From Rhizoclosmatium globosum (taxonomy: Eukaryota > Chytridiomycota > Chytridiomycetes > Chytridiales > Chytriomycetaceae): a stretch of DNA of 64,000 bases. This document shows, piece after piece, positions 1-64,000 of this stretch. The DNA is taken from contig MCGO01000050.1 in NCBI GenBank assembly GCA_002104985.1, positions 248,001-312,000 on the forward strand. Direction: 5' to 3'. The notes under the pieces are model-generated. The model had not been told where the DNA came from. It was given only the letters and a program-made list of their open reading frames with translations, and did not search any database. Both the position numbers and the translations under genes were made by a program. How positions within the stretch are numbered: position 1 is the stretch's first letter; every line of letters begins with the position of its first letter.

Positions 1-760
1 GCATGTCCGAAGCACCAAAGTCCAAGTCCAAGTCAGGGTGAGAGGTAACGCCTTCATCGAGGATAGTATTAAAGAAGCGAACAAAGTCGGTTTGATGTTG
101 TTGCTTTGGGATTGAATGTGCAGAGTTGGATGAGTTATCTGAGGAGGCGGACTGTTGTTGTTGAGTGTTTACAGTCGACAAAGACAGCGGCTCGACCCGG
201 GCAAAGTCGTTTCCCACCGCCGCGGCCGAGGCAGAAACGTCTCGTTGAGAGTCCCTTGAATGCGGCATTGGCACAGGGTTCACAGGCATTGGCACCGAGG
301 AAGCAACAAGACGCAACTCGTCCGCAGCCTCCTCTTCCGCCTCGGCCTCAACCGCCGCTTCAATCGACCGCCGAAGCCGCGCAAGTCCAGCAATGCGTCG
401 CGAGGTGGGAAGCTCTGTCGCCACCGATGCCGCATCGAGAAGCAGTGCCCCGAGAAGCAGCGATGGCGTCAGGGCGAGCACCTCCATCGTCTGTACTCCA
501 ATGCTGAGTGGTCGTCTTTCGCTTTTGATGTTGTTGTTGCTGCTGCTGCTGTTGCTGTTGCTGTTGCTGAGGTGTTCTGATGATGATACTGTCCCATTGA
601 GAGATAGCATCCGCTCTCGTCGTTTCTGGTTTGGTGCAGACGAATGCTGCGCACTTCGGAACACCTTGGAGCTTTCATTGTAGCTGTATGCACTGCCTGG
701 AATACTGATCTCCGCATTCGAGAGCCCGGCGCTGGCTGTGCCCAGTACGGAAGGTGCCAT
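1..760 (-). CDS. Hypothetical low-complexity protein, C-terminus cut by window edge
   Basis: An open frame starts at ATG 760 (MAPSVLGTASAGLSNAEI) and stays open to the left edge, giving about 253 residues with no stop. It has a Ser/Asn run near residues 65-80, then a Leu/Ala-rich helical stretch (MEVLALTPSLLLGALLLDAA, about 90-110) followed by an acidic Ala/Glu helix rich in EAEAEEEAADE, then Ser/Gln-rich sequence. The end reads HQTDFVRFFNTILDEGV, which looks like a folded helix. I do not recognise a domain. It lies 70 bp downstream of the homeobox gene in the same direction. The frame could also contain an unrecognised intron. A regulatory protein would fit the composition, but that is only a guess. 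Confidence 0.6.
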   Translation of the reverse strand, partial: MAPSVLGTASAGLSNAEISIPGSAYSYNESSKVFRSAQHSSAPNQKRRERMLSLNGTVSSSEHLSNSNSNSSSSNNNIKSERRPLSIGVQTMEVLALTPSLLLGALLLDAASVATELPTSRRIAGLARLRRSIEAAVEAEAEEEAADELRLVASSVPMPVNPVPMPHSRDSQRDVSASAAAVGNDFARVEPLSLSTVNTQQQQSASSDNSSNSAHSIPKQQHQTDFVRFFNTILDEGVTSHPDLDLDFGASDM

Positions 761-824
761 TTGGAAAGAGTGAGAAAAAAAACACAGGTTCACACTCGAA
801 TCACTTTCACTCACTTTACTATTC

Positions 825-830
825 TTTATT
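825..830 (-). terminator. Poly(A) signal of homeobox gene
   Basis: The hexamer AATAAA on the minus strand lies directly after the TAA stop of the homeobox gene, a plausible polyadenylation signal. Functional use is inferred. Confidence 0.4.
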
Positions 831-2791
831 TTAAAAAAACGAAGAACGCTCTTGATGGATTTGATGATCATGCTCTTGCTGCATATTGCCTCCTTGAAGT
901 GACGCTTGTGATTCCAAAATATCATTTGACTGTCCATACCCCTGGGAATCAAGATAAGCTGGTTGATTTCCATACAATGCAACTGCGTCATTTGCATTTG
1001 AATAGACTTGTCCACGGTACTCCTGCCCCGCCGCAACTTCCGGCGTACTTGCAACAATCTTGCTCAACCAAGAATCCTTCGTGACTACTTCCGCCAAGGC
1101 ACTCTTGAGCATCTCACTTTCATACACCCCTCCAGTTCCTCCAGTCCCAATTCCATCCACTCCACCTCCCGCAAGAACCGTGAAACTCGGAACCGACGTA
1201 CCCTGCGAATTCTCTGTAAAGTCCGAGCATTGCATCCAATCCGGCGAAGGCGCAAGCTGCATATAGAACCGCGGTGGCGTTGGAAACGACAGCCCAAACG
1301 TGATTGCCGTCACAATCAAGTCTGTCGCTTGATGCGGCGACGACGGTGGTCGCCCCACCTGATCTTGATGTTGATTCTGGTGGTTGTGGTGGTGGTGGTG
1401 GTCCTGCTGCTGCTGTTGCTGATGATGCTGATGATGATGATACTGTGATCCGTCCGTTGCGTAATGCCGGTCTTCCACACTGATGCTCGCAATTGCATCA
1501 AACGGAATCTCAATACGGAACTGTCCGCCCCCCGACGATATTGTAATGTACAAGTTCCGGTGCAGTGTGTCCATGTGCATTTGGAGGTCAGGGATCGGAT
1601 CCATTGTTTGTGAAAGCGGTGTTAATGTTCGGCGCCATGTTCCCCAGAGAAGTGTGTCGATTGGAATTGTATGCATCCGTGGTAACCCTGCACCGTTGTT
1701 GGACGACGAAGACGATGATGATGCAATGACTACTCCCGCCGTTGGTATTGTCGGCACAATTGGTACGGTTGGTATACTTGATTCGTGTACCTGCTGCATG
1801 TGCGGGTGTGTGTGTGGGTGTGCATGAGTCTGAGTATGAGGAACTGGTATTCCATGCGACATTGGTATTCCGTGCGCTACTTGTGGTATTCCAGTCATGG
1901 TCGATGCTGGTGGTGCACCAAGAGAGTAATGGGAGTTTTGGTGAACCACAGGTACAGATGTGTCAAACCCAATATAGCCACCACCGCCACCACCACCGCC
2001 AGAAACCGGACCCGTCGATGGGTCATTGTATCTCTGCATCGAAGGATGATGTTGCTGTTGAACAAGAATCTGCGACGGACCACCTCCGCCATGCCCATGC
2101 ACCGCAGGCGTAGGTTTATACTTTGCAGGAGTCTTTTTCGGTAATAAATGTGATGGTTTCGAAGCTTGTGAGTCTTTGCGTTCATGTGGATACACAGACC
2201 CTTGCTTCCTCCCTCTCTTGGAAACAACATTCACAACCTGCAATGCAGCGGTATCTTTTGGATCAATCACAGCTCCATTTCGTTCCGCAAGTCGGATTCT
2301 CGCTCTTCGGTTTTGAAACTATATTTGGGGGTAACAAGAAATGAGACTTCCCTCCCCTTCACCACAAAAACTTGAATAAAGGCTAGTCTTACCCAAATCT
2401 GTACAGACCGCGGCGTCATATTTGTTCTTTCGCCAAGTAGTTTTCGGGTGGCAGCATCTGGGTTTGGGTTCTGAGAAAACGCAGCATCTAGAAGCTCAAT
2501 CTGAAGCGAGGTAGCCCGACGCCGCCGATTCGCCGAGTTTGTCGTTGAATCGTCATCGTCTTGATCATCATCATCTTCGTTGTTATGATTGGGGTTGTTG
2601 TTGAGTGGAGCGTCTGGGTCTGGGTAACCCTCGGGGAGAGACGGCATGTTTGAGAGAGGATGTTGGAAGTGGGCATGCGATTGCATTTGAACTTGTCGTT
2701 GTTGCGAGGAAGAATGGTAGGAATGGTATGCGTTGTCGCTTGGAAGGTCCTGGTGCTGTGATGCTTGAGGCCAAGGCTGGTGGGGCAGCAT
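831..2791 (-). CDS. Homeodomain transcription factor
   Basis: Two exons: 2791-2393 and 2318-831, with a 74-nt intron (2392-2319) that splits the codon pair W|FQNRRARIR in homeodomain helix 3; about 628 residues. The homeodomain spans roughly residues 89-145: an RRRR start, a helix-1 LQIELLDAAF segment, MTPRSVQIW and FQNRRARIR. The invariant W-F-x-N-x-R core is present. N-terminal to it is an acidic EDDDDQDDDD tract. C-terminal to it is a long low-complexity region with Gly and His/Gln runs around a possibly folded stretch (IPIDTLLWGTWRRTL and LYITISSGGGQFRIEIPFDA). The start is uncertain: the frame is open upstream of ATG 2791 without another ATG, so a 5' exon could exist. It is divergent from the module gene at 3038, sharing a 246-bp upstream region. 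Nuclear DNA binding follows from the fold; targets are unknown. Confidence 0.85.
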
Positions 2792-3037
2792 TGCCGACAA
2801 CGAGGCGCCAGCGTTGAAGCCATCATTGGATCCTCCGATTTCGTGACCGTTGCTTTATGATTAAACTATTGATTAAAACGATTGATTAAAAGGACGTTGG
2901 AGGTCACCTCATTTTGCGGAAAAAAGACAAAAGAAGGAGGAACAAGGATGTCGCACTGAAGCAACCTCGTTCCTCGTCGACAATGTTTTAAGATTAAAGC
3001 CTCGAATCTTTTCCTTCCTTTCTCTCTTTCTCTATAA

Positions 3038-5845
3038 ATGAAAAACAAAGCACAGAAAAAAAAGATGGAAGAATACAAAACAAAGTACATCCGGTCCCTT
3101 GAAGAGCGGCTGGTTGCGGCAGCAGCACTCCGGGCGGAAGAAGGAAAAGCAGCTGCTCTGCGCATTGAAGCAGTGACACTGGCAGCCACGGCGCGTCAGC
3201 TTCGCACGCAACTTGAACGCAGTTTAAGGGAAGCAAGCGGTAGTGGTAGTGGTGGTAGTAGTAGTAGCACAAGTATCAATGGAAACAGCCTTATCTCAGG
3301 TGTGTATTACTTTACTCTGTTTGTTCCAGTTAGAAGCATCAGATAGCAGAAGCAGTTGTTGCTAAGCAGTCAGCACCTTCTCACGTCCCACCCAACTAAT
3401 CCTCCCCTTCCAAAACTCAATCCACCAACACAGTTCCACCACCGCCTCAGTTGTCCGTGCACACTGAAGCGGTTCTTCTCGCAACCTTCGAATCGGATTC
3501 TGAACATGCTTTCGACCCCCATCCTGCGGATGAACCTATCACTGCAAATACCGCAAACTCGTCATCAAAGAATGCAAACCCAACAACAACTGCACTTCCA
3601 ACACCGTGGCTAGTTATCCTGCGCAAACTCTATCCAGGCCAAATATCTCACTTACGTCCACACCACCGCCAGCTCATTGACCATGCTGTGCACGAAGAGT
3701 TCCTTGTCCCACGTATGGGCCGTGATGCTGCCCAAACCATGCTGGGAACTACCTCTACTGCAACAGCCTACTACGCTATCCCCCCTGATTTGCTTGAAGA
3801 GTTTGATGATTGGTTTACCCTTAAGATGGACGAACTGATTTCATCAGATGACTTCTCAATGAAGACATCACGCAGAAAGTCTGCCCCTGTTTCAGCTTCC
3901 TCTTCCACTGGGCCCTCCCCGCCCACGAAAATATCTTCATCTCACCAGCAAAATCAAAATAATCATCAAAACGTATCTTCTTCGTCTTCTTCCGCAAACA
4001 CTCAATCTCGTCGTGTCACTATCTCTCATCTGGATTCTGAATTTCAACGGAAACCATCTCCTTTGTCGTCCATGCAGTTCTCGTCATCTGCAGCTTCCCG
4101 CGATCGAACTTCTTCTTCGGCTTCCTCGTCCAAGCCAAAACATCAGTTTCCTACAAAAGATGGTTCCATTATCTATTCCGTGGCGCCTCGTGCTACTCTT
4201 CCGGATGGCTCTCCCAATATTGAAGGATATCGTCCGTGGACCGACGTGATTCGCTCAAAATATCCCACCTTCAACAAGGCCGGCTCTCACATGTGCCGAA
4301 CTGCTGGAAGTTTCTTGGTAAGGGTTTCATTCAATGGTCATCAATGCACTGAGGCAGGGGCGTGAAGGTGGTGGGACTCTGATAGGATTGGGAACACAGT
4401 TTGACACAAATCGTGTACACGTCGGCCAAGAAAAATACCCTCTGCACTCTTTTTATTCCTTGAATCTCATTTCTTTTCTTCTCGTAGGAACTCAAAAAAA
4501 TTAAGAAAATATCAATGGCGGCGCAAACTTCTGCACGGTCCTCCAAGCCAGCATTCTGTTTGCCTGAAGAATATCAGAAAGAGTTTCTGGAATTTATGGA
4601 TGCAACTTTCTTCCACGATGGCCAGTTTGGACGCGAGGAATCTCATCTTGCCGGATATAGTTATGCCTCCAAAGGGAAAGACTCGTCGTCATCCGAGGAA
4701 GATGAGAAAGGAAATGCGGAGGATGACGAGTATGAAGATGGAATGCAGGTGGATGAAGACGAGGACGAATTGTCACCACCTCGTGCCTCTACGTCCTCCA
4801 CTTCCGCTCGTCGTGATCGTAATGATGTCGAAAATCGAGACACCAGAAGCCAAAACAAGCAAAGCCAAAGTATGGAACCAACTCCTGAGCCCCTTGGTTC
4901 GTTGTCAACTGGAAACCAGCCTGTCAATGAACACGATTGGAAAGAGTGCCTTCTTGATACACAGCGCGAATACCTTAAGCAGCAGAGCCGAAATACGAAA
5001 TTACTTCTTCATATGCGTCAACTAGTGAACAGTTTCTTACGTTCCTTACATCGACGCAAATCACCCAATTATGGGGAAGCAGAAGGTGATGAAGATTTCG
5101 GCGATGAAGAATCCACTACATCTGTCGTTCCAAGCGAAAGCATAACTGAGTTTCAAGAGTGGTTCGAACGGGGTATTCAAGAAAATTTCGGCTTGCCTAT
5201 TGAAGCGATGGATGTGAACATCAGTACAGGTTCACGATCTTCAAGAAGTCCTCGACGACGTGCTTCAGCAAGTCCACAGAGACGAAGCATGACGGCTTCA
5301 CCTGCCCGAAAACAGGAACAACTAGCGAGACGTTCTCCATTTGAGGTTTCTGACTCTGTGGCGAAAAGAGTCAAGATTAATGATTCCGGAACCGCTGAAT
5401 CGTCTGGCTCGGCTATTAATCCAATTGATGATGGTACAAACGGACGCCGGTCGTCAATGACAGAAGGTTCAATGGCATCCTCATCGTCAAGCAAGTACAT
5501 CACCAAGTCCGGATACAAGTTGACAAAATACAACAGGTACGCATCCAAATCCCCTTTCAAAAACAAAAATATACCAATCTAAATATACACACCCTTAAAA
5601 ACAGCATTTTTGTCAAACTGATGCCAGAATTCAAGTCTCTGTCGCGAGATGCAAGAGTGGCGATTAAGAAGGGTGTGAAAATGTTTCTACAGCAGGAGAT
5701 GGGTGACAAGTTTTCAGAGTGTGTATTTACAGTGGATGGGGCGGATCATCATACTTATGGTGTGCCAGAGCATTTGTTGGCGGAGTTTACGCAGTGGGGG
5801 CGTACGGAATTGAAGCGTTGCTTTCCGGATAAGGCTGTTGCTTAA
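3038..5845 (+). CDS. Coiled-coil protein with four copies of the novel EFxxW module
   Basis: Four exons: 3038-3299, 3434-4317, 4488-5536, 5605-5845; about 811 residues. The N-terminus has the motif TKYIRSLEERL followed by an Ala/Glu/Arg coiled coil to about residue 70, then Ser/Gly linkers. Four divergent copies of an unrecognised module follow: about 145-222 (WLVILRKLYPG ... YYAIPPDLLEEFDDWF), 356-425 (WTDVIRSKYPTF ... LPEEYQKEFLEFM), 533-624 (poorly conserved, ending in VPSESITEFQEWF) and the C-terminal 732-811 (LMPEFKSLSRDARVAIKKGV ... VPEHLLAEFTQW ... CFPDK). Copy 2 is preceded by LPDGSPNIEGYRPW, a stretch shared with the gene at 8668. Arg/Ser-rich patches (RSSRSPRRRASASPQRR) suggest a nuclear protein. 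No zinc finger is seen, unlike its relatives. Function is not known; a regulator that multimerises through the coil is inferred. Confidence 0.8.
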
Positions 5846-6255
5846 GTTGTTGGTTGTTTCAAAAAGGAATAAACCGGGAATGTGTTTTCGATACAAAAAA
5901 CAAACAACAAACGACGAATGAGGAGCAAAAAGGAGATTGTAAGAAAACAGCCCACAAACTTTCCTATCTTGCAACTGGCAACCCTTTGACGCGATAATAG
6001 TTGAAATTCTTGGGGAGCAATTGTTGAGAGAGTTTTCATGTGGGACCTTCCCTCACTGTACCACCACGGCAACCCTGAACAATTTGATGCTCATGAGGTG
6101 AGGAGACAGGCTTGGAGATACCTGTTGTTCTTTTGATAACTTCAATGTTATTTAAGGTTTGCCAAGATTATTTCATTATTTCCTCTGACGTCAAAGGCTA
6201 CTAACTGCTATTCAGAAAAAAACAACAAAACAACTGAGACAATAATGATGAATTC
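5846..6255. other. Convergent intergenic region
   Basis: This 410-bp AT-rich spacer lies between the 3' ends of two convergent genes. Apart from the poly(A) hexamer near its left end I see no convincing coding or RNA feature; short open frames on the minus strand look random. Confidence 0.6.
5868..5873 (+). terminator. Poly(A) signal of the 3038-5845 gene
   Basis: AATAAA lies 23 nt after the stop codon. Position and hexamer fit a polyadenylation signal. Confidence 0.5.
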
Positions 6256-8541
6256 TTAAAAAGTGCACATAACATTCGCAAACTGAAAAACCTTTGCAAC
6301 AGGATGCCCGTAATCCTGTAACTCCGCCAACAACCCCTGAACAAACCATCCCGATATCATATTCAACGCAAGCAGCCTTTTCACTCCAATAGCAATAGCA
6401 CCATAATTAACTCCATTCCCTTCTCCACACCCACACCCATTCCAAACCCGTTCCCAATTCGCCACAACAACCTTCATCAACTGAAACACATGAAACGTCC
6501 CCTGCCCCTGCATATCGCGCGGGAACACAATCAACGGACAAACAACATCCCACATCGCCTCCTCAAATTCAACAGAAACCTCAACACCACCACCAGCACC
6601 ACCACCAGTGCCACCAACCAAGTCCCCAACGTTCAACCGCCCCGCACTTTCCCCAAACCACTTATTCCACGCAACCACGAGCCTTTTCCGAATACGCAGG
6701 AATTCAGGCGATACAGCCGACGGGGCACGGAACCACGGCGCGGAAACCCTTGCCATCGGTTGCGCTGTAATATCAAGATCAACAATCTGTCCATTCGTGA
6801 TCCAAATCGCGACCAAATCAAGCGAAAGCGCGCGTTGCGTGCATGTATCCTGAATAGCGCAGAGAGGCTGGCATTGGATTGCGGTTTCCGGTGGGAGTGA
6901 GGTTTGGACTTGTTTCCAGAATGCACATGTGATTTTGAGGAGTTGGAATATGTGGAATTTGAAGTGGGTGAAGTTGGACGGGTAGATTATGTGCGGGCTG
7001 ATTATTTTGAAGAGGGTTTGTTCGAAAATGGGGAGAATCTTGGGGTGGTTTGGGGGTAGGGTGATGATGGGAACTGTGGGGTGATATTTGTTCCATGACG
7101 AAACAAGTTTTCGTTTCAAGGATGCATTCACAAGGGATCGGGGCGTATTTGAGAGTTGTATCGGTGGTTTTCTGACTAATTCGCTCCAAGTTTGTGGAGG
7201 GGTAGGAGATTTGCAGGCACCTTGGATGTTTGTTCCTGTTTCGATAGCAATATCTCGAACTGGCTGAATAAATGAAGGCGAATCGAGGGTCATGATTGGC
7301 GAGGAAAAAGCTGCTTGAGGAGTAGATCTGGAGCTTTTCTCAGAATCAATAGAGTATTCAGAGGCTGTCATATTTAATGGAAGTGGTGCAGGGACATTTT
7401 GAGACTGGGGAGATTGAAACGAGGAAAAGAATGCGCGCTCTGCATCCCATGGAGAGACGGGGATGAAGGGGGGATTGATCATGGCGTTAAGCACAAGTAG
7501 CGATGCGATACAATCGTTTGTGGCATATTCAATTGCTTCGGTGCTCAGAATTTGAGAAGTCCAATCAATTCCAGAAGCGGATCGAGGAACCTTGAACACG
7601 ATGTTTGGATTCACGTATATGTGAAAGAGAGAAACCAAACTTCGTGCACCAATATTTGCAGCCTTTGCGATATCTTCGCAATCGACAAAGTTTTGAGGCT
7701 ATAAGGTTGAGCACACAGTTAAATAAGAGAAGCAATGATTTCAACTCACATTGACATGATAAAAAGCACGCAGACGATTTCCATCCTCCAGCGTACCAAC
7801 TCCAGCTTTTTGGACGACATTTGATTCAAGCAAGTGCTTGAGCAAGGTCGGGAAACGTCGTTTCCCAGAATCCACTGGATTCGAACAGGAAAACTTGAAA
7901 ACAGCCACAAGATTCGGAGTGAATGCAAGTTGAAGAGTGGCAGGACAGTTGAATGGGCCGCACTCAACATCAAAACCAACGCGTTGTTGGTGGACAAGAT
8001 TGAGTGGTTCTGAGGACGCAAGCGACCAGAGGCGGTTGATTACAGCGAGAAACACGGTCACCGAATGATCGTCAGCAAGGACAAAGACAGCCGCGACGGG
8101 ATTGACAGATGCGCAGTGGTTGACAGGAACGATGGACACGCATTCAAGGGCAGCCACAGCGGCGCGGGTCAAAGGATCCCAACTTGACGTTTCAACATTG
8201 AATTGAGTGTTATTTTGATTTTGATGAGATTGAAGACTAAGAGGAGGTTGCTGCTGCTGCTTCAATGACAGAGATTGAAGGGGTTGAAGGGGTAAAACAT
8301 CGAGTCTCAATCCATCCTCCACCACCACCACTTCTGCCACTTCTGAAACTTCTTTCGAGAAAGTGCAAGGCGAATCAAGGACGCTCGGCGAACGCGGCGA
8401 ACGCGGTGGCGGCGATGGAGCATCATCTTCTTCGGACATGCCCATCGACTCGGACTCGGACTCCTGGTCGCACTCTGACTCATCTACTGCGGCATTAGCT
8501 GCAACAGACGAGTAATTAAAACAAGGCGGCGAGGATGACAT
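6256..8541 (-). CDS. WRN-type 3'-5' exonuclease-like protein with duplicated C-terminal domain
   Basis: Two exons, 8541-7750 and 7698-6256, with a 51-nt intron; about 744 residues. A DnaQ-fold exonuclease domain of the Werner/DEDDy type spans roughly 120-335. Motif I is GFDVEC (D191, E193), motif II is AGVGTLEDGNRL (D253), and motif III is IEYATNDC (Y322, D326), preceded by the family's W-x4-L-S spacing. The four acidic residues and the Tyr are therefore all present, so activity is plausible. Residues 1-115 are acidic and low-complexity. The C-terminal half holds two copies of an unrecognised domain (about 455-540 and 594-690), each with a WNK motif followed by a F-H-x-F-Q-L helix. Substrate is unknown; RNA or DNA end processing is typical of the fold. 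Confidence 0.75.
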
Positions 8542-8667
8542 TGGATGGTGCGCGAGTGGTGGGAGACAACAAAATTCACGGAGTTTCTTGGTTTCGCGAT
8601 TCCCACACCATCACTCAAAGTCAAAGTGTCCAAAAAGATATATTATATATATTTCGAAATTAAAAAG

Positions 8668-11126
8668 TCAAAGACGACTTTCAGGGAAAACCTGCTGAAT
8701 TTCTCCGCGTGCCCATGTTGTAAACTTTTCCACAAGAGGAGGTGGAACGAGATATGTTGGACTTTGTCCACTGATTATATATACACACTCCGTTTGGAAC
8801 CTGTCCCCCATTTCTTGTTCCAAAAATCTTTTTACACCACGCTTCAAAGCCTTTCGCGATTCATCAGACAGCTGTTTGTAGTCTGGTATCATCTTTTTGA
8901 TGATGCTGGAAGTTGGTAGTAGTCAATTAGATCAACGTAGAAAATTTAGAGACAAAGGGAAAGCTTACTTGATATACTTTGTATACCCAGACGTATCTGG
9001 ATTCACATCCGGCACGCCATTCGAATTTTGAGAGACAGGAGACTTAGTTCTTGAGGGAGACTTGACTCGAGAAGGGGATTTGTTTCGGCTAGGGGACTTG
9101 CTCTGTGCAACGCTCCCAAAATCCAAATTCGAGGCTGATCCAGAATTCATCACACTATCGAGAGCAGTGATGTCATTTTCCAACAAGTCTCCTTGATCAC
9201 CCTCCATGGGACTACCGAAATCATCAATCTTTCCGTCTTCATCGTTCTCTCCCGCATCCTCTTCTTGGTTTTCATCACCAGCATCGTCTCCAACAGCGTC
9301 TTCCCAACCAGAAGCACCATCACCACCATTACTCTCATCACCCTTATCACCCCCGTCGCCACCGCCACCACTACCACCCCCATCACCATTCATCCCACCC
9401 TCCTCGCTCTTCATACCATCCGGCTCCTCCCAATCCGGCACCATAAACTTCAAAAACGCAATATGAAGCCTCTCAGGGATCGCATATGTAACACTCGAAT
9501 GGTGCTGCCGCGCGTTGCTCTGTGGGATCAGCCGGTATTCGCGCACAGCGTGTAAACGCTTGAACTTTGTCACGCGGACACCCGTGGCTGGGATGATTTC
9601 GATGCCAGGGATTTGGAAGCGGAGAACGTCGCACCAGGCGCGCCAGCGTTCGGTGTTTGCGGTGCCGTCGGGGAGGAGTGGGTGTGGCTCGCATGGGTAC
9701 GTGAGAGGAAACGTGGATGGGTCGTACGGTGGGACTGGTAGTGGTGGCGGTGGTGGTGGAGATACGGATTTTGTTGATACATTTTTTGAAGCTGATGAGG
9801 TGGATTTGCTGTTGCTATTGCTCGGGTCTTCAGATGGTCTTTGCTGGCGACCTATGGGGCTTTTGAGAGCACCACTTGTGCGTCTGGAGCTGCTGGATTC
9901 TCTGTTCTTGCTGACAGAAGATGGCTTTGCAAACACTTTTGGAGACGAGGAGCTACCACGATTCGGATCAAATATTGACTTGACTGCTGCCGAAGCCTTT
10001 TCACACTTCATAATGTGTTGCATCCACTTGGCCTTGTTGTTACTTGGAATAATCATGTTGCAGTGATTGCAGTAGATCTTTCTTCCGATTCCAACACCAG
10101 TTTTCTTGACATGGTGATTAATCAGAGACTTCACGTCTCCATCAGTCTCGACTTCTGCGTCGTCAGCTTCATCCCCACCAGCAGCATCCTCATCGTCACT
10201 TTCCTCATTTTCATCCTCCTCTTCTTCATCTACCGCTTTGTCTTGCCCGTCATCGCTTTCAGAAGCATCTGGATCAAACTGGAGTCTAACCGCTTTTGGA
10301 GCCTCAGTACAGGTAACCAAATGCCGAATCCAGCGGCTTCTGTTACGGCTAGGAATAACAACGTTACAGTAGATGCACGTAATAATTCGGCTCGTCCCAG
10401 TGCCTTCTTTTCTCATATGCTCGTCAATAGGGTGTCCGTCACGATTACTATTTGAGATAGTGGAGCTCGTTGGATTTGGGAAAGTAGCAGAATTAGACGA
10501 GGATTGCTTTTGGTTATAAAACAGATTGACTGGTGCGGTTGTTGAGGAGGAGGAGGATGTTTCGTGCTTTGGTTTTTTCGCTACTCCCCCGCCATCTGCG
10601 GCAGAACTCGGATTCGGGGAGACTGGGGTTGAGTTTACCGAGCTTTGTTGATTTCTTGTGCGTTTGAGCGGGTGGGTGAGAGTAACTGGGGCAGATGAAT
10701 TGAGTGCGGGCGAAGCGTGGGAGACTGAAGACGGTACTGTCGGCTTACGCTCAGTTCCGCGAAATGTAGAAGTAGGAGCTGTGCTACTGGGACGTCCTGC
10801 ATGGTATTGGCGATTGAGTTAATAACTAGTATGTGTTGATACAATTAAAAATGCATACCCCCTTGTTGCTGAAGATCTGGTGGCCCTCTACGCACATTAG
10901 AAGTACTACTAGACGATGTTGATGCTTTGTGAGTAGTACCAGGCGTGGCAGATGAACGGTCAGTTAACTGGTTCTGTAACTGGTCAATCTCTTCTCTCAG
11001 GGTGGCCACCAACGTCTCTGAGGCACGAAGCTGATTAATTAGATCCCGATTCTTTTCAGCGAGATTCAGTTTCTCCTCGAGGACAGCTATGTACTTTGTC
11101 CGCAATTCGCTATCGTTCTTGTTCAT
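8668..11126 (-). CDS. Coiled-coil, twin C2HC zinc finger and EFxxW-module protein
   Basis: Three exons: 11126-10859, 10796-8969, 8905-8668; about 777 residues. The N-terminus carries RTKYIAVLEEKLNLAEKN and a coiled coil to about 60. Two similar zinc knuckles of pattern C-x2-C-x14-H-x4-C occur at about 228-252 (CIYCNVVIPSRNRSRWIRHL) and 330-355 (CNHCNMIIPSNNKAKWMQHI), resembling BED or C2HC fingers. An acidic Asp/Glu stretch separates them. Module copy 1 lies at about 474-550, preceded by LLPDGTANTERWRAW. Module copy 2 forms the C-terminus from about 699 (KMIPDYKQLSDESRKALKRG ... VPPPLVEKFTTW). An RNKSPSRVKSPSR repeat lies just before it. The C-terminal module is on its own exon, as in the genes at 3038 and 28875. 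Nuclear regulator is inferred. Confidence 0.8.
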
Positions 11127-11671
11127 ACTGACTTTTTTCCCCTTCCCTTCTTCTGCAAAATATAGAAATGCACTAGTTATGAGGTAGGAGAAATGAAAAG
11201 GGTATCCTTATACATCGAATTCAAAGTGCCCAAAGTTCTGTTCGTGACGCACTTATCATTGAAATACTCATCATTGAAATACCGTTAGCCAAGATGGACA
11301 TTCGTCTTAAACTCCTTTTAACGATGAGTTTTACAGTCCCATTATAGCCGTCCCTTCTCCCCTTCACGCAATAATATAGCCGTTTTACCAAGATTCATCA
11401 AAGATTCTCTCAAGCACAGGAACAACAGTAAAGCAGCTGACAATACAGATAAGGAAAACGGCGGCTTGCCAAAACGAAATTTTGGACCATTTTCCTCATC
11501 ACCGTCGTTTCCCATCACCGTCTCCGACTCAGTCACACACTTCATATTAGTGCTGTCCATCTCAATAGTTGGCACTATCAACTGCCTGGGCAGATTCTGT
11601 TATCGTAATCCTTCGTAAGAAACATCGCAAGCCCCTTTCCAGACACACCTTAAAAAATTGGGCCCCAACAT
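11127..11671. other. Upstream region shared by two divergent genes
   Basis: This 545-bp spacer separates the module gene at 8668-11126 from the zinc-finger gene starting at 11672. It contains a short direct repeat (TCATTGAAATAC twice, about 11253-11285) and a possible small membrane-protein frame on the minus strand, listed separately. Confidence 0.5.
11342..11560 (-). CDS. Possible small single-pass membrane protein
   Basis: A 72-residue frame starts at ATG 11560. It has a polar acidic N-terminus, then one hydrophobic segment (LSVLSAALLLFLCL, about 38-51) and a basic tail (LREGEKGRL). It has no recognisable domain and lies in an upstream region, so it could be a chance frame or one exon of something larger. 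Confidence 0.25.
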   Translation of the reverse strand: MDSTNMKCVTESETVMGNDGDEENGPKFRFGKPPFSLSVLSAALLLFLCLRESLMNLGKTAILLREGEKGRL

Positions 11672-13129
11672 TTGAAAAATGACGCAACCCTGGGAATGGA
11701 GATGGATAACTCCAAAAGTTGCACCGAAATGTCATCGCCTGACTCCGGGGCCGTCCACTGCAGCCACGAAGGATGCACTGAAGTCTTCGAGAGCAAGAAG
11801 GCAAGGAAGGAACACACATTCCAATACCATTCCAGTCCGTCAATCACTTATCGGGACCAGCCGACATCCACAGGTGATTAGCTGTTTTCCCAGCCCCCCC
11901 TCTTTTCTTTTGCTTCGTTGGTATCGGAAAGCCGGAACACTTAAACACAACCCTTATCCGCCTCCGCTCTAACTCTTCAACCATCCCACCACCATAAAGT
12001 AGTCATCACTAGACATTGCGACGGTTTCCTCTATTGCCCTTGCAGAAAGTACAAGGTCCGAACAGTCGGTGCTCTTAAGCGACATGCCAAAAAGTGTCCT
12101 GGTTTCCCAGTTCCAGATCCACCTGCCGCTCCCCAAGTCGACCTTCCCAACAAGTGCGCTGCCCCAGGATGCTTCCGCAGCTTCCACACAAGGAATGCAC
12201 TCGCCGTACATCTGTATGAGTACCATTCAAATCCCAAAGTGTTCTACCTCGGTCAATCCCAATCAACGGTTATTGAAAGGGATGCAGACCGTTACCTCCA
12301 TTGTCGTTGTGGAGGTTATAGTGTGTTGACAACCGCTGCAATCTTGAGACATGCCCGGACATGTATGGGGATTCCTGGATCTGGAGGCAGCAATAGCGAT
12401 GAAAGCAGGATTGGCAGCAGAAATGATTATGATCGGACTGACTCGCTTCGACGAAGGAGTCAAGCACAAGCTTCAAAACGAAGGAAGGCAGATGACGAAA
12501 ACGGGATAGGGAGCAGCAGCCGTAGTGGAGGTGTGGAGTATAGACTTCCCGAAGTTCTGTCGGTTCAAGGGAGAGGCGAATCACCATCATCTGGAAGCTA
12601 CAATTCAATTTCCTCTTATTCTCACTATGCTGGAGGGAGCTCTTTCTTTTACGACCAAGTTTCGTCGTCGACTTCTGTGCCACACTTCAATGGATCGGTT
12701 TCGTCAATTACACCACCCAATCCGCCACATCCATATTTAAGCCAAGTACCACCTGTATTCTTTAGTCAAAGACACCATGACCATCCTCATCTTTCTCTTC
12801 CAATTCCTCAGCCTCAAATAATTGGTTCGGCCCATGTGCATTCAGTACACACTCAAGAACAAGCCCACCAAGTACAAAATCCAATTCAGCCTTATGGCGA
12901 GCTCACTGCAACCAACGAAATTCGATCTCCTGCATCGTCGTCTATATCATATGCATCCAATCCCCCGTTTGGGTTTGTTCCTGGTGTTTCCAGTATTGCT
13001 GGTGCCATGCAGCCATCCTCCTCACAGTTTGAACAGCAAACAACGCAAGCGCCAGACCTCCAGACTCAGCCGATAATGTTGTCGGATACAACAATGTTCA
13101 ATTATCTGAACCTTACCTTTGAATCATAA
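11672..13129 (+). CDS. Paired C2H2/C2HC zinc-finger protein
   Basis: Two exons, 11672-11873 and 12000-13129; about 443 residues. It carries two finger pairs. Pair 1 is a C2H2 finger at about 24-50 (CSHEGCTEVFESKKARKEH) followed by a short-spaced finger beginning LYCPC and ending RHAKKC. Pair 2 begins CAAPGCFRSFHTRNALAVH and is followed by LHCRCGGYSVLTTAAILRHA ending in C. The rest is Ser/Gln/Pro-rich and the protein ends SDTTMFNYLNLTFES. It is an inverted paralogue of the gene at 13945-14940: both share the SCTEM start, both finger pairs, the intron position and the end motif. The coiled coil and EFxxW module of neighbouring genes are absent. Sequence-specific DNA binding is plausible from the fingers. 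Confidence 0.8.
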
Positions 13130-13148
13130 CAAATGATGATAATAATGA

Positions 13149-13154
13149 AATAAA
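13149..13154 (+). terminator. Poly(A) signal of the 11672-13129 gene
   Basis: AATAAA lies 20 nt after the stop, only about 20 bp from the 3' end of the convergent MED11-like gene. Confidence 0.45.
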
Positions 13155-13172
13155 GCAATAGATATACATAAT

Positions 13173-13907
13173 TTACTCATACATTATTGCATCTGTTCCA
13201 AGTCCACTTGAAAGATCGATTCCATAATGTTTCATCATGCCCCCTCGCACCTTCCCCAGCAATACATGCAAGCTCTCCACACTAAGTTCATGGTCCGTCT
13301 CAAACCCTTCAACAGTGCTTTGATAAGGTAATGACGACATTTGAAGGGCCGTTGTCAAGTCACCCGCCAGTTTCACTGACGCAGTCGATGCATTCGATGC
13401 AGTAAGGATACCAGCATTTGCCAAATGTTTAAACACGATTCTGAGAGACTTTTGGATATCCTGTTGGGGGGAAGGATTTGTTTTAGAGGTGACAGTTGGC
13501 AAGGGACGTGGATGGCGAGGGAAGAGGCACGAACCATAAGCAACTCAGTAAACTCTTTGTGACTGTTTGTAAACTCGTCTTTGCGGTCGTCAAGGTCTGC
13601 AGCCTCAAACGCGAGCGATTGGACTACTTTTGCAGCGGCCTGGACTAGGAGGACAATCTTCTGTAAACACCCGTGGAATGCGATGAAGATGTGTTTGTTA
13701 GTAAAGAGATGGGAAAAGTGGTGGGCAAGGCTGGAGCAGGGATCAAACCTGTTCAACGGCTGCAATCAGATTCAGATGGTGTTCATTCGTGGTTGCTGTT
13801 GACGACGGTGCTTCGCTCGTGCTGCTGCTGTTTTGGTTATTGTTGTTTCCGGTGCTGGGTGTTGCTGCCAAAGACGAGTTGATGGAGGTTGTTGGGTTGG
13901 ATAACAT
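13173..13907 (-). CDS. MED11: Mediator complex subunit 11-like protein
   Basis: Three exons: 13907-13749, 13660-13535, 13460-13173; about 190 residues. After a Ser/Asn/Thr-rich leader of about 45 residues comes a helical hairpin: LNLIAAVEQ-KIVLLVQAAAKVV, then DRKDEFTNSHKEFTELLM, then DIQKSLRIVFKHLANAGIL. The pattern of a first helix starting near a Val-Glu, a K-x-E-F-x5-E-F loop helix and a third helix ending in AGI matches fungal MED11, a small subunit of the Mediator head module that contacts TFIIH. The C-terminal ~90 residues are extra compared with yeast MED11 (about 130 residues in total). Alternatives are other four-helix Mediator subunits such as MED22. The gene sits between the two inverted zinc-finger paralogues. 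Confidence 0.55.
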
Positions 13908-13944
13908 TTTAATGGAAGGGAAAGGAGAGAGAACTATTCTTTAT

Positions 13945-14940
13945 TTAATTTTCAAACTTAAGATTAAGTAATTCAAACATTGCCGTATCCGAAACTGTAA
14001 TTGGTGGCTCTTGCCTTGCCTGCTGGCCTCCCCCTTCCAACACGGGAAAACCGCTTTGCGTTAACGTATTGTTCGGCAGAATCTCAGGCAGAATCTGCGG
14101 ATGAACAAACGTTTGCCAGCTTCCGAGTGATTCAAACGTTCTTTCCAATGTGGAAGCTGATGCCATTGAAATACCATCATTCCTCTCTTGAAACACTCCA
14201 AATTCATTCCCTCCCCCCAAAAAGGCTTCAAAGTTTCTTTTTCTTGTTCTAGAGTCGTTGGTATAGAACCCAGGAATCCCATAACAATCCCGGGCGTGAC
14301 GTAATATCGCTGCCGTAGTCAGAACACTGTATCCACCACAAGGACAGTGTAGATACCGTTCATCATCACGTTCAATCACTGTAGGATCACTTTGCCCTTT
14401 GAAATATACTTTTGGATTGGAGTGAAATTCATAAACGTGTACAGCGAGGGCATTACGTGTGCTATAACTTCTTGCACAGCCTGAAACCGTGCACTTGTTG
14501 GGATGTTCAGTTGGCTCGACGGTTGGCGTTAAAGATGGATCCGGAAAGCCTACACATTTTTTCGCATGTCGTTTGAAGGCTCCAACTGTTCTTACCATGT
14601 ATGTATTGCAAGGACAATACAAGTATGTGTCGCTATTTCTAGAGATGACTATCCATAAAGGAGAACCGGAGCGGAAGGATGTTAGAATTTTTTTTGGACC
14701 CTTCCGGACATAAACGAGCTCCTCACCAATTGGATTTGATTGTCCATGGAAAGTGATTGACGGACTGGAATGGTACTGGAATGTGTGTTCCTTCCGCACT
14801 TTCTTGCTCTCAAATACTTCTGCGCAGCCTTCATGGGTACACGGAAAGTTGGATGGTGAGGCCATTTCCGTGCAACTTTTTTTTGATCCTTCTATTGCAT
14901 CTCCTTTTTTGGTGATAAGGGTCTTAAGGTTCGATTTCAA
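13945..14940 (-). CDS. Paired C2H2/C2HC zinc-finger protein, inverted paralogue
   Basis: Best model is two exons, 14940-14727 and 14648-13945, giving about 305 residues. The 78-nt intron (14726-14649) has GTGAGG..ATAG ends, sits at the position of the intron in the paralogue at 11672, and is in frame, so an unspliced reading of 331 residues is also open. Finger pair 1 is CTHEGCAEVFESKKVRKEH plus LYCPCNTYMVRTVGAFKRHA ending in KKC; pair 2 is CTVSGCARSYSTRNALAVH plus LHCPCGGYSVLTTAAILRHA ending in RDC. The C-terminus ends SDTAMFELLNLKFEN, as in the paralogue. The middle linker is shorter than in the paralogue. Nuclear DNA binding is inferred. Confidence 0.8.
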   Translation of the reverse strand: MKSNLKTLITKKGDAIEGSKKSCTEMASPSNFPCTHEGCAEVFESKKVRKEHTFQYHSSPSITFHGQSNPIGEELVYVRKGPKKILTSFRSGSPLWIVISRNSDTYLYCPCNTYMVRTVGAFKRHAKKCVGFPDPSLTPTVEPTEHPNKCTVSGCARSYSTRNALAVHVYEFHSNPKVYFKGQSDPTVIERDDERYLHCPCGGYSVLTTAAILRHARDCYGIPGFYTNDSRTRKRNFEAFLGGGNEFGVFQERNDGISMASASTLERTFESLGSWQTFVHPQILPEILPNNTLTQSGFPVLEGGGQQARQEPPITVSDTAMFELLNLKFEN

Positions 14941-15163
14941 ACTTCTAAGAGTTAGAAGTATTGGGAGCAGCCAGAAGTATCGTTAGTGAATGTCGGCACA
15001 GTGATAAGTATCCAGTTTCAGAAGATGTCGTGGGATGGACGGAAGCATTTTAAGTGTGAGTGTCCGCACGACCACTGCGCGGAAATCTTTTGGTACTCAC
15101 CATGACCCTCATTCCTCACGTCCTTCATAAACTCGGGCTTCTCAAAAACTCAACTTTATTCCT

Positions 15164-16236
15164 TTACTTTCTAAACATCGCACGCATGAATCCAGTCATT
15201 ACTTTCTTCACCTCAACTGTCCCCACTCTCTGCACGAATCCTTTCAACATTCCCCGCATTTCAAAAGCCATAGCCCGTTTGGAAAGTCCACTCAACACAT
15301 TCCTCATAAATCCACGCCCTTCCAAAGAAACTGCACGACGAACAAGTCCACCAAATCCAGTAACACTTGCTCTACCCATTGCACCAACCGACACATCACC
15401 GACACGTTTCGTGACAGTTTGTTTCAGAATCCCAAAAAAAGCACGCCTAAAAGCGAAACGCGGGGATTGGTGGGTCAGTTTCCATTTGACGTCTGGTTGA
15501 GAGGGTAGTGAAGCTACAGAAGACGAAGAAGCGGCTAGAGTGTTGTTGTTGTTGTTGTAGTGGTTGATCCATTGAACACGAAGAACTTCGATGGGAGCAG
15601 CCCCGAGGATGGCAAGGCTTCCACCCATTGCACCGCCGAGGGCGGATACAAGCCATGACGGTTTATCAGTGAAGGAAGTGGATTTCTTGAGACGAGCTAT
15701 ACAGAGGTCTGAGAGTGAGTAATATAGAGCCACGAAGGGAGCAGTTGTTGCAATGATAGTTGGAGCAGGTTTAAAGAGGAGAAGTGGCTTGGAATACATC
15801 TACGTAGTTTTTTGGTGCAGGAATGAGTTGTTGTGACACATTCTGAGATGAACCCTACTAGTACCTGAGTCCGCGAGATTGGAGTTTCTTTGAGAGCAAC
15901 CAGGGGAGCAAGAACAAGGCTTTCGGCACAGACAGCGAGGAAGCCAGAGAGAAGGGGAGTGAGGAATGGATGGGTGGAAGAGGGGAATACATTGTTTGTG
16001 ATTCCAATGCGTGCAAATTCATAGCAGGACATGAGGAGGCCAGTTGAGGGGGCACGCGATGCAGCTACTTTGAGCATGTTTAAAGCAGAGACCCGGTTGA
16101 ATCTGCGGAGTGGATCTGGGTGTTCAATTGGGTACAGACACAGCTCGGTGATGAGACCCGCAGCTGTACCCGTGGCAAAGATGTCTGCGAGGACAGTGGC
16201 GCGAACGTGGACTGTTTCTGTTTTGGAGTGAGTCAT
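15164..16236 (-). CDS. Mitochondrial carrier-like protein (divergent)
   Basis: Two exons, 16236-15865 and 15799-15164, about 335 residues. The chosen start gives MTHSKTETVHVRATVLADIF. Features of the mitochondrial carrier family (six helices, PxD/ExxK/R signatures) are GTAAGLITELCLYPIEHPD near residue 25, with the signature degraded, and a better one in GGAMGGSLAILGAAPIEVLR near residue 180. Small-residue-rich transmembrane helices lie between them. The last ~120 residues are unlike a normal carrier helix pair and instead contain repeated amphipathic stretches rich in Arg, Gly and Phe. It may be a carrier relative with an altered third repeat. Transport substrate cannot be read from the sequence. 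It is divergent from the module gene at 16341, only 104 bp away. Confidence 0.55.
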
Positions 16237-16340
16237 TTGGATGCTGCTTGTTCTTGTCCTTGTGAGTGTGACATTCTCTTCTTTCTCTTCTTTCTCTTCT
16301 TTCTTTCTCTTCTTTCTTTCTTCGTCTATCTTTCGAATCA
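16237..16340. promoter_or_regulatory. Very short bidirectional upstream region with CT tract
   Basis: Only 104 bp separate the start codons of two divergent genes. The stretch includes a TTCTCTTCTTTC-type polypyrimidine run directly before the ATG at 16341. A shared core promoter is inferred from the distance alone. Confidence 0.4.
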
Positions 16341-17898
16341 ATGGATCCTATTCAAGTGCAAGTGCAGGAAGGAGAAGTAGCAAGTCTACGGCAGCGGGTG
16401 TCCGAGCTTGAAGCGGCCCTAGCTGAAGCCCGATCTGTGATTGCTGAATGCAAGTGCAAGTGTGCCACTGGTGGAGCAACACCAACAACTGCCCTGGGCC
16501 TGGATACTCTGCAATCATCCTCTTCTTCAAACACTGTCACAGAACACACAAACTGGCTTGCACTTGTTCGCCGCAAATACCCGCACTTCAAAACCTCGGG
16601 TCCAGACTACCCGCCAATCAAGGCTGCCCTCAGAGCATTCCAAACAAAACACAACCTTCTTCCGCCTCAGGGCTCAAAACAAGGAAGCTCAAAGGTCCAT
16701 TCAATTCCACCGCATCTGCACTCGGAATTCCTCAGTGTTGTTGAACGGGTTGCCAATGCACACTTGTCTCGCCCTCAATCTCCAATGAACCCTTCCATAA
16801 CTCAACAACCTGAAGATCAACAAGAAGAACAAGAAGTGGACGAAATTCCTCCCTCGAAAAAGCTCAAATCTGAAATATTCATGTGCCCGGAAAAAAACTG
16901 CCATCGAACAGAACCATTCGAAACGTACAATCGTCTTGTCAGCCACCAATCAATGTATCATGGAGCTCATACAACAGTTACCTTAAGGGATGGAACGGAT
17001 ATTGGTGAGCGTGCAGTTTTCTTGGCAACAATGCACTCAAATTACCCAAATTGCAGTTGTCAAAAGAAATGCCGACCACAAGCTTCTTTGTCCAGCATGC
17101 CAAGTTGGTATTCGAGCTTCTAACCAATTTGCAAAACATGCTCGGGAATGTCAAGGCGATTTGATTCCCTTAATTCCGCTCTCGCCAAATTCTACTTCAC
17201 GGACGTCAACAACTCCTGCACCAACACCATCAGCTCCCACAACATCAAACTCAACTACTACCCCCCGTCCCACGCCTCAAACAGACACACTCCCGTGGCT
17301 CACCCTCCTACGAACTCTTGACCCCTCCATCCGCGCAACAACAGCCTCATCCACATACCGTGCAGCCCAACGATACGCCTTCCAATTCCGCCGCCTCCAC
17401 TCCCTAGACATCTCAAACCGCGTCGCCGTCTCCATCCCAAAACACTTACACGCCGAATTCTGCACCGGCGTCACTCGAGTCCTCCTCGAAAAGGGAATCC
17501 ACCTCAACAAGAACGCGGCGTCATCCATCTCCACCAACAATCCCGGCAACACCGCCTCGTCTTCTTCGTCGTCGTCAAGTACCTCCTCCCCAACACCTGC
17601 ACCAACACAAGAAATCGACATGACAGACCGCGTTCACTACGAAACCCTGTTAAAGGACGTTTTATCGACATACCCTGATCTCTCGCCAGACTACAAGCTC
17701 GCCATCAAACGAGGTGTTGTTGCGTTTTTGGAGGAGCAATTGGATGAAGCGCAGGTTCAGGCGTGTGTTTTCGGTGGTGGTGGTGGTGGTGATGTGGAAG
17801 AAGTTGGGGATGTTTTTGTGCCGTGTTATTATATGGAGGAGTTTATTGAGTGGGTGCGGGATCAGTTTGTTGCTTTGGGGTTGTTGGATGCAGAATAA
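16341..17898 (+). CDS. Coiled-coil, paired zinc finger, three EFxxW modules
   Basis: Two exons, 16341-17004 and 17057-17898, about 501 residues. N-terminal coiled coil (VASLRQRVSELEAALAEARS). Module copy 1 at about 71-140 (WLALVRRKYPHF ... SIPPHLHSEF). A finger pair follows: C2H2 at about 181-207 (CPEKNCHRTEPFETYNRLVSH) and a second beginning LLCPACQVGIRASNQFAKHA and ending in C at about 233-255. Module copy 2 is at about 299-370 (WLTLLRTLDPSI ... SIPKHLHAEF). Copy 3 is C-terminal, about 415-501 (YPDLSPDYKLAIKRGVVAFL ... YYMEEFIEWVRDQF) with a Gly run inserted in its middle. The order module-fingers-module-module differs from the neighbouring family members. Nuclear regulator inferred. Confidence 0.8.
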
Positions 17899-18247
17899 GT
17901 GAAATAAATTGGGGAGGTGGGTGTGTATTTTTGATTGGAATGTAAGGTTGTTGTTGCTTTTTTTTTGGGAACGTGGAAGATTCAATGCTTTCTTTGGTAG
18001 AGGAAGAGTTGGCGCCGTGATTCGCGTACAGATTCCACGGCGCTGACTCGGGGACGATGATATTGTTTAACAGGCAAAGATGTGGGGAAAAGGTTGAACT
18101 GTTCCACAGAGACCATTTGAATGTGCAACAATATTTACACAAAATTATACGGTTTTTTAAAAATCTCGCTTTAATATTTATGAAAAAAAGAAAGGAGTGC
18201 CGTAAAATGGTTCAAGATCCTTTAAACTTTTTTCATTTCTTCCCAAG
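17899..18247 (+). other. Intergenic region before LRR gene
   Basis: This 349-bp spacer is notably AT-rich to the right of about 18050, where the base composition changes to that of the LRR gene. No coding or RNA feature is evident; it should hold the LRR gene promoter. Confidence 0.5.
17903..17908 (+). terminator. Poly(A) signal of the 16341-17898 gene
   Basis: AATAAA starts 5 nt after the stop codon, unusually close but otherwise a typical hexamer. Confidence 0.4.
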
Positions 18248-21200
18248 ATGGCACCACGTCTACTATTGGCCGTCCTCTTTGGAGCAGCAATGGTGTGTCC
18301 CCACAATGTCAAATTGATGCTAACAATCAACATTAATGACAAGGTGGCTGCCAACGACTGCATCATAGCCAAACGTGCCTGGCCAGAGGTTTTCGGTGCA
18401 ATCGATTCAAATGCTTGTTGTAGCTCTGAAGGAACAGTGTCTGGTGTGAACTGTCCTCCAAGCCCATTGCCTGCCTTATTACCTGCCTGCGTTGCTCGGT
18501 GCCAGAATGGCTCAATCACCTCAATGTAACGTCCATTTTGATTTCTTTGAGCAACACTAAAACTGTGATACACAGCGAACTCAACAATTATTTTGTAGTT
18601 GATGGGTACAATCAGACGGCCATCACAGAACCATTTCCTGACTTGAGCAGTCTAACCCAATTAACGTACATGTGAGTTTATGTTAAAAATTATATAATGC
18701 AGATATAGTTAACTTAGTTATCACTTAGATTACTAATGAAGGATTTTTCTGGCACATTGCCAACAATTTGGCCCCCAGCATTGCAAAAACTGTGAGAGAA
18801 TCCAACTTTACCAAACTCACTGGCACAAATATACATTTCTCAAACCCTACAAACTGGACCCCTTCCAAATTTACCATCCTCACTACAGTCACTAGAAATT
18901 AATAACTTGCAGCAACTCAATGGAAGTTTGCCTCCTTTGGAAGGGTTATCAACTTTGACGTCCCTGACCATTGTACAAACAAAAATGTCAGGATCAATTC
19001 CAACCCTTCCCAGTACTCTAACTGATTTGAAATTATATATCAATGCGTTTACTGGAACCATTCCTTTGTTACCACAAAGCTTGGGTTATTTGTAAGTTTA
19101 CATTTGTAATATTCTTGTGTACTAATTTTCTTTCTGAATCAACCAGAAATTTAGGAGGCAACTTGCTTTCAGGAACTATTCCTTATTTGCCTAAGAATCT
19201 TTATTACATTGACTTGAGCAACAACAACTTAAATGGATCTATCCCCCAGTCAATTCTAAAGTATATCTTGTGCTGATGTTCTTGAAGGGGGCTAACATTT
19301 CTCATCAGGTCTACTTATGTTTACCTTGATGCAAACTGTATTAATAACGCGAATGATTTCAACTTTACCAATATTTGTCCTTCTGCTGACGTTCTTCAGG
19401 GTGGACTTTCAATATCAGCTTTGACTGACAGTGAATATGTTGACAAAGCACTGGCTTACAAAGAACCTCTTGCACTCTCCTGTTTCTCTGAGTGTCAAAA
19501 TAATGTAAGCCATAATTAAAACTTCCAATAACCAACTCACACTGTAACTTGTTTAGATTCCAGCATTTTCTGATGTTGCTACATTCAATTCAACTTGTTT
19601 GGACATTGAAGCAAATCCCAACGCCATGAATCCACTTGTATATTGTGCATCAGAAAATTTTTGTTGCAGATACATTGTCTTCTATGGTATACCCCAGAAG
19701 GTTGAGATATTTATCAAAATCTTGAAGATGCTCTGTAAGCAGTTTTTACAACCTGTCCCTTCAACAAAAGTGACAAACAACACAATATCATTTAATTTGG
19801 ATGATAAAAGTGTTGGCTTGCTTGGGTTTCAAGCCTTCGTCAGCACTGCAAATGGAACTTACATTGCTGGATCCAAATTTGAAATTAATGAAAAGCCTCT
19901 CAATATTCCATTGAATGCGTCAAGAAAACGGGATAGTTTGGAATCTCAAACCATATCCATTCCCTGTGGCTCAAATGCAAAAATACTGCACAAAAAATAT
20001 ATTATAGATGACTCATCAATCTTACTATCTGACCCCAACAAGCTTGGCCATGTGAAGCAAGAAGTTTTGAATCTTGCTGAATCTGCTTCTGGGTGTCAGG
20101 ATGAATGTGAGTTTATTCATTAGAAATGGTTCATTCATAAGATCTGAAATAGCTGGCCCAATTGTAACCACCATGGCAACTTTGCCAACCAAAACCACTG
20201 CTGTTGCTGTTCCTATTGTGTCCACTGCAGATGTTATTCCTCCTCCACCTGCAACTACAGCTATTATTGTGCCTGCAGTGACTACAGCTGTCCCTCCAGT
20301 TGTACTCACCACCACCACTACCACCACAAATGTTGCTCCTCTAGTTGAGACCAGCTCTGTGTTTGTTCCACCAATTCTACAAGTAGACAACTCTGGAAGT
20401 GGTGGTTCTAATTCCGCATTAACTAATTCTGGGAATCAAGGAGGTGCTGCTGATAATAATAATAATGGTGATAATGGGGTCGGCAGTGGAACAGGTGGTG
20501 CTGATAATACCGTAGGAAGCTCACAAGGAAACAGTGGGAAAAGTGGAAACTCAAACATGGCTGCAACCATGTCTCTGGTCAACAATTTTGAGACACCAAA
20601 ACCTGTTAAGTCTGTGACATCATTTGCAGTGTCTCCACAACAGAGTTTGGCTCCGTTGCCAAACCCTGGTTTTTTGCAAGTGACTGGTGCCAAAGCCCAA
20701 ACAATTGTTTCATCTGTTTTAAGTATATCTGCATCATTTGGGCCAGTAGATGCAACAGAATTGCAGAACTCCTTAGTTTACGTTGACGCAGCTATCACTC
20801 CTGGGGCAGCATTGGTAACTGTGGCTGCACCTGTATTCCCAAAGACCACTGGAGGAATGAATAAGATTGTTCTTTCTGTTGACTCCTATTCCTTCAAGGT
20901 AACTTTTTTTGCCTCTTATATTATATACAACTAATGAGTTCTTTGTTTTCAAGTTCACAAGTTCTGGTCAAGTCCAAGCCTACAATGAAGCTTCAAGCTC
21001 TGGGTCACACACAATGTCTGCTGCGCAAGGAACTACAGCAACAATTGTGCTTGTGTTGCCTGACTTGGTGACTTCTGTGTTGTATGGATTTGAATTGAAT
21101 AGTTTGTCTGACACTTTTGTCATTTCTGTGCTCAAGGCAGATGAGTTAGCTACTCCTCTTGCTAAGGTTTCTTATTCTGTGCAGGCGCAAGGGACAAAGC

Positions 21201-21388
21201 GAGATGGAGGCAAAATTACAGTTGTGATGGGAGTGGCCAAGGTTCGTGCTCAAGTGACTGCATCGGCTGTTACCACTGTAGTAGCTCCGGCAAAGACAAT
21301 TGGATCTGTGGATGCACAAGTATTGATAACTTCAGGTGCAGATTTCAAGTTTAAGATGGCTCTTCAATTGTTGTGGCTTATCCTCTAA
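18248..21388 (+). CDS. Secreted leucine-rich-repeat surface protein with GPI-type tail; in-frame stop
   Basis: Eight exons in my reading: 18248-18525, 18576-18671, 18729-19091, 19147-19260, 19309-19504, 19557-20106, 20153-20898, 20954-21388 (926 codons). It starts with a signal-peptide-like APRLLLAVLFGAAM segment, then a Cys-containing cap and plant-type LRRs (LTGxIPxLPxxLxxLxL pattern, for example SGTIPYLPKNLYYIDLSNNN). Two introns fall at the same LRR position in phase 2. A Cys-rich domain, a Thr/Val/Pro- and Asn/Gly-rich stalk and a beta-rich domain follow, and the protein ends in hydrophobic MALQLLWLIL, typical of GPI attachment. Codon 147 is TGA (18793-18795); it could be a real nonsense mutation, or avoided by a 135-nt intron (18792-18926) that removes one LRR. 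The DNA is more AT-rich than the neighbours. Cell-surface recognition or adhesion is inferred. Confidence 0.6.
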
Positions 21389-21690
21389 GGGAAGAGGAAA
21401 TTTATATCATTATCAACTATTCGTATACACATTTTCTTAGACAACAGTGACACAAAATGCAACTCTTTTGTTGCAGTTACAAAATAAACATCTATTTTAC
21501 ACTATATTGTTTGTGGAATCATCTACTCCATCAACGTAAACTTCAACACAAATCTCTTTCTTGTCGCAGTTTTTTTGCCCAGTCCTCTGAGATTGTTTCA
21601 GTCAACACTGGGTGAGTTAGTAGTAATCATCAATTTAATTTTTAATTTATGAGGCATTATAGTAATTTGGAAAACAGATTCTAGTGAATT
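21389..21690. other. Convergent intergenic region
   Basis: This 302-bp AT-rich spacer lies between convergent genes. It contains the LRR gene poly(A) signal and nothing else I can support. Confidence 0.5.
21483..21488 (+). terminator. Poly(A) signal of LRR gene
   Basis: AATAAA lies 95 nt after the stop codon at 21388. Confidence 0.4.
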
Positions 21691-24090
21691 TCACACCACC
21701 CTTCTTTTCTTTTTATTGATTTTAGAGTTTGGGAAACATCGTTTGAATTCACGGACAGCCCATTCCCGAAACATAGGCTCCAAGTTCAATGGAAGCAAGT
21801 ATGTTGGCCCGTCTCTCTCAAACCGCAGCGCTTCCTCTTCTTTTCCACCAAACTGTTCCACCAGAAACATTTTGACTCCAATCCTGACGGCTCCTTTTGT
21901 TGCATCAGGGAGGTTTTCAAAGTCCGGCATAATATCAACCATCAGATCCTCAGAATCAAGAGTGTCTTCAATAACAATTCCCGCATCTCCTTCTTCCATA
22001 ACTTCTTCTTGCTCCTCTTCTTGCTCTTCATCTGGTTCTTCATCAACTAAATATTCTTCCGTTTCATCGTATTCAAACACATCTTGACCCCCATCTACAG
22101 CCCCCGATTTCTCCACCACCACCGACATATCACTCTCCTTTCCTTTCCCATCCTCCACAACAGCTTCTACTTGCTCCATCCCACTCAACATCCCACTCTC
22201 ATCCAGAAACTCCACAAACTCAGACCCCCGATCTGTGGGTACACCAAGCACATATTCCCGCTTCCCAGTCCCAACCAACATACTCAAACACAGAATTGGC
22301 ACAATATCATGAAACTGGAAAAACCGACGCACAGTCATCATAAAGGAGCCCCCGGGGTCTATATACCGCGCAAGATCAGCCGGCGGGACTCTGTACCCAG
22401 CATGCAACAAAACTTCGGGCCACGGCGTTCGCGGCCCGGCAGTCCAATCGTCAAACGTGCAGATTTGGGCGTGTCGACGGAGACTGATTGCACCGGCAAA
22501 AGAGTCGTTGCAGAGACAGTATAAACGGGTATCGGCGCGGCGGCGGGATTCGATAATGTAGGTTTCGTCATTGAGTTTGTGTTTGACAGGTATGTAGGTG
22601 TCGTGGACGTCGGTTTGATGTTTTTTGAGGGCAAACTCGTTTTTGTAGAATTTCGTGTGGCCAGGGCATGAGGATACTGGACAGCTTAAGGGGACTGTTG
22701 AGATGGCATTTGGGGAGGATGAAGATGGGGATGATGCTGGTGGGAGAGCTGAAGGGGTAGGAATAGTAGGCTTTGATGGTGGTTGCTCTGAATTACTTGA
22801 TATGGTTGGACTTTTATCATCAGCTTCCAAGAGTGGACTATGTTGTTGTCGTGCATCTTTGTTTTCATGAATAAGACTCCGTTTCCATCTCACTCCACAA
22901 GCGTTGCAAAGGTCACTACCAGCTGGGCCAGAACGCCAAGCTGGCGTTTCACGGGTTCCACATTGAATGCAGGAGCGAACTATTTGGACAACAGGGTCTG
23001 GAGACTCTGAGTGAGACAAAGGGGAATTCGATGAAGTAGAAGAAAATGAGCGCTTTGGTTGAGGAGGAGAAGGCTCTTTTGGTTGAGAAGGCATAGGGTG
23101 CGTTGTCAAAGGTGATGATCGAGATGGTGAGGGTGCCGATGAAGCAGAAGAAAGAGAACGTTGAGGAGGAGAAGGAGCAGAAGTAGAACGAGGAGACGAG
23201 GAAGTAGGATGCAGACAGGTGTCCGAAATGGCAGGTTGCCTTAGTTGTTGCATATTTGCACTAGAAGTCGGGATTGAAATCTGCGGTTTCATGGACTTTT
23301 GTTTCCCAGAACATTGATGCGCATGAGTACGAAAAGCTGAAGACTGATGTGTGGTGAATATCTTGCAAGGACAGGTAAGGAGCCCGTTTGACAGGCGAGG
23401 AATATCTGCATGTCAAAAGGTTAGCGAATTCACCAGAACAGAGCAAATGATGAATTCACCTTTTATACTGCCATCCTTGAAGGAAACACGGACTTGACGC
23501 AAGTGGAATTCGTGCTGGTGAGTGAGAAGAGAGCTTGCAGAGGCAAACGCCTTGTCCGCCAGTTGACAGTTAACTTCTTCGCATTTGAATTCCGATGAGG
23601 TCTTAATTGTGGCAGGATTCTGAGGCGGGCCCGTTTTTGGACCCGAGTGTCGCTTCTCAGGCAGACCCTGCAAGGCACGGATTTCATCAAGCGACAGGCC
23701 TGGAGCGCCTGAGTTTGACGGCGTTGGTCTTCGCCGAGAAGCTGATGCTGCGGATGGTGTCGTTGAAGTGGATGCTGAAGAGTCCGAGATTGTGGCCTTC
23801 TTTGCCTCGCTTGCACCTGGATCACTTGCACTCGACACACCACTAGGAGCACTGCCACTAGGAACACTAGGAGCACTAGGAACACTAGGATCTCCACTAG
23901 GAACAGCCTCGGACCCGCCAATCACCGCCCTGAGGCTCTTGACCTCCGCCCGCAGCACCTCAACCCGCTCTCTCAGCCGCCGCTCAGTCGCCCTGCATTC
24001 AATCTGGTGTCCCTTGGCTGCATTCTGAAGGAACTCAATCTGGAGCAGCGCTTCCTTGAGCGTCGTCGGTCGAGGAAGCGTGATTGACAT
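21691..24090 (-). CDS. GATA factor with paired zinc fingers and EFxxW modules
   Basis: Two exons, 24090-23460 and 23405-21691, about 781 residues. Domains in order: coiled coil (LKEALLQIEFLQNAAKG ... RERVEVLRAEVKSLRAVI, about 10-60); a finger pair at about 168-241 (CEEVNCQLADKAFASASS and a second starting LTCPCKIF); a GATA finger at about 360-385 of type C-x2-C-x17-C-x2-C (CIQCGTRETPAWRSGPAG followed by LCNACGVRWKR); a second finger pair at about 453-525 (CPVSSCPGHTKFYKNEFALK, then LYCLCNDSFAGAISLRRHA); module copy 1 at about 540-620 (WPEVLLHAGYRV ... EFVEF); an acidic stretch; and the C-terminal module at about 703-776 (MPDFENLPDATKGAVRIGV ... MFREWAVREFKRCFP). The GATA fold predicts binding to GATA sites in the nucleus. 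Upstream neighbour 24152-26134 ends 61 bp from this start. Confidence 0.85.
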
Positions 24091-24151
24091 ACACCCTCTT
24101 CCTGCTTTTGCGGAAACAAATTGGATGAGAAGAAAAGTAACTAAAAGTACA

Positions 24152-26134
24152 TTATTCGTGCGGCATATATTCGGGAAACACACGTAACAGTTCCGTTCTC
24201 AACCACTCTCTAAATTCCTCAGATATTGATTTGGGAACAAGGGGAAACATGTTTTCGCCTGCTGATTTTCGTTCTTCACAGCCCTTGACGCAAAATTCAA
24301 GAAGTGCGCTGTTTGAGGTGATTGCATTGTTGAGGAATAGCTTGATTCCAACACACACTGCTTGTTGCTCAGATTCCTCCAGATTGATGAAGTTTGGCAT
24401 GATGCTGCAAACTATCTTGAACGAACGTAACATTTCTCCTCCTACTTCATTCACTTTCATCCTTTCTTTCCCTTTCCGGCTTTTTGTCTGTTCGACAAGA
24501 TGGTCATGATCCATGTCATCGCATCCACATTCCTCATCACAAACATGTTCTTCTCCTTCTTCTTCTTGTTCCTCATCTTCCTCGCTATTCTCTTCTTTTA
24601 TCCCGTCACTCACATCATCTTGACCTTCCGCATCATCTTCCTTCACAAAAACCTCCTCGTTCTCCGCCTCTTCTACTTCTTCTTCTCCTTCTCCTTCTCC
24701 TTCTCCTTCTCCTTCTCCTTCTCCTTCTCCTTCTCCTTCTCCTTCTCCTTCTCCTTCTCCTTCTCCTTCTCCTTCTCCTTCTCCTTCTCCTTCTCCTTCT
24801 CCTTCTCCTTCTCCTTCTCCTTCTCCTTCTCCTTCTCCTTCTCCTCCTCCCGCGTCATCATCAGATTCGCCTCTTTTCAGAACACACCCACGAACATGCG
24901 TGTCAAACGATTTCCTGTATTTATACACCTTCCCACACGTCGGACACGTTGTTATATCCTTCTCACTCCCTCCTCCACTACCACTACTCCTATAACTACC
25001 CCTATCCACACCATTCCTATTATTACTCAGCACAGTTCCTGATGCACTCGGCGTCGAAGGAATGTCAACCACTCCACCACCACTCCTCCGCATCGACCGT
25101 TTCCGTTTCAATTCGCCGGACGCTGATCCGTCGCCGTCGTTTAGGGTGGATGGGTGTGGGTATAGAGAGGGAAGGATTTTGTGTTGGGCGGTGCGACAGG
25201 TACGGACGTGGGAGAGGAATGTGTCCGGTTCGGCCCAGTAGTAGGTGCAGAAACAGTGGAAGTATCCGTTTTGCCAGTAAAAGTCGTGTGTTGTTGCTTT
25301 GTCGGGAAGAGTTACTCTGCAGTGTTGGTATGAGAGGACTGTGTGAGTTCCTGGGAGAGTTGGTGGTGGTGGGGGAGCTTGGTTTGGAATTATTGATGAA
25401 TATGATGATGATGATGCAGGTGGTGGTGGTGGCGTTATCGACTTTGTTATTGTTGTTGATGCAGTTACTGTTGATGTTGAAGAAGATGAAGAAGCAGAGG
25501 GACGTGACTTTTTGAGTTTCTGGTGTGAAAGGGATAACGACATTCGTTTCTTGTTGGTGCGAGTTGGAAGTGGTTGGAATACATCGTCATCGCTGTCGGC
25601 CACGACTTGTTCTTTTTGATCAGATTGAGGTTGATGATGTTGAGATTGAGGCTGAAGGGGAGGAGCATGATCAGCAACCAACTTTGTGAGTGGCCGTGAG
25701 GTTGAGACAGAAAAATAGTCTGTTATTGTCTTTGAAGTTGGACTGGGTGTTTGGATAACCTTGTCCTTCTCTTTCGACTTTGTCCTGCGACCTCCTGAGG
25801 ATGTATGAACATATTGAGTTGCGGTAGAGGTAGTGGCAGTGAGTGTACAAGTATTAGTATTAACATTAGTAGTAGTATTAGTATTAGTAGCAGTACTAGT
25901 TGCGGTTGGAGTAGGCGGAGGAGCTGATGATGATGATGATGATGTTGATGAGGTGGATTGAGTTGATTGGAGCGAGATCGGAGCTGCCACAGGTGCTTTC
26001 AATGCCGCAACTTCTGCGCGAAGTAATTCAACCTCATTTCGGAGTCGCTTGTTTTCAGCCTCGAGAGCCTCGTTGGTCGCTGACAGCACTTTCACGCATT
26101 GCAACCGCCAATCTCCGCCAGTTTCATCACCCAT
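24152..26134 (-). CDS. Coiled-coil, zinc finger and EFxxW-module protein with (GE)n tract
   Basis: Single exon, 660 residues, ATG at 26134. It has an N-terminal coiled coil (ALEAENKRLRNEVELLRAEV, about 20-45), then a long Ser/Thr/Pro region containing TITDYFSV. Two Cys/His knuckles follow: about 282-304 (YFHCFCTYYWAEPDTFLSHV, ending in RTC) and about 383-405 (CPTCGKVYKYRKSFDTHVRG followed by C). A Gly-Glu dipeptide run of about 30 units lies at roughly 416-480, then Asp/Glu-rich sequence with a HVCDEECGCDDMDHDH patch. The C-terminus is one EFxxW module (SIMPNFINLEESEQQAV ... ISEEFREWLRTELLRVFPEY). The first half of the upstream finger pair appears eroded. Nuclear regulator inferred from the family. 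Confidence 0.8.
   Translation of the reverse strand: MGDETGGDWRLQCVKVLSATNEALEAENKRLRNEVELLRAEVAALKAPVAAPISLQSTQSTSSTSSSSSSAPPPTPTATSTATNTNTTTNVNTNTCTLTATTSTATQYVHTSSGGRRTKSKEKDKVIQTPSPTSKTITDYFSVSTSRPLTKLVADHAPPLQPQSQHHQPQSDQKEQVVADSDDDVFQPLPTRTNKKRMSLSLSHQKLKKSRPSASSSSSTSTVTASTTITKSITPPPPPASSSSYSSIIPNQAPPPPPTLPGTHTVLSYQHCRVTLPDKATTHDFYWQNGYFHCFCTYYWAEPDTFLSHVRTCRTAQHKILPSLYPHPSTLNDGDGSASGELKRKRSMRRSGGGVVDIPSTPSASGTVLSNNRNGVDRGSYRSSGSGGGSEKDITTCPTCGKVYKYRKSFDTHVRGCVLKRGESDDDAGGGEGEGEGEGEGEGEGEGEGEGEGEGEGEGEGEGEGEGEGEGEGEGEGEGEGEGEEEVEEAENEEVFVKEDDAEGQDDVSDGIKEENSEEDEEQEEEGEEHVCDEECGCDDMDHDHLVEQTKSRKGKERMKVNEVGGEMLRSFKIVCSIMPNFINLEESEQQAVCVGIKLFLNNAITSNSALLEFCVKGCEERKSAGENMFPLVPKSISEEFREWLRTELLRVFPEYMPHE
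24670..24845. repeat. Hexanucleotide microsatellite (TTCTCC)n coding (Gly-Glu)n
   Basis: About 175 bp of near-perfect CTCCTT/TTCTCC hexamers on the + strand. On the minus strand they encode alternating Gly and Glu in the neighbouring finger protein. The period of six keeps the frame when copies are gained or lost. The + strand frames give meaningless Phe-Ser or poly-Leu. Confidence 0.95.
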
Positions 26135-26186
26135 TTGAGCACAAAACGAATAAATTAATTATTAGAACTGATTCTTGAATCAAATC

Positions 26187-27359
26187 TCACTTCTTCCCAT
26201 ACAAGTACACTCCAGCACCAACAGCCGCAACAGCGCCAACAGCAACAAACCAACCAATTCCACTAGATGTAGATCGTTTCTTGATCAAGCCTGCTTTCTT
26301 CTTTTTCTCATACTCCAACTTCACAGCTTCATCCACACGAGTCCACTTGATTCCTGGGTACATATTGTTGTGCAAGTCTTCAGTTTTCCACGTCGATAAT
26401 CCAAGCGCCATACAATATCCATATTGCAGCTTTTGATACTGTGGCATGACCTCTCCCTTTTTAGCGAAGTGTTTGAGGACGAAAATCAAGAACTGGGTGA
26501 ATCCCAACGACAGGGCCTGCTTGGCCACAAAAGTTTCGCCAGTGGCTTTTGAAACCAAGGCTGCAATTTCATTGATGGTTGCTGTGTGTCCAGAAATGTG
26601 GAGGTGCGATTTAGCAATTGGTTTAGGGTCAACGAGGACGTATGCAACAAATTCCGCAGTGTTGCGATCTAGTTCACCAATTTAGTTTCCAGATATTCCT
26701 CTTTCGCGTATTTAAAAGCCTTACATGTTGTAAACTCTTGCTTCACATTTGCGTGAGGTCCAAAGTAAGCAATCGTACGTTCAGAGTAATTCACAATCTG
26801 AAACTCCTCAACAGGGAAAAGGTCAGTGAACATTCCGTTCATGACAGGGAGGAATTCAATCTTCTTCCCGGACGCGGCAATTATGGACCCTGCTTTCTTG
26901 TGGAATCCTTTTCTGATTTCAGAGTTGCGGTTGCAGTTTTTTGGAAAGTTGCCCGTGAGAAAGTCGTATGAGTAGTCCTTATCAACACACTGCGTCAGTT
27001 CACGTATATTAAGCCACAAGAGTGGTGCCAGTTACCGATGGAATAAAGCGCTTCACGTTTTGACGTAATGCAGCTTCGAGGAGGCGGGACTGGACTGTGT
27101 GGAGAACTTCCTCCAAACCCTGAAGCGTCGACGCCACAGCGTAGACTCCCTTAAGGGCAGCATCAAGTGAAGCTGCAGATGCATAGTCAACAAGCACGAT
27201 TTCAACGGACTTGGGACTCTTGGCTTTGAGCGCGTCCAATGCCGAATTTGATTTACGAACAATCGCCCGGACGGTGACGTCTTTTGCCTGGACAAGAAGC
27301 GACTCAATAATGAGCTGACCGAGCTCGCCTGTTGCACCAACGACTGCGACAATGAGCAT
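26187..27359 (-). CDS. NmrA-like NAD(P)-binding protein with C-terminal membrane anchor
   Basis: Three exons: 27359-27036, 26989-26725, 26668-26187; about 356 residues. The N-terminus is a Rossmann fold with the glycine motif VVGATGELG (residues 5-13), followed by the basic VTVRAIVRK and ending exon 1 at VKRFIPS, all typical of the NmrA/isoflavone-reductase-like atypical short-chain dehydrogenases. The middle has FLPVMNGMFTDLFP and a RTIAYFG strand. The third exon gives GHTATINEIAALVSKATGE, the usual C-terminal helix. Unusually, the protein ends in a single hydrophobic segment, GWFVAVGAVAAVGAGVYLYG, plus KK, which would anchor it in a membrane with the enzyme on the cytosolic face. Substrate is unknown; both a redox sensor and an enzyme are possible. 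It lies 52 bp from the start of the gene at 24152-26134. Confidence 0.75.
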
Positions 27360-27454
27360 CTTAACGTTGAGTGTGGGGGATTTGAAAAGGGCGGGTTACT
27401 CAAGAGAAGAAAAAAAAGAAGTAGAGCTGAGCAAATTTCCATTTATTGCATCTT

Positions 27455-28438
27455 CTACTTCCTCCACTTAATATCATACACTGGCGCTGGCGTCAATACA
27501 CACTTCTGAGCAACAGGATCCCAATTCGATTGAATCAAGAATTTACCCATACTACCCAAATCGACATTAAACGGTGGACCATCCTTTTTCAATGTCTTGC
27601 ATCCATCATAAAACGTTGCACATTTATCCCCATTCTCATTCCCATTTGCATCATACCACGCCCCATATGCATTCGTAACAGTCTCCGTCAATTCATGCGC
27701 GAAAGAATCAATCAACGCGTCTGTCAACCGGTCCCCATTCACACTAAAACTCTCGTCGGCAGTATGTCTCAATGGACCTGGAATACAACCATTCCACCCA
27801 TCGATATGACACCCGTACTCTCCCGTTCCAACGACAATATAATTAAACCCGTCATCGGACTTGTGATACCCACAATAGCTGTTGCAGATGGACGACCCGT
27901 TTCCACCGACTTGGATCTCGTTCACGTCATTTGACAGGACCAATGCGAATATATCTGTGAATGTGTTGTTGGTGGGCCATCCCTGTGACTGCATTGCCAT
28001 TGACAACAGTGCAGGTGCGTTGTAGATTGTTTTACCGCTCGTATACTTCATGTGCAACGATCCAGCCCATTCAACGTGTGTGGACGGGTGATTTCCTTGT
28101 GAGTCGTAGTATTTTAGTGTTGTTTTCCACCAGTCGCTTGTTCCGACTCCTTTTATAAAGTTTCCAAAGTGGGCGATGGCGGTAGATGTGAAATCGCCGT
28201 AGAATACCGTGTAGATTCGAACGCCATAATTCATAATGCTGCCGCCTTGATAGTACATGGGACCATAGTAAAGCTGATTTGCGTAGTCTGTGAAGTTAAA
28301 GACATTGTCGTCAGTTGTTTTGTGCCAACGTTTGAACCCATTTCTGAATCCATCGTTCCCGCTACTGGTGCATTGTACAAGCTGCAACACACTGCTCAAA
28401 AGAACGAGGAGCTGTATTTGAGGGCTGAGGAAATACAT
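27455..28438 (-). CDS. Secreted phosphate-induced protein 1 / EXORDIUM-like protein
   Basis: Single exon, 327 residues. A signal peptide (IQLLVLLSSVLQLVQC, residues 8-23) precedes the mature protein. PHI-1/EXORDIUM family features are visible in order: YYGPMYYQGGSIMNYGVRIY near residue 60, SDWWKTTLKYYD near 101, and the conserved AHELTETVTNAYGAWYD block near 248 followed by NENGDKC. Several cysteines suggest disulfides. The family is best known from plants, where members promote cell expansion, and is patchy elsewhere; the biochemical activity is unsettled. In this organism an extracellular or wall-associated role is the safest inference. No introns are needed, unlike most neighbours. Confidence 0.75.
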   Translation of the reverse strand: MYFLSPQIQLLVLLSSVLQLVQCTSSGNDGFRNGFKRWHKTTDDNVFNFTDYANQLYYGPMYYQGGSIMNYGVRIYTVFYGDFTSTAIAHFGNFIKGVGTSDWWKTTLKYYDSQGNHPSTHVEWAGSLHMKYTSGKTIYNAPALLSMAMQSQGWPTNNTFTDIFALVLSNDVNEIQVGGNGSSICNSYCGYHKSDDGFNYIVVGTGEYGCHIDGWNGCIPGPLRHTADESFSVNGDRLTDALIDSFAHELTETVTNAYGAWYDANGNENGDKCATFYDGCKTLKKDGPPFNVDLGSMGKFLIQSNWDPVAQKCVLTPAPVYDIKWRK

Positions 28439-28874
28439 GCGAGGGCTGAAACCGGTTGGTAATTGTCAGTTTTGGTAATCCCTCCTCCGAATCCTTTCAT
28501 TATCAGTCTGTCTTTGTATACACTGTTAATCCATCACAATACCACAACATTCATTTTTCCATGTCTCCTGAAGCCCAATTGTGTTCTTGTAACAAGAGAT
28601 TGGAAAATTTGCAGAAAACGAAACCCGAATTCAAAATCAATAAAGGAAAACATATAGCACTCGTTTATGACAAATAACTTAAAATAAACAACAACCTCTC
28701 TTCGCCTAAATAAGAAATCGTGCCGCCAAAAACCCAGCCCACCCCAAAATGAAAACGAGGAGAAAAAAATTTTGTACAAAACACACAAGCCATCCATCCA
28801 TCCCCCCACACATGGGGATACACATCTCACACCAAAAACAGGACTCCTACTCAACAATCTATTCCCACGGATCC
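28439..28874. other. Intergenic region
   Basis: This 436-bp spacer lies upstream of the EXORDIUM-like gene and downstream of the GATA/module gene (both minus strand). It has a CATC microrepeat near 28795 and no convincing gene; a 73-codon + strand frame at 28456 has no recognisable features. Confidence 0.5.
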
Positions 28875-31800
28875 TTAGAGTGCAATACGATTCCCTGGAA
28901 AATGTATATTCAACCTCCCGTAAGCCCACTCCCGAAACTCAGCCCTCAACCGTTCAGGAACCCCATACGTGTTGGGAATATCTTTTCCATTCCCTTTAAT
29001 AATACATAACGCGAGATGATCTGCCCCGCCAACTCGGGAAAGGAGGTACTCTTTCACTTCGCGCTTAATGACTGTCCGGAGTTCACGTGGGGCTGTACGG
29101 AATTCTGGCATCATGGATTGAAGGATTCTATTCATAAAAAATTAAGTAAGCCAACAGAATCATTCAGTGTTATGCAATATAAAACACTCACGCTGTGTAT
29201 TTCGTCATGGGTTGAGGAGGCGGAACAGCATGTTCAGCACTCAAGGCAGCAAGCTTTAACTGAGGAGGTGGAACAACGAGTCCATGTGGAGGGGGTGGAG
29301 CAACGGTAAAGGTTTTTGGCAACATGGACATTGGCACAGAACCTGCTGGCGAAACTGCCGTATTTGCAGATATTGATCGCACAGGAGATTGCTCGGTTCT
29401 GAAGATAATCGACGGTCTAACAACGCCACCTCCACTTCCAGCCACCGCAGTCGGCGTTGAAACACGAGCCGGAGAAACAATCTTCTCGCTTCCACCAACC
29501 ACACTCGAGACACCCACTGATGAGGTGGCAGGCGGAACAGGAGCTGAAGTTTGTTGTTGGACAGTATTCCTCTTTGCAGGAACATCAGCATCTGAGAAAT
29601 CATCCGGAACTGTACGGCCCTTCTCCTTCTTCTGCGCACCTGCGGTAGAAACCCTCTTCTCCTTCTCCTCTTCACCCTTTCTCTTTTTAGCTGCCGCATC
29701 TCCGCCGACAGATGCGCGTCGACTGCGTTTCGAAACAACCTCCGTCTCAACTTCCTGCTCAGTCTCGTCCTCATTCACATGTCGATCATCCTCCTCATCC
29801 TCCTCTAGATCCTCATCACTCTCCTCGTGCTCGTCATCATCATCAACATACTTGCTGGTTTGTTTCTTCTTCTTTGGTCCTACGGTATTACTTGGTTTAC
29901 GTCCTCGTTTGGAAACAGGTTTTGCTTTCACAGCAGCTGTACGACCCCCAATACTTGCACGCCGACCGCCGCGTTTAGAAACTGTAGCAGGCGGAGCCGT
30001 CAAAGCCGGAGGCGCGCTACCCCTCCTCGACCGCGTCGTCTTCTTCGAAATAACTTCTTCCTCACTTTCGTCTTCCACTGTGCCCACTTCTTCTCGCTCC
30101 TCATGTTCTTCCACCACCGGCTCAACCTCCACTCCTCTTTCTTCCTCTTCAACTCGTTCCTCCCCTGTAACCCCACGATTCTCCTCTCCTCCACCATTAT
30201 ACTCTCCCTCCCAGCCACCATCAAGTACACCGCCTCCACTAGAAGCACCACTTACGTCATACCCACGGTCTCTTTCGATCCGGTCGTCAACACCATCGTA
30301 CTCATTATCCCTCGCATTCACAGAATCACCAACTTGCTGACTAGCACCAACACTTCCACCACCGCTTCCAAACTCTGCTTCCGCAGTATGAACTGCAACA
30401 GCAGAAGGTTCTTGCGGCACAACATCGTTCCACATATTCATACTCAGCCTCGTGCTTCCTCCAGTCGACGACATCATGGACGAAGGTCGAGATGGTGGAG
30501 CCACATGAGTTGGGCTAGAGCCCCTCTCGTCACCTCCATTTGCATGGTCAAACTGCGGAATACGTTCGTGAGCCTGTGTGTGGTGTAACGAACTAGGTGC
30601 AGAAGCTGGTGTGCTTTCAGAGACGATTGGGATGGATGCTGGTGTGAATGGCGTTGAGGCAGCCGTGGACATGGCTGGACCAGGGACATTGTATGTCGAA
30701 ACTGATGGCAGTGTGATGGATTCTTGAGGATTTTGCAAATGCAGCGGTGTGGCCGGCTGAAAAAGCTGGGGTTCTTGTAGTTGTGGAACAGGTGGATTTG
30801 TATTTTGGGAAGGTGCAGTTGCGGGCGCAGGCGCGGATGGTACAGGTGCTTGAGGCTGAAGGTGCGAAACAGGACCAAACTGAGAACTACCAATCAGTGA
30901 TTGTGAACCCATCGAATACTGAGGTTGTTGCTGAGCAGCATTCAAAAACTGTTGTTGTTGTTGATGGTAATGAGCTTGCTGAAGTTGAAACTGTTGTTGC
31001 TGCTGTTGTGATGGAAATACACCCATTTGTTGGTGTTGCAGTTGGAATTGGGGATGAAGCAATTGTGGATAGTATTGCATTTGAGAAAATAATGCTGGAT
31101 CCATTGGTCCATGAAGCCCATTGATACCATAACCAGGAATCTGCGACAACTGATTTTGCAGTTGTACTTGCGACTCAGGGTTTCCTAAAGTTGCAGATTC
31201 GACGGCTTCAGCAGGAGACTGAAAGTCCTGCTCATTTTGTTGGGCTGCATTTTGCTGATCTTCTCTAGCACGAACGCGTCTCCACTTTACGCCACAAGCG
31301 TTACAAAGGTGACTCCCAGCTGGACCAGAACGCCATAATGGCGTTTCACGAGTTCCACAGTGACCGCAGAGACGATCTTCAGGGATACGCGACGGAGATT
31401 TACGCTGCTGTTGTTGTGATTGAGCTGGCGCTCTCTGCTGCATTGGTAGCTGTGGTGGTGGTTGTTGTGGTGGCTGCTGTGGTTGCATGTGTTGCTGAAG
31501 ATATTGCTGTTGATGCTGCTGCAAGTGTTGCTGTTGATGAGTTTGCTGCTGCTGGTGTTGTGATTGCTGCGTTTGGTGAAACTGTGATTGCGAGTTTTGT
31601 GGCTGTTGTTGATACTGAGATACAATTGGTTGTACATGAGCTTCATTCGTAGCATTAGTAGATTTGTTGGGTGGAAAGGCTCCGCGAACATTGTTACTTC
31701 CAGCGTTGTTATATTGATGCGCTAGTGGCAGAGAAAGAAGATGAATGAAAGAAGAAAATAATAGAGAATAAAAACTTACTTTGTTGGGAATGAGCAATTT

Positions 31801-32915
31801 TTTGCTGATGCTGAGGAAACTGAGCCATCGTTGTATGACTCGACTGGGTTGATGGACCAGATGGACCAGTGGAATCGGATAGGCCAGGTGGATTAGAGGA
31901 AGTCATGGGTAAAGGAGTAAACGAATTATTGGCAAAGTTATTTGAAGCACTCAGATTCAAACTGTTCAAGTTGCTATTTGAATTTGAAGTTGGCAAATTC
32001 ATTGCCGCCTTATTAGTGGATCGAGTAGTGGAAGCATTGTTGTTGGCAGCCGCGACAACTGATGTGTTTACAGTAGTAGATGAAGTAGCAGAAGAATGCG
32101 ACTGGTTAACACCAACCAATTCTTTTGCAGCAAAAATAAACTCGTCGACGGCACTTTGGGGCACAGCAAAGCACTCAGACTTGTTTGGATATTGACAGGA
32201 CACCTTCATTTTCTCAGCACGGTCTTTTCCGTAGCGAAACGAGAGAAATTTTCCAGCAAAGTCTTCGTAAAAGTCGAATTGGGAGTCGTGGAAACTCAGG
32301 GCAGGTTCCTTGTTCTTATCCTTTGCCTGGAATGCGAGTGGCCAGGGAATGAGACGTTCAACCTGCATTTGCTGGTGCTGCTGAGTTTGCTGTTGCTGCT
32401 GGGACTGAGGTGGTAGTTGAGGCGGTGGAGGTTGAGGGAGGGAAGACTGAGAGGGTGTCGAGTGCAGTGGAAGCATCATCTGAGCTGCATTGTACCAGAA
32501 CACATGAATACAAACTAACACGTCTTAATTCAAGCAAAAAGCACAAACCAGAAAGTGCAGCATTCGCAGCCTCGCTCAACGTTGCGCTCTGAACCGACAC
32601 GCTCCCAACATTCGCAGCCTTGAGCGCAGCCCGAAGTCCAGCTACTTCTCGGACAAGCGAAACTACATCGGCTGCGAGCTGCGATGCCCGGGCTTCTTCG
32701 CCACGAAGCCGGTCGGTCACAGCAACGCGTGTCTCGAGAAGTTGGACGTACTTTGTGTGGATGTCTGACTGCCCTTGGCCTCCTCCTCCTCCTCCTAGGC
32801 TTCCTCCTCCTAATCCAGATAAACTGCCTCCTACTTGCATACTGCCATGTATACTGCCACTGTGTGCTGATGCATTAGAGGGTGGTGCCGGTGCTGGTGC
32901 TGGTGGCCCCTGCAT
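28875..32915 (-). CDS. Large GATA factor with coiled coil, poly-Gln and two EFxxW modules
   Basis: Four exons: 32915-32549, 32484-31780, 31721-29192, 29127-28875; about 1284 residues. The N-terminus is Gly/Pro-rich, then IHTKYVQLLETRVAV starts a coiled coil to about 105, matching the genes at 3038 and 8668. Module copy 1 lies at about 155-240 (FYEDFAGKFLSFRYG ... AVPQSAVDEFIFAA). After a poly-Gln region comes one GATA finger at about 478-503 (CGHCGTRETPLWRSGPAG, then CNACGVKWRRV; C-x2-C-x17-C-x2-C). About 600 residues of Gln-, Pro- and Ser-rich and then acidic and basic sequence follow, including several SKRGRK-type nuclear-localisation-like patches. The C-terminal module on its own exon starts TKYTAILQSMMPEF and ends VPERLRAEFREW ... 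HFPGN. A nuclear GATA-site binding regulator is expected. Confidence 0.85.
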
Positions 32916-33305
32916 TCGTACTTTTGTGACAATTCTAACGAAAAACCCCCCCTGTCAAATTATTTACGTCCCAAATTACAATTAATGTTCTGAATCCCGC
33001 CATACCGCGTTTTCCCGCCTCCAGATTCCGTTATTTTCTTTGCTTTCCGTTGTCCTATTTTCCCGACGATGAAAATTATTGATTTACCGTCAATACCGTC
33101 ATTACGGCATTTTAGTCTGAACTACGGATGAGTATATTCCACGGTTCCTCCCATTTTCTTTTTTAGACCAGCAATTATCGCTACCGGTATTTCTTCTCAA
33201 TCCTTCAAAAAATCATAAAACTCTATTTTTCAATACAATCAATAACCAAAATAAGAATAAAAACCTCATCCTTCACAAAAAAATATAACCCCCTGCACTC
33301 TCTCT
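32916..33305 (-). promoter_or_regulatory. Upstream region of the large GATA gene
   Basis: This 390-bp AT-rich spacer runs from the start of the GATA gene to the 3' end of the giant repeat gene. Short near-repeats of TTCCGTT and TACCGTC occur. I cannot identify specific sites. Confidence 0.4.
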
Positions 33306-36300
33306 TCATACACCAACCAGCAAATACACCATCAACGCAAACGTAACCGGCAACATCAGGTTTCCTACCCACATTGGATCAACAACTTCCCACACAAGAA
33401 CAACCAACGGTCGAACAAGCACCCACACAGTTTGGTACAACACATACACCAAAAATACTAGAATCATCAATGCACGTAACATGTCCAAGGCTCCATCTTG
33501 TGGAGCTGACTTAAGCTCAACAAATTTCACAGTCTCCTTGTCCACGCTCGTCGCGTCCTCGGTGATGGATGTCACGGCAACAGTCTGAGAAAAGGAGACA
33601 GACTTTTTCGAGTCTGGTGATTGTGGCGTGTTTGTTGTTGTTGCTTTTGACTCTGTGCTGGATTCTTCGTGAATGCTTTTTACAATAGTACTGGCACTTG
33701 TGGTCGTACTGGTAGTAACAATGATTTCAGATGAGGCCTCTTGAGAGAGTAGAGTAGTTTCTGATGGGGTTGCGTTCGTCTTCGTTTCCTGCGATTCTGT
33801 TGCAGTAACTGCGTTCAAAGGAACTGGAGACTTTGATGTACTGTCACCAAACAATATTTGGAACATTGATTTCTGGGAAACAAATCAGTATCAATATACG
33901 ACACAATATCTTAAAATAATGAAGAACTTACTGGTGCAGGTACGGCAGTTGTCGTAACTGTCGTTGTCGTTGTTTCGTCGTCGACCTTTGACTCCACCTT
34001 CGATTCTTCCACCTTCTTTTCCTCAACAGCAGGAATTCCCTCTTCTTTTACATTCTTTTCCGCTACGTCAGCTTCAACTGTGACAGATTCTTCAGTGTTC
34101 TTCACAGGTTCAGCATCCTCAACAACAGCACTAGTTTCAGACTTTGTCTCTACCACAACAGCTGCAGTCTCGGACACCGCAGCCACATTACTTGAGGCTG
34201 TCTCTGTATTCGAGTCGGCAACGTCTTTAGAAGAGCTGCCCCAGAAGAACGAAAACAGTCCACCACCACTCGTACTCTTGGTTTGAGCTGTGACGACAGC
34301 TTCTTCCACTTTCGTTTCAACGCTGGATCCACCAGCTTCTCCCGTTTCAGTGCTCAAAACAGTCTCCGAATTCTTAACTTCCGCTGCAACAATTGTCTCA
34401 GAAACTTCCGATGTCTTAATGTCCTTTGCAGCACTTGTAACTGCTGCAACCAGATCTGCATTTTCAACTACAACAGGTGCCAAGGCAACAGATGGCGGAG
34501 CATTCAAGAACGAAAACGCCAAAGATGCACGTCGGCTTCTCGAAACACTCTCATCGGCTTCTGTCTTACTGTCCACCTCAACAGCCTCAACAGCAACCTG
34601 TTCCTTCACTGTCAACTCAACTGATGATTCCACTGTATCAACACGTTCGGGATGGATATCAACTGCGGACACAGCAACGATGGAGTCATCCAATTGTTTA
34701 CTGCGAGCACCTTGTCCTTCATCAAGGGTCATGGTATCCTGCGCGAGGCGAGGAGATCGTCGCTTGGCAGCTTCGAGGAACGACGAGAAAGTGAATGTGC
34801 TGCTTGGAGTAATCGGAGTTTCTGTGGAAGGCAGCAGAGTTTCAGTACTGATTACTGTAGTAGTTGTCGTTGTCACGGTATTGATGTCAGTGGTGATAGC
34901 AGACTGCAATAAACAAATGAGTTAACAATGTAAACGACAATATGAAATTATTACCTTGCTTGTTTCAGCTGCTGTGGTAAGTTCAGTGGCAGTTTTATCA
35001 ACTACGACGCTGAAATCTTCAGAGATTCTACCTGACAGAGAAAGAGACTTATCAACAGCAATTGGTATCTCCTCAGAGACGACCGAGTCAACAACGTCTT
35101 TCTTCACAACTTCCAACTTCTCCACAATATTTGTATGCGTTGTCACCACACTTTCCGATTCTTTTGGGGTTTCAACATGTGGTGGCTGCGGTGAAGAAGA
35201 TCGCAAGAAGGAGAATCCAAACAATGATTTCCTAGTCGTGTTTTCAACAACTTTCGCCTCAGTGACTGCAGGCATTTCGAGTGGTGCTGGCTGGATAACA
35301 GGCTCAAGCTCAACAGCAGAAGGAGCTTTTGACACTGGTGCAATGACTTCGGTGATAGTCTCGAGGGTATTCTTCACACTTTCAGTGGGCTGGAATTGAA
35401 ATTAGAAGAAATTCGTATATTAGCAAGTAAGATCTTACGGATAAGTGCACTGGTTTTAAATCCACTGTTTCAAGCTGAGGAGTTTCAGAAACTACAGTCG
35501 TTTCCTTTTCTACATGTTTCAGGGAGCTTTTTCGGTTCTTCAAGAAAGATGCAAAGTCAAATGGTTCCTCTGGCTCTACACGACGTAGTTCAGGAACTTT
35601 GCGAGCCTCTTCTGTGACAGTCATTTCAGAGCCGGTGGACTTTACAATGACGTCCTCTCTCGTTGAAAGGAAATTTGAAGAAATTGTCTTCACAGCGGTC
35701 TTGGATTCAGTTTCTTCTGTCGAGCGAGTCTCAGAAGTAAGGCTAGAAACGAAACCTTCCGAAACTGAAGTTGATTTCTTCAGAATTGGCTCAACCACCG
35801 TTTTTGCAATAACTTCAGTGAACTCCACTATTGCAGGCTTGGATTCGAGGTTACCAATCAGACCGGATTCCGAAGTTTTTGGAACGACATCAATAGTTTC
35901 TTTCGTCGATTTACTTTCGGCAACTGACTGAGTCCGAACTTCCTCCGATGCTACTGAGCTTGAAGACTGCTCCTCAGACTTCAATTCTACCACTGATTGC
36001 ACTTTCGTAGATTCAACGTCGATCGCTTTGGACGGAAGATCCATGCGTCTATTGCTGAGGAACGAAGAGAAACTGAAACTTGACTCCTTCGAAGTTTCCT
36101 CAACCACTTGTGGTACAGGTTTGATGTCGGTGGAAAAATGGATATCATCCGTAATTGCAGATACAATTTCGACTTGAGCCACTGCAGCGCCCACAGCAAC
36201 CTCTTCAGTGACTGGCTCTGATGTCTTTTCAACCACAGTTGTACTGCTGACCACTGACTCTCTTGTCTTCGAGCCGAAGAAAGATGAAAAGTTAAATTTC

Positions 36301-39300
36301 GTAGAACTGTCTTCCACAGATTGGTCAAGAATGATTTCTTCTGAAGAAGGTGTCTGTTCAGCTGGTTTAGATGCTTCCAAAGTCTCTGATGACGCATCAG
36401 TTACAAGAGGTGCTTCGTTCACATCCGATTCATATGTTTCAACTATTTCAGATAGAATATCTGCAGTGGCGTCCTGGACAACAGTTGAATCAACTAAAGT
36501 GGAACTTGGAAGGGATGGGGAACTTTTGTTTCGTGAAGCCAAAAAGGATGAGAAACTGAAAGCGGTTGAAGCGGTAGCTTTTTCGACCGTCGCTTCTTTA
36601 GCTGCTGCAGTCTCCTCAGTTGGTGCCTTATCCGCTGGTGGTTCGTTCACGGCTTTATGTACTTCAACAGCAACAGTCTCTGCCTTTGTTGATGTTTCTG
36701 CTATAATTTCGGTTGAAGACGCAGCAGCAGTCGAGTTGAGTGTCCTTGAACTTAAGAATGAGGAGAAACTGAATACAGGAGATGTTTTCTTAGTTTCATC
36801 AACCGTCTCCGTCACCACTTCAACTGATTTGGTGCTGATGATATTTTCCGATTTCGGCAAGAGATTCTCAATCGCGAGTGATTCAGGAGTAATAACGGCA
36901 GTTGGCCAATCCGATACTGGTTCGGAATTACTAGCTGATTTCGTCTCTACAAAAGAATCAACTTTTCGATTACTCAGGAACGTTGAAAAGCTGAAGGCTG
37001 AGATCGGCTTGGAGTCTAATACTGGATTTTCGAAGTTGATAGTAGAGTCAGAAATGACCGCTTTCATTTGCAGCGCATCATTAACAAGTTCCTGAGGCTT
37101 TTTCTCGCCATCATCAACCACCGTCAAGTTGGAAACTTCTTCTTTGGCGTTGATTGGCGGCTCTGTCGACAACAATGTCTCCATTTCTTTCACCGTTTCT
37201 ACCACGGTTTCCATTATGGTTGTCTCGTTATTAAAAGTGGCGGCAATCAATGGAGGCGAATCTTTAACGATTTCAGAAACCTCAGAGGCTTGCAAAACAG
37301 TTTCTGCTTGTGATTCCTTGACTCTTGAGCTCAGGAACGACGAGAAGCTGAACGCTGAAGATGGTTTTTCCGGTGTAATATCGAATGCAGGGGCCTTCAA
37401 ACCGTCTGAGTCAACAGCAGATCCCTTAGATTCCTCAGAAGAAGTCATCATGGTGTCGGTACGAACAGGGGGTATATCGGTGAATGAGGTCGTTTTTGAG
37501 GCAATAGTCTCAACAGACTCGACTATGGATTCAGACTCAATAGTAATTGGTACCGTAGGCGATACATCTGTTTCCAACTTGGACCTTTGCTTGGCGGATG
37601 ACAAGAAAGATGAAAAATTGAATATTGACGTAGATGCTTGCTGTTCGGTCTGTTCTGATGTTACAACGGATTCAGAGTGTTCAGGAACTGCGGCTTCGTT
37701 GAGAACCTGAAGAGGGCTTTCAGACGCTTTCAGAGACTCAGTAGACTGATTAAAGACGCCGTCATCATTTTGCACTTCAGTGGCACTTCTCTTGACAGTA
37801 TTTTCCTCAACTGTGCTTGCGGCGACAATTTCGGAAACAGATTCAACCAGAAGCGTTGATGTAGGAACCAAAGGATTCGTCTCATTCTCGCTGATGTGAT
37901 TCGCAGAGGATGCAGAAACTTCATGCAATGTAGTCTGAATGCATGTCAGTCAAGAAAATAACCATATCAACACCTACCGAAATAACACTAGAAACAGAAG
38001 AAACTTCTTCCACAACCACATCCACAGCTTTCATAACGTTTCCAAGGATAGATTCCTGAACAGAATCTAGAACACTGGGTACCTGAACTTCAGAAGTTTT
38101 GGAGCTAAAAATAAAGGTAAATAAGGTGTATCTGGGACAAACTTCAACTCACTCAACAGTCTTTGGCTGAGACCAAGAAGAGAAAACAGACAATAGACTT
38201 GAACGATTATCGCTCAGCTGGGTGACTGTTTCTTTTTTGAGTTCATTGTCGGCAACACTTGTTCCCTTTTCCAAGGGTTCCACTGTTTTTGTCTCGGATT
38301 GGACATTGGTTACCATAACTTGGTCATCAAGGCGCGACACAGAAGATGAGACGCTGGGTATGCCGAAAATATCATCGAATCGAGGCCGAGAAGTCTTTTT
38401 CTTGACAGGAAGAGCGAATTCCTGAATGTTTGAGACATTCTCAACAACGGTTTCTTCCTTTCTCTCAATATGAGTCTCGGAAACTTGAAGCAAAGACTCT
38501 GTTGGAATGGATTCCGATTGAATTGGATCCTCGATCTTGACTTCTTCTTCAACAACAGCTACCGTCTCGGCGCCAAAACGAACGGGCTCAGAATGAAGAT
38601 TTTCCAAGTTGACCGCCGCAATCGATTTCGACTCCTCAACAAGTTTAGAAAGAACAGCTTCTTCCAAAACGATTGAATCAGTCGAAATATCAACAACCGA
38701 TATGTCTGCATCCTTTGGTCCTCCTAAAGGACCAACTGGAATTGACGCAGTAACAGTTGCAGGACGATCGAATGCTTTCAAGAAACTAAACTCTCTCTTG
38801 ATTGCTTCAACAGAATCTGGCTTGGCTGGTATAGTTGATGTCTCTTCTTCATCCACCTCTTCAATGACAGGAGTTGACGTACGATCACGCCTGCGATCCA
38901 CACCATCCTCTGAAATCGACTCAAGTTTAAAGGAACTGACAGATGCAGTACTTCTAATGCTTTTCCCATCCTCACTCCAACTGCTCACGCTTTCTCCATC
39001 GACAGAGCCGCCTTGAACCTCAATCGCCGAATCAATCAAAGTCAGGACTTGTTTCAATTGTTGCATTGAGCGACGAGAGCGGATAGGTCGAGACTTGATC
39101 TTCTGGAAAATTTCCGCACCAATTGAAGAAGTGGCCGCGAGAGTATTTGGAGTTGAAGGGAGAGGTGTTTGTAAGGTCCAGTCGAATTGAGGATCGAGTT
39201 CAGCAGGATTGGATTCAAAGTCGGAATCGCTATCATATTGACGTTCGACGTTTGTAATACTTGTGGACTCAGTTTCATTGGTGATGCTGGCATTTTCTGA

Positions 39301-42300
39301 CGATGACAAGACATTGCGTTCTTCAGCAATTACAGCCGGTTCGCCTGCAATCGAAAGAGTGGGAATAACAACCGATTCAACAACGGGAATAACTTCTACT
39401 GAATTGTCCCAGACTGAACTCTCGGCAACCAAGGGAAGAATAGATGTTGCAGCAGGCTCAATATCTATCAGCTTCTTCTCCTCCACAACAGACATGACAG
39501 ATTTGTCCTCTTTTTCATCGTCACTTTCCGTGCTCAATTTCGAATATCCAAAGTTAAGCTGTTCCTCATCACTATCATCATTGTCAATTGTTGAGTTGTT
39601 GAGTTTGGCATACTTTGACGAGTTTGACGTGAAGACTCGTTGGAACAAAGACTTCTACAATAAAACGCAATCGAGTTAACACAAGAACTCCGACAAACAA
39701 AAAGTTACTCACAACCGAAGTTTTGACAGAAGGAACATCCTCCTTCGAAAAGTCACTAAATAAGGGCTCATCCCTTTCCTTCCGTGGCATCTCAAATGGA
39801 GGATTAAAGATTGACTCCTCAGAAACGAACTTAGTTGAGACAGTTTTTACAGCGGTGTTGGAAGACCAGAGAGATCCAGTATTCAATGTATCTTCAAACA
39901 CAGCATCACTTCTCCAGACGTCCGCTGTGCCCAACCCAAACGGATCTTTTGGAATCGTTGGAGGTAACAGTGAGTCGTTTTCATTTTCTGGAGGAGGCAG
40001 AGAAACCGATTCAACAGCTACCGGTTCGGACTCGACAGCTGGACCTTGGATAACAGGAGGAGAAACCTCCACCTCGGGCTGTACATCCTCCTGAACAATG
40101 ATAACACGTGATGATTTAGGGGCAGAAACAACAAGCTCATCATGTGAATCCAACAACGAGACACGTTCCTCAGCCTGGGAAGTAGCAGTGGATGATCCAC
40201 CAAAGAGCCTCTGGAAAATAGATTTCTACCGAGAAAAGTATTTAGCATAAAACAAATATGCCAACAAAACTCAGAAAATAATCACCATTGACCCAGCGTT
40301 CGCCAACACTGAACTCTTCTCCTCCACAGACCCAACACTCAAATCAGGATCTAACGACGCCTCCGCAATCTTCATTTCAACAACCGTCGCATCAACAGCC
40401 CCCGATCGAACAACCTCAACAATATCAGGCTGCAACTCCTCAATAACGACTGGAACAGCCGCCGCAGAGGGAACAACAACATCCTTCGACGGTGCGCCTT
40501 GTTGATTCCAGATCTGCGAGAGCCGGCGATACCGTTTATCCATAGCGTCCAAATCACTCAACGTAACCGTCTCAACTTCGTCCTCCGCCGTCTTGACATG
40601 CGCCGGGAATTCATACACAATGTCGTCGTCTTCTTCAGGAAGCGGAGATGGAAGCAAAGCGACAGGGATATTGATTGCAGAAACCGCGATGGGGACGGTC
40701 ACTGGACTCGCCGTTGGCCAAATGTCTTGGATGGAGGGTGTAGCATGAGGTTCTGTAATGGCTCCAAGAGGTTTTGACCAAGGATCGTCGGAGAGTATAG
40801 AAGGAGTAGGGAGAGCTCGCGAGGGTAACCCGCGGCGAGGTGTGAGAGGAGTTGGAGGGGGTAAAGTCCAGGACTCGGTGATGATGGGTGCTGGTGCAGC
40901 AGCAGGGAGGGTATCAGACGATGGGAACTGATCCCACACATTACTTGAAAGATCTGCAGTTGAGAAATCGCTTAACCGTGTCGTCGAACTAGTCACGCTT
41001 GTGGCAACCACACTTGCAGTAGTGCTCAAATCAGACACAGCCTTATCCTCCGACTCCGTAACCTCTATCAACTTATCAACCACAACATCACCACTCTTCT
41101 CGGTATTTTCCACTTCCTCATCACAACCCTCCTCTTCATCAACCTCCTTCAAAACAGAAAGCTTTCCAAACGCCCCTTCAAGTTCTTCAACAGCCCCAAC
41201 AACCTCTTCACCTCCCACACCAGACCCACCAACAACCCGATGCATCCGCATAGTCTTTGTAATCGTACTAACAAACAAATCGCTGACTTCACGACGCCGT
41301 GTTTCAACCTCGACGGTTTCAACCACAGTTGAAGGGGTATGCATGAGCGGTGGAGAGTAGTCGCTGAGGAGAGGGGAAGGGGGAATAGGCGGTGAAGCTT
41401 CGAAAGAGAATTCATCGTCTTCAAGAGTCTTATCCGTAGGCATTATAAACGCAACCTCGGATACGACTTGAATCTCGGGTGTAGCAGACAGTGATGCTTC
41501 AGCTTCAGTTGATGCAGAAACAGTTGCCTTAGTTTCCGACACGTTGTCTGACGGTACTCCTTCACCAGAAACATCAAGAATAATTTCCGACACAGTCGTC
41601 ACAACATCTTGAGTTGCAAGAGCAACAGCCCTTTCACCATCTCGTGCGCCTTCTTTTATCGTTCCTTCATCAGCCACAGATTTCGACAAAATCGACACTG
41701 GGAGAACAGGTGACGGATCCATATTCGCCTCGCGAGATCGAGCAGGATGCTGCTTTCGGCGCAAGAACGACGGTCCATATTCGTTAATCAAAGATGAAAA
41801 TGACTTGATGAAGAAAAGTGTTCAGCCACAAGGATAGAAAAATTGAGAGGGGGGAAAAATGTAGCACGTGGAACTTACCAATTGAGGTTGTGCTTCCACT
41901 GCAGCTGGTTCAGGTTTCTCCAGTATACTTGTAGATGTCAATGTTGTAGTTGCAGTTGTCGTCGTTGTCGTTGTAGAGTCCACAATGGTACCTTGTTTCA
42001 CATCCGCAACCTTGTTCCGACCTTCCAGAATCGGTTCACCCACAACCAACAGCTCCTGTTTTTGCAGTTGCGAGTCGTTCACAATTGTCGTAGTTGCAGT
42101 ACCATCAGCAGCAGCAGTAGTTGTCGATGAAGAAGCATCCACATCATCACCATTCAACTCCCTACGCACACAACCATATTAGCCCCCCACCATTCCAATA
42201 ACAATAAAAACAAAAAACAAACCTCATCTTCTTCATCTTCTTCTCCTCCTCCTCCAAAACCCCCAAAACCGCCTCAGAATTCCTCAAAATCTCCTTCACA

Positions 42301-44021
42301 CTCACAACCCCACTCCTCCCCCCCTTCCTCTTCCCCTCCTTCCCACCACCACCCTCCTCCTCCTCCCGCTCGAGCCTCTCAACATCCCGTCTCTTCAAAT
42401 GAACACCCAGCTCCCCAATCACGCCTTCAAACTCCTGTTTGTAGTGCTCGCGCGGGTACATCCCGTCCTCCCCAACGAAATACTGTTTGCGCGACGGGGA
42501 CGCAAAGAACGCGCTGCTTGAGGTCGTTGCGGCGGTGAGTTTTTTTGCGGGCGGCGGGGGTGTGACGGCGGTTTGTGGAGTTGATGAAGATGATGATTCT
42601 TTCTGTGTGAATGCGTCGCGGAGTTGGGAGACGGTTGGACTTGGGCCTGTGATTGTGTCTCTGTAGAGGATGAGGTCTGGGTGTTGAGTTGAGGAGGGGA
42701 GAGAGGGGGAAGGTTTTGCGGGTGTTGAGATGGGGGAGGTGGGGAGGGATTGGATGGGGCTGAGGACGGATGGGAAGGGGGATGATTTTGTGCGGGTTGA
42801 GATGCTTGTGAGGGTTGTGAAGTGGGAATCGTCGATGGGGGTTGTGGTTGTTGTTGTGGTTGTTTCAAAGAAGGCGGAGGAGACTGTTGAGATTGTTGTT
42901 GCTGAGTCTGGCGTTGTTAGTGTTGTTGAGACGGATCTCGTGGGTGTTGATGGAGTGGGTTTCTCGACGGGAGGCCAGGTAGGTTTCATGACTGAGCGCA
43001 CGGTATTTGATAGCCGGAGTGGAGAGGCGGGTGAAGATGAAGTGGAAGAAGGGGAGGAAGTGACAGATTTTGGTTTTGGGATGGGAAGAACCTCGTCTTC
43101 CTTAGTGAAGTTTCCTTTGAGCGTATTTGTGCGTCCAAGTTGTTTCAATGAGGTTGGGGAATACGGACGTTTGATTGTTGAGGGATCTACATATGAGGTT
43201 TAGCAAGGTTCAGGTGAATGCGTTGAGAGTTTCATTCTATCAAACAAGTTTTTGGAAACTTGTTATATACACTCTCTCTTTATAAAGGTCGCTATGGTCT
43301 TCATCATTTGCTTTAACAAAGCTTGTGCATTGTGTGCAATACAATGCATCCAGCAACCCAGTGAGACACAAAGCATACTTCGCTCGTTCCTCGCTCAATA
43401 CGGGTTCTGAGGAGGAAATTATCCTTAAATTCGCTTCGCAAAAGGTTGTTCGCTCCGCTCACATGTTCGTTTCCAATTCACTGAAACTCTCTCATTCCAT
43501 GTTCGCCGCAACCGACACACTTTCTTTTTTCCATGCCCGCTTCACTCTCACTAATCTAGTCTAAGAAGTCTTTTACCTGGTGCAACTTCATGTTTCTTTA
43601 CGAGATCCTTGACTCGAGGAAAGTGGGTGACAGAGGATCGTTTCGCCACGGCTCTTTGAGAAGGCGAAGAAGAAGAAGAAGAAGGCGATGAATAATCATC
43701 TGAAGAAGAGGGAGGAGGTGGTGTAGCATAAGTGGAAGGTGTTGCTGAGTCAAGAGAACGGGTGCGTGGAAGCACAATAGTGTCACTCTGAGTGGTAGTA
43801 CTTGAAGTTGATGATGATGCATTAGAGGTGGATGCACTACGAGTAGCAGCAGTAGTAGTAGTGGTAGTAGTAGTTGCAGAAGGAGTAGTAGTAGTAGTAG
43901 TGGAGGTGGTGGCAGTCGGCCGGGACAGGGCCGCCAGTCTTTCCCTCCTAGCAGCCAGGATAGAATGCAGCTGATCGTCCTTGTCCTTGTCCTTATCCTT
44001 GTCCTTGTCCTTCTGATTCAT
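33306..44021 (-). CDS. Giant Ser/Thr-rich repeat protein with C-terminal membrane hairpin
   Basis: Eleven exons join in frame: 44021-43577, 43186-42223, 42161-41879, 41803-40286, 40225-39713, 39654-38153, 38104-37978, 37934-35439, 35389-34955, 34903-33932, 33872-33306; about 3273 residues. The N-terminus is a KD-repeat then poly-Thr. Nearly all the rest looks disordered and rich in Ser, Thr, Val and Glu. A short motif, approximately SAFSFSSFLSSR, recurs at least eight times in exon 8 at 75-175 residue spacing, with variants such as FTFSSFL and FGFSFL in exons 9 and 10 and SFSSLI at the start of exon 4. Exons 5, 6 and 11 each begin with KS(I/L/M)FQ. The last ~65 residues form two or three hydrophobic segments (MLRALMILVFLVYVLYQTVW, then PVTFALMVYLLVGV). 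A tail-anchored scaffold is inferred; no family recognised. Two or more shorter genes cannot be fully excluded. Confidence 0.65.
43187..43576 (-). other. Long first intron of the giant gene
   Basis: At 390 nt this is the longest intron in the window, against 45-80 nt for most. It begins GTAAAAG and ends ATGTAG on the minus strand and contains a copy of a short repeat also found near 45054 in the opposite orientation. Its size may come from an inserted element. Confidence 0.5.
43383..43402 (+). repeat. Short dispersed repeat, copy 1
   Basis: The 20-nt string CTCGTTCCTCGCTCAATACG occurs here and again on the minus strand at 45054-45073. Flanks share further CGCTCnCGCTCAC-like text in changed order. 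It may be part of a small mobile or palindromic element. Confidence 0.6.
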
Positions 44022-44144
44022 TCAAAGCAAGTTCAACGTCGCTGTGTTGAAAAGTTTCAGTTTCAATTCCACTCGTTGTTTCACCTTCCCTTCCCTTCCC
44101 ATCACTCACTCATCACCCCTTACTGAAAGACAGCAAACAAACAA

Positions 44145-45035
44145 ATGGACGTGCGAATGCGGACCGAGCAAGTGCATTCATCAAGAGCCTTTGACGACGT
44201 TGACGATGACGATAACGATGAGGACATTGAGCTTGATAGCGATGATGATGATGGTGGTGGGTACTCAAACTCAGAGGACGAGGACGCCGACTCTTTCGAC
44301 TTGAACTTGTACGATGACAACGATGAAGACGAAGAAGGAGAAGACTCGGGCCCGGACCTCGAGGACATTAGTGACCAAGAAAGTGACCAAGACAGTGACC
44401 AAGGAAGCGATCTGGAAAGCGACTTGGAAACAATCAATCCTGGTGCGAGTGCTAGTACTGGTGGTAGTACTGGTGCTGCCACTGCCACTGCCACTGCCAC
44501 TGCCCTCCTCGCTACTCCACCGGCGTCTCCTCTGCCTCTGCATCCGTACCCTTCCCTGTCGTCCCACTTGCGCCAAGCTGCCACTTCAACTTCAACTAGA
44601 ACAACTACAACCACTACAACCTCTACTACTTCCTCCTCTGCTGCAACCTTAGATACCCTCACAGATGCCTCCTTCCTCTCAACAACTTCAACCTCCGTCA
44701 CTTCCCCGCCCCAAAATCCACGCCAGTCTCTCCGCTCCTTCTCGTCCTCTGAAACACTCCATTCAATCTCGGCCGCGGAAAAGAGACAACTCCTAGAAGC
44801 CCTTATGCGTGATTCTCACTTGGATGACGCCCTCCATGATGATACGTCCTCCTTCTTTCTTCCCCCCGACCAAAGCCTTAAAAAGAGGCGTGCTTCCACT
44901 ACCACTACCACAAAAAGTATTCGCTCCTCTAAAAGCTCTTCGTCGCTTAAAAAGAAAAAGGTATTAAAAAATGAAAGTGTGAGCGCCAGCAAACGGTTCT
45001 TTCGCGAAGCGCATAGAAATATTGATTTCGTTTAG
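44145..45035 (+). CDS. Acidic low-complexity hypothetical protein
   Basis: Single exon, 296 residues. The first 100 residues are dominated by Asp, Glu and Ser, including a DQESDQDSDQGSDLESDLE repeat with a two-residue Ser-Asp rhythm, a likely casein-kinase-2-type substrate. Then come an Ala-Thr repeat, a Thr run, a possibly helical SAAEKRQLLEALMRDSHLDDAL (about 205-226) and a basic tail with two Lys-rich patches that could act as nuclear localisation signals. The last residues overlap the start of a region with short dispersed repeats. It is divergent from the giant gene with 123 bp between the starts. No domain recognised; a histone- or RNA-binding acidic protein would fit but is guesswork. 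Confidence 0.6.
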   Translation: MDVRMRTEQVHSSRAFDDVDDDDNDEDIELDSDDDDGGGYSNSEDEDADSFDLNLYDDNDEDEEGEDSGPDLEDISDQESDQDSDQGSDLESDLETINPGASASTGGSTGAATATATATALLATPPASPLPLHPYPSLSSHLRQAATSTSTRTTTTTTTSTTSSSAATLDTLTDASFLSTTSTSVTSPPQNPRQSLRSFSSSETLHSISAAEKRQLLEALMRDSHLDDALHDDTSSFFLPPDQSLKKRRASTTTTTKSIRSSKSSSSLKKKKVLKNESVSASKRFFREAHRNIDFV

Positions 45036-45053
45036 TGAATAGTCGCGGAACTT

Positions 45054-45073
45054 CGTATTGAGCGAGGAACGAG
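45054..45073 (-). repeat. Short dispersed repeat, copy 2
   Basis: Minus-strand copy of CTCGTTCCTCGCTCAATACG, 19 bp after the stop of the acidic protein gene; the other copy is at 43383-43402. The surrounding 170 bp contains several GCGAAGC and GAGCGAGG fragments. Confidence 0.6.
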
Positions 45074-45210
45074 TGAAATATGTTGCGCAGTATAATTATT
45101 AGTGAGTGCAGCGAACATCAAAAAAGAATGTGCGAGCAATGGAAATTATTGCAAGGAGTGCGTAGCCATGATACTGTAGAATTCTTAATGCTCCCCCTTC
45201 AACACTCCGA

Positions 45211-48200
45211 ATGCATCTAACACAAAACATCAAGGAAAAGGCCCCAAAGAAACCCCCAGTCCCACTCTCCACAATCGCATACAACATCTTCCTCCTCCTC
45301 CTAAAACTCCTCCTCTTCATCTACAAAACCCTCCTCCTCGTCTCCAACAAAATCGCATCCTCAGACCTAGTAGTCAACACCATAAAACCATACCTCCACA
45401 AAAAAGTGGTCACCCCCTTCCAAGACGCTAAAACCGCCACAATCGCTTACATCTTCCTCAAATACACTCAAGCACGGAACCTGACCTGGGAAGACGTCAA
45501 GACATGGTACGCCGAGATGCGCGTTTGGGCCGCAAAAGTCTACAAAGACCTAACAACCCCCAAACCAAAACCCCCACCTCCTCCACCCCCGCCCCCAAAA
45601 CCTCCTGGGAAACCCTTCGCCGTCGTCTGGAAAGAGTTTCGAGACGATATGGATAAACGGATCGAGGCGATCAAGGCGACTCAGGGATACATTTACATGG
45701 TGCGAATCCTCAAAATTTGTGTTCGGGTCGGGTCGCAAGCTGTTGTATGGGCGTGGATTCAAACAGCTCCGTTGCGAACAAGCCGTTTTGCTGCTGGGTG
45801 TTGGTCGTGTTTGGTGTACTTGGTCAGGCTCACAAGGGATGTTGTCGGGATTGTAAAGAAATCGGATGGATACAAATCTTTCATGGCGACGATCGAAAAA
45901 GGATGGAAGGGTGTTGTGGATAAGGTTGTGCGCTTGCTCGTGTCTGGTAAGTTTGTTTGTTTTCCCCTTTCGTAAGATAAATTTCTTATTGCCCATGGAC
46001 TGTAGTGACCCCACTCGCTTTGATTGGATACTCATTGCAACTGTCTTCTGCAAAAACTTCGCTTGATCTTCTTGTTTCTGAAAGTCATCAACTCTATCCT
46101 TCTGCGGATGCAACTGCAATCGAATCAGAGGTTGTTTGGACTATTCGTCTTCACGCTGCATTATACATTTTCCTCACTCTGGCTTTTGTTGGTATCAATG
46201 TCTGGGTTTATTTGCCTCTGTTGAATGTAAGTTTTACACTTTGACCCACCCCCTTAAAAATATTCTAACCACCTCAAAAACTTCAAGAATATGAAACAAC
46301 TTCAAGCAATGAACTTTACCGAAAAGTACAACCTGGTTTTAAGTCCATACCAAAGTATTCCACAAAAGGCAGTTACGCTACTTGTCCTAGTCCTTTCTCT
46401 CGCAACAACTGTCCTGTTCCACATTTCCCTCATCACAATCGACGACACTGTCACAAATCTTCAATCCCAACCGTCATGGACCCTTCTCAACACAACCCTC
46501 CCCTCAATTCCATACTCCGAAATGACTTTCCTCCTCGAAACAACCAAAAAGGCACAAACCCCAACAGGCGTCCTCTGGCGCCGCCGCCACCACCCATCCT
46601 CCTCCATGCTCTCCACAATCTGCCCCCTCGAAATCCACGTCGACGACTCTCTCACAACCGGATCTCTCCAATGCACACGCCGCACCTCAACCTTAGTCAC
46701 AACCCCACACGGCCGCCGCGGAACCCTCTGCACATGCCCCGTCCAAGAAATCCAAACCTGCCGCCTCGTAAAGTCAACCGAAACACCCACCTCCGAAATC
46801 GCAATCTACACCGTCGCCCTTGACTGCATCTCCCCCACCACACGGAACCTCCACGTCCTCCCCAAACGCGGGGCAGGCGGCGCGCGCCAAGCCGCAATCA
46901 CAGGCGCACTACCACCACAGAATATGGGCCGGTTATTCGACCCGACATGGATCCCGGAACCAGCCGTCGTGATTCCAAGTTTCGGCGTTTCCAGACCCCT
47001 TGGGATTGACCGCGTTGTTCATATTGGGAAGCGCTATGAAACCGTGAGTGTTCAATTCACGCGACCGGTTGTTGGGACTGCTGGTGGTGGTGGTAGCGGC
47101 GGCGAGCCGTACGTGCTTCCGACTGTGAAGGTGAATGCCGTGAAGGATGGTAAAATCGTGAAGGAGGGGTTGGTAGCAAGACGGAGTGATTCTGTCATGA
47201 ACATGACGAGTAATTGGGATACGTTTCGAGTGCTGTTGAACGAGACTGAGTTGGCGAGTTTATCTGGTCCTTTGGCGCTTCACATTGAACCACAGGAATG
47301 TTTTGAAATGTACAAACCGCATCGAGCTTGTGATACAGGGAAAGTGGGTGTTGTTCAGGTACCTGTTTTGAAACTCGATTACTCTGTGAGTTTGATGAGA
47401 GGAGATGGTCTTGAAGTGTCTGAAGTGAAAGAAAACATTTTCTCCGTGTGGGTCGAGTTTGCTGCTGCAGTTGGCGTGATTTCGAAGAAGAGTAGTATTG
47501 GACTTGTGAAGCCGCTTGCTGAGTTTGATTTCGCCGTTGAGTTGGTGGATGGAAAGAAGGCTGGTGCTGCTACAAAGTCGGTCGCTGTTGTGAAAGTTAC
47601 TGAGGAGGAAGGATGGGAAAAGGGAAGGTTTAGACGGTACCGTCTTGATTTATTGATTCCGAAGCATCTTGGAAAGGATGGTTCATTGAAGGTTTCAGTC
47701 TTGAGTGGTGTCGTTCGCAGAGAATGGCCACGTCTTGCTGTTGACCAGTCTCCTCGGTCAGTTGATATTGCGAGAGGTATGTTACCCTTTTCAAAAGATA
47801 TTGTGTATGCTGATTCTGGTTTTTCAAAAGGAATGTGTTGCAGAGCCTCTTTTGGAAGTCCTACTTTGCACCCAACCGCGTGTAAGCCTGGTTACCAATT
47901 CATATCTGGTGAAGTCTGTAAGGGTGGCGCAGCGCGGCCTCCTGTTGTTCCCCCAAAAGCCATTTTGGGCACTCAACCTCTTGTCGCGACAACCGCTCCC
48001 GCATTCCTTGGTGGTTACACAACAGACTCAAGTCTTCCCTCGTTTGAAGCTGGCCTCCAATGTCCATCTTCATCACTGAAACTTCAAACCTACATTACTC
48101 CTCCATTGAACTTGACATCTCCTGAACCAGGCCTGTACACAATTCACCAAGCTTGTTTGCAATTTCCAACTGAAGGAGCTCCACCCACGTCTCTTTCAAT

Positions 48201-49344
48201 CACAAGATTCCTCCACCTCAAGCCATCACCACCAACACCTCACATCGTCTCTATTACTCGATCTGTGGCCTCCCCCAACAATTCAATCCACCTCCAATTC
48301 ACATTCAGCACTGCAATTCGCAACACAAGCATCCCAGTATCCGCGCTCCAAGTATTCCACCTGCGTCAAAACACAGTATTATCACCCGTCACAATCCACA
48401 TGGACGAGTTTGATGCGTATGACGGAAAGGAGTGGTCACTCGAAGTGAAAACAGACACAACCAGCCATTCAGAAGCAGAACGATTCCTTGAAGGCGATGA
48501 AATTCGGTTACGCGTGTCTTCCGGCGTCGCCGACGAAAGTTTGTCATCTGTTGCAGCAGCGTCATCAGGAAGCGGTGGATTCTTCAGTTGGATCTTTGGT
48601 TCTTCCACCGCTTCTGACGAACAAGTGCCGAAAGAGTGGAGCTGCACAGACGCTACACCTCCATACGAAAAGTGCGTTGCTTCAGAAGGTGTCGCGTTCA
48701 TTGGAGATTCCGGAAAGATTGTTGGGGTTGAGTTTGGAGGGATGGGTGTTGATGAAGCATCTTCTGTGTTGAAGGTTCGTTTCTCTCAAGCTGTTGAGCC
48801 TCGAATGAATGGAATTTGGAGCCCGACGGATGTCTTGTTGGGTATTGGACAGTCTGGTGCAACTGCTGGTATTTCGCTGATTCCAGTCTTGAATGTCCTG
48901 GACACGATGGATGATCATGTGTTAACGGTTGTGATTAATATGAGCGTGAAGGAATTGCAGGCAAAGGCGAAAACTGGCTCAGTTGTACATGTTAGTGTTG
49001 AGGAAGGTAAAGTTGTCGGAGTTGTTGGCGGAGGAAAGGGTCGTAGTTATGTGTCCGCGACTGCTTTTAGTATTAATGTTACCGATTGTGAGTATTGCTT
49101 TATTGTATGACGAATACTAATTCAGAGTTTAGTGATGCAAGCGGCTCCTAGAACTGGGACACACGTTCCAAGTAGCTCCGGAGCACAAAATAGCAGCTCG
49201 GAATCCATTTCAATTTTGACTATTCTTGCTCTTATTATGGGAGCTTCTGTAACTTTCTTTGTTGGTTTGATTGTTGTTGCAGTCAAGTTTGGTGGTGCGA
49301 TTGAGTACGATGGCGTTGATATTCTGTCATCGTACCAGAGCTAG
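45211..49344 (+). CDS. Large multi-pass membrane protein with big extracytoplasmic domain
   Basis: Four exons: 45211-45946, 46006-46226, 46288-49087, 49133-49344; about 1322 residues. A possible in-frame 54-nt intron (47777-47830, GTATGT..AAAAG) would shorten it to about 1304. The N-terminal region has a long hydrophobic stretch (AYNIFLLLLKLLLFIYKTLL, about 24-43), then amphipathic helices, a run of prolines near 125 and more hydrophobic segments. Two further transmembrane helices bracket exon 2-3 (LYIFLTLAFVGINVWVYLPL and VTLLVLVLSLATTVLFHISL). About 830 residues then follow with scattered cysteines and Ig-like beta patterns, and a final single helix (ILTILALIMGASVTFFVGLI) with a short tail. 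I do not recognise the family. A surface or endomembrane protein is the likely role; no catalytic motif is seen. Confidence 0.7.
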
Positions 49345-49371
49345 CCCATTCAGTAATATATAAGATTCCTA

Positions 49372-50388
49372 CTATATTTCCAAAACATCCCATTCAAACA
49401 TACATCGTAAACCAGTGTTTCCTTTCAACTCAATACATTTCACTCCACGAAGAGTATCCTTCAGTTCCATTGGAACTTGTCCCACCAAACTACAATCATT
49501 CAACCAAATCCACTCCAATTCCATACATAGTCCAAGCTCTTTTGGAATATAGCCACCAATACAACAATCGCTCAAATCAAGCTCCTCCAGTTCAACCAAA
49601 CCCCCAATATCCAGCGGTATCGGTCCCTCCAACTTCGGATTCGACTGCAAATGCAACCGTCGTAACTTTTTACAATTTGCAAACAACTCAACCGGAATCC
49701 GTCCACACAAATCATTCCCAAACAAATGCAACGACACCAATTCCGTCAATTTCCCAATCTCCTTTGGAATCGGACCCGTCAACCGTGTATTGAACAGACT
49801 CAAATGCAGAAGCGTCTTCAAGTCCCCAAGTTCCGGCGGAATCACACCGGATATCCCCGTTTCCGCCAAATACAGTTTCTCAAGCCTCGGGAGTGTGAAC
49901 AACGAGTTTGGTAGCTGTCCCGTGAGGGTTGGGTTACAACTCAGGTCCAGAGTTGTGAGACCAGTCATGAGTTGAAAAGCGTCTGGAAGGGTGGCTGCAA
50001 TGTTACAGTTCCTCAGCGCCAGAGACCCGAGATTTGTAAGAGTAAAGAGGGGAGTGGGGAGGGGAAGGGGGTTTGGAAAAGGGTGAGGCAGGTTTCTTTC
50101 ACCCCATCGAATCGAAGTAAGAGACTTGACAATGTTGGATCCAGCGTACGCTGATTGAATAGAAAGTGGTGCGAAAAAGAGAAGGTTGTCTGAGTCGTCT
50201 GGTACTGTTGATTCAAGACGATAGCCTTTGCTGCCAGGTACCAAGTCAACGCCTTTCCGAGCAACTGATGCCGTCAAAACACATGCTTGAAACTGTTTGG
50301 ACACTCGTTGGATTCGTATCTGTTCAAACGAATCCAGGTTCTCAATGATTTGGGCAACAAGCTCAAATGGAAGAAATGAGAACAACAT
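49372..50388 (-). CDS. F-box protein with plant-type leucine-rich repeats
   Basis: Single exon, 338 residues. An F-box-like segment at the N-terminus (FLPFELVAQIIENLDSFEQI then RVSKQFQACV) predicts binding to SKP1 in an SCF ubiquitin ligase. From about 125 on, eight or so LRRs follow with the LxGxIPxEIGxLxxLxxLxL pattern (for example LTGPIPKEIGKLTELVSLHL), ending in a shorter cap. The LRRs would present substrates for ubiquitination; no substrate can be inferred. It is convergent with the membrane protein gene, the two stops being 27 bp apart. The same LRR style occurs in the surface protein at 18248, though without an F-box there. Confidence 0.8.
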   Translation of the reverse strand: MLFSFLPFELVAQIIENLDSFEQIRIQRVSKQFQACVLTASVARKGVDLVPGSKGYRLESTVPDDSDNLLFFAPLSIQSAYAGSNIVKSLTSIRWGERNLPHPFPNPLPLPTPLFTLTNLGSLALRNCNIAATLPDAFQLMTGLTTLDLSCNPTLTGQLPNSLFTLPRLEKLYLAETGISGVIPPELGDLKTLLHLSLFNTRLTGPIPKEIGKLTELVSLHLFGNDLCGRIPVELFANCKKLRRLHLQSNPKLEGPIPLDIGGLVELEELDLSDCCIGGYIPKELGLCMELEWIWLNDCSLVGQVPMELKDTLRGVKCIELKGNTGLRCMFEWDVLEI

Positions 50389-50609
50389 TTCTTTTTGTAC
50401 AAATTAATATTTATAAAAGAGAAACAAAGGAAAATGAGAAGAATATATACGTGCATTTTCTCTCTCGCTCTCTCTCACGACTTGTCAATAAAAAAAGGAA
50501 CCACCAAAAATAGGAGACATTATACAAAAAAACGAAACCATCCACCAAAAAATACACACATGACACATACACCCCCCCTCTTTCACACATAAAATAAATC
50601 TGTTTCCCT

Positions 50610-52062
50610 CTAAAACTCCATATCATCATCCCCATCCTCCTCATCCTCCTCTCGATACTCTTCCCCTTCATCCCCATAACTACCACCATCAGCACCACCC
50701 CCATCAGCACTAACCCCATAGCTCGAGTCATTATTCCGGTTTGCTGTGTTCCCATACCTGCCATTGTCATCGTCGCTATCATCATCGTCCGCATTGACAG
50801 TAGCCAGTTTCTGACGAGCACTTGTGCTTGCCCGTCTAACTGCGCGTCCGTCTCTTCGTGAATGAGGTATAGATGAGTTTATGGCTGGTGGGTGAGAGTG
50901 CATGCTGTGAGATGCTGATGAGGATGCAGATGTTGAGTGTGGATGATACATAGAGGAGTAAGGATGTTGTTGTTGTTCATGAGGAGCAGGGTACATATTG
51001 CTGTTGCTGTTGCTGTTGTTGTTGTTGAATTCTTGCTTTAGTTGTGGGTCTTGGTATGCAGGAAATGGGGACAGTTGCACAGCAGAATCTTGTTGCTGAG
51101 GCGGCATGTGCATAGATGCAGAAGATGATGATGGAGGAGATGCAGAAGAATTGGAGAAGGGCATGGCGGCGGGAGCAACACCGGCTGCAACCGACGACGC
51201 GGCAGTTCCAGCAGGGAACCTTCCCTCCTTGTAATGTTTGATAATAACAGAATGGTCTACTTTACGCATATGCCTAGTATAAATTATTTTAGAATCACTT
51301 TGTATGTAAAGGTCAAGATCAAAAGACACAAGCTCTTCACCTCCGCATATCCTGATTCCGTCTAAAAGTAGAAAAACAACCTTCAATCATGCACTGAAAC
51401 GGCTTTCCCTCCGTGTGTGAGACCATGTGACTGACAAGGTGATGCCGGCTTGTCAACAGAAAGTTGGAGTGTTAAGGGTGGATGAAGAAAAAAACTAAGT
51501 GTCAGACACCACCACAAATCAATAAAAAGTAAGGGGTGTACCGGTAAAAAGACTTTGAGCATCCCGGTTCCGTGCATGTAAACTTTTTAGGTTGCTGTTG
51601 CTGCTGCTGTTGTTGGGAGAGCGAAAGTGAGATTTGCTTTGACGTTGTTGAAGGGGCGTCCAAGTCTTCTTCCAAATGTTGCTGCTGCTGCTGCGCCAGG
51701 AGAGAGTTAGCACGGGTTGTAGCTGCTGAGGTCGAAGTCAGTGTTTGCGAGGAGGTTGACAGCGAGTGCGATGAGCCAGGTGAGAGTGGTGGTGGCGAGT
51801 GTGAGTCGATTGGGCTGGGCTCTTTTGCTTTGGTCCTCGAGCCGCCGCCTCCGCGTTTCTGCGAGCCTCCTGCACCGCTCCTAGCACCAGTTAAGCCAGT
51901 TAAGCTAGAGCGCGGTTTAAAGCCTGAGTTTGAGGTGTCCGGGTGGTGGTGGTGGTGGTGGTCTTGGTTGTCGCTGTTGCTCAGAGGTGGTGCTTGTGCG
52001 TCTTCGCTTCCATCGCCAATTAAATCAAGCGCGGCCGCAGCAAGAATGTCAAGTGCGAACAT
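50610..52062 (-). CDS. C2H2 zinc-finger protein, tandem paralogue 1
   Basis: Three exons: 52062-51542, 51448-51341, 51273-50610; about 430 residues. The N-terminal half is low-complexity (His run, Ser/Thr, two Gln runs). Two adjacent C2H2 fingers start near residue 163: CTEPGCSKSFYR-RHHLVSH with VSH, linker THTEGKPF-type, then CMIEGCFSTFRRNQDMRR and HMRKVDH. The first intron splits finger 1 after FYR and the second splits finger 2 after MRR, neither of which is split in the two downstream paralogues. The C-terminus is Ser/Gln/Pro-rich with an acidic end. Start ATG 52062 gives MFALDILAAAALDLIGDG. DNA binding expected; targets unknown. Confidence 0.75.
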
Positions 52063-52277
52063 GGCGGCTAAAGCGGAAAGATGGACGAGGTGGTTGTCGT
52101 AGTGAAGCTTGTGACTATGGTCCCAGCCCCTGCTGCTTTTTTTTTCGTGTTGGCTTTTTTCGAGCCGCCGCTTCCAACAACAAGCTCTGCCACCTGAAAC
52201 CCTAGTCACCTAAACATATTTCACACTTCATCTGTAAATACAATTTATTAAAATAAGAAAACCCCCCCTCTCCCCCT

Positions 52278-53990
52278 TCATTCTACATGTTTCACATTCC
52301 GTAAATGTCGTCTCAAGTCCTGATTCCGTCGAAACGTAGCATCGCATCCATCCCTCGGACACGTGAACGGTTTCCCTTCCGTATGCGATACCATGTGACT
52401 CACTAGATGGTGTTTTCGGTAAAACACTTTCCCACAGTGTTCTACCGCACACGTGAAGCTGCGCCCTGGATGAGGTATTTGACGTGGCGGTTTTTGGAAG
52501 GCTGGGAAATTGTGCATGGTAGCGCCTCCTTCTGGTGGCGTTGAACTCGATGAAGAAGCAGACGAGGATTGGTGGTGTTGGTTCCGCGGGTGCTGGAACT
52601 GTTGTTGTTGATCATTTGAATCAAAGTATGGCTGCTGATGTTGTTGACTCCGATTCTGTTCTTGACTTGAATGCAAGTAATTCGCATGATCAAGTGTATG
52701 CGTTGGTGGGACGGCTTGAGACTCATGTTGGTGGTGATGGTCATGGGAGTTAGCTTGATGATACATAACTGTCTGACGCATGGACTGAGATTCTTGAGGC
52801 TGATGTGCACTAGTTGCATGATAATGCGGTGGACCTAAATGTTCAACTGGATGTTGAGGTGGCGTTGAATGGTGATGGTGAAGCGGTGTATTCACAGCAC
52901 TGACTTGCGGATGACTGGGAGAATAAAGATAAGGAGGTCGTTCATTTTGCACCAATTGATGTTGCTGCTGTTGCTGCTGCTGCTGAAATGGCAAATTATG
53001 GTGCGGATTATGATGGCTTGAGTAGTGATGGGGCTGGGTGACTGCCTGATGTGAATGTGGCTGGTGATGGTGTTGCTCTCCATGATGGTAGTGCTGATGA
53101 GAATGATGATTGACAGTTGCCTGTCCATTCATTTGACGCTGATTATAAAACGAAGGAGAATGCACCGAATGTTGAACAAGAGGTGTGGATGGTTGATGCG
53201 TCGATGTATGCGAAGAATACTGATTCCGATCAGGATACTGTCCATGCACACCATGCAGGGAATGTGACAAATAAGAGCCATATCCATTCCGGGCTTCATA
53301 CTGATGCGGTTGGCTTGCGGGATAATTACTAGTACCATGTGGCTGAAGCAACGGTCCTTGCCGTCTAACTGAAGACTGTCTTAAACAACATGTATCACTA
53401 CAATGCTGCTCATGTCTTTGTGACGGTAACACCGGCTGTCCTTGACAATTGGAAGACCCCTCCCAGCCATTCCTCGTTTGATGCATCTGATGCAACGACG
53501 GAAGTGGTGATACAACTTGAGATGACGAAGGAAATGAACCAGATAAACTCCCGCTGGAAAGCGGGGGCAATGTGATGGGCGTGGCAGTGGATGTCGGAGG
53601 TCGCGGAAGTCGATCTCTGTGATGTTGGTCAGCCTCATTGACCCAGCCGGAAGCCTCATGAACAACTTGATGGTGAAGAGGGTGGGAATGACTTGAAGAT
53701 GGGTTGGAAGGTACGGTTGGGAAGGGTGGGGACACTGGCGCGAAGCGAGTGGTATGGATGCTAGTGGACTGGTGTTGGTCTGGGTCTTGGCAAGCGGTAG
53801 AAGCAGTTGATGGAAGCAACGCATTCGAAGGGTAAGTAGTTTGCACTTCTAGTATAGCGTTTGATTCGGGCTTAAGATGGTGAGTGGTTTCAGGTTGACC
53901 ATCAAAGTGGTTGTTTGCAGTGGCGGCATTTGAGTCCACTGCCGTCAACTCATCTTCAGCTGAAGTAGACTCCACAAGTAGATGTATCAT
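52278..53990 (-). CDS. C2H2 zinc-finger protein, tandem paralogue 2
   Basis: Single exon from ATG 53990, about 570 residues; the frame is open further up to 54128 but without an ATG, so a 5' exon is possible. Most of the protein is rich in His, Gln, Ser and Pro. At the very C-terminus are two C2H2 fingers: CAVEHCGKVFYRKHHLVSHM and CPRDGCDATFRRNQDLRRHL ending RNVKHVE. The linker HTEGKPF between them is of the classical type. The finger pair matches the genes at 50610 and 54311. A sequence-specific transcription factor with a large His/Gln activation-like region is inferred. Confidence 0.75.
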   Translation of the reverse strand: MIHLLVESTSAEDELTAVDSNAATANNHFDGQPETTHHLKPESNAILEVQTTYPSNALLPSTASTACQDPDQHQSTSIHTTRFAPVSPPFPTVPSNPSSSHSHPLHHQVVHEASGWVNEADQHHRDRLPRPPTSTATPITLPPLSSGSLSGSFPSSSQVVSPLPSLHQMHQTRNGWEGSSNCQGQPVLPSQRHEQHCSDTCCLRQSSVRRQGPLLQPHGTSNYPASQPHQYEARNGYGSYLSHSLHGVHGQYPDRNQYSSHTSTHQPSTPLVQHSVHSPSFYNQRQMNGQATVNHHSHQHYHHGEQHHHQPHSHQAVTQPHHYSSHHNPHHNLPFQQQQQQQQHQLVQNERPPYLYSPSHPQVSAVNTPLHHHHSTPPQHPVEHLGPPHYHATSAHQPQESQSMRQTVMYHQANSHDHHHQHESQAVPPTHTLDHANYLHSSQEQNRSQQHQQPYFDSNDQQQQFQHPRNQHHQSSSASSSSSTPPEGGATMHNFPAFQKPPRQIPHPGRSFTCAVEHCGKVFYRKHHLVSHMVSHTEGKPFTCPRDGCDATFRRNQDLRRHLRNVKHVE

Positions 53991-54310
53991 TTGGTTCGAG
54001 GAAAGATGTGGCTGTTTCTTGAGCGTCACAAGCGTACAACTGATGCACGGGCTTTTGCGTTGGCTTGTCGTCGAAAGGGAAAAAAAAGGGGGGAGGAAAA
54101 TTCCATTCCCTTGTTTTCCATCAATCAAACTTCAATTAGTGAGTCCCGCCATCAAATGCAACTTTGTTCGGTAAAGTTGTCAAATTAATGTGGTAACAAA
54201 CTCAATGATGAACTGCAGTCAATCGATAAAAAAAGAGTATAAAAGAGTATAACAATATGCATCTTTACTATGTAAGTGAGCAAAAACAAAAGCAAGTCCT
54301 AAAACACAAC
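53991..54310 (-). promoter_or_regulatory. Region between tandem zinc-finger genes 2 and 3
   Basis: This 320-bp stretch is open in the frame of the downstream gene for its first 140 bp and then AT-rich, with TATAAAAG-like text near 54237-54252 (AGAGTATAAAAGAGTATAAC). It probably carries the promoter and 5' leader of paralogue 2. Confidence 0.4.
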
Positions 54311-55204
54311 CTAATGTTGAACATTCCGTAAGTGTCTCAACAAATCTTGATTCCGTCTAAATTTACTCTTACACCCCGGTAATGTGCAAACAAACTTGTA
54401 CTCTGTACTGTGCGTGACAAGATGACTCTCAATGTGATGCTTTCGTCTAAAAGTTTTACCACACTCAATACACTCATATCGCAATGACTTGAAATCCGCA
54501 GAATCACTTGTATCCACAGAAACTCTGTACAAATGTGCAAGTTCCTTGTCTTTAGAAGTTGCACGAGTAGTTGAGATGACCGGTGGTGGAGGTGGTGGTA
54601 GCGGTTGTTGCACCCGATTTTGATGGAGGCTTGGCAGTTCGTGAACTTGAGTGGGGGCCGCAATCAATGGCATTGCAGGGACAACGGGTGTTTGGTTGTA
54701 TTGCTGGTATTGGATTTGGTGGAACGGAGGTAGTTGGTGGTGGTGGTGGCGGAGCAGGTGTGAGGTGGTATTGAATGTGGAGATCGGGCAATGTTGCGGC
54801 TGGTCTGAACTTGTTGTCGTTTCAAAGAGGGGCGAGCAGGGTGGAGTGCTTGAGGACGTAACAGAGTAGTTTGGAGCAGTAGAAGGCATGGAGAAGGGAG
54901 AGAATGGAGGGGTGTTGGTGCGATTGATTGTAGATGTGTAAGCGGGGAGATTCTCTTGAGGAACAGGTTTGAATGTCTGATGCTGTTGCTGCATCAGAGT
55001 ATCATATGCTGATAAAGAAGAGCTGGAAGAAGGACTTCTCATGACTTCTGACTCGTTTGTGTCCTCTTGGTCTACAAGCGAGGAAATGCGCATTGTCTTG
55101 TCGCTTGTGGTGGTCTTTTGGAGCAACTGGGGAGTAGGCAGCTCTGGCGATAGAGCTACTGCAACTAGCATACTCAATGGATCGGATGGGGTGAGGGCAG
55201 CCAT
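54311..55204 (-). CDS. C2H2 zinc-finger protein, tandem paralogue 3
   Basis: Single exon, 297 residues. The N-terminus (MAALTPSDPLSMLVAVALSP) has a hydrophobic helix similar in position to the MFALDILAAAALDLI start of paralogue 1. Ser-, Gln-, His- and Pro-rich sequence follows. Two C-terminal C2H2 fingers end the protein: CIECGKTFRRKHHIESHLVT (C-x2-C type) and CTLPGCKSKFRRNQDLLRHL ending RNVQH. The first finger has two residues between its cysteines, whereas the paralogues have four. It is divergent from the MATH-domain gene. Nuclear transcription factor inferred. Confidence 0.8.
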   Translation of the reverse strand: MAALTPSDPLSMLVAVALSPELPTPQLLQKTTTSDKTMRISSLVDQEDTNESEVMRSPSSSSSLSAYDTLMQQQHQTFKPVPQENLPAYTSTINRTNTPPFSPFSMPSTAPNYSVTSSSTPPCSPLFETTTSSDQPQHCPISTFNTTSHLLRHHHHQLPPFHQIQYQQYNQTPVVPAMPLIAAPTQVHELPSLHQNRVQQPLPPPPPPVISTTRATSKDKELAHLYRVSVDTSDSADFKSLRYECIECGKTFRRKHHIESHLVTHSTEYKFVCTLPGCKSKFRRNQDLLRHLRNVQH

Positions 55205-55714
55205 CTTGAAGGAGCGTTTGAAAGATGAATGTTCTTCGTCTCTGAAAATAATAGTAGGAGTTCAGCACTGAATTTTTCTGTGGAAGAACACATTCAAACC
55301 TCCAACGCCCAGGCTCAAACAGTTATCGACGCAATTCATAGGACTTTCTACGTTACGTTGCGATGATTCAGCTGATACGGTCTAATGCTCAAAGTGGCGT
55401 ATACGGTAATGTGTTGACTGCCTTTCCGTCGCAAACTTCCGATCTCCATTGAACCCCCCATTCATCTCAAAAAAAAGAAGAGAAATATATCCATTAAAAG
55501 TAATTCGTTCAAGTCATTTCTAACGGATTCTCCGGAGTGTCGGTGACACAAAAAATTCAGAGCTAGCATGAATATGTCTCTAATTCCGAAATACAATGAC
55601 GGAATGTATGTTTTATGGTCAAGAGGGATGGATGAGAAGAAGGAGGAAGGGAGGGATTGCCGAAGAGATTTTCGTTCAAGTTCCCTCTTCCAACCACAGC
55701 AAACGAACGCGCGC
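55205..55714. promoter_or_regulatory. Divergent upstream region
   Basis: This 510-bp spacer lies between the zinc-finger gene (minus) and the MATH gene (plus). An in-frame ATG at 55568 would add 49 residues to the MATH protein, but that stretch (WSRGMDEKKEEGRDC) does not look like the rest, so I treat it as leader. Confidence 0.45.
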
Positions 55715-58700
55715 ATGTCACCTGTTCCCAAGGCAGCTTCAGCGGCGGGACCCACGTCACCAGCAGCGCAATATAGTGATGAGGGCTATGATCCCGAAGG
55801 AGGCGGTGGATTTGCAATGGACTTTGGCGATGATGGCTATGACAACAGCAACATCAACAACTATGGATCGTACTCTGAAACCACCTCTCAACAGCAACAG
55901 CAACAGCAACAGCAGCAATTAAGCGACTCGTATGCAAACGACCCTTGGTTCTCGTCTGACTCGTACGCTACAAACTCGTACGTGCCTGAGGACACTCTTG
56001 AAGCCAGCGAAGGAGCCGATACTGTCCCGGCTTCTTACTCAAACTCAGACTATCCAACTTCAAACTCAGCTTCCTTTGCTCAGCACCAGCAGCAACAGCA
56101 GCAGCAACAGCTCAAGTCGCCCTCAGTCAAGGCAATCAGCCTCAAATCCCCAAAGCCTGGTCCTACTGTCTCCACGACCCACACTCCTTCCCAAAAGCAA
56201 TCAAGCGTAAATGGTACGTTCCCTGACAGTTTATTAAGCTTCATTCTGCCTCTCTCCTTACATTGACTTGATCTGGCTGGCAATCCCAATATAACACGTC
56301 ACAATTAACCAGGCGCCAACGTTCACCACCAACCGCTCGTCGGCACTGTCGGCCATCCAATGTTTGGTTCAAACGTAACGCTTAATCCGTCCGCAGACAA
56401 CCAGCCCGTCTTTGACCAGGATCACAACCAACTGCCCTCCCCGCACACTGTCGGCTTCGGAACCTCAGACATGGACACAACCGACGTTGACGCTAACGGA
56501 ACTGCAACTCACACCGAAACTTACATTGAGACAAATCTCGTGGCTTCCTTCAAATGGGCAATTGAAAACTTTGCCTCCATCACGGATGAAAAGCTCGTTT
56601 CTCCTCCTTTTGGCTCCTCAGACCATCGATGGCAGATTGTCGTCTATCCACGTGGTCCTGCAAACTCTGACAACAGCCATCTCTCAGGCTTTTTGCGACC
56701 GCTCAAGTCTCAGGCTGAAGAAGATGCCGGTGAAGACTGGTTCCGTGCTGTAAAGAAATTCACTATCCGCGTGCACAAACCGAATGAACGGCCTTCGTAT
56801 GGACAGTCGGAGGAGGTTGAAGAGTCGTATTCATATACCCTGAGTCCATCACACCCTCTTGTGGATCAAATTCCTGATGATGTACTTGTGCAAGATACAT
56901 CGCTAGAGTCTGATTTTAATGGATTTGGAGCTGCTACGCCTGGTACGATTCGCCTTGTGTAAATCTTCAACCTACATTTTTTCACTTAACTTCTCAATAC
57001 AACACAGGTTGGGGATTTACGACATTAGCGCCTCTTGATTTGATCTATTCAGAAGGCCTTGCCTCAGAAACTGGAACACTTACCGTTAGTGCCTCAGTAG
57101 AGTCCCTTCCGTCCGTTCCCTGGGTTACCCAGACATTTTCTTGGGCGATCCCAACCATTCAAGACCACCTTGACTCAAACACACCAACCTTCGCTTCCCC
57201 TGTATTTGGTTCAACACCCGCTCACCAATGGACTATCCACTTGACCCCAGACTACACATCCAATACACTCAGTGCATACCTCCAACCCCAACTCTCCTCC
57301 CAAGAGCAAGGAAACTGGACAAGAAGTATAAGTTCTTTCACACTCAAAATCCAGTCCCCACAGAGCGAATTTGGATACACACACAGTCCATCCCACGTCA
57401 GCTCCAAGACTCTTACTGGCGGATACATCTTTTCCGCACAGAACATGAGCACAGGTTGGCCCGGCTTCCTATCTCTCGATCAAGTCCCCGGATGCGTGGA
57501 CAGCACAGGCACAATGCGCGTTGACGTTGAAGTCACCTGGATCCAACAAATCTCCGGATCCACCACTACCACCACAACCAATACCGACCCAAACAACGGA
57601 GTATCTCAAGAAGAAATCGCACGCCTTGAAGCCGAATGGGACGCCAAAGTCCAGGCTCTTGTGCATGAAGCCGAGCAGATGCGGGGACAGATTTCCGGTC
57701 TTGAGACTGCAGTTGTAGAAGCGAAAGAGGAGACAAGCCGGGAGAGTGATTTTGTGAGTGAATTGCAGGAAGAACTCGCGGCTGTCAAAGAAGAGCTTGG
57801 AAACGTGAGGGATGAAGTAGCCCAACTAGGATCTCAGGAAGAAAAGATTAAAGTCGTGAAGGCGCGGTTAGCTGTTTTGAGAGCATCTTTCGAGAACGGC
57901 GTTGGGTTTGAAAGTGTCACTGAAAAGGACCTGTTGAATGAGGATGTGGATGCAGAGGAAGGAGAGAGTAAAGTTGGTTTACGGGTTTTGTACACGGAGT
58001 TGGAGAAGGAGACTGGGTTCTATGTCTTGAAGGCGAAATGCTCAATGCTTGAAGCTGATAAGGCGTCTTTGAGAGAGTTGGTTCGGGACTTGAGAATCAA
58101 GAATCAGGAGTTGAAAGGGACCGGTGGTAGAACGTCTCCAACTTTGCACCGTCGCATGTCATTTGTGAGCGAAGCTGGAGCTGATGGTCCTGTTCGGGTC
58201 GAGGAAGTGTTGGAAAATTCGAGAGAGGAGGCAGATACTGCTCGACAGACTTTGGATGAATTTTATCAAAGGGGTGAATATTCAAGTGATATGGCAGCTC
58301 AAGTTGCTGAAAAGGCTGCTTGTTTGGCTGATCTTACAAGTAAGTTGTTTCTTAAATTGATTGCTGTTGTTGAACCAATCTTGATAGTGTTATATGCGGA
58401 ACTGTCCTTGTCTCGTGCTGCTGTGATGGACTCTTGCCACTTCCACGATATCCAAAGCTTCCCGACAAATGATCCAAATTCTGCTGTCAGCAACATGGTT
58501 TATGAGATTGAACAATTAATGATTGAAGTGGACGCTCAAATTTCGTACTTGAAGCCAGCCACATACCAGCAACAGAACTTTGATTACCAATCCCAACAGA
58601 CCGGGAACGATGGCTCCCTTACCATCAATACCCAGCAACCTCAACTTGACTCACAACAGTCACTGGATCTCCAATTACAACTACAGCATTACAAGACACT

Positions 58701-60951
58701 CTCAGAGACATATGCAGCCGAACTTGCCAACAAGAACCGAATCGAAGAGCTCAAAGCTCAGAATCCATACGATATTGCCAATAGCCCCGCGTTTGTGTCA
58801 TCTGCTCTGTCAAGTCCTGGCGCTATGAAGGGAATGCTCAAGTACGGAAGCGCTGGCAGCGTGAGTGCCGCCAAGGGAAGGGGGGACATGTACCCAGAAG
58901 CATGGACACCTGTTGAGAAACAAGGAGGACCTGTTTCCGCGGAAGAGTTGGCGGTAAGGTTTTTTGTATTAATTAATGTTTTGTCTAATAGATTCAACAA
59001 ACAGAAAATGCTGACAACCCTGCAAACAAAAGCTCTTGGACCTTTCACTTTCTTCCTTCCGACTATTTTACTCTTGGCCTCCATGTTCGCATCATACGCA
59101 ACTTTACACGTACATTGCCCTGCGAACCCCAACACAATACTCTGTCAGGCCTCTGTCCCAATTTACGACTCCATTGCAAACGCATGGCACACAGCTGCCA
59201 CCAAATTTGTTACCGATGTCGTGCCATTCACCACCAACCAACTCTCCTCCGCCACAGCCTCAACTCTTCATGTAATTGACGCTACAAACAAGAAAGTGAA
59301 AAAAGATTGGGAACGCGCTGAACGCGAGCGATTGATCAAACAAGTTCGTGAACAAGAAAAGAAGGAATTAGAACGACTCTTGAAGGAGCAAGAGAAGGAA
59401 CACGAATTAGAAAAAGCGGCTCGAGTTGCTGCTGTTGAGAAGGAGCTTACAGAACAGATTCGTGCAGCAAACGAAGCCAAGAAGAAGGAAATGGAAGCAA
59501 TGAAACTTGAGTTTGAAAAGTGGAAGGAGGAAGAGCTGCAAAGACAAAGAAATGAGTTTAGGGAGCAAGAGGAGGCGAAGTCTAAGGCTGAGAATGATAA
59601 GTGGATGCAGGATGTGAAAGTTGCTGATGTGAACCATGCGACTTTGAAGGATGAAGAAGCTACTGAAAAGAAAGAAGTTGAGAAGGCGACGAAAGCTGCT
59701 GCAGTTGCTGCCGCTTCTGTGGAGGTGACCGCCTCAGTTGAGTCTGTCAAGACTATGCCCGATACCACTGCCAAGTCCGTTGTTGTTGAGTCTGTCAGCA
59801 CTGTCCCTGTCCCCACCCCAGCCGTTGTTGTTGAAGAAGTCGTGAAATCAAAGCCGTCAGTCGTCCCTGTCGTGCCAAAGATTCCAGTGGTTCCACCTGT
59901 CGTCCCACCTGCCACATCCAAGAAAACAGTTCCTGTGCCCCCTGTTGCCCCACCCACTACCAAAAAAACTGTGAAGGAAGAAGAAAAGATTGTGAAGAAG
60001 GAAGAAGAAGTGAAGGCGAAGAGCGATGAAGCTGCTGTGTCCGTTGAGAGTACCAAGTCCGTTGTTGAGTCTGCACAAACCGTGTCTGCCAGTGCCACTA
60101 CCACCAAATCAGTTGTCGAGTCCGTACCAATTAGTTCTACTTCATTAAAGTCTGTCGTCCAGGGGGCTGTAACCACTACCACCACAACAGTTGCTGAGTC
60201 CCCCGTATCTACTACCACCACAACCACAACCAAATCAAGTGTTGAGTCCGTATCTACCAGTACCTTGTCTACGAGTACCACTTCAACCAAATCAGTCGTC
60301 GAGCCTGTTCAAACCGTATCCCCCAGTGCCACCAAAACCGAATCAACAGTTGTTGCCGAAACTTCATCATCTGCAAAGGCAGCTATCCCAGTAACAACTC
60401 CGACCGTGATTGAAGAACCCGTGAATTCCAAATCGTCCACCCTCCCTGTTGAGCCAACCGTTCCAGTAGCCCCACTTCCCCCCGTCAATGTCCCAACAAC
60501 AGCTGAATCGAAAAAGTCTGTTCCAGTACCACCGATAGCCCCTGTAGCTGCCAAAAAGAGTACCACCGCCCCATCCCCGCCCGTCGCAACACCGGCTGTA
60601 ACTGAACAGCCAGTCGTAAGCGAAATACCTGTAGAGACTGAAGAGCCCGCCGTAACCGAAACTCAGTCTATTGTTGAGAAAGAGGGTACAGCGACTGTAT
60701 CCAAAGAGAAACCGTCAGAAACGGCTGAAATGAATGATGATAAAATTGAAGGTGAGTTGATTAATTTGCAACGATGCCCATTAAATACTTATTCATCGTG
60801 TGCCCTGTTTAATAGACCTACTCAAGACTGTTGTCGAAGAGAAACCTGAAACTGTGGTTGAAGGTGAGAGACTGAAATATTGAGGTTGTGTGTGGTGGTG
60901 TACTGAATTACCGATTTTGTAGACATTGCGACCAACGTAACAGAGAAATAA
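55715..60951 (+). CDS. Double-MATH, coiled-coil, single-pass membrane protein
   Basis: Seven exons: 55715-56213, 56313-56942, 57008-58339, 58388-58953, 59005-60751, 60816-60863, 60923-60951; about 1616 residues. Residues 1-200 are low-complexity with Gln runs. MATH domain 1 spans about 225-370 (FKWAIENFASITDEKLVSPP ... HRWQIVVYPRG) and MATH domain 2 about 400-550 (FSWAIPTIQDHLDS ... QWTIHLTP). A coiled coil follows (about 560-720, 760-800). A hydrophobic helix (FFLPTILLLASMFASYA) lies in exon 5, then a long basic/acidic coiled coil (KKVKKDWERAERERLIKQVR ... ) and a 350-residue Val/Thr/Pro/Lys repeat tail. MATH domains bind peptide motifs of partner proteins. The topology suggests an organelle-membrane tether or receptor adaptor. 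The exact start is uncertain. Confidence 0.75.
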
Positions 60952-61314
60952 TGTATTTCGAGGTGTGATTTATTGTAAGAGTTATCGTGAAAATAAAAAA
61001 AGAACTTGTTGCTACGATTACCGTTTGATTTGTTGAAGGGAACGCACCTGGAAACAAAACCACATCAATACAGCCATATAATAGCCTTTTTCCTAGTTTT
61101 CTTTCTCTTACTACTAACAAAAATACCAAATAAAAATGTACTGAAGTACTTTGTGTGCAAAACACTGAATAAGTTAGCGTGTCAATGACAATCAATCTGA
61201 GGTTCCAGTATAAACAACTTTCCTCATCCTCGCCTGATTCAGTAGGGAATATGGTAATTTCAAAATGAGTCCGCTCACCTTTTCTTGGAAATCATTTCAT
61301 TCATTTGGAGAGAA
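60952..61314 (+). other. Intergenic region before F-box/LRR gene
   Basis: This 363-bp AT-rich spacer lies between two genes in the same direction. Besides the MATH gene poly(A) signal I see nothing supportable; it should contain the promoter of the F-box gene. Confidence 0.5.
60992..60997 (+). terminator. Poly(A) signal of MATH gene
   Basis: AATAAA lies 41 nt after the stop codon at 60951. Confidence 0.45.
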
Positions 61315-64000
61315 ATGCAGACACAACCGACACAACTGGGGAAGGGAGTGCATATGCAACGACACGGCCAGCGAATAGGCAGCGGGACCACAGCAGGAGT
61401 GAAGCGAGTCATTGGTGGAGGTACGTGCGATGGTGTGCTTGTTTTTGGTTTGAAGGGGGAAAGGGGGGGTTAAGGGAGGCAGGGACAATGGATCAAGAGA
61501 TGCTAAACCAGATTCCACTTGCACTCTAGGACTCCCAACGCTTCCGTCTCGAGCAATTGGCAAGATTGCGCAGTTTGTGCAGCAGATGGAGCTTGATGAA
61601 GCTGTTGTTGTTGTTGGAGGGAGTGAGACGCACGTGGATGATGCTGACACCGAGGCCGAGGCGGCAAGGACAGCTAGGACAGCTAGGACGCAGCAAGCAA
61701 GGCGTGCGCACAACTTAAGCCAGGTTCTCTGTGTTTCGCGGCACTGGCTTCGGTCCGCGGCCGCACAACTCTGGCGCCACGTGCGAGTGCGGAGCCTTGG
61801 CCTTGAAAGTGTTGTGTCTGCGCTCTTGGCCGAGTCGCCGCTTGTTCCTTACGCGGCCTTTGTTCGGCGGGTGACTCTCTTGGGCGGCCAGGTTGAAATC
61901 GGCGACATTGACCTGCTTCTGCTTTTGGCCCAGCGTCTTTCGTCTCTGAGAATCAATCTTCAAACTGCATCGAATGTGCTTTTGTTGTCAATTGCTGATT
62001 ATTGCCCACGTTTGAGTCACCTGGTTCTGAGGGAGTGTCCATTATCAGCTCCATCCCTCCTCACAAAAATGTGTCTTGCTTGTCCCTTGATTCGTAACTT
62101 GGATCTGTCGTACACCCTGTTTGATACCGAGGCGGCTGTTATTGCTGTCACGTACTTGCCTGCATTGCAATCGCTCATTGTCGAGGGTCTTGGTGCTCCC
62201 CTTCATTCGGAAGATTCATCCACTTCAACTTCAACTACAATACAATCAACGGCGAAGAACAAGTCGCTCAAATATATTAGCTTGAGAAACTCGCTTCCAA
62301 CAGACTCTCATATTCGTCGATTGGCTCAAACGTGCCCCTCCCTTCAAACTCTGATTATATCCTCATGTACTTCCCTCTCAGACGATGCCATTCTATCCAT
62401 TGCTCAATTTTGTCCGCTCTTGGAAACGCTGGACGCTTCCTTTATTCCTTCTCTCACCGATTTATCTCTCTATGCGCTGTCTCACCGCCTCTCGTCCTCC
62501 CTCTATTCACTTTCTTTGTCCTCGTGCACGAACCTATCTCCTCTTGCTGTTCAATTTCTGATTGATGCCTGCTTGTCAGAAAGTTCCGGTGTTGCTTCTG
62601 CTGAACCCAATTCCTTTACTCGAAACGGTCGCTTGCATCAACTTGTCATGCACGGATGCCCCTTGATTCTTCAGAGTTATTTGGGTGCATTTGATACCAA
62701 AAAAGATGGCTTTGGAGTCACTTTTGTGATACAAGAGTCTCCGGCTGACGCACTGGAAAATGCCAGCCAAGTCGAAAATCAAACAAAAGGCATGGATGGA
62801 CAAGCGATTGATTTGTTGGAGTGGATGTTGGTTGGTGAGGAACTGAGGGCTGCTGTTGGCGCTGGCAGCCGACAACCAACCCCTTCAACAAAACCAACGC
62901 TCTCTCTCCTATCTACATCCAATCTTCAACCGAACAACATCAACAACGTGGGTCCTGGCGCCAGCAGTAACGGCGGTGCGACGGCGACTTCTCCTCGAAA
63001 TGACTACACTCTTGAACCAAACGAATTGTGGATGCTGGCCGCCTACAATATGAGGATTCTGAACCATTCTGCAATAACACATACTGCTCCTGCCACAAAT
63101 CCCGCAGCTCCTAATCGTGTTGGAACGTCAAATAACCTGTTTGATTCGCTCGATTCGCTAACAGATTCAGAGGACACTTCAACTGCAGCAACAACGCCAT
63201 CGCACACAGCATCGTCTCTTCGTAATAGCAATCGATCAAGTTTTCAGTCGTTGGGCGATGCTCAGCCAGCAGAAACCAATTCAAGCAATATTAGCGATCT
63301 AACGAGCAAGGAGCTAAAGCGTCTCTCCTCCCTCTCCGTTGCTTCTTCTGTGTCCTCAACTACCTCTTCCACACGATTACCAACTCCAACGCCATCACGA
63401 CTTCCATCCTCGCGACTCCGCCAATCCACTTCAATGACAAACGCATCAAGCTCCCTCCCAAAGCCTGCATCCTCACTGTCTAAACGAACCATGCAACAGC
63501 AATCAACTCCAACTCCCATCACCTCAAAAACTCCGACACCAACACCCACTCGGAAAATCAACTTTAGCGCATACCACAACACTCCCACTCAACCTCCACC
63601 CCCTGTAACTCGTTCTTTCAGTGGTCTCAAAAAACCAACTTCCCTCTTGACGCTTTCATCATACACAACCCCACTATCACCTCCAACATCCGCATCAACA
63701 ACAACATCAAGCTACAAGCCACGTACCTTCAAAAAGTACAACGAAGACGCAGCTGAAGTATCTTCACTCCTCACACCTCGAAAACCAGGTACAGCAGTCC
63801 TTCAGCGGACCACAACAAAACCTGTCAGAAGCGCGTTGAAGAGACCTGCGTCTGGTGTTTCCCCTGGAAGTGGAGGCGTGACACCTGTGCGTGGAGCAAG
63901 CACGTATGGAGGCAGTAACAGTTCTGGATTGAAACCGCCAATGACGAGGAGACAAACAATAATCGCGCCTGTGACGCCTGTTTCTTCTCCTGGTTCTGGG
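61315..64000 (+). CDS. F-box/LRR protein, C-terminus cut by window edge
   Basis: Two exons are visible: 61315-61420 and 61530 onward, open to the right edge; about 859 residues so far. An F-box-like region (LPTLPSRAIGKIAQFVQQ ... LSQVLCVSRHWLRSAAAQLW, about 37-100) contains an Ala/Thr/Glu insert. From about 130 to 420 there are cysteine-containing LRRs of the GRR1/AMN1 type (YCPRLSHLVLRECPLSAPSL, TCPSLQTLIISSCTSLSDDA, FCPLLETLDASFIPSLTDLS). The rest is a Ser/Thr/Pro-rich tail with many TPTP and RLPSSRLR patches. It should act as the substrate receptor of an SCF ubiquitin ligase. No stop is reached, so the true length is unknown. Confidence 0.75.

What the first reader, a model, noticed from the sequence alone, without database searches (positions are those of the whole stretch)
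3038..32915. Undescribed ~75-90 residue module in about 14 copies across six clustered genes
Six neighbouring genes share a domain I cannot match to a named family. Its C-terminal form reads roughly M-P-[DE]-F-x2-L-x4-R-x-A-I-K-x-G-V-x2-F-L, a variable loop with a short strand, then Y-x-V-P-x2-L-x2-E-F-x2-W-x3-E-L-x3-F-P. Internal forms start W-x3-L-R-x2-Y-P and end [IV]-P-x2-L-x2-E-F. By eye I count four copies at 3038-5845, two at 8668-11126, three at 16341-17898, two at 21691-24090, one at 24152-26134 and two at 28875-32915. The pattern suggests helix, strand, strand, helix. It is combined with coiled coils and zinc fingers, so a new DNA- or protein-interaction domain of transcription regulators is likely. 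The ending LxxEF...FP faintly recalls the BEN domain, but I cannot show homology.
Basis: partly seen in the sequence, partly recalled or inferred. Interest (0 to 1): 0.92.

Follow-up and report, generated by a model that had tools for sequence, protein, structure and literature searches.

The report
New domain in chytrid gene regulators
An aquatic fungus (Rhizoclosmatium) carries at least 25 distinct copies of a small protein building block that matches no catalogued family in our searches; it ends the six proteins studied here, several of which have zinc fingers, and it likely helps these predicted gene regulators grip partner proteins.

Summary
The window is from the chytrid Rhizoclosmatium globosum. 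Profiles built from copies outside the window recover 12 of the 14 claimed copies; D1 and F1 are weak. The C-terminal form lies at 32 genome places, 25 distinct. Internal and C-terminal forms are one family (profile-profile E 8e-8; shuffles far lower). Models of each form show the same element order, though their alignments share four rows. Five genes examined carry an intron at the same base inside the C-terminal module. Pfam, NCBIfam, PHROGs and PDB searches place it in no family; BEN finds no support. One weak lead is the first half of the NF-YB histone fold (E 0.0073, 43 of 77 positions). Internal copies are mostly basic, C-terminal ones mostly acidic (p 7.6e-5), but 3 of the window's 6 C-terminal copies are positive. 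I read it as an uncatalogued accessory domain of a lineage-expanded family of likely zinc-finger regulators: C-terminal copies predicted to bind protein, internal copies to help contact DNA. No binding was tested. Distribution beyond the genus is undetermined.

The parts
3038..5845 (+). Gene A: N-terminal heptad-like stretch, four modules
   Evidence: ORFs and inferred splices; heptad score not significant for A (106 of 500 shuffles)
3601..3840 (+). Module A1 (internal form)
   Evidence: E 2.9e-5 / 2.2e-4 with outside-window profiles
4231..4613 (+). Module A2 (internal form), split by an intron at 4318-4487 (inferred)
   Evidence: E 4.8e-15 in the best of four candidate splices
4926..5189 (+). 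Module A3
   Evidence: E 1.6e-4 with the C-terminal profile, 93 with the internal one
5520..5842 (+). Module A4 (C-terminal form), phase-2 intron 5537-5604 (inferred, donor GTACGC)
   Evidence: E 6e-25; splice
8668..11126 (-). Gene B: N-terminal heptad-like stretch, two modules
9430..9651 (-). Module B1 (internal form)
   Evidence: E 1.2e-9
8671..8985 (-). Module B2 (C-terminal form) with phase-2 intron 8906-8968 (inferred, chosen from two candidates); modelled by AlphaFold2
   Evidence: E 4.7e-23; splice; model
16341..17898 (+). Gene C: N-terminal heptad stretch, bipartite finger, three modules; intron 17005-17056 (inferred)
   Evidence: ortholog P0002, 97% identical
16545..16766 (+). Module C1 (internal form), modelled by AlphaFold2
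   Evidence: E 9e-17; model
17287..17496 (+). Module C2 (internal form)
   Evidence: E 3e-10
17635..17880 (+). Module C3 (C-terminal form)
   Evidence: E 1.4e-11
21691..24090 (-). Gene D (P0001, 781 aa): N-terminal heptad-like stretch, two bipartite fingers, GATA finger, C-terminal module
22186..22431 (-). Possible module D1 (weak)
   Evidence: E 0.11, 0 of 200 shuffles reach it
21727..21948 (-). Module D2 (C-terminal form)
   Evidence: E 2.2e-17
24152..26134 (-). Gene E: N-terminal leucine-zipper-like stretch, C-terminal module
24164..24424 (-). Module E1 (C-terminal form)
   Evidence: E 2e-16
28875..32915 (-). Gene F: N-terminal heptad-like stretch, GATA finger, C-terminal module (whole exon structure not worked out)
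32108..32353 (-). Possible module F1 (not significant)
   Evidence: E 1.7
28878..29208 (-). Module F2 (C-terminal form) with phase-2 intron 29128-29191 (inferred)
   Evidence: E 4e-19; splice
11945..13129 (+). Neighbour gene with the family's bipartite finger but no module found
   Evidence: finger profile E 4e-12; not in the module hits that I could see
13945..14940 (-). Neighbour gene with the family's bipartite finger but no module found
   Evidence: finger profile E 2e-12; not in the module hits that I could see

Best explanation
Rhizoclosmatium globosum carries at least 25 distinct copies of a domain of about 60-95 residues that matches no catalogued family in our searches, and its C-terminal form is predicted to be a protein-docking or pairing module of likely zinc-finger transcription regulators. 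Anatomy: an N-terminal heptad stretch likely dimerises the protein; a GATA or bipartite C2H2/CCHC finger likely reads DNA; internal copies of the domain, mostly basic, would add DNA contacts; the last copy, more often acidic and at the very C-terminus, would bind a partner protein or a copy in another family member. The fold is predicted to be strand, helix, helix, a variable hairpin, strand and a final helix, with conserved Pro, Leu, Pro, Phe and Trp. Shown: the domain, its family, its places in this genome and the charge difference. Inferred from sequence: the introns. Predicted: the fold. Inferred: every binding activity.
For: Leave-window-out profiles; 32 genome places, 25 distinct; internal and C-terminal profiles match, hhalign probability 94.5, score 38.8, against at most 14.8 in 60 column shuffles; model of B2 with pLDDT 90.9 and of C1 with pLDDT 74 and the same element order; GATA fingers in D and F, E 2e-12 and 5e-13; a bipartite finger in many members; charge difference, medians -3 (n=25) and +4 (n=16), p 7.6e-5; dN/dS 0.09 to 0.76, five of six below 0.5, in the six near-identical pairs that differ of seven compared, from few differences and without a test; the last module ends within about 14 residues of the stop codon in 6 of 6 window genes.
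Against: No fold match that would tell the function. The charge rule has exceptions: 5 of 25 C-terminal copies are net positive and 3 neutral, and of the six in this window three are positive (A4, B2, F2); 3 of 16 internal copies are not positive. The heptad score is not significant for gene A and L072 (106 and 92 of 500 shuffles). Over its Pfam cut-off only GATA was found, in two of six genes, so 'transcription regulator' rests on that and on finger-like patterns. The two models are not independent (four shared rows).
Confidence: 0.43

Rival explanations
1. The module is itself a DNA-binding domain, in tandem copies like the repeats of TFII-I (analogy recalled), and each copy contacts DNA.
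For: Several copies per protein; 13 of 16 internal copies and 3 of the 6 C-terminal copies in this window are net positive; it keeps company with zinc fingers.
Against: 17 of 25 C-terminal copies are net acidic, down to -10, which is poor for DNA contact; the most conserved positions are Pro, Leu, Pro, Phe and Trp, not basic.
Confidence: 0.27
2. The C-terminal module is a far-diverged histone-fold domain of the NF-YB type, which would pair in a histone handshake.
For: A 23-sequence profile hits NF-YB6 at E 0.0073 and Oocyst rupture protein 1 at 0.068 in PDB, up from 0.21 and 0.18 with 6 sequences; hhalign score 30 against at most 19.9 in 60 shuffles; a short helix, then a 26-residue helix in the model.
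Against: Only 43 of 77 positions match; internal forms do not match; several copies lack the second half of the long helix; 5 of the 12 hits are other proteins (AAC/APH, UPF0254); the NF-YB family model finds 54 places in the genome, none of them a module; no histone fold in the 50 of 62 Foldseek rows shown. NF-YB was the best of 177,635 sequences, so the hhalign score is not independent.
Confidence: 0.12
3. The genes are remnants or domesticated parts of a mobile element, and the module is a transposase-associated domain.
For: Many dispersed copies, some near-identical on different contigs; a peculiar CCHC-type finger.
Against: Introns at a shared place, mostly diverged copies, open frames, and no transposase domain in the proteins scanned; near-identical pairs could be two haplotypes. 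Terminal repeats were not searched for.
Confidence: 0.08

Closest known systems
NF-Y subunit B (CBFD_NFYB_HMF histone fold)
   Same: First 43 of 77 positions align in register, including R-I-x5-P and the start of a long helix
   Different: No match in the second half; a hairpin stands where the histone fold has a short loop (recalled); short-helix copies exist; PF00808 hits no module
BEN domain (PF10523)
   Different: Not among the Pfam hits of 30 distinct copies; BEN is all-helical (recalled), whereas both models contain strands
SCAN, KRAB and ZAD accessory domains of expanded zinc-finger families (recalled)
   Same: Works like: one shared accessory domain in a lineage-expanded, clustered family of zinc-finger proteins
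   Different: No sequence relation found in the Pfam scans; the module occurs both inside and at the C-terminus; fungal, not animal
TFII-I (GTF2I) repeats (recalled)
   Same: Several copies of a roughly 75-residue domain in one regulator
   Different: The repeat is not among the Pfam hits

Membership tests
BEN domain | Sequence match to PF10523 | tested here: not met
   BEN is not among the hits at E up to 10 in 36 scans of 30 distinct copies (HMMER's filters drop most above 0.1); the own-genome search was empty but its controls were silent too
BEN domain | All-helical BEN fold (recalled) | tested here: inconclusive
   Both models hold strands; no BEN structure in the rows shown
NF-YB type histone fold | Sequence match to PF00808 | tested here: not met
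   54 places in the genome at E up to 10, none at a module (only best candidates are scored)
NF-YB type histone fold | Profile similarity over the whole fold | tested here: inconclusive
   E 0.0073 over 43 of 77 positions only
NF-YB type histone fold | Histone fold geometry | tested here: inconclusive
   Not in the Foldseek or VIA rows shown; absence there is no proof
GATA zinc-finger proteins | GATA finger over Pfam cut-off | tested here: met
   Genes D and F, 46.9 and 48.9 bits against 26.8; not found in the scanned ORFs of A, B, C, E
Accessory dimerisation domains of zinc-finger families (SCAN type) | Self- or hetero-association of the domain | not testable with these tools
   Needs purified protein or complex prediction

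The most novel reading that the evidence does not exclude
A domain with a fold not yet in the PDB, arisen or expanded in chytrids, that works as a pairing code: the acidic C-terminal copy of one regulator docks on the basic internal copies of itself or of a paralogue, so that about 25 diverged copies let the fungus assemble many regulator combinations.
Probability: 0.14. Interest if true: 0.78.

Novelty: new variant of a known kind. Interest (0 to 1): 0.52.

Why it matters
Many regulators of zoosporic fungi carry no annotation (my knowledge). A domain this common in one chytrid genome, placed in no Pfam family here and with a confident model that matches no solved structure well, gives a defined target: its structure, its partner and its spread across chytrids can each be tested. 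If it pairs, it would be a fungal counterpart of the accessory domains that built the large animal zinc-finger families.

Tried and rejected

Distribution: three searches of the large protein set returned one protein each: P0001 (gene D itself), P0002 (Rhizoclosmatium sp. JEL0117, 97% identical to gene C) and P0003 (an R. globosum paralogue on contig C413). They did not return genes A, B, E or F, so they are too insensitive to show absence elsewhere.

Coiled coil: a home-made heptad score on nine N-termini; C 1, P0003 4, E 6, B 15, L071 23, F 26, D 34, L072 92, A 106 of 500 shuffles reach the observed score. A tandem model of C2 and C3 was considered (alignment) but not run. Part of the output was cut.

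Rows left out before counts: the charge test used 25 C-terminal segments (three near-identical ones dropped, A1 counted as internal, tails outside the matched segment ignored) and 16 internal ones, without A3, D1, F1, near-identical copies and partial copies of L016, L059 and L060. The intron was examined only in five genes where I had noticed a TKY-like exon end.

Papers: searches gave no listing that describes such a domain; I saw search listings, and passages only of PMC8778642 and PMC12115818. A statement that it is unpublished would rest on these searches alone.

Full report
What the window is. It is a stretch of contig C367 of a 56.9 Mb genome in 420 contigs. The database names gene D as a hypothetical, GATA-type-domain protein of Rhizoclosmatium globosum, a chytrid fungus.

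Is the module real. By eye I took 15 pieces for 14 claimed copies (A2 is in two exon pieces). I then built two profiles only from copies elsewhere in the genome (22 C-terminal, 10 internal) and scored the window's copies with 200 shuffles each. Twelve of 14 are recovered; D1 is weak (E 0.11) and F1 is not significant (E 1.7). Reversed ORFs of the window (1,206) give nothing better than E 1.2. The outside copies had been found with window or related copies as queries, so the test shows consistency across the family, and the E-values and shuffles show that it is not chance.

How many. The C-terminal copy of gene A finds 24 places at E up to 10, the copy of contig C366 finds 27 rows, and a short-loop copy 20 rows at E up to 1. 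Merged by hand this gives 32 places; some are weak in a single search and rest on the iterated profile. Several are near-identical pairs or triples on different contigs (C135/C104, C68/C79/C9, C90/C150, C167/C323, C46/C411); 25 are distinct. They cluster: seven genes within 35 kb on C367, one of them just upstream of the window (L072), six places on C89 and three on C413. A query with an internal copy adds C212 and C27. The near-identical places may be two haplotypes; I did not test that. Of seven such pairs compared, one is identical and six have dN/dS of 0.28, 0.16, 0.19, 0.09, 0.76 and 0.47, from few differences; this suggests genes under constraint.

A correction to the anatomy. In genes A, B and F and in two genes outside the window (C413, C135), an intron of 48-68 bases cuts the C-terminal module exactly 8 bases after the start of a Tyr codon in [LMY]-[TV]-[KR]-Y. 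These are the five genes I examined. The introns are inferred; B offered two candidates and A has an unusual donor. For C413 the splice agrees with the deposited protein (P0003, shown). Spliced, the Tyr lies nine residues before the conserved Pro, where the internal form has its Trp. The shared intron place speaks for common descent of these five genes. The first residues of my B2 model come from that intron, a flaw of the model's N-terminus.

What it resembles. Pfam-A gives stray single hits only in 13 window copies and 23 C-terminal copies (six copies are in both sets), best E 0.022; NCBIfam none; PHROGs best 0.15. BEN gives nothing. Foldseek against PDB gives no E below 1.7 for the C-terminal model and 2.8 for the internal one. 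The one lead is NF-YB: 0.21 with six sequences, 0.0073 with 23. It covers the first helix, the loop and the long second helix only. Copies with a short second helix (for example on C90, C89, C377), no match by internal copies and the silence of the NF-YB family model at the module places make me keep it at 12%.

Company of the module. Genes D and F hold GATA fingers over the Pfam cut-off. Many members hold a finger of their own kind, C...C...H...H, a short strand, then C-x-C...H-A...C. A profile from four such fingers (C, two of D, L071) finds it, beyond its seeds, in L063, L061, L034, L062, L020, L032, L031, L072, L021 and L024 (E 3e-12 to 1e-3) and in two window genes that lack the module (11945-13129 and 13945-14940, E 4e-12 and 2e-12). 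In the proteins scanned Pfam matches none of these fingers over a cut-off (a CHORD match at E 0.0045 is below its cut-off). N-termini look like short coiled coils, but the heptad score is clear only for some.

How it may work. Internal copies are mostly basic (median net charge +4, 13 of 16 positive) and C-terminal copies mostly acidic (median -3; 17 of 25 negative, 3 neutral, 5 positive), Mann-Whitney p 7.6e-5. Within this window the six C-terminal copies split evenly: A4 +1, B2 +3, F2 +5 and C3 -10, D2 -3, E1 -2. The last copy is at the very end of the protein in 6 of 6 window genes. I infer from this that fingers and internal copies face DNA and that the last copy faces protein. No call tests any binding.

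Limits. The session held no other chytrid genome that I could search, and the protein searches were too insensitive to judge distribution: they missed paralogues that I know to exist. So 'found only in Rhizoclosmatium' is not claimed. 'Not in Pfam' is shown for the copy held here; 'new fold' is not claimed as shown, only that no good match was found.

Noticed in passing
11945-13129 (+) and 13945-14940 (-): Two neighbour genes share the family's bipartite C2H2/CCHC finger (about two copies each) but no module was found; no Pfam model passes its cut-off there, so it may be a second unlisted domain.
   Followed up: partly
L072 (C367:242000-248000, just upstream of the window): A seventh gene of the cluster, with heptad-like stretch, internal modules, finger and C-terminal module.
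   Followed up: partly
2267-2800 (-): Homeodomain gene (PF00046, E 7.5e-10) next to gene A.
   Followed up: no
27455-28438 (-): Protein with a phosphate-induced protein 1 (Phi_1) domain, E 4e-19, inside the cluster.
   Followed up: no
about 24640-24860: Long simple repeat coding for Glu-Gly repeats in gene E; other frames are open too and give artefact ORFs.
   Followed up: no
C135/C104, C68/C79/C9, C90/C150, C167/C323, C46/C411: Near-identical gene copies on different contigs, perhaps uncollapsed haplotypes or recent duplications; the pair C90/C150 is identical in the C-terminal module but more diverged upstream (dN/dS 0.76).
   Followed up: partly
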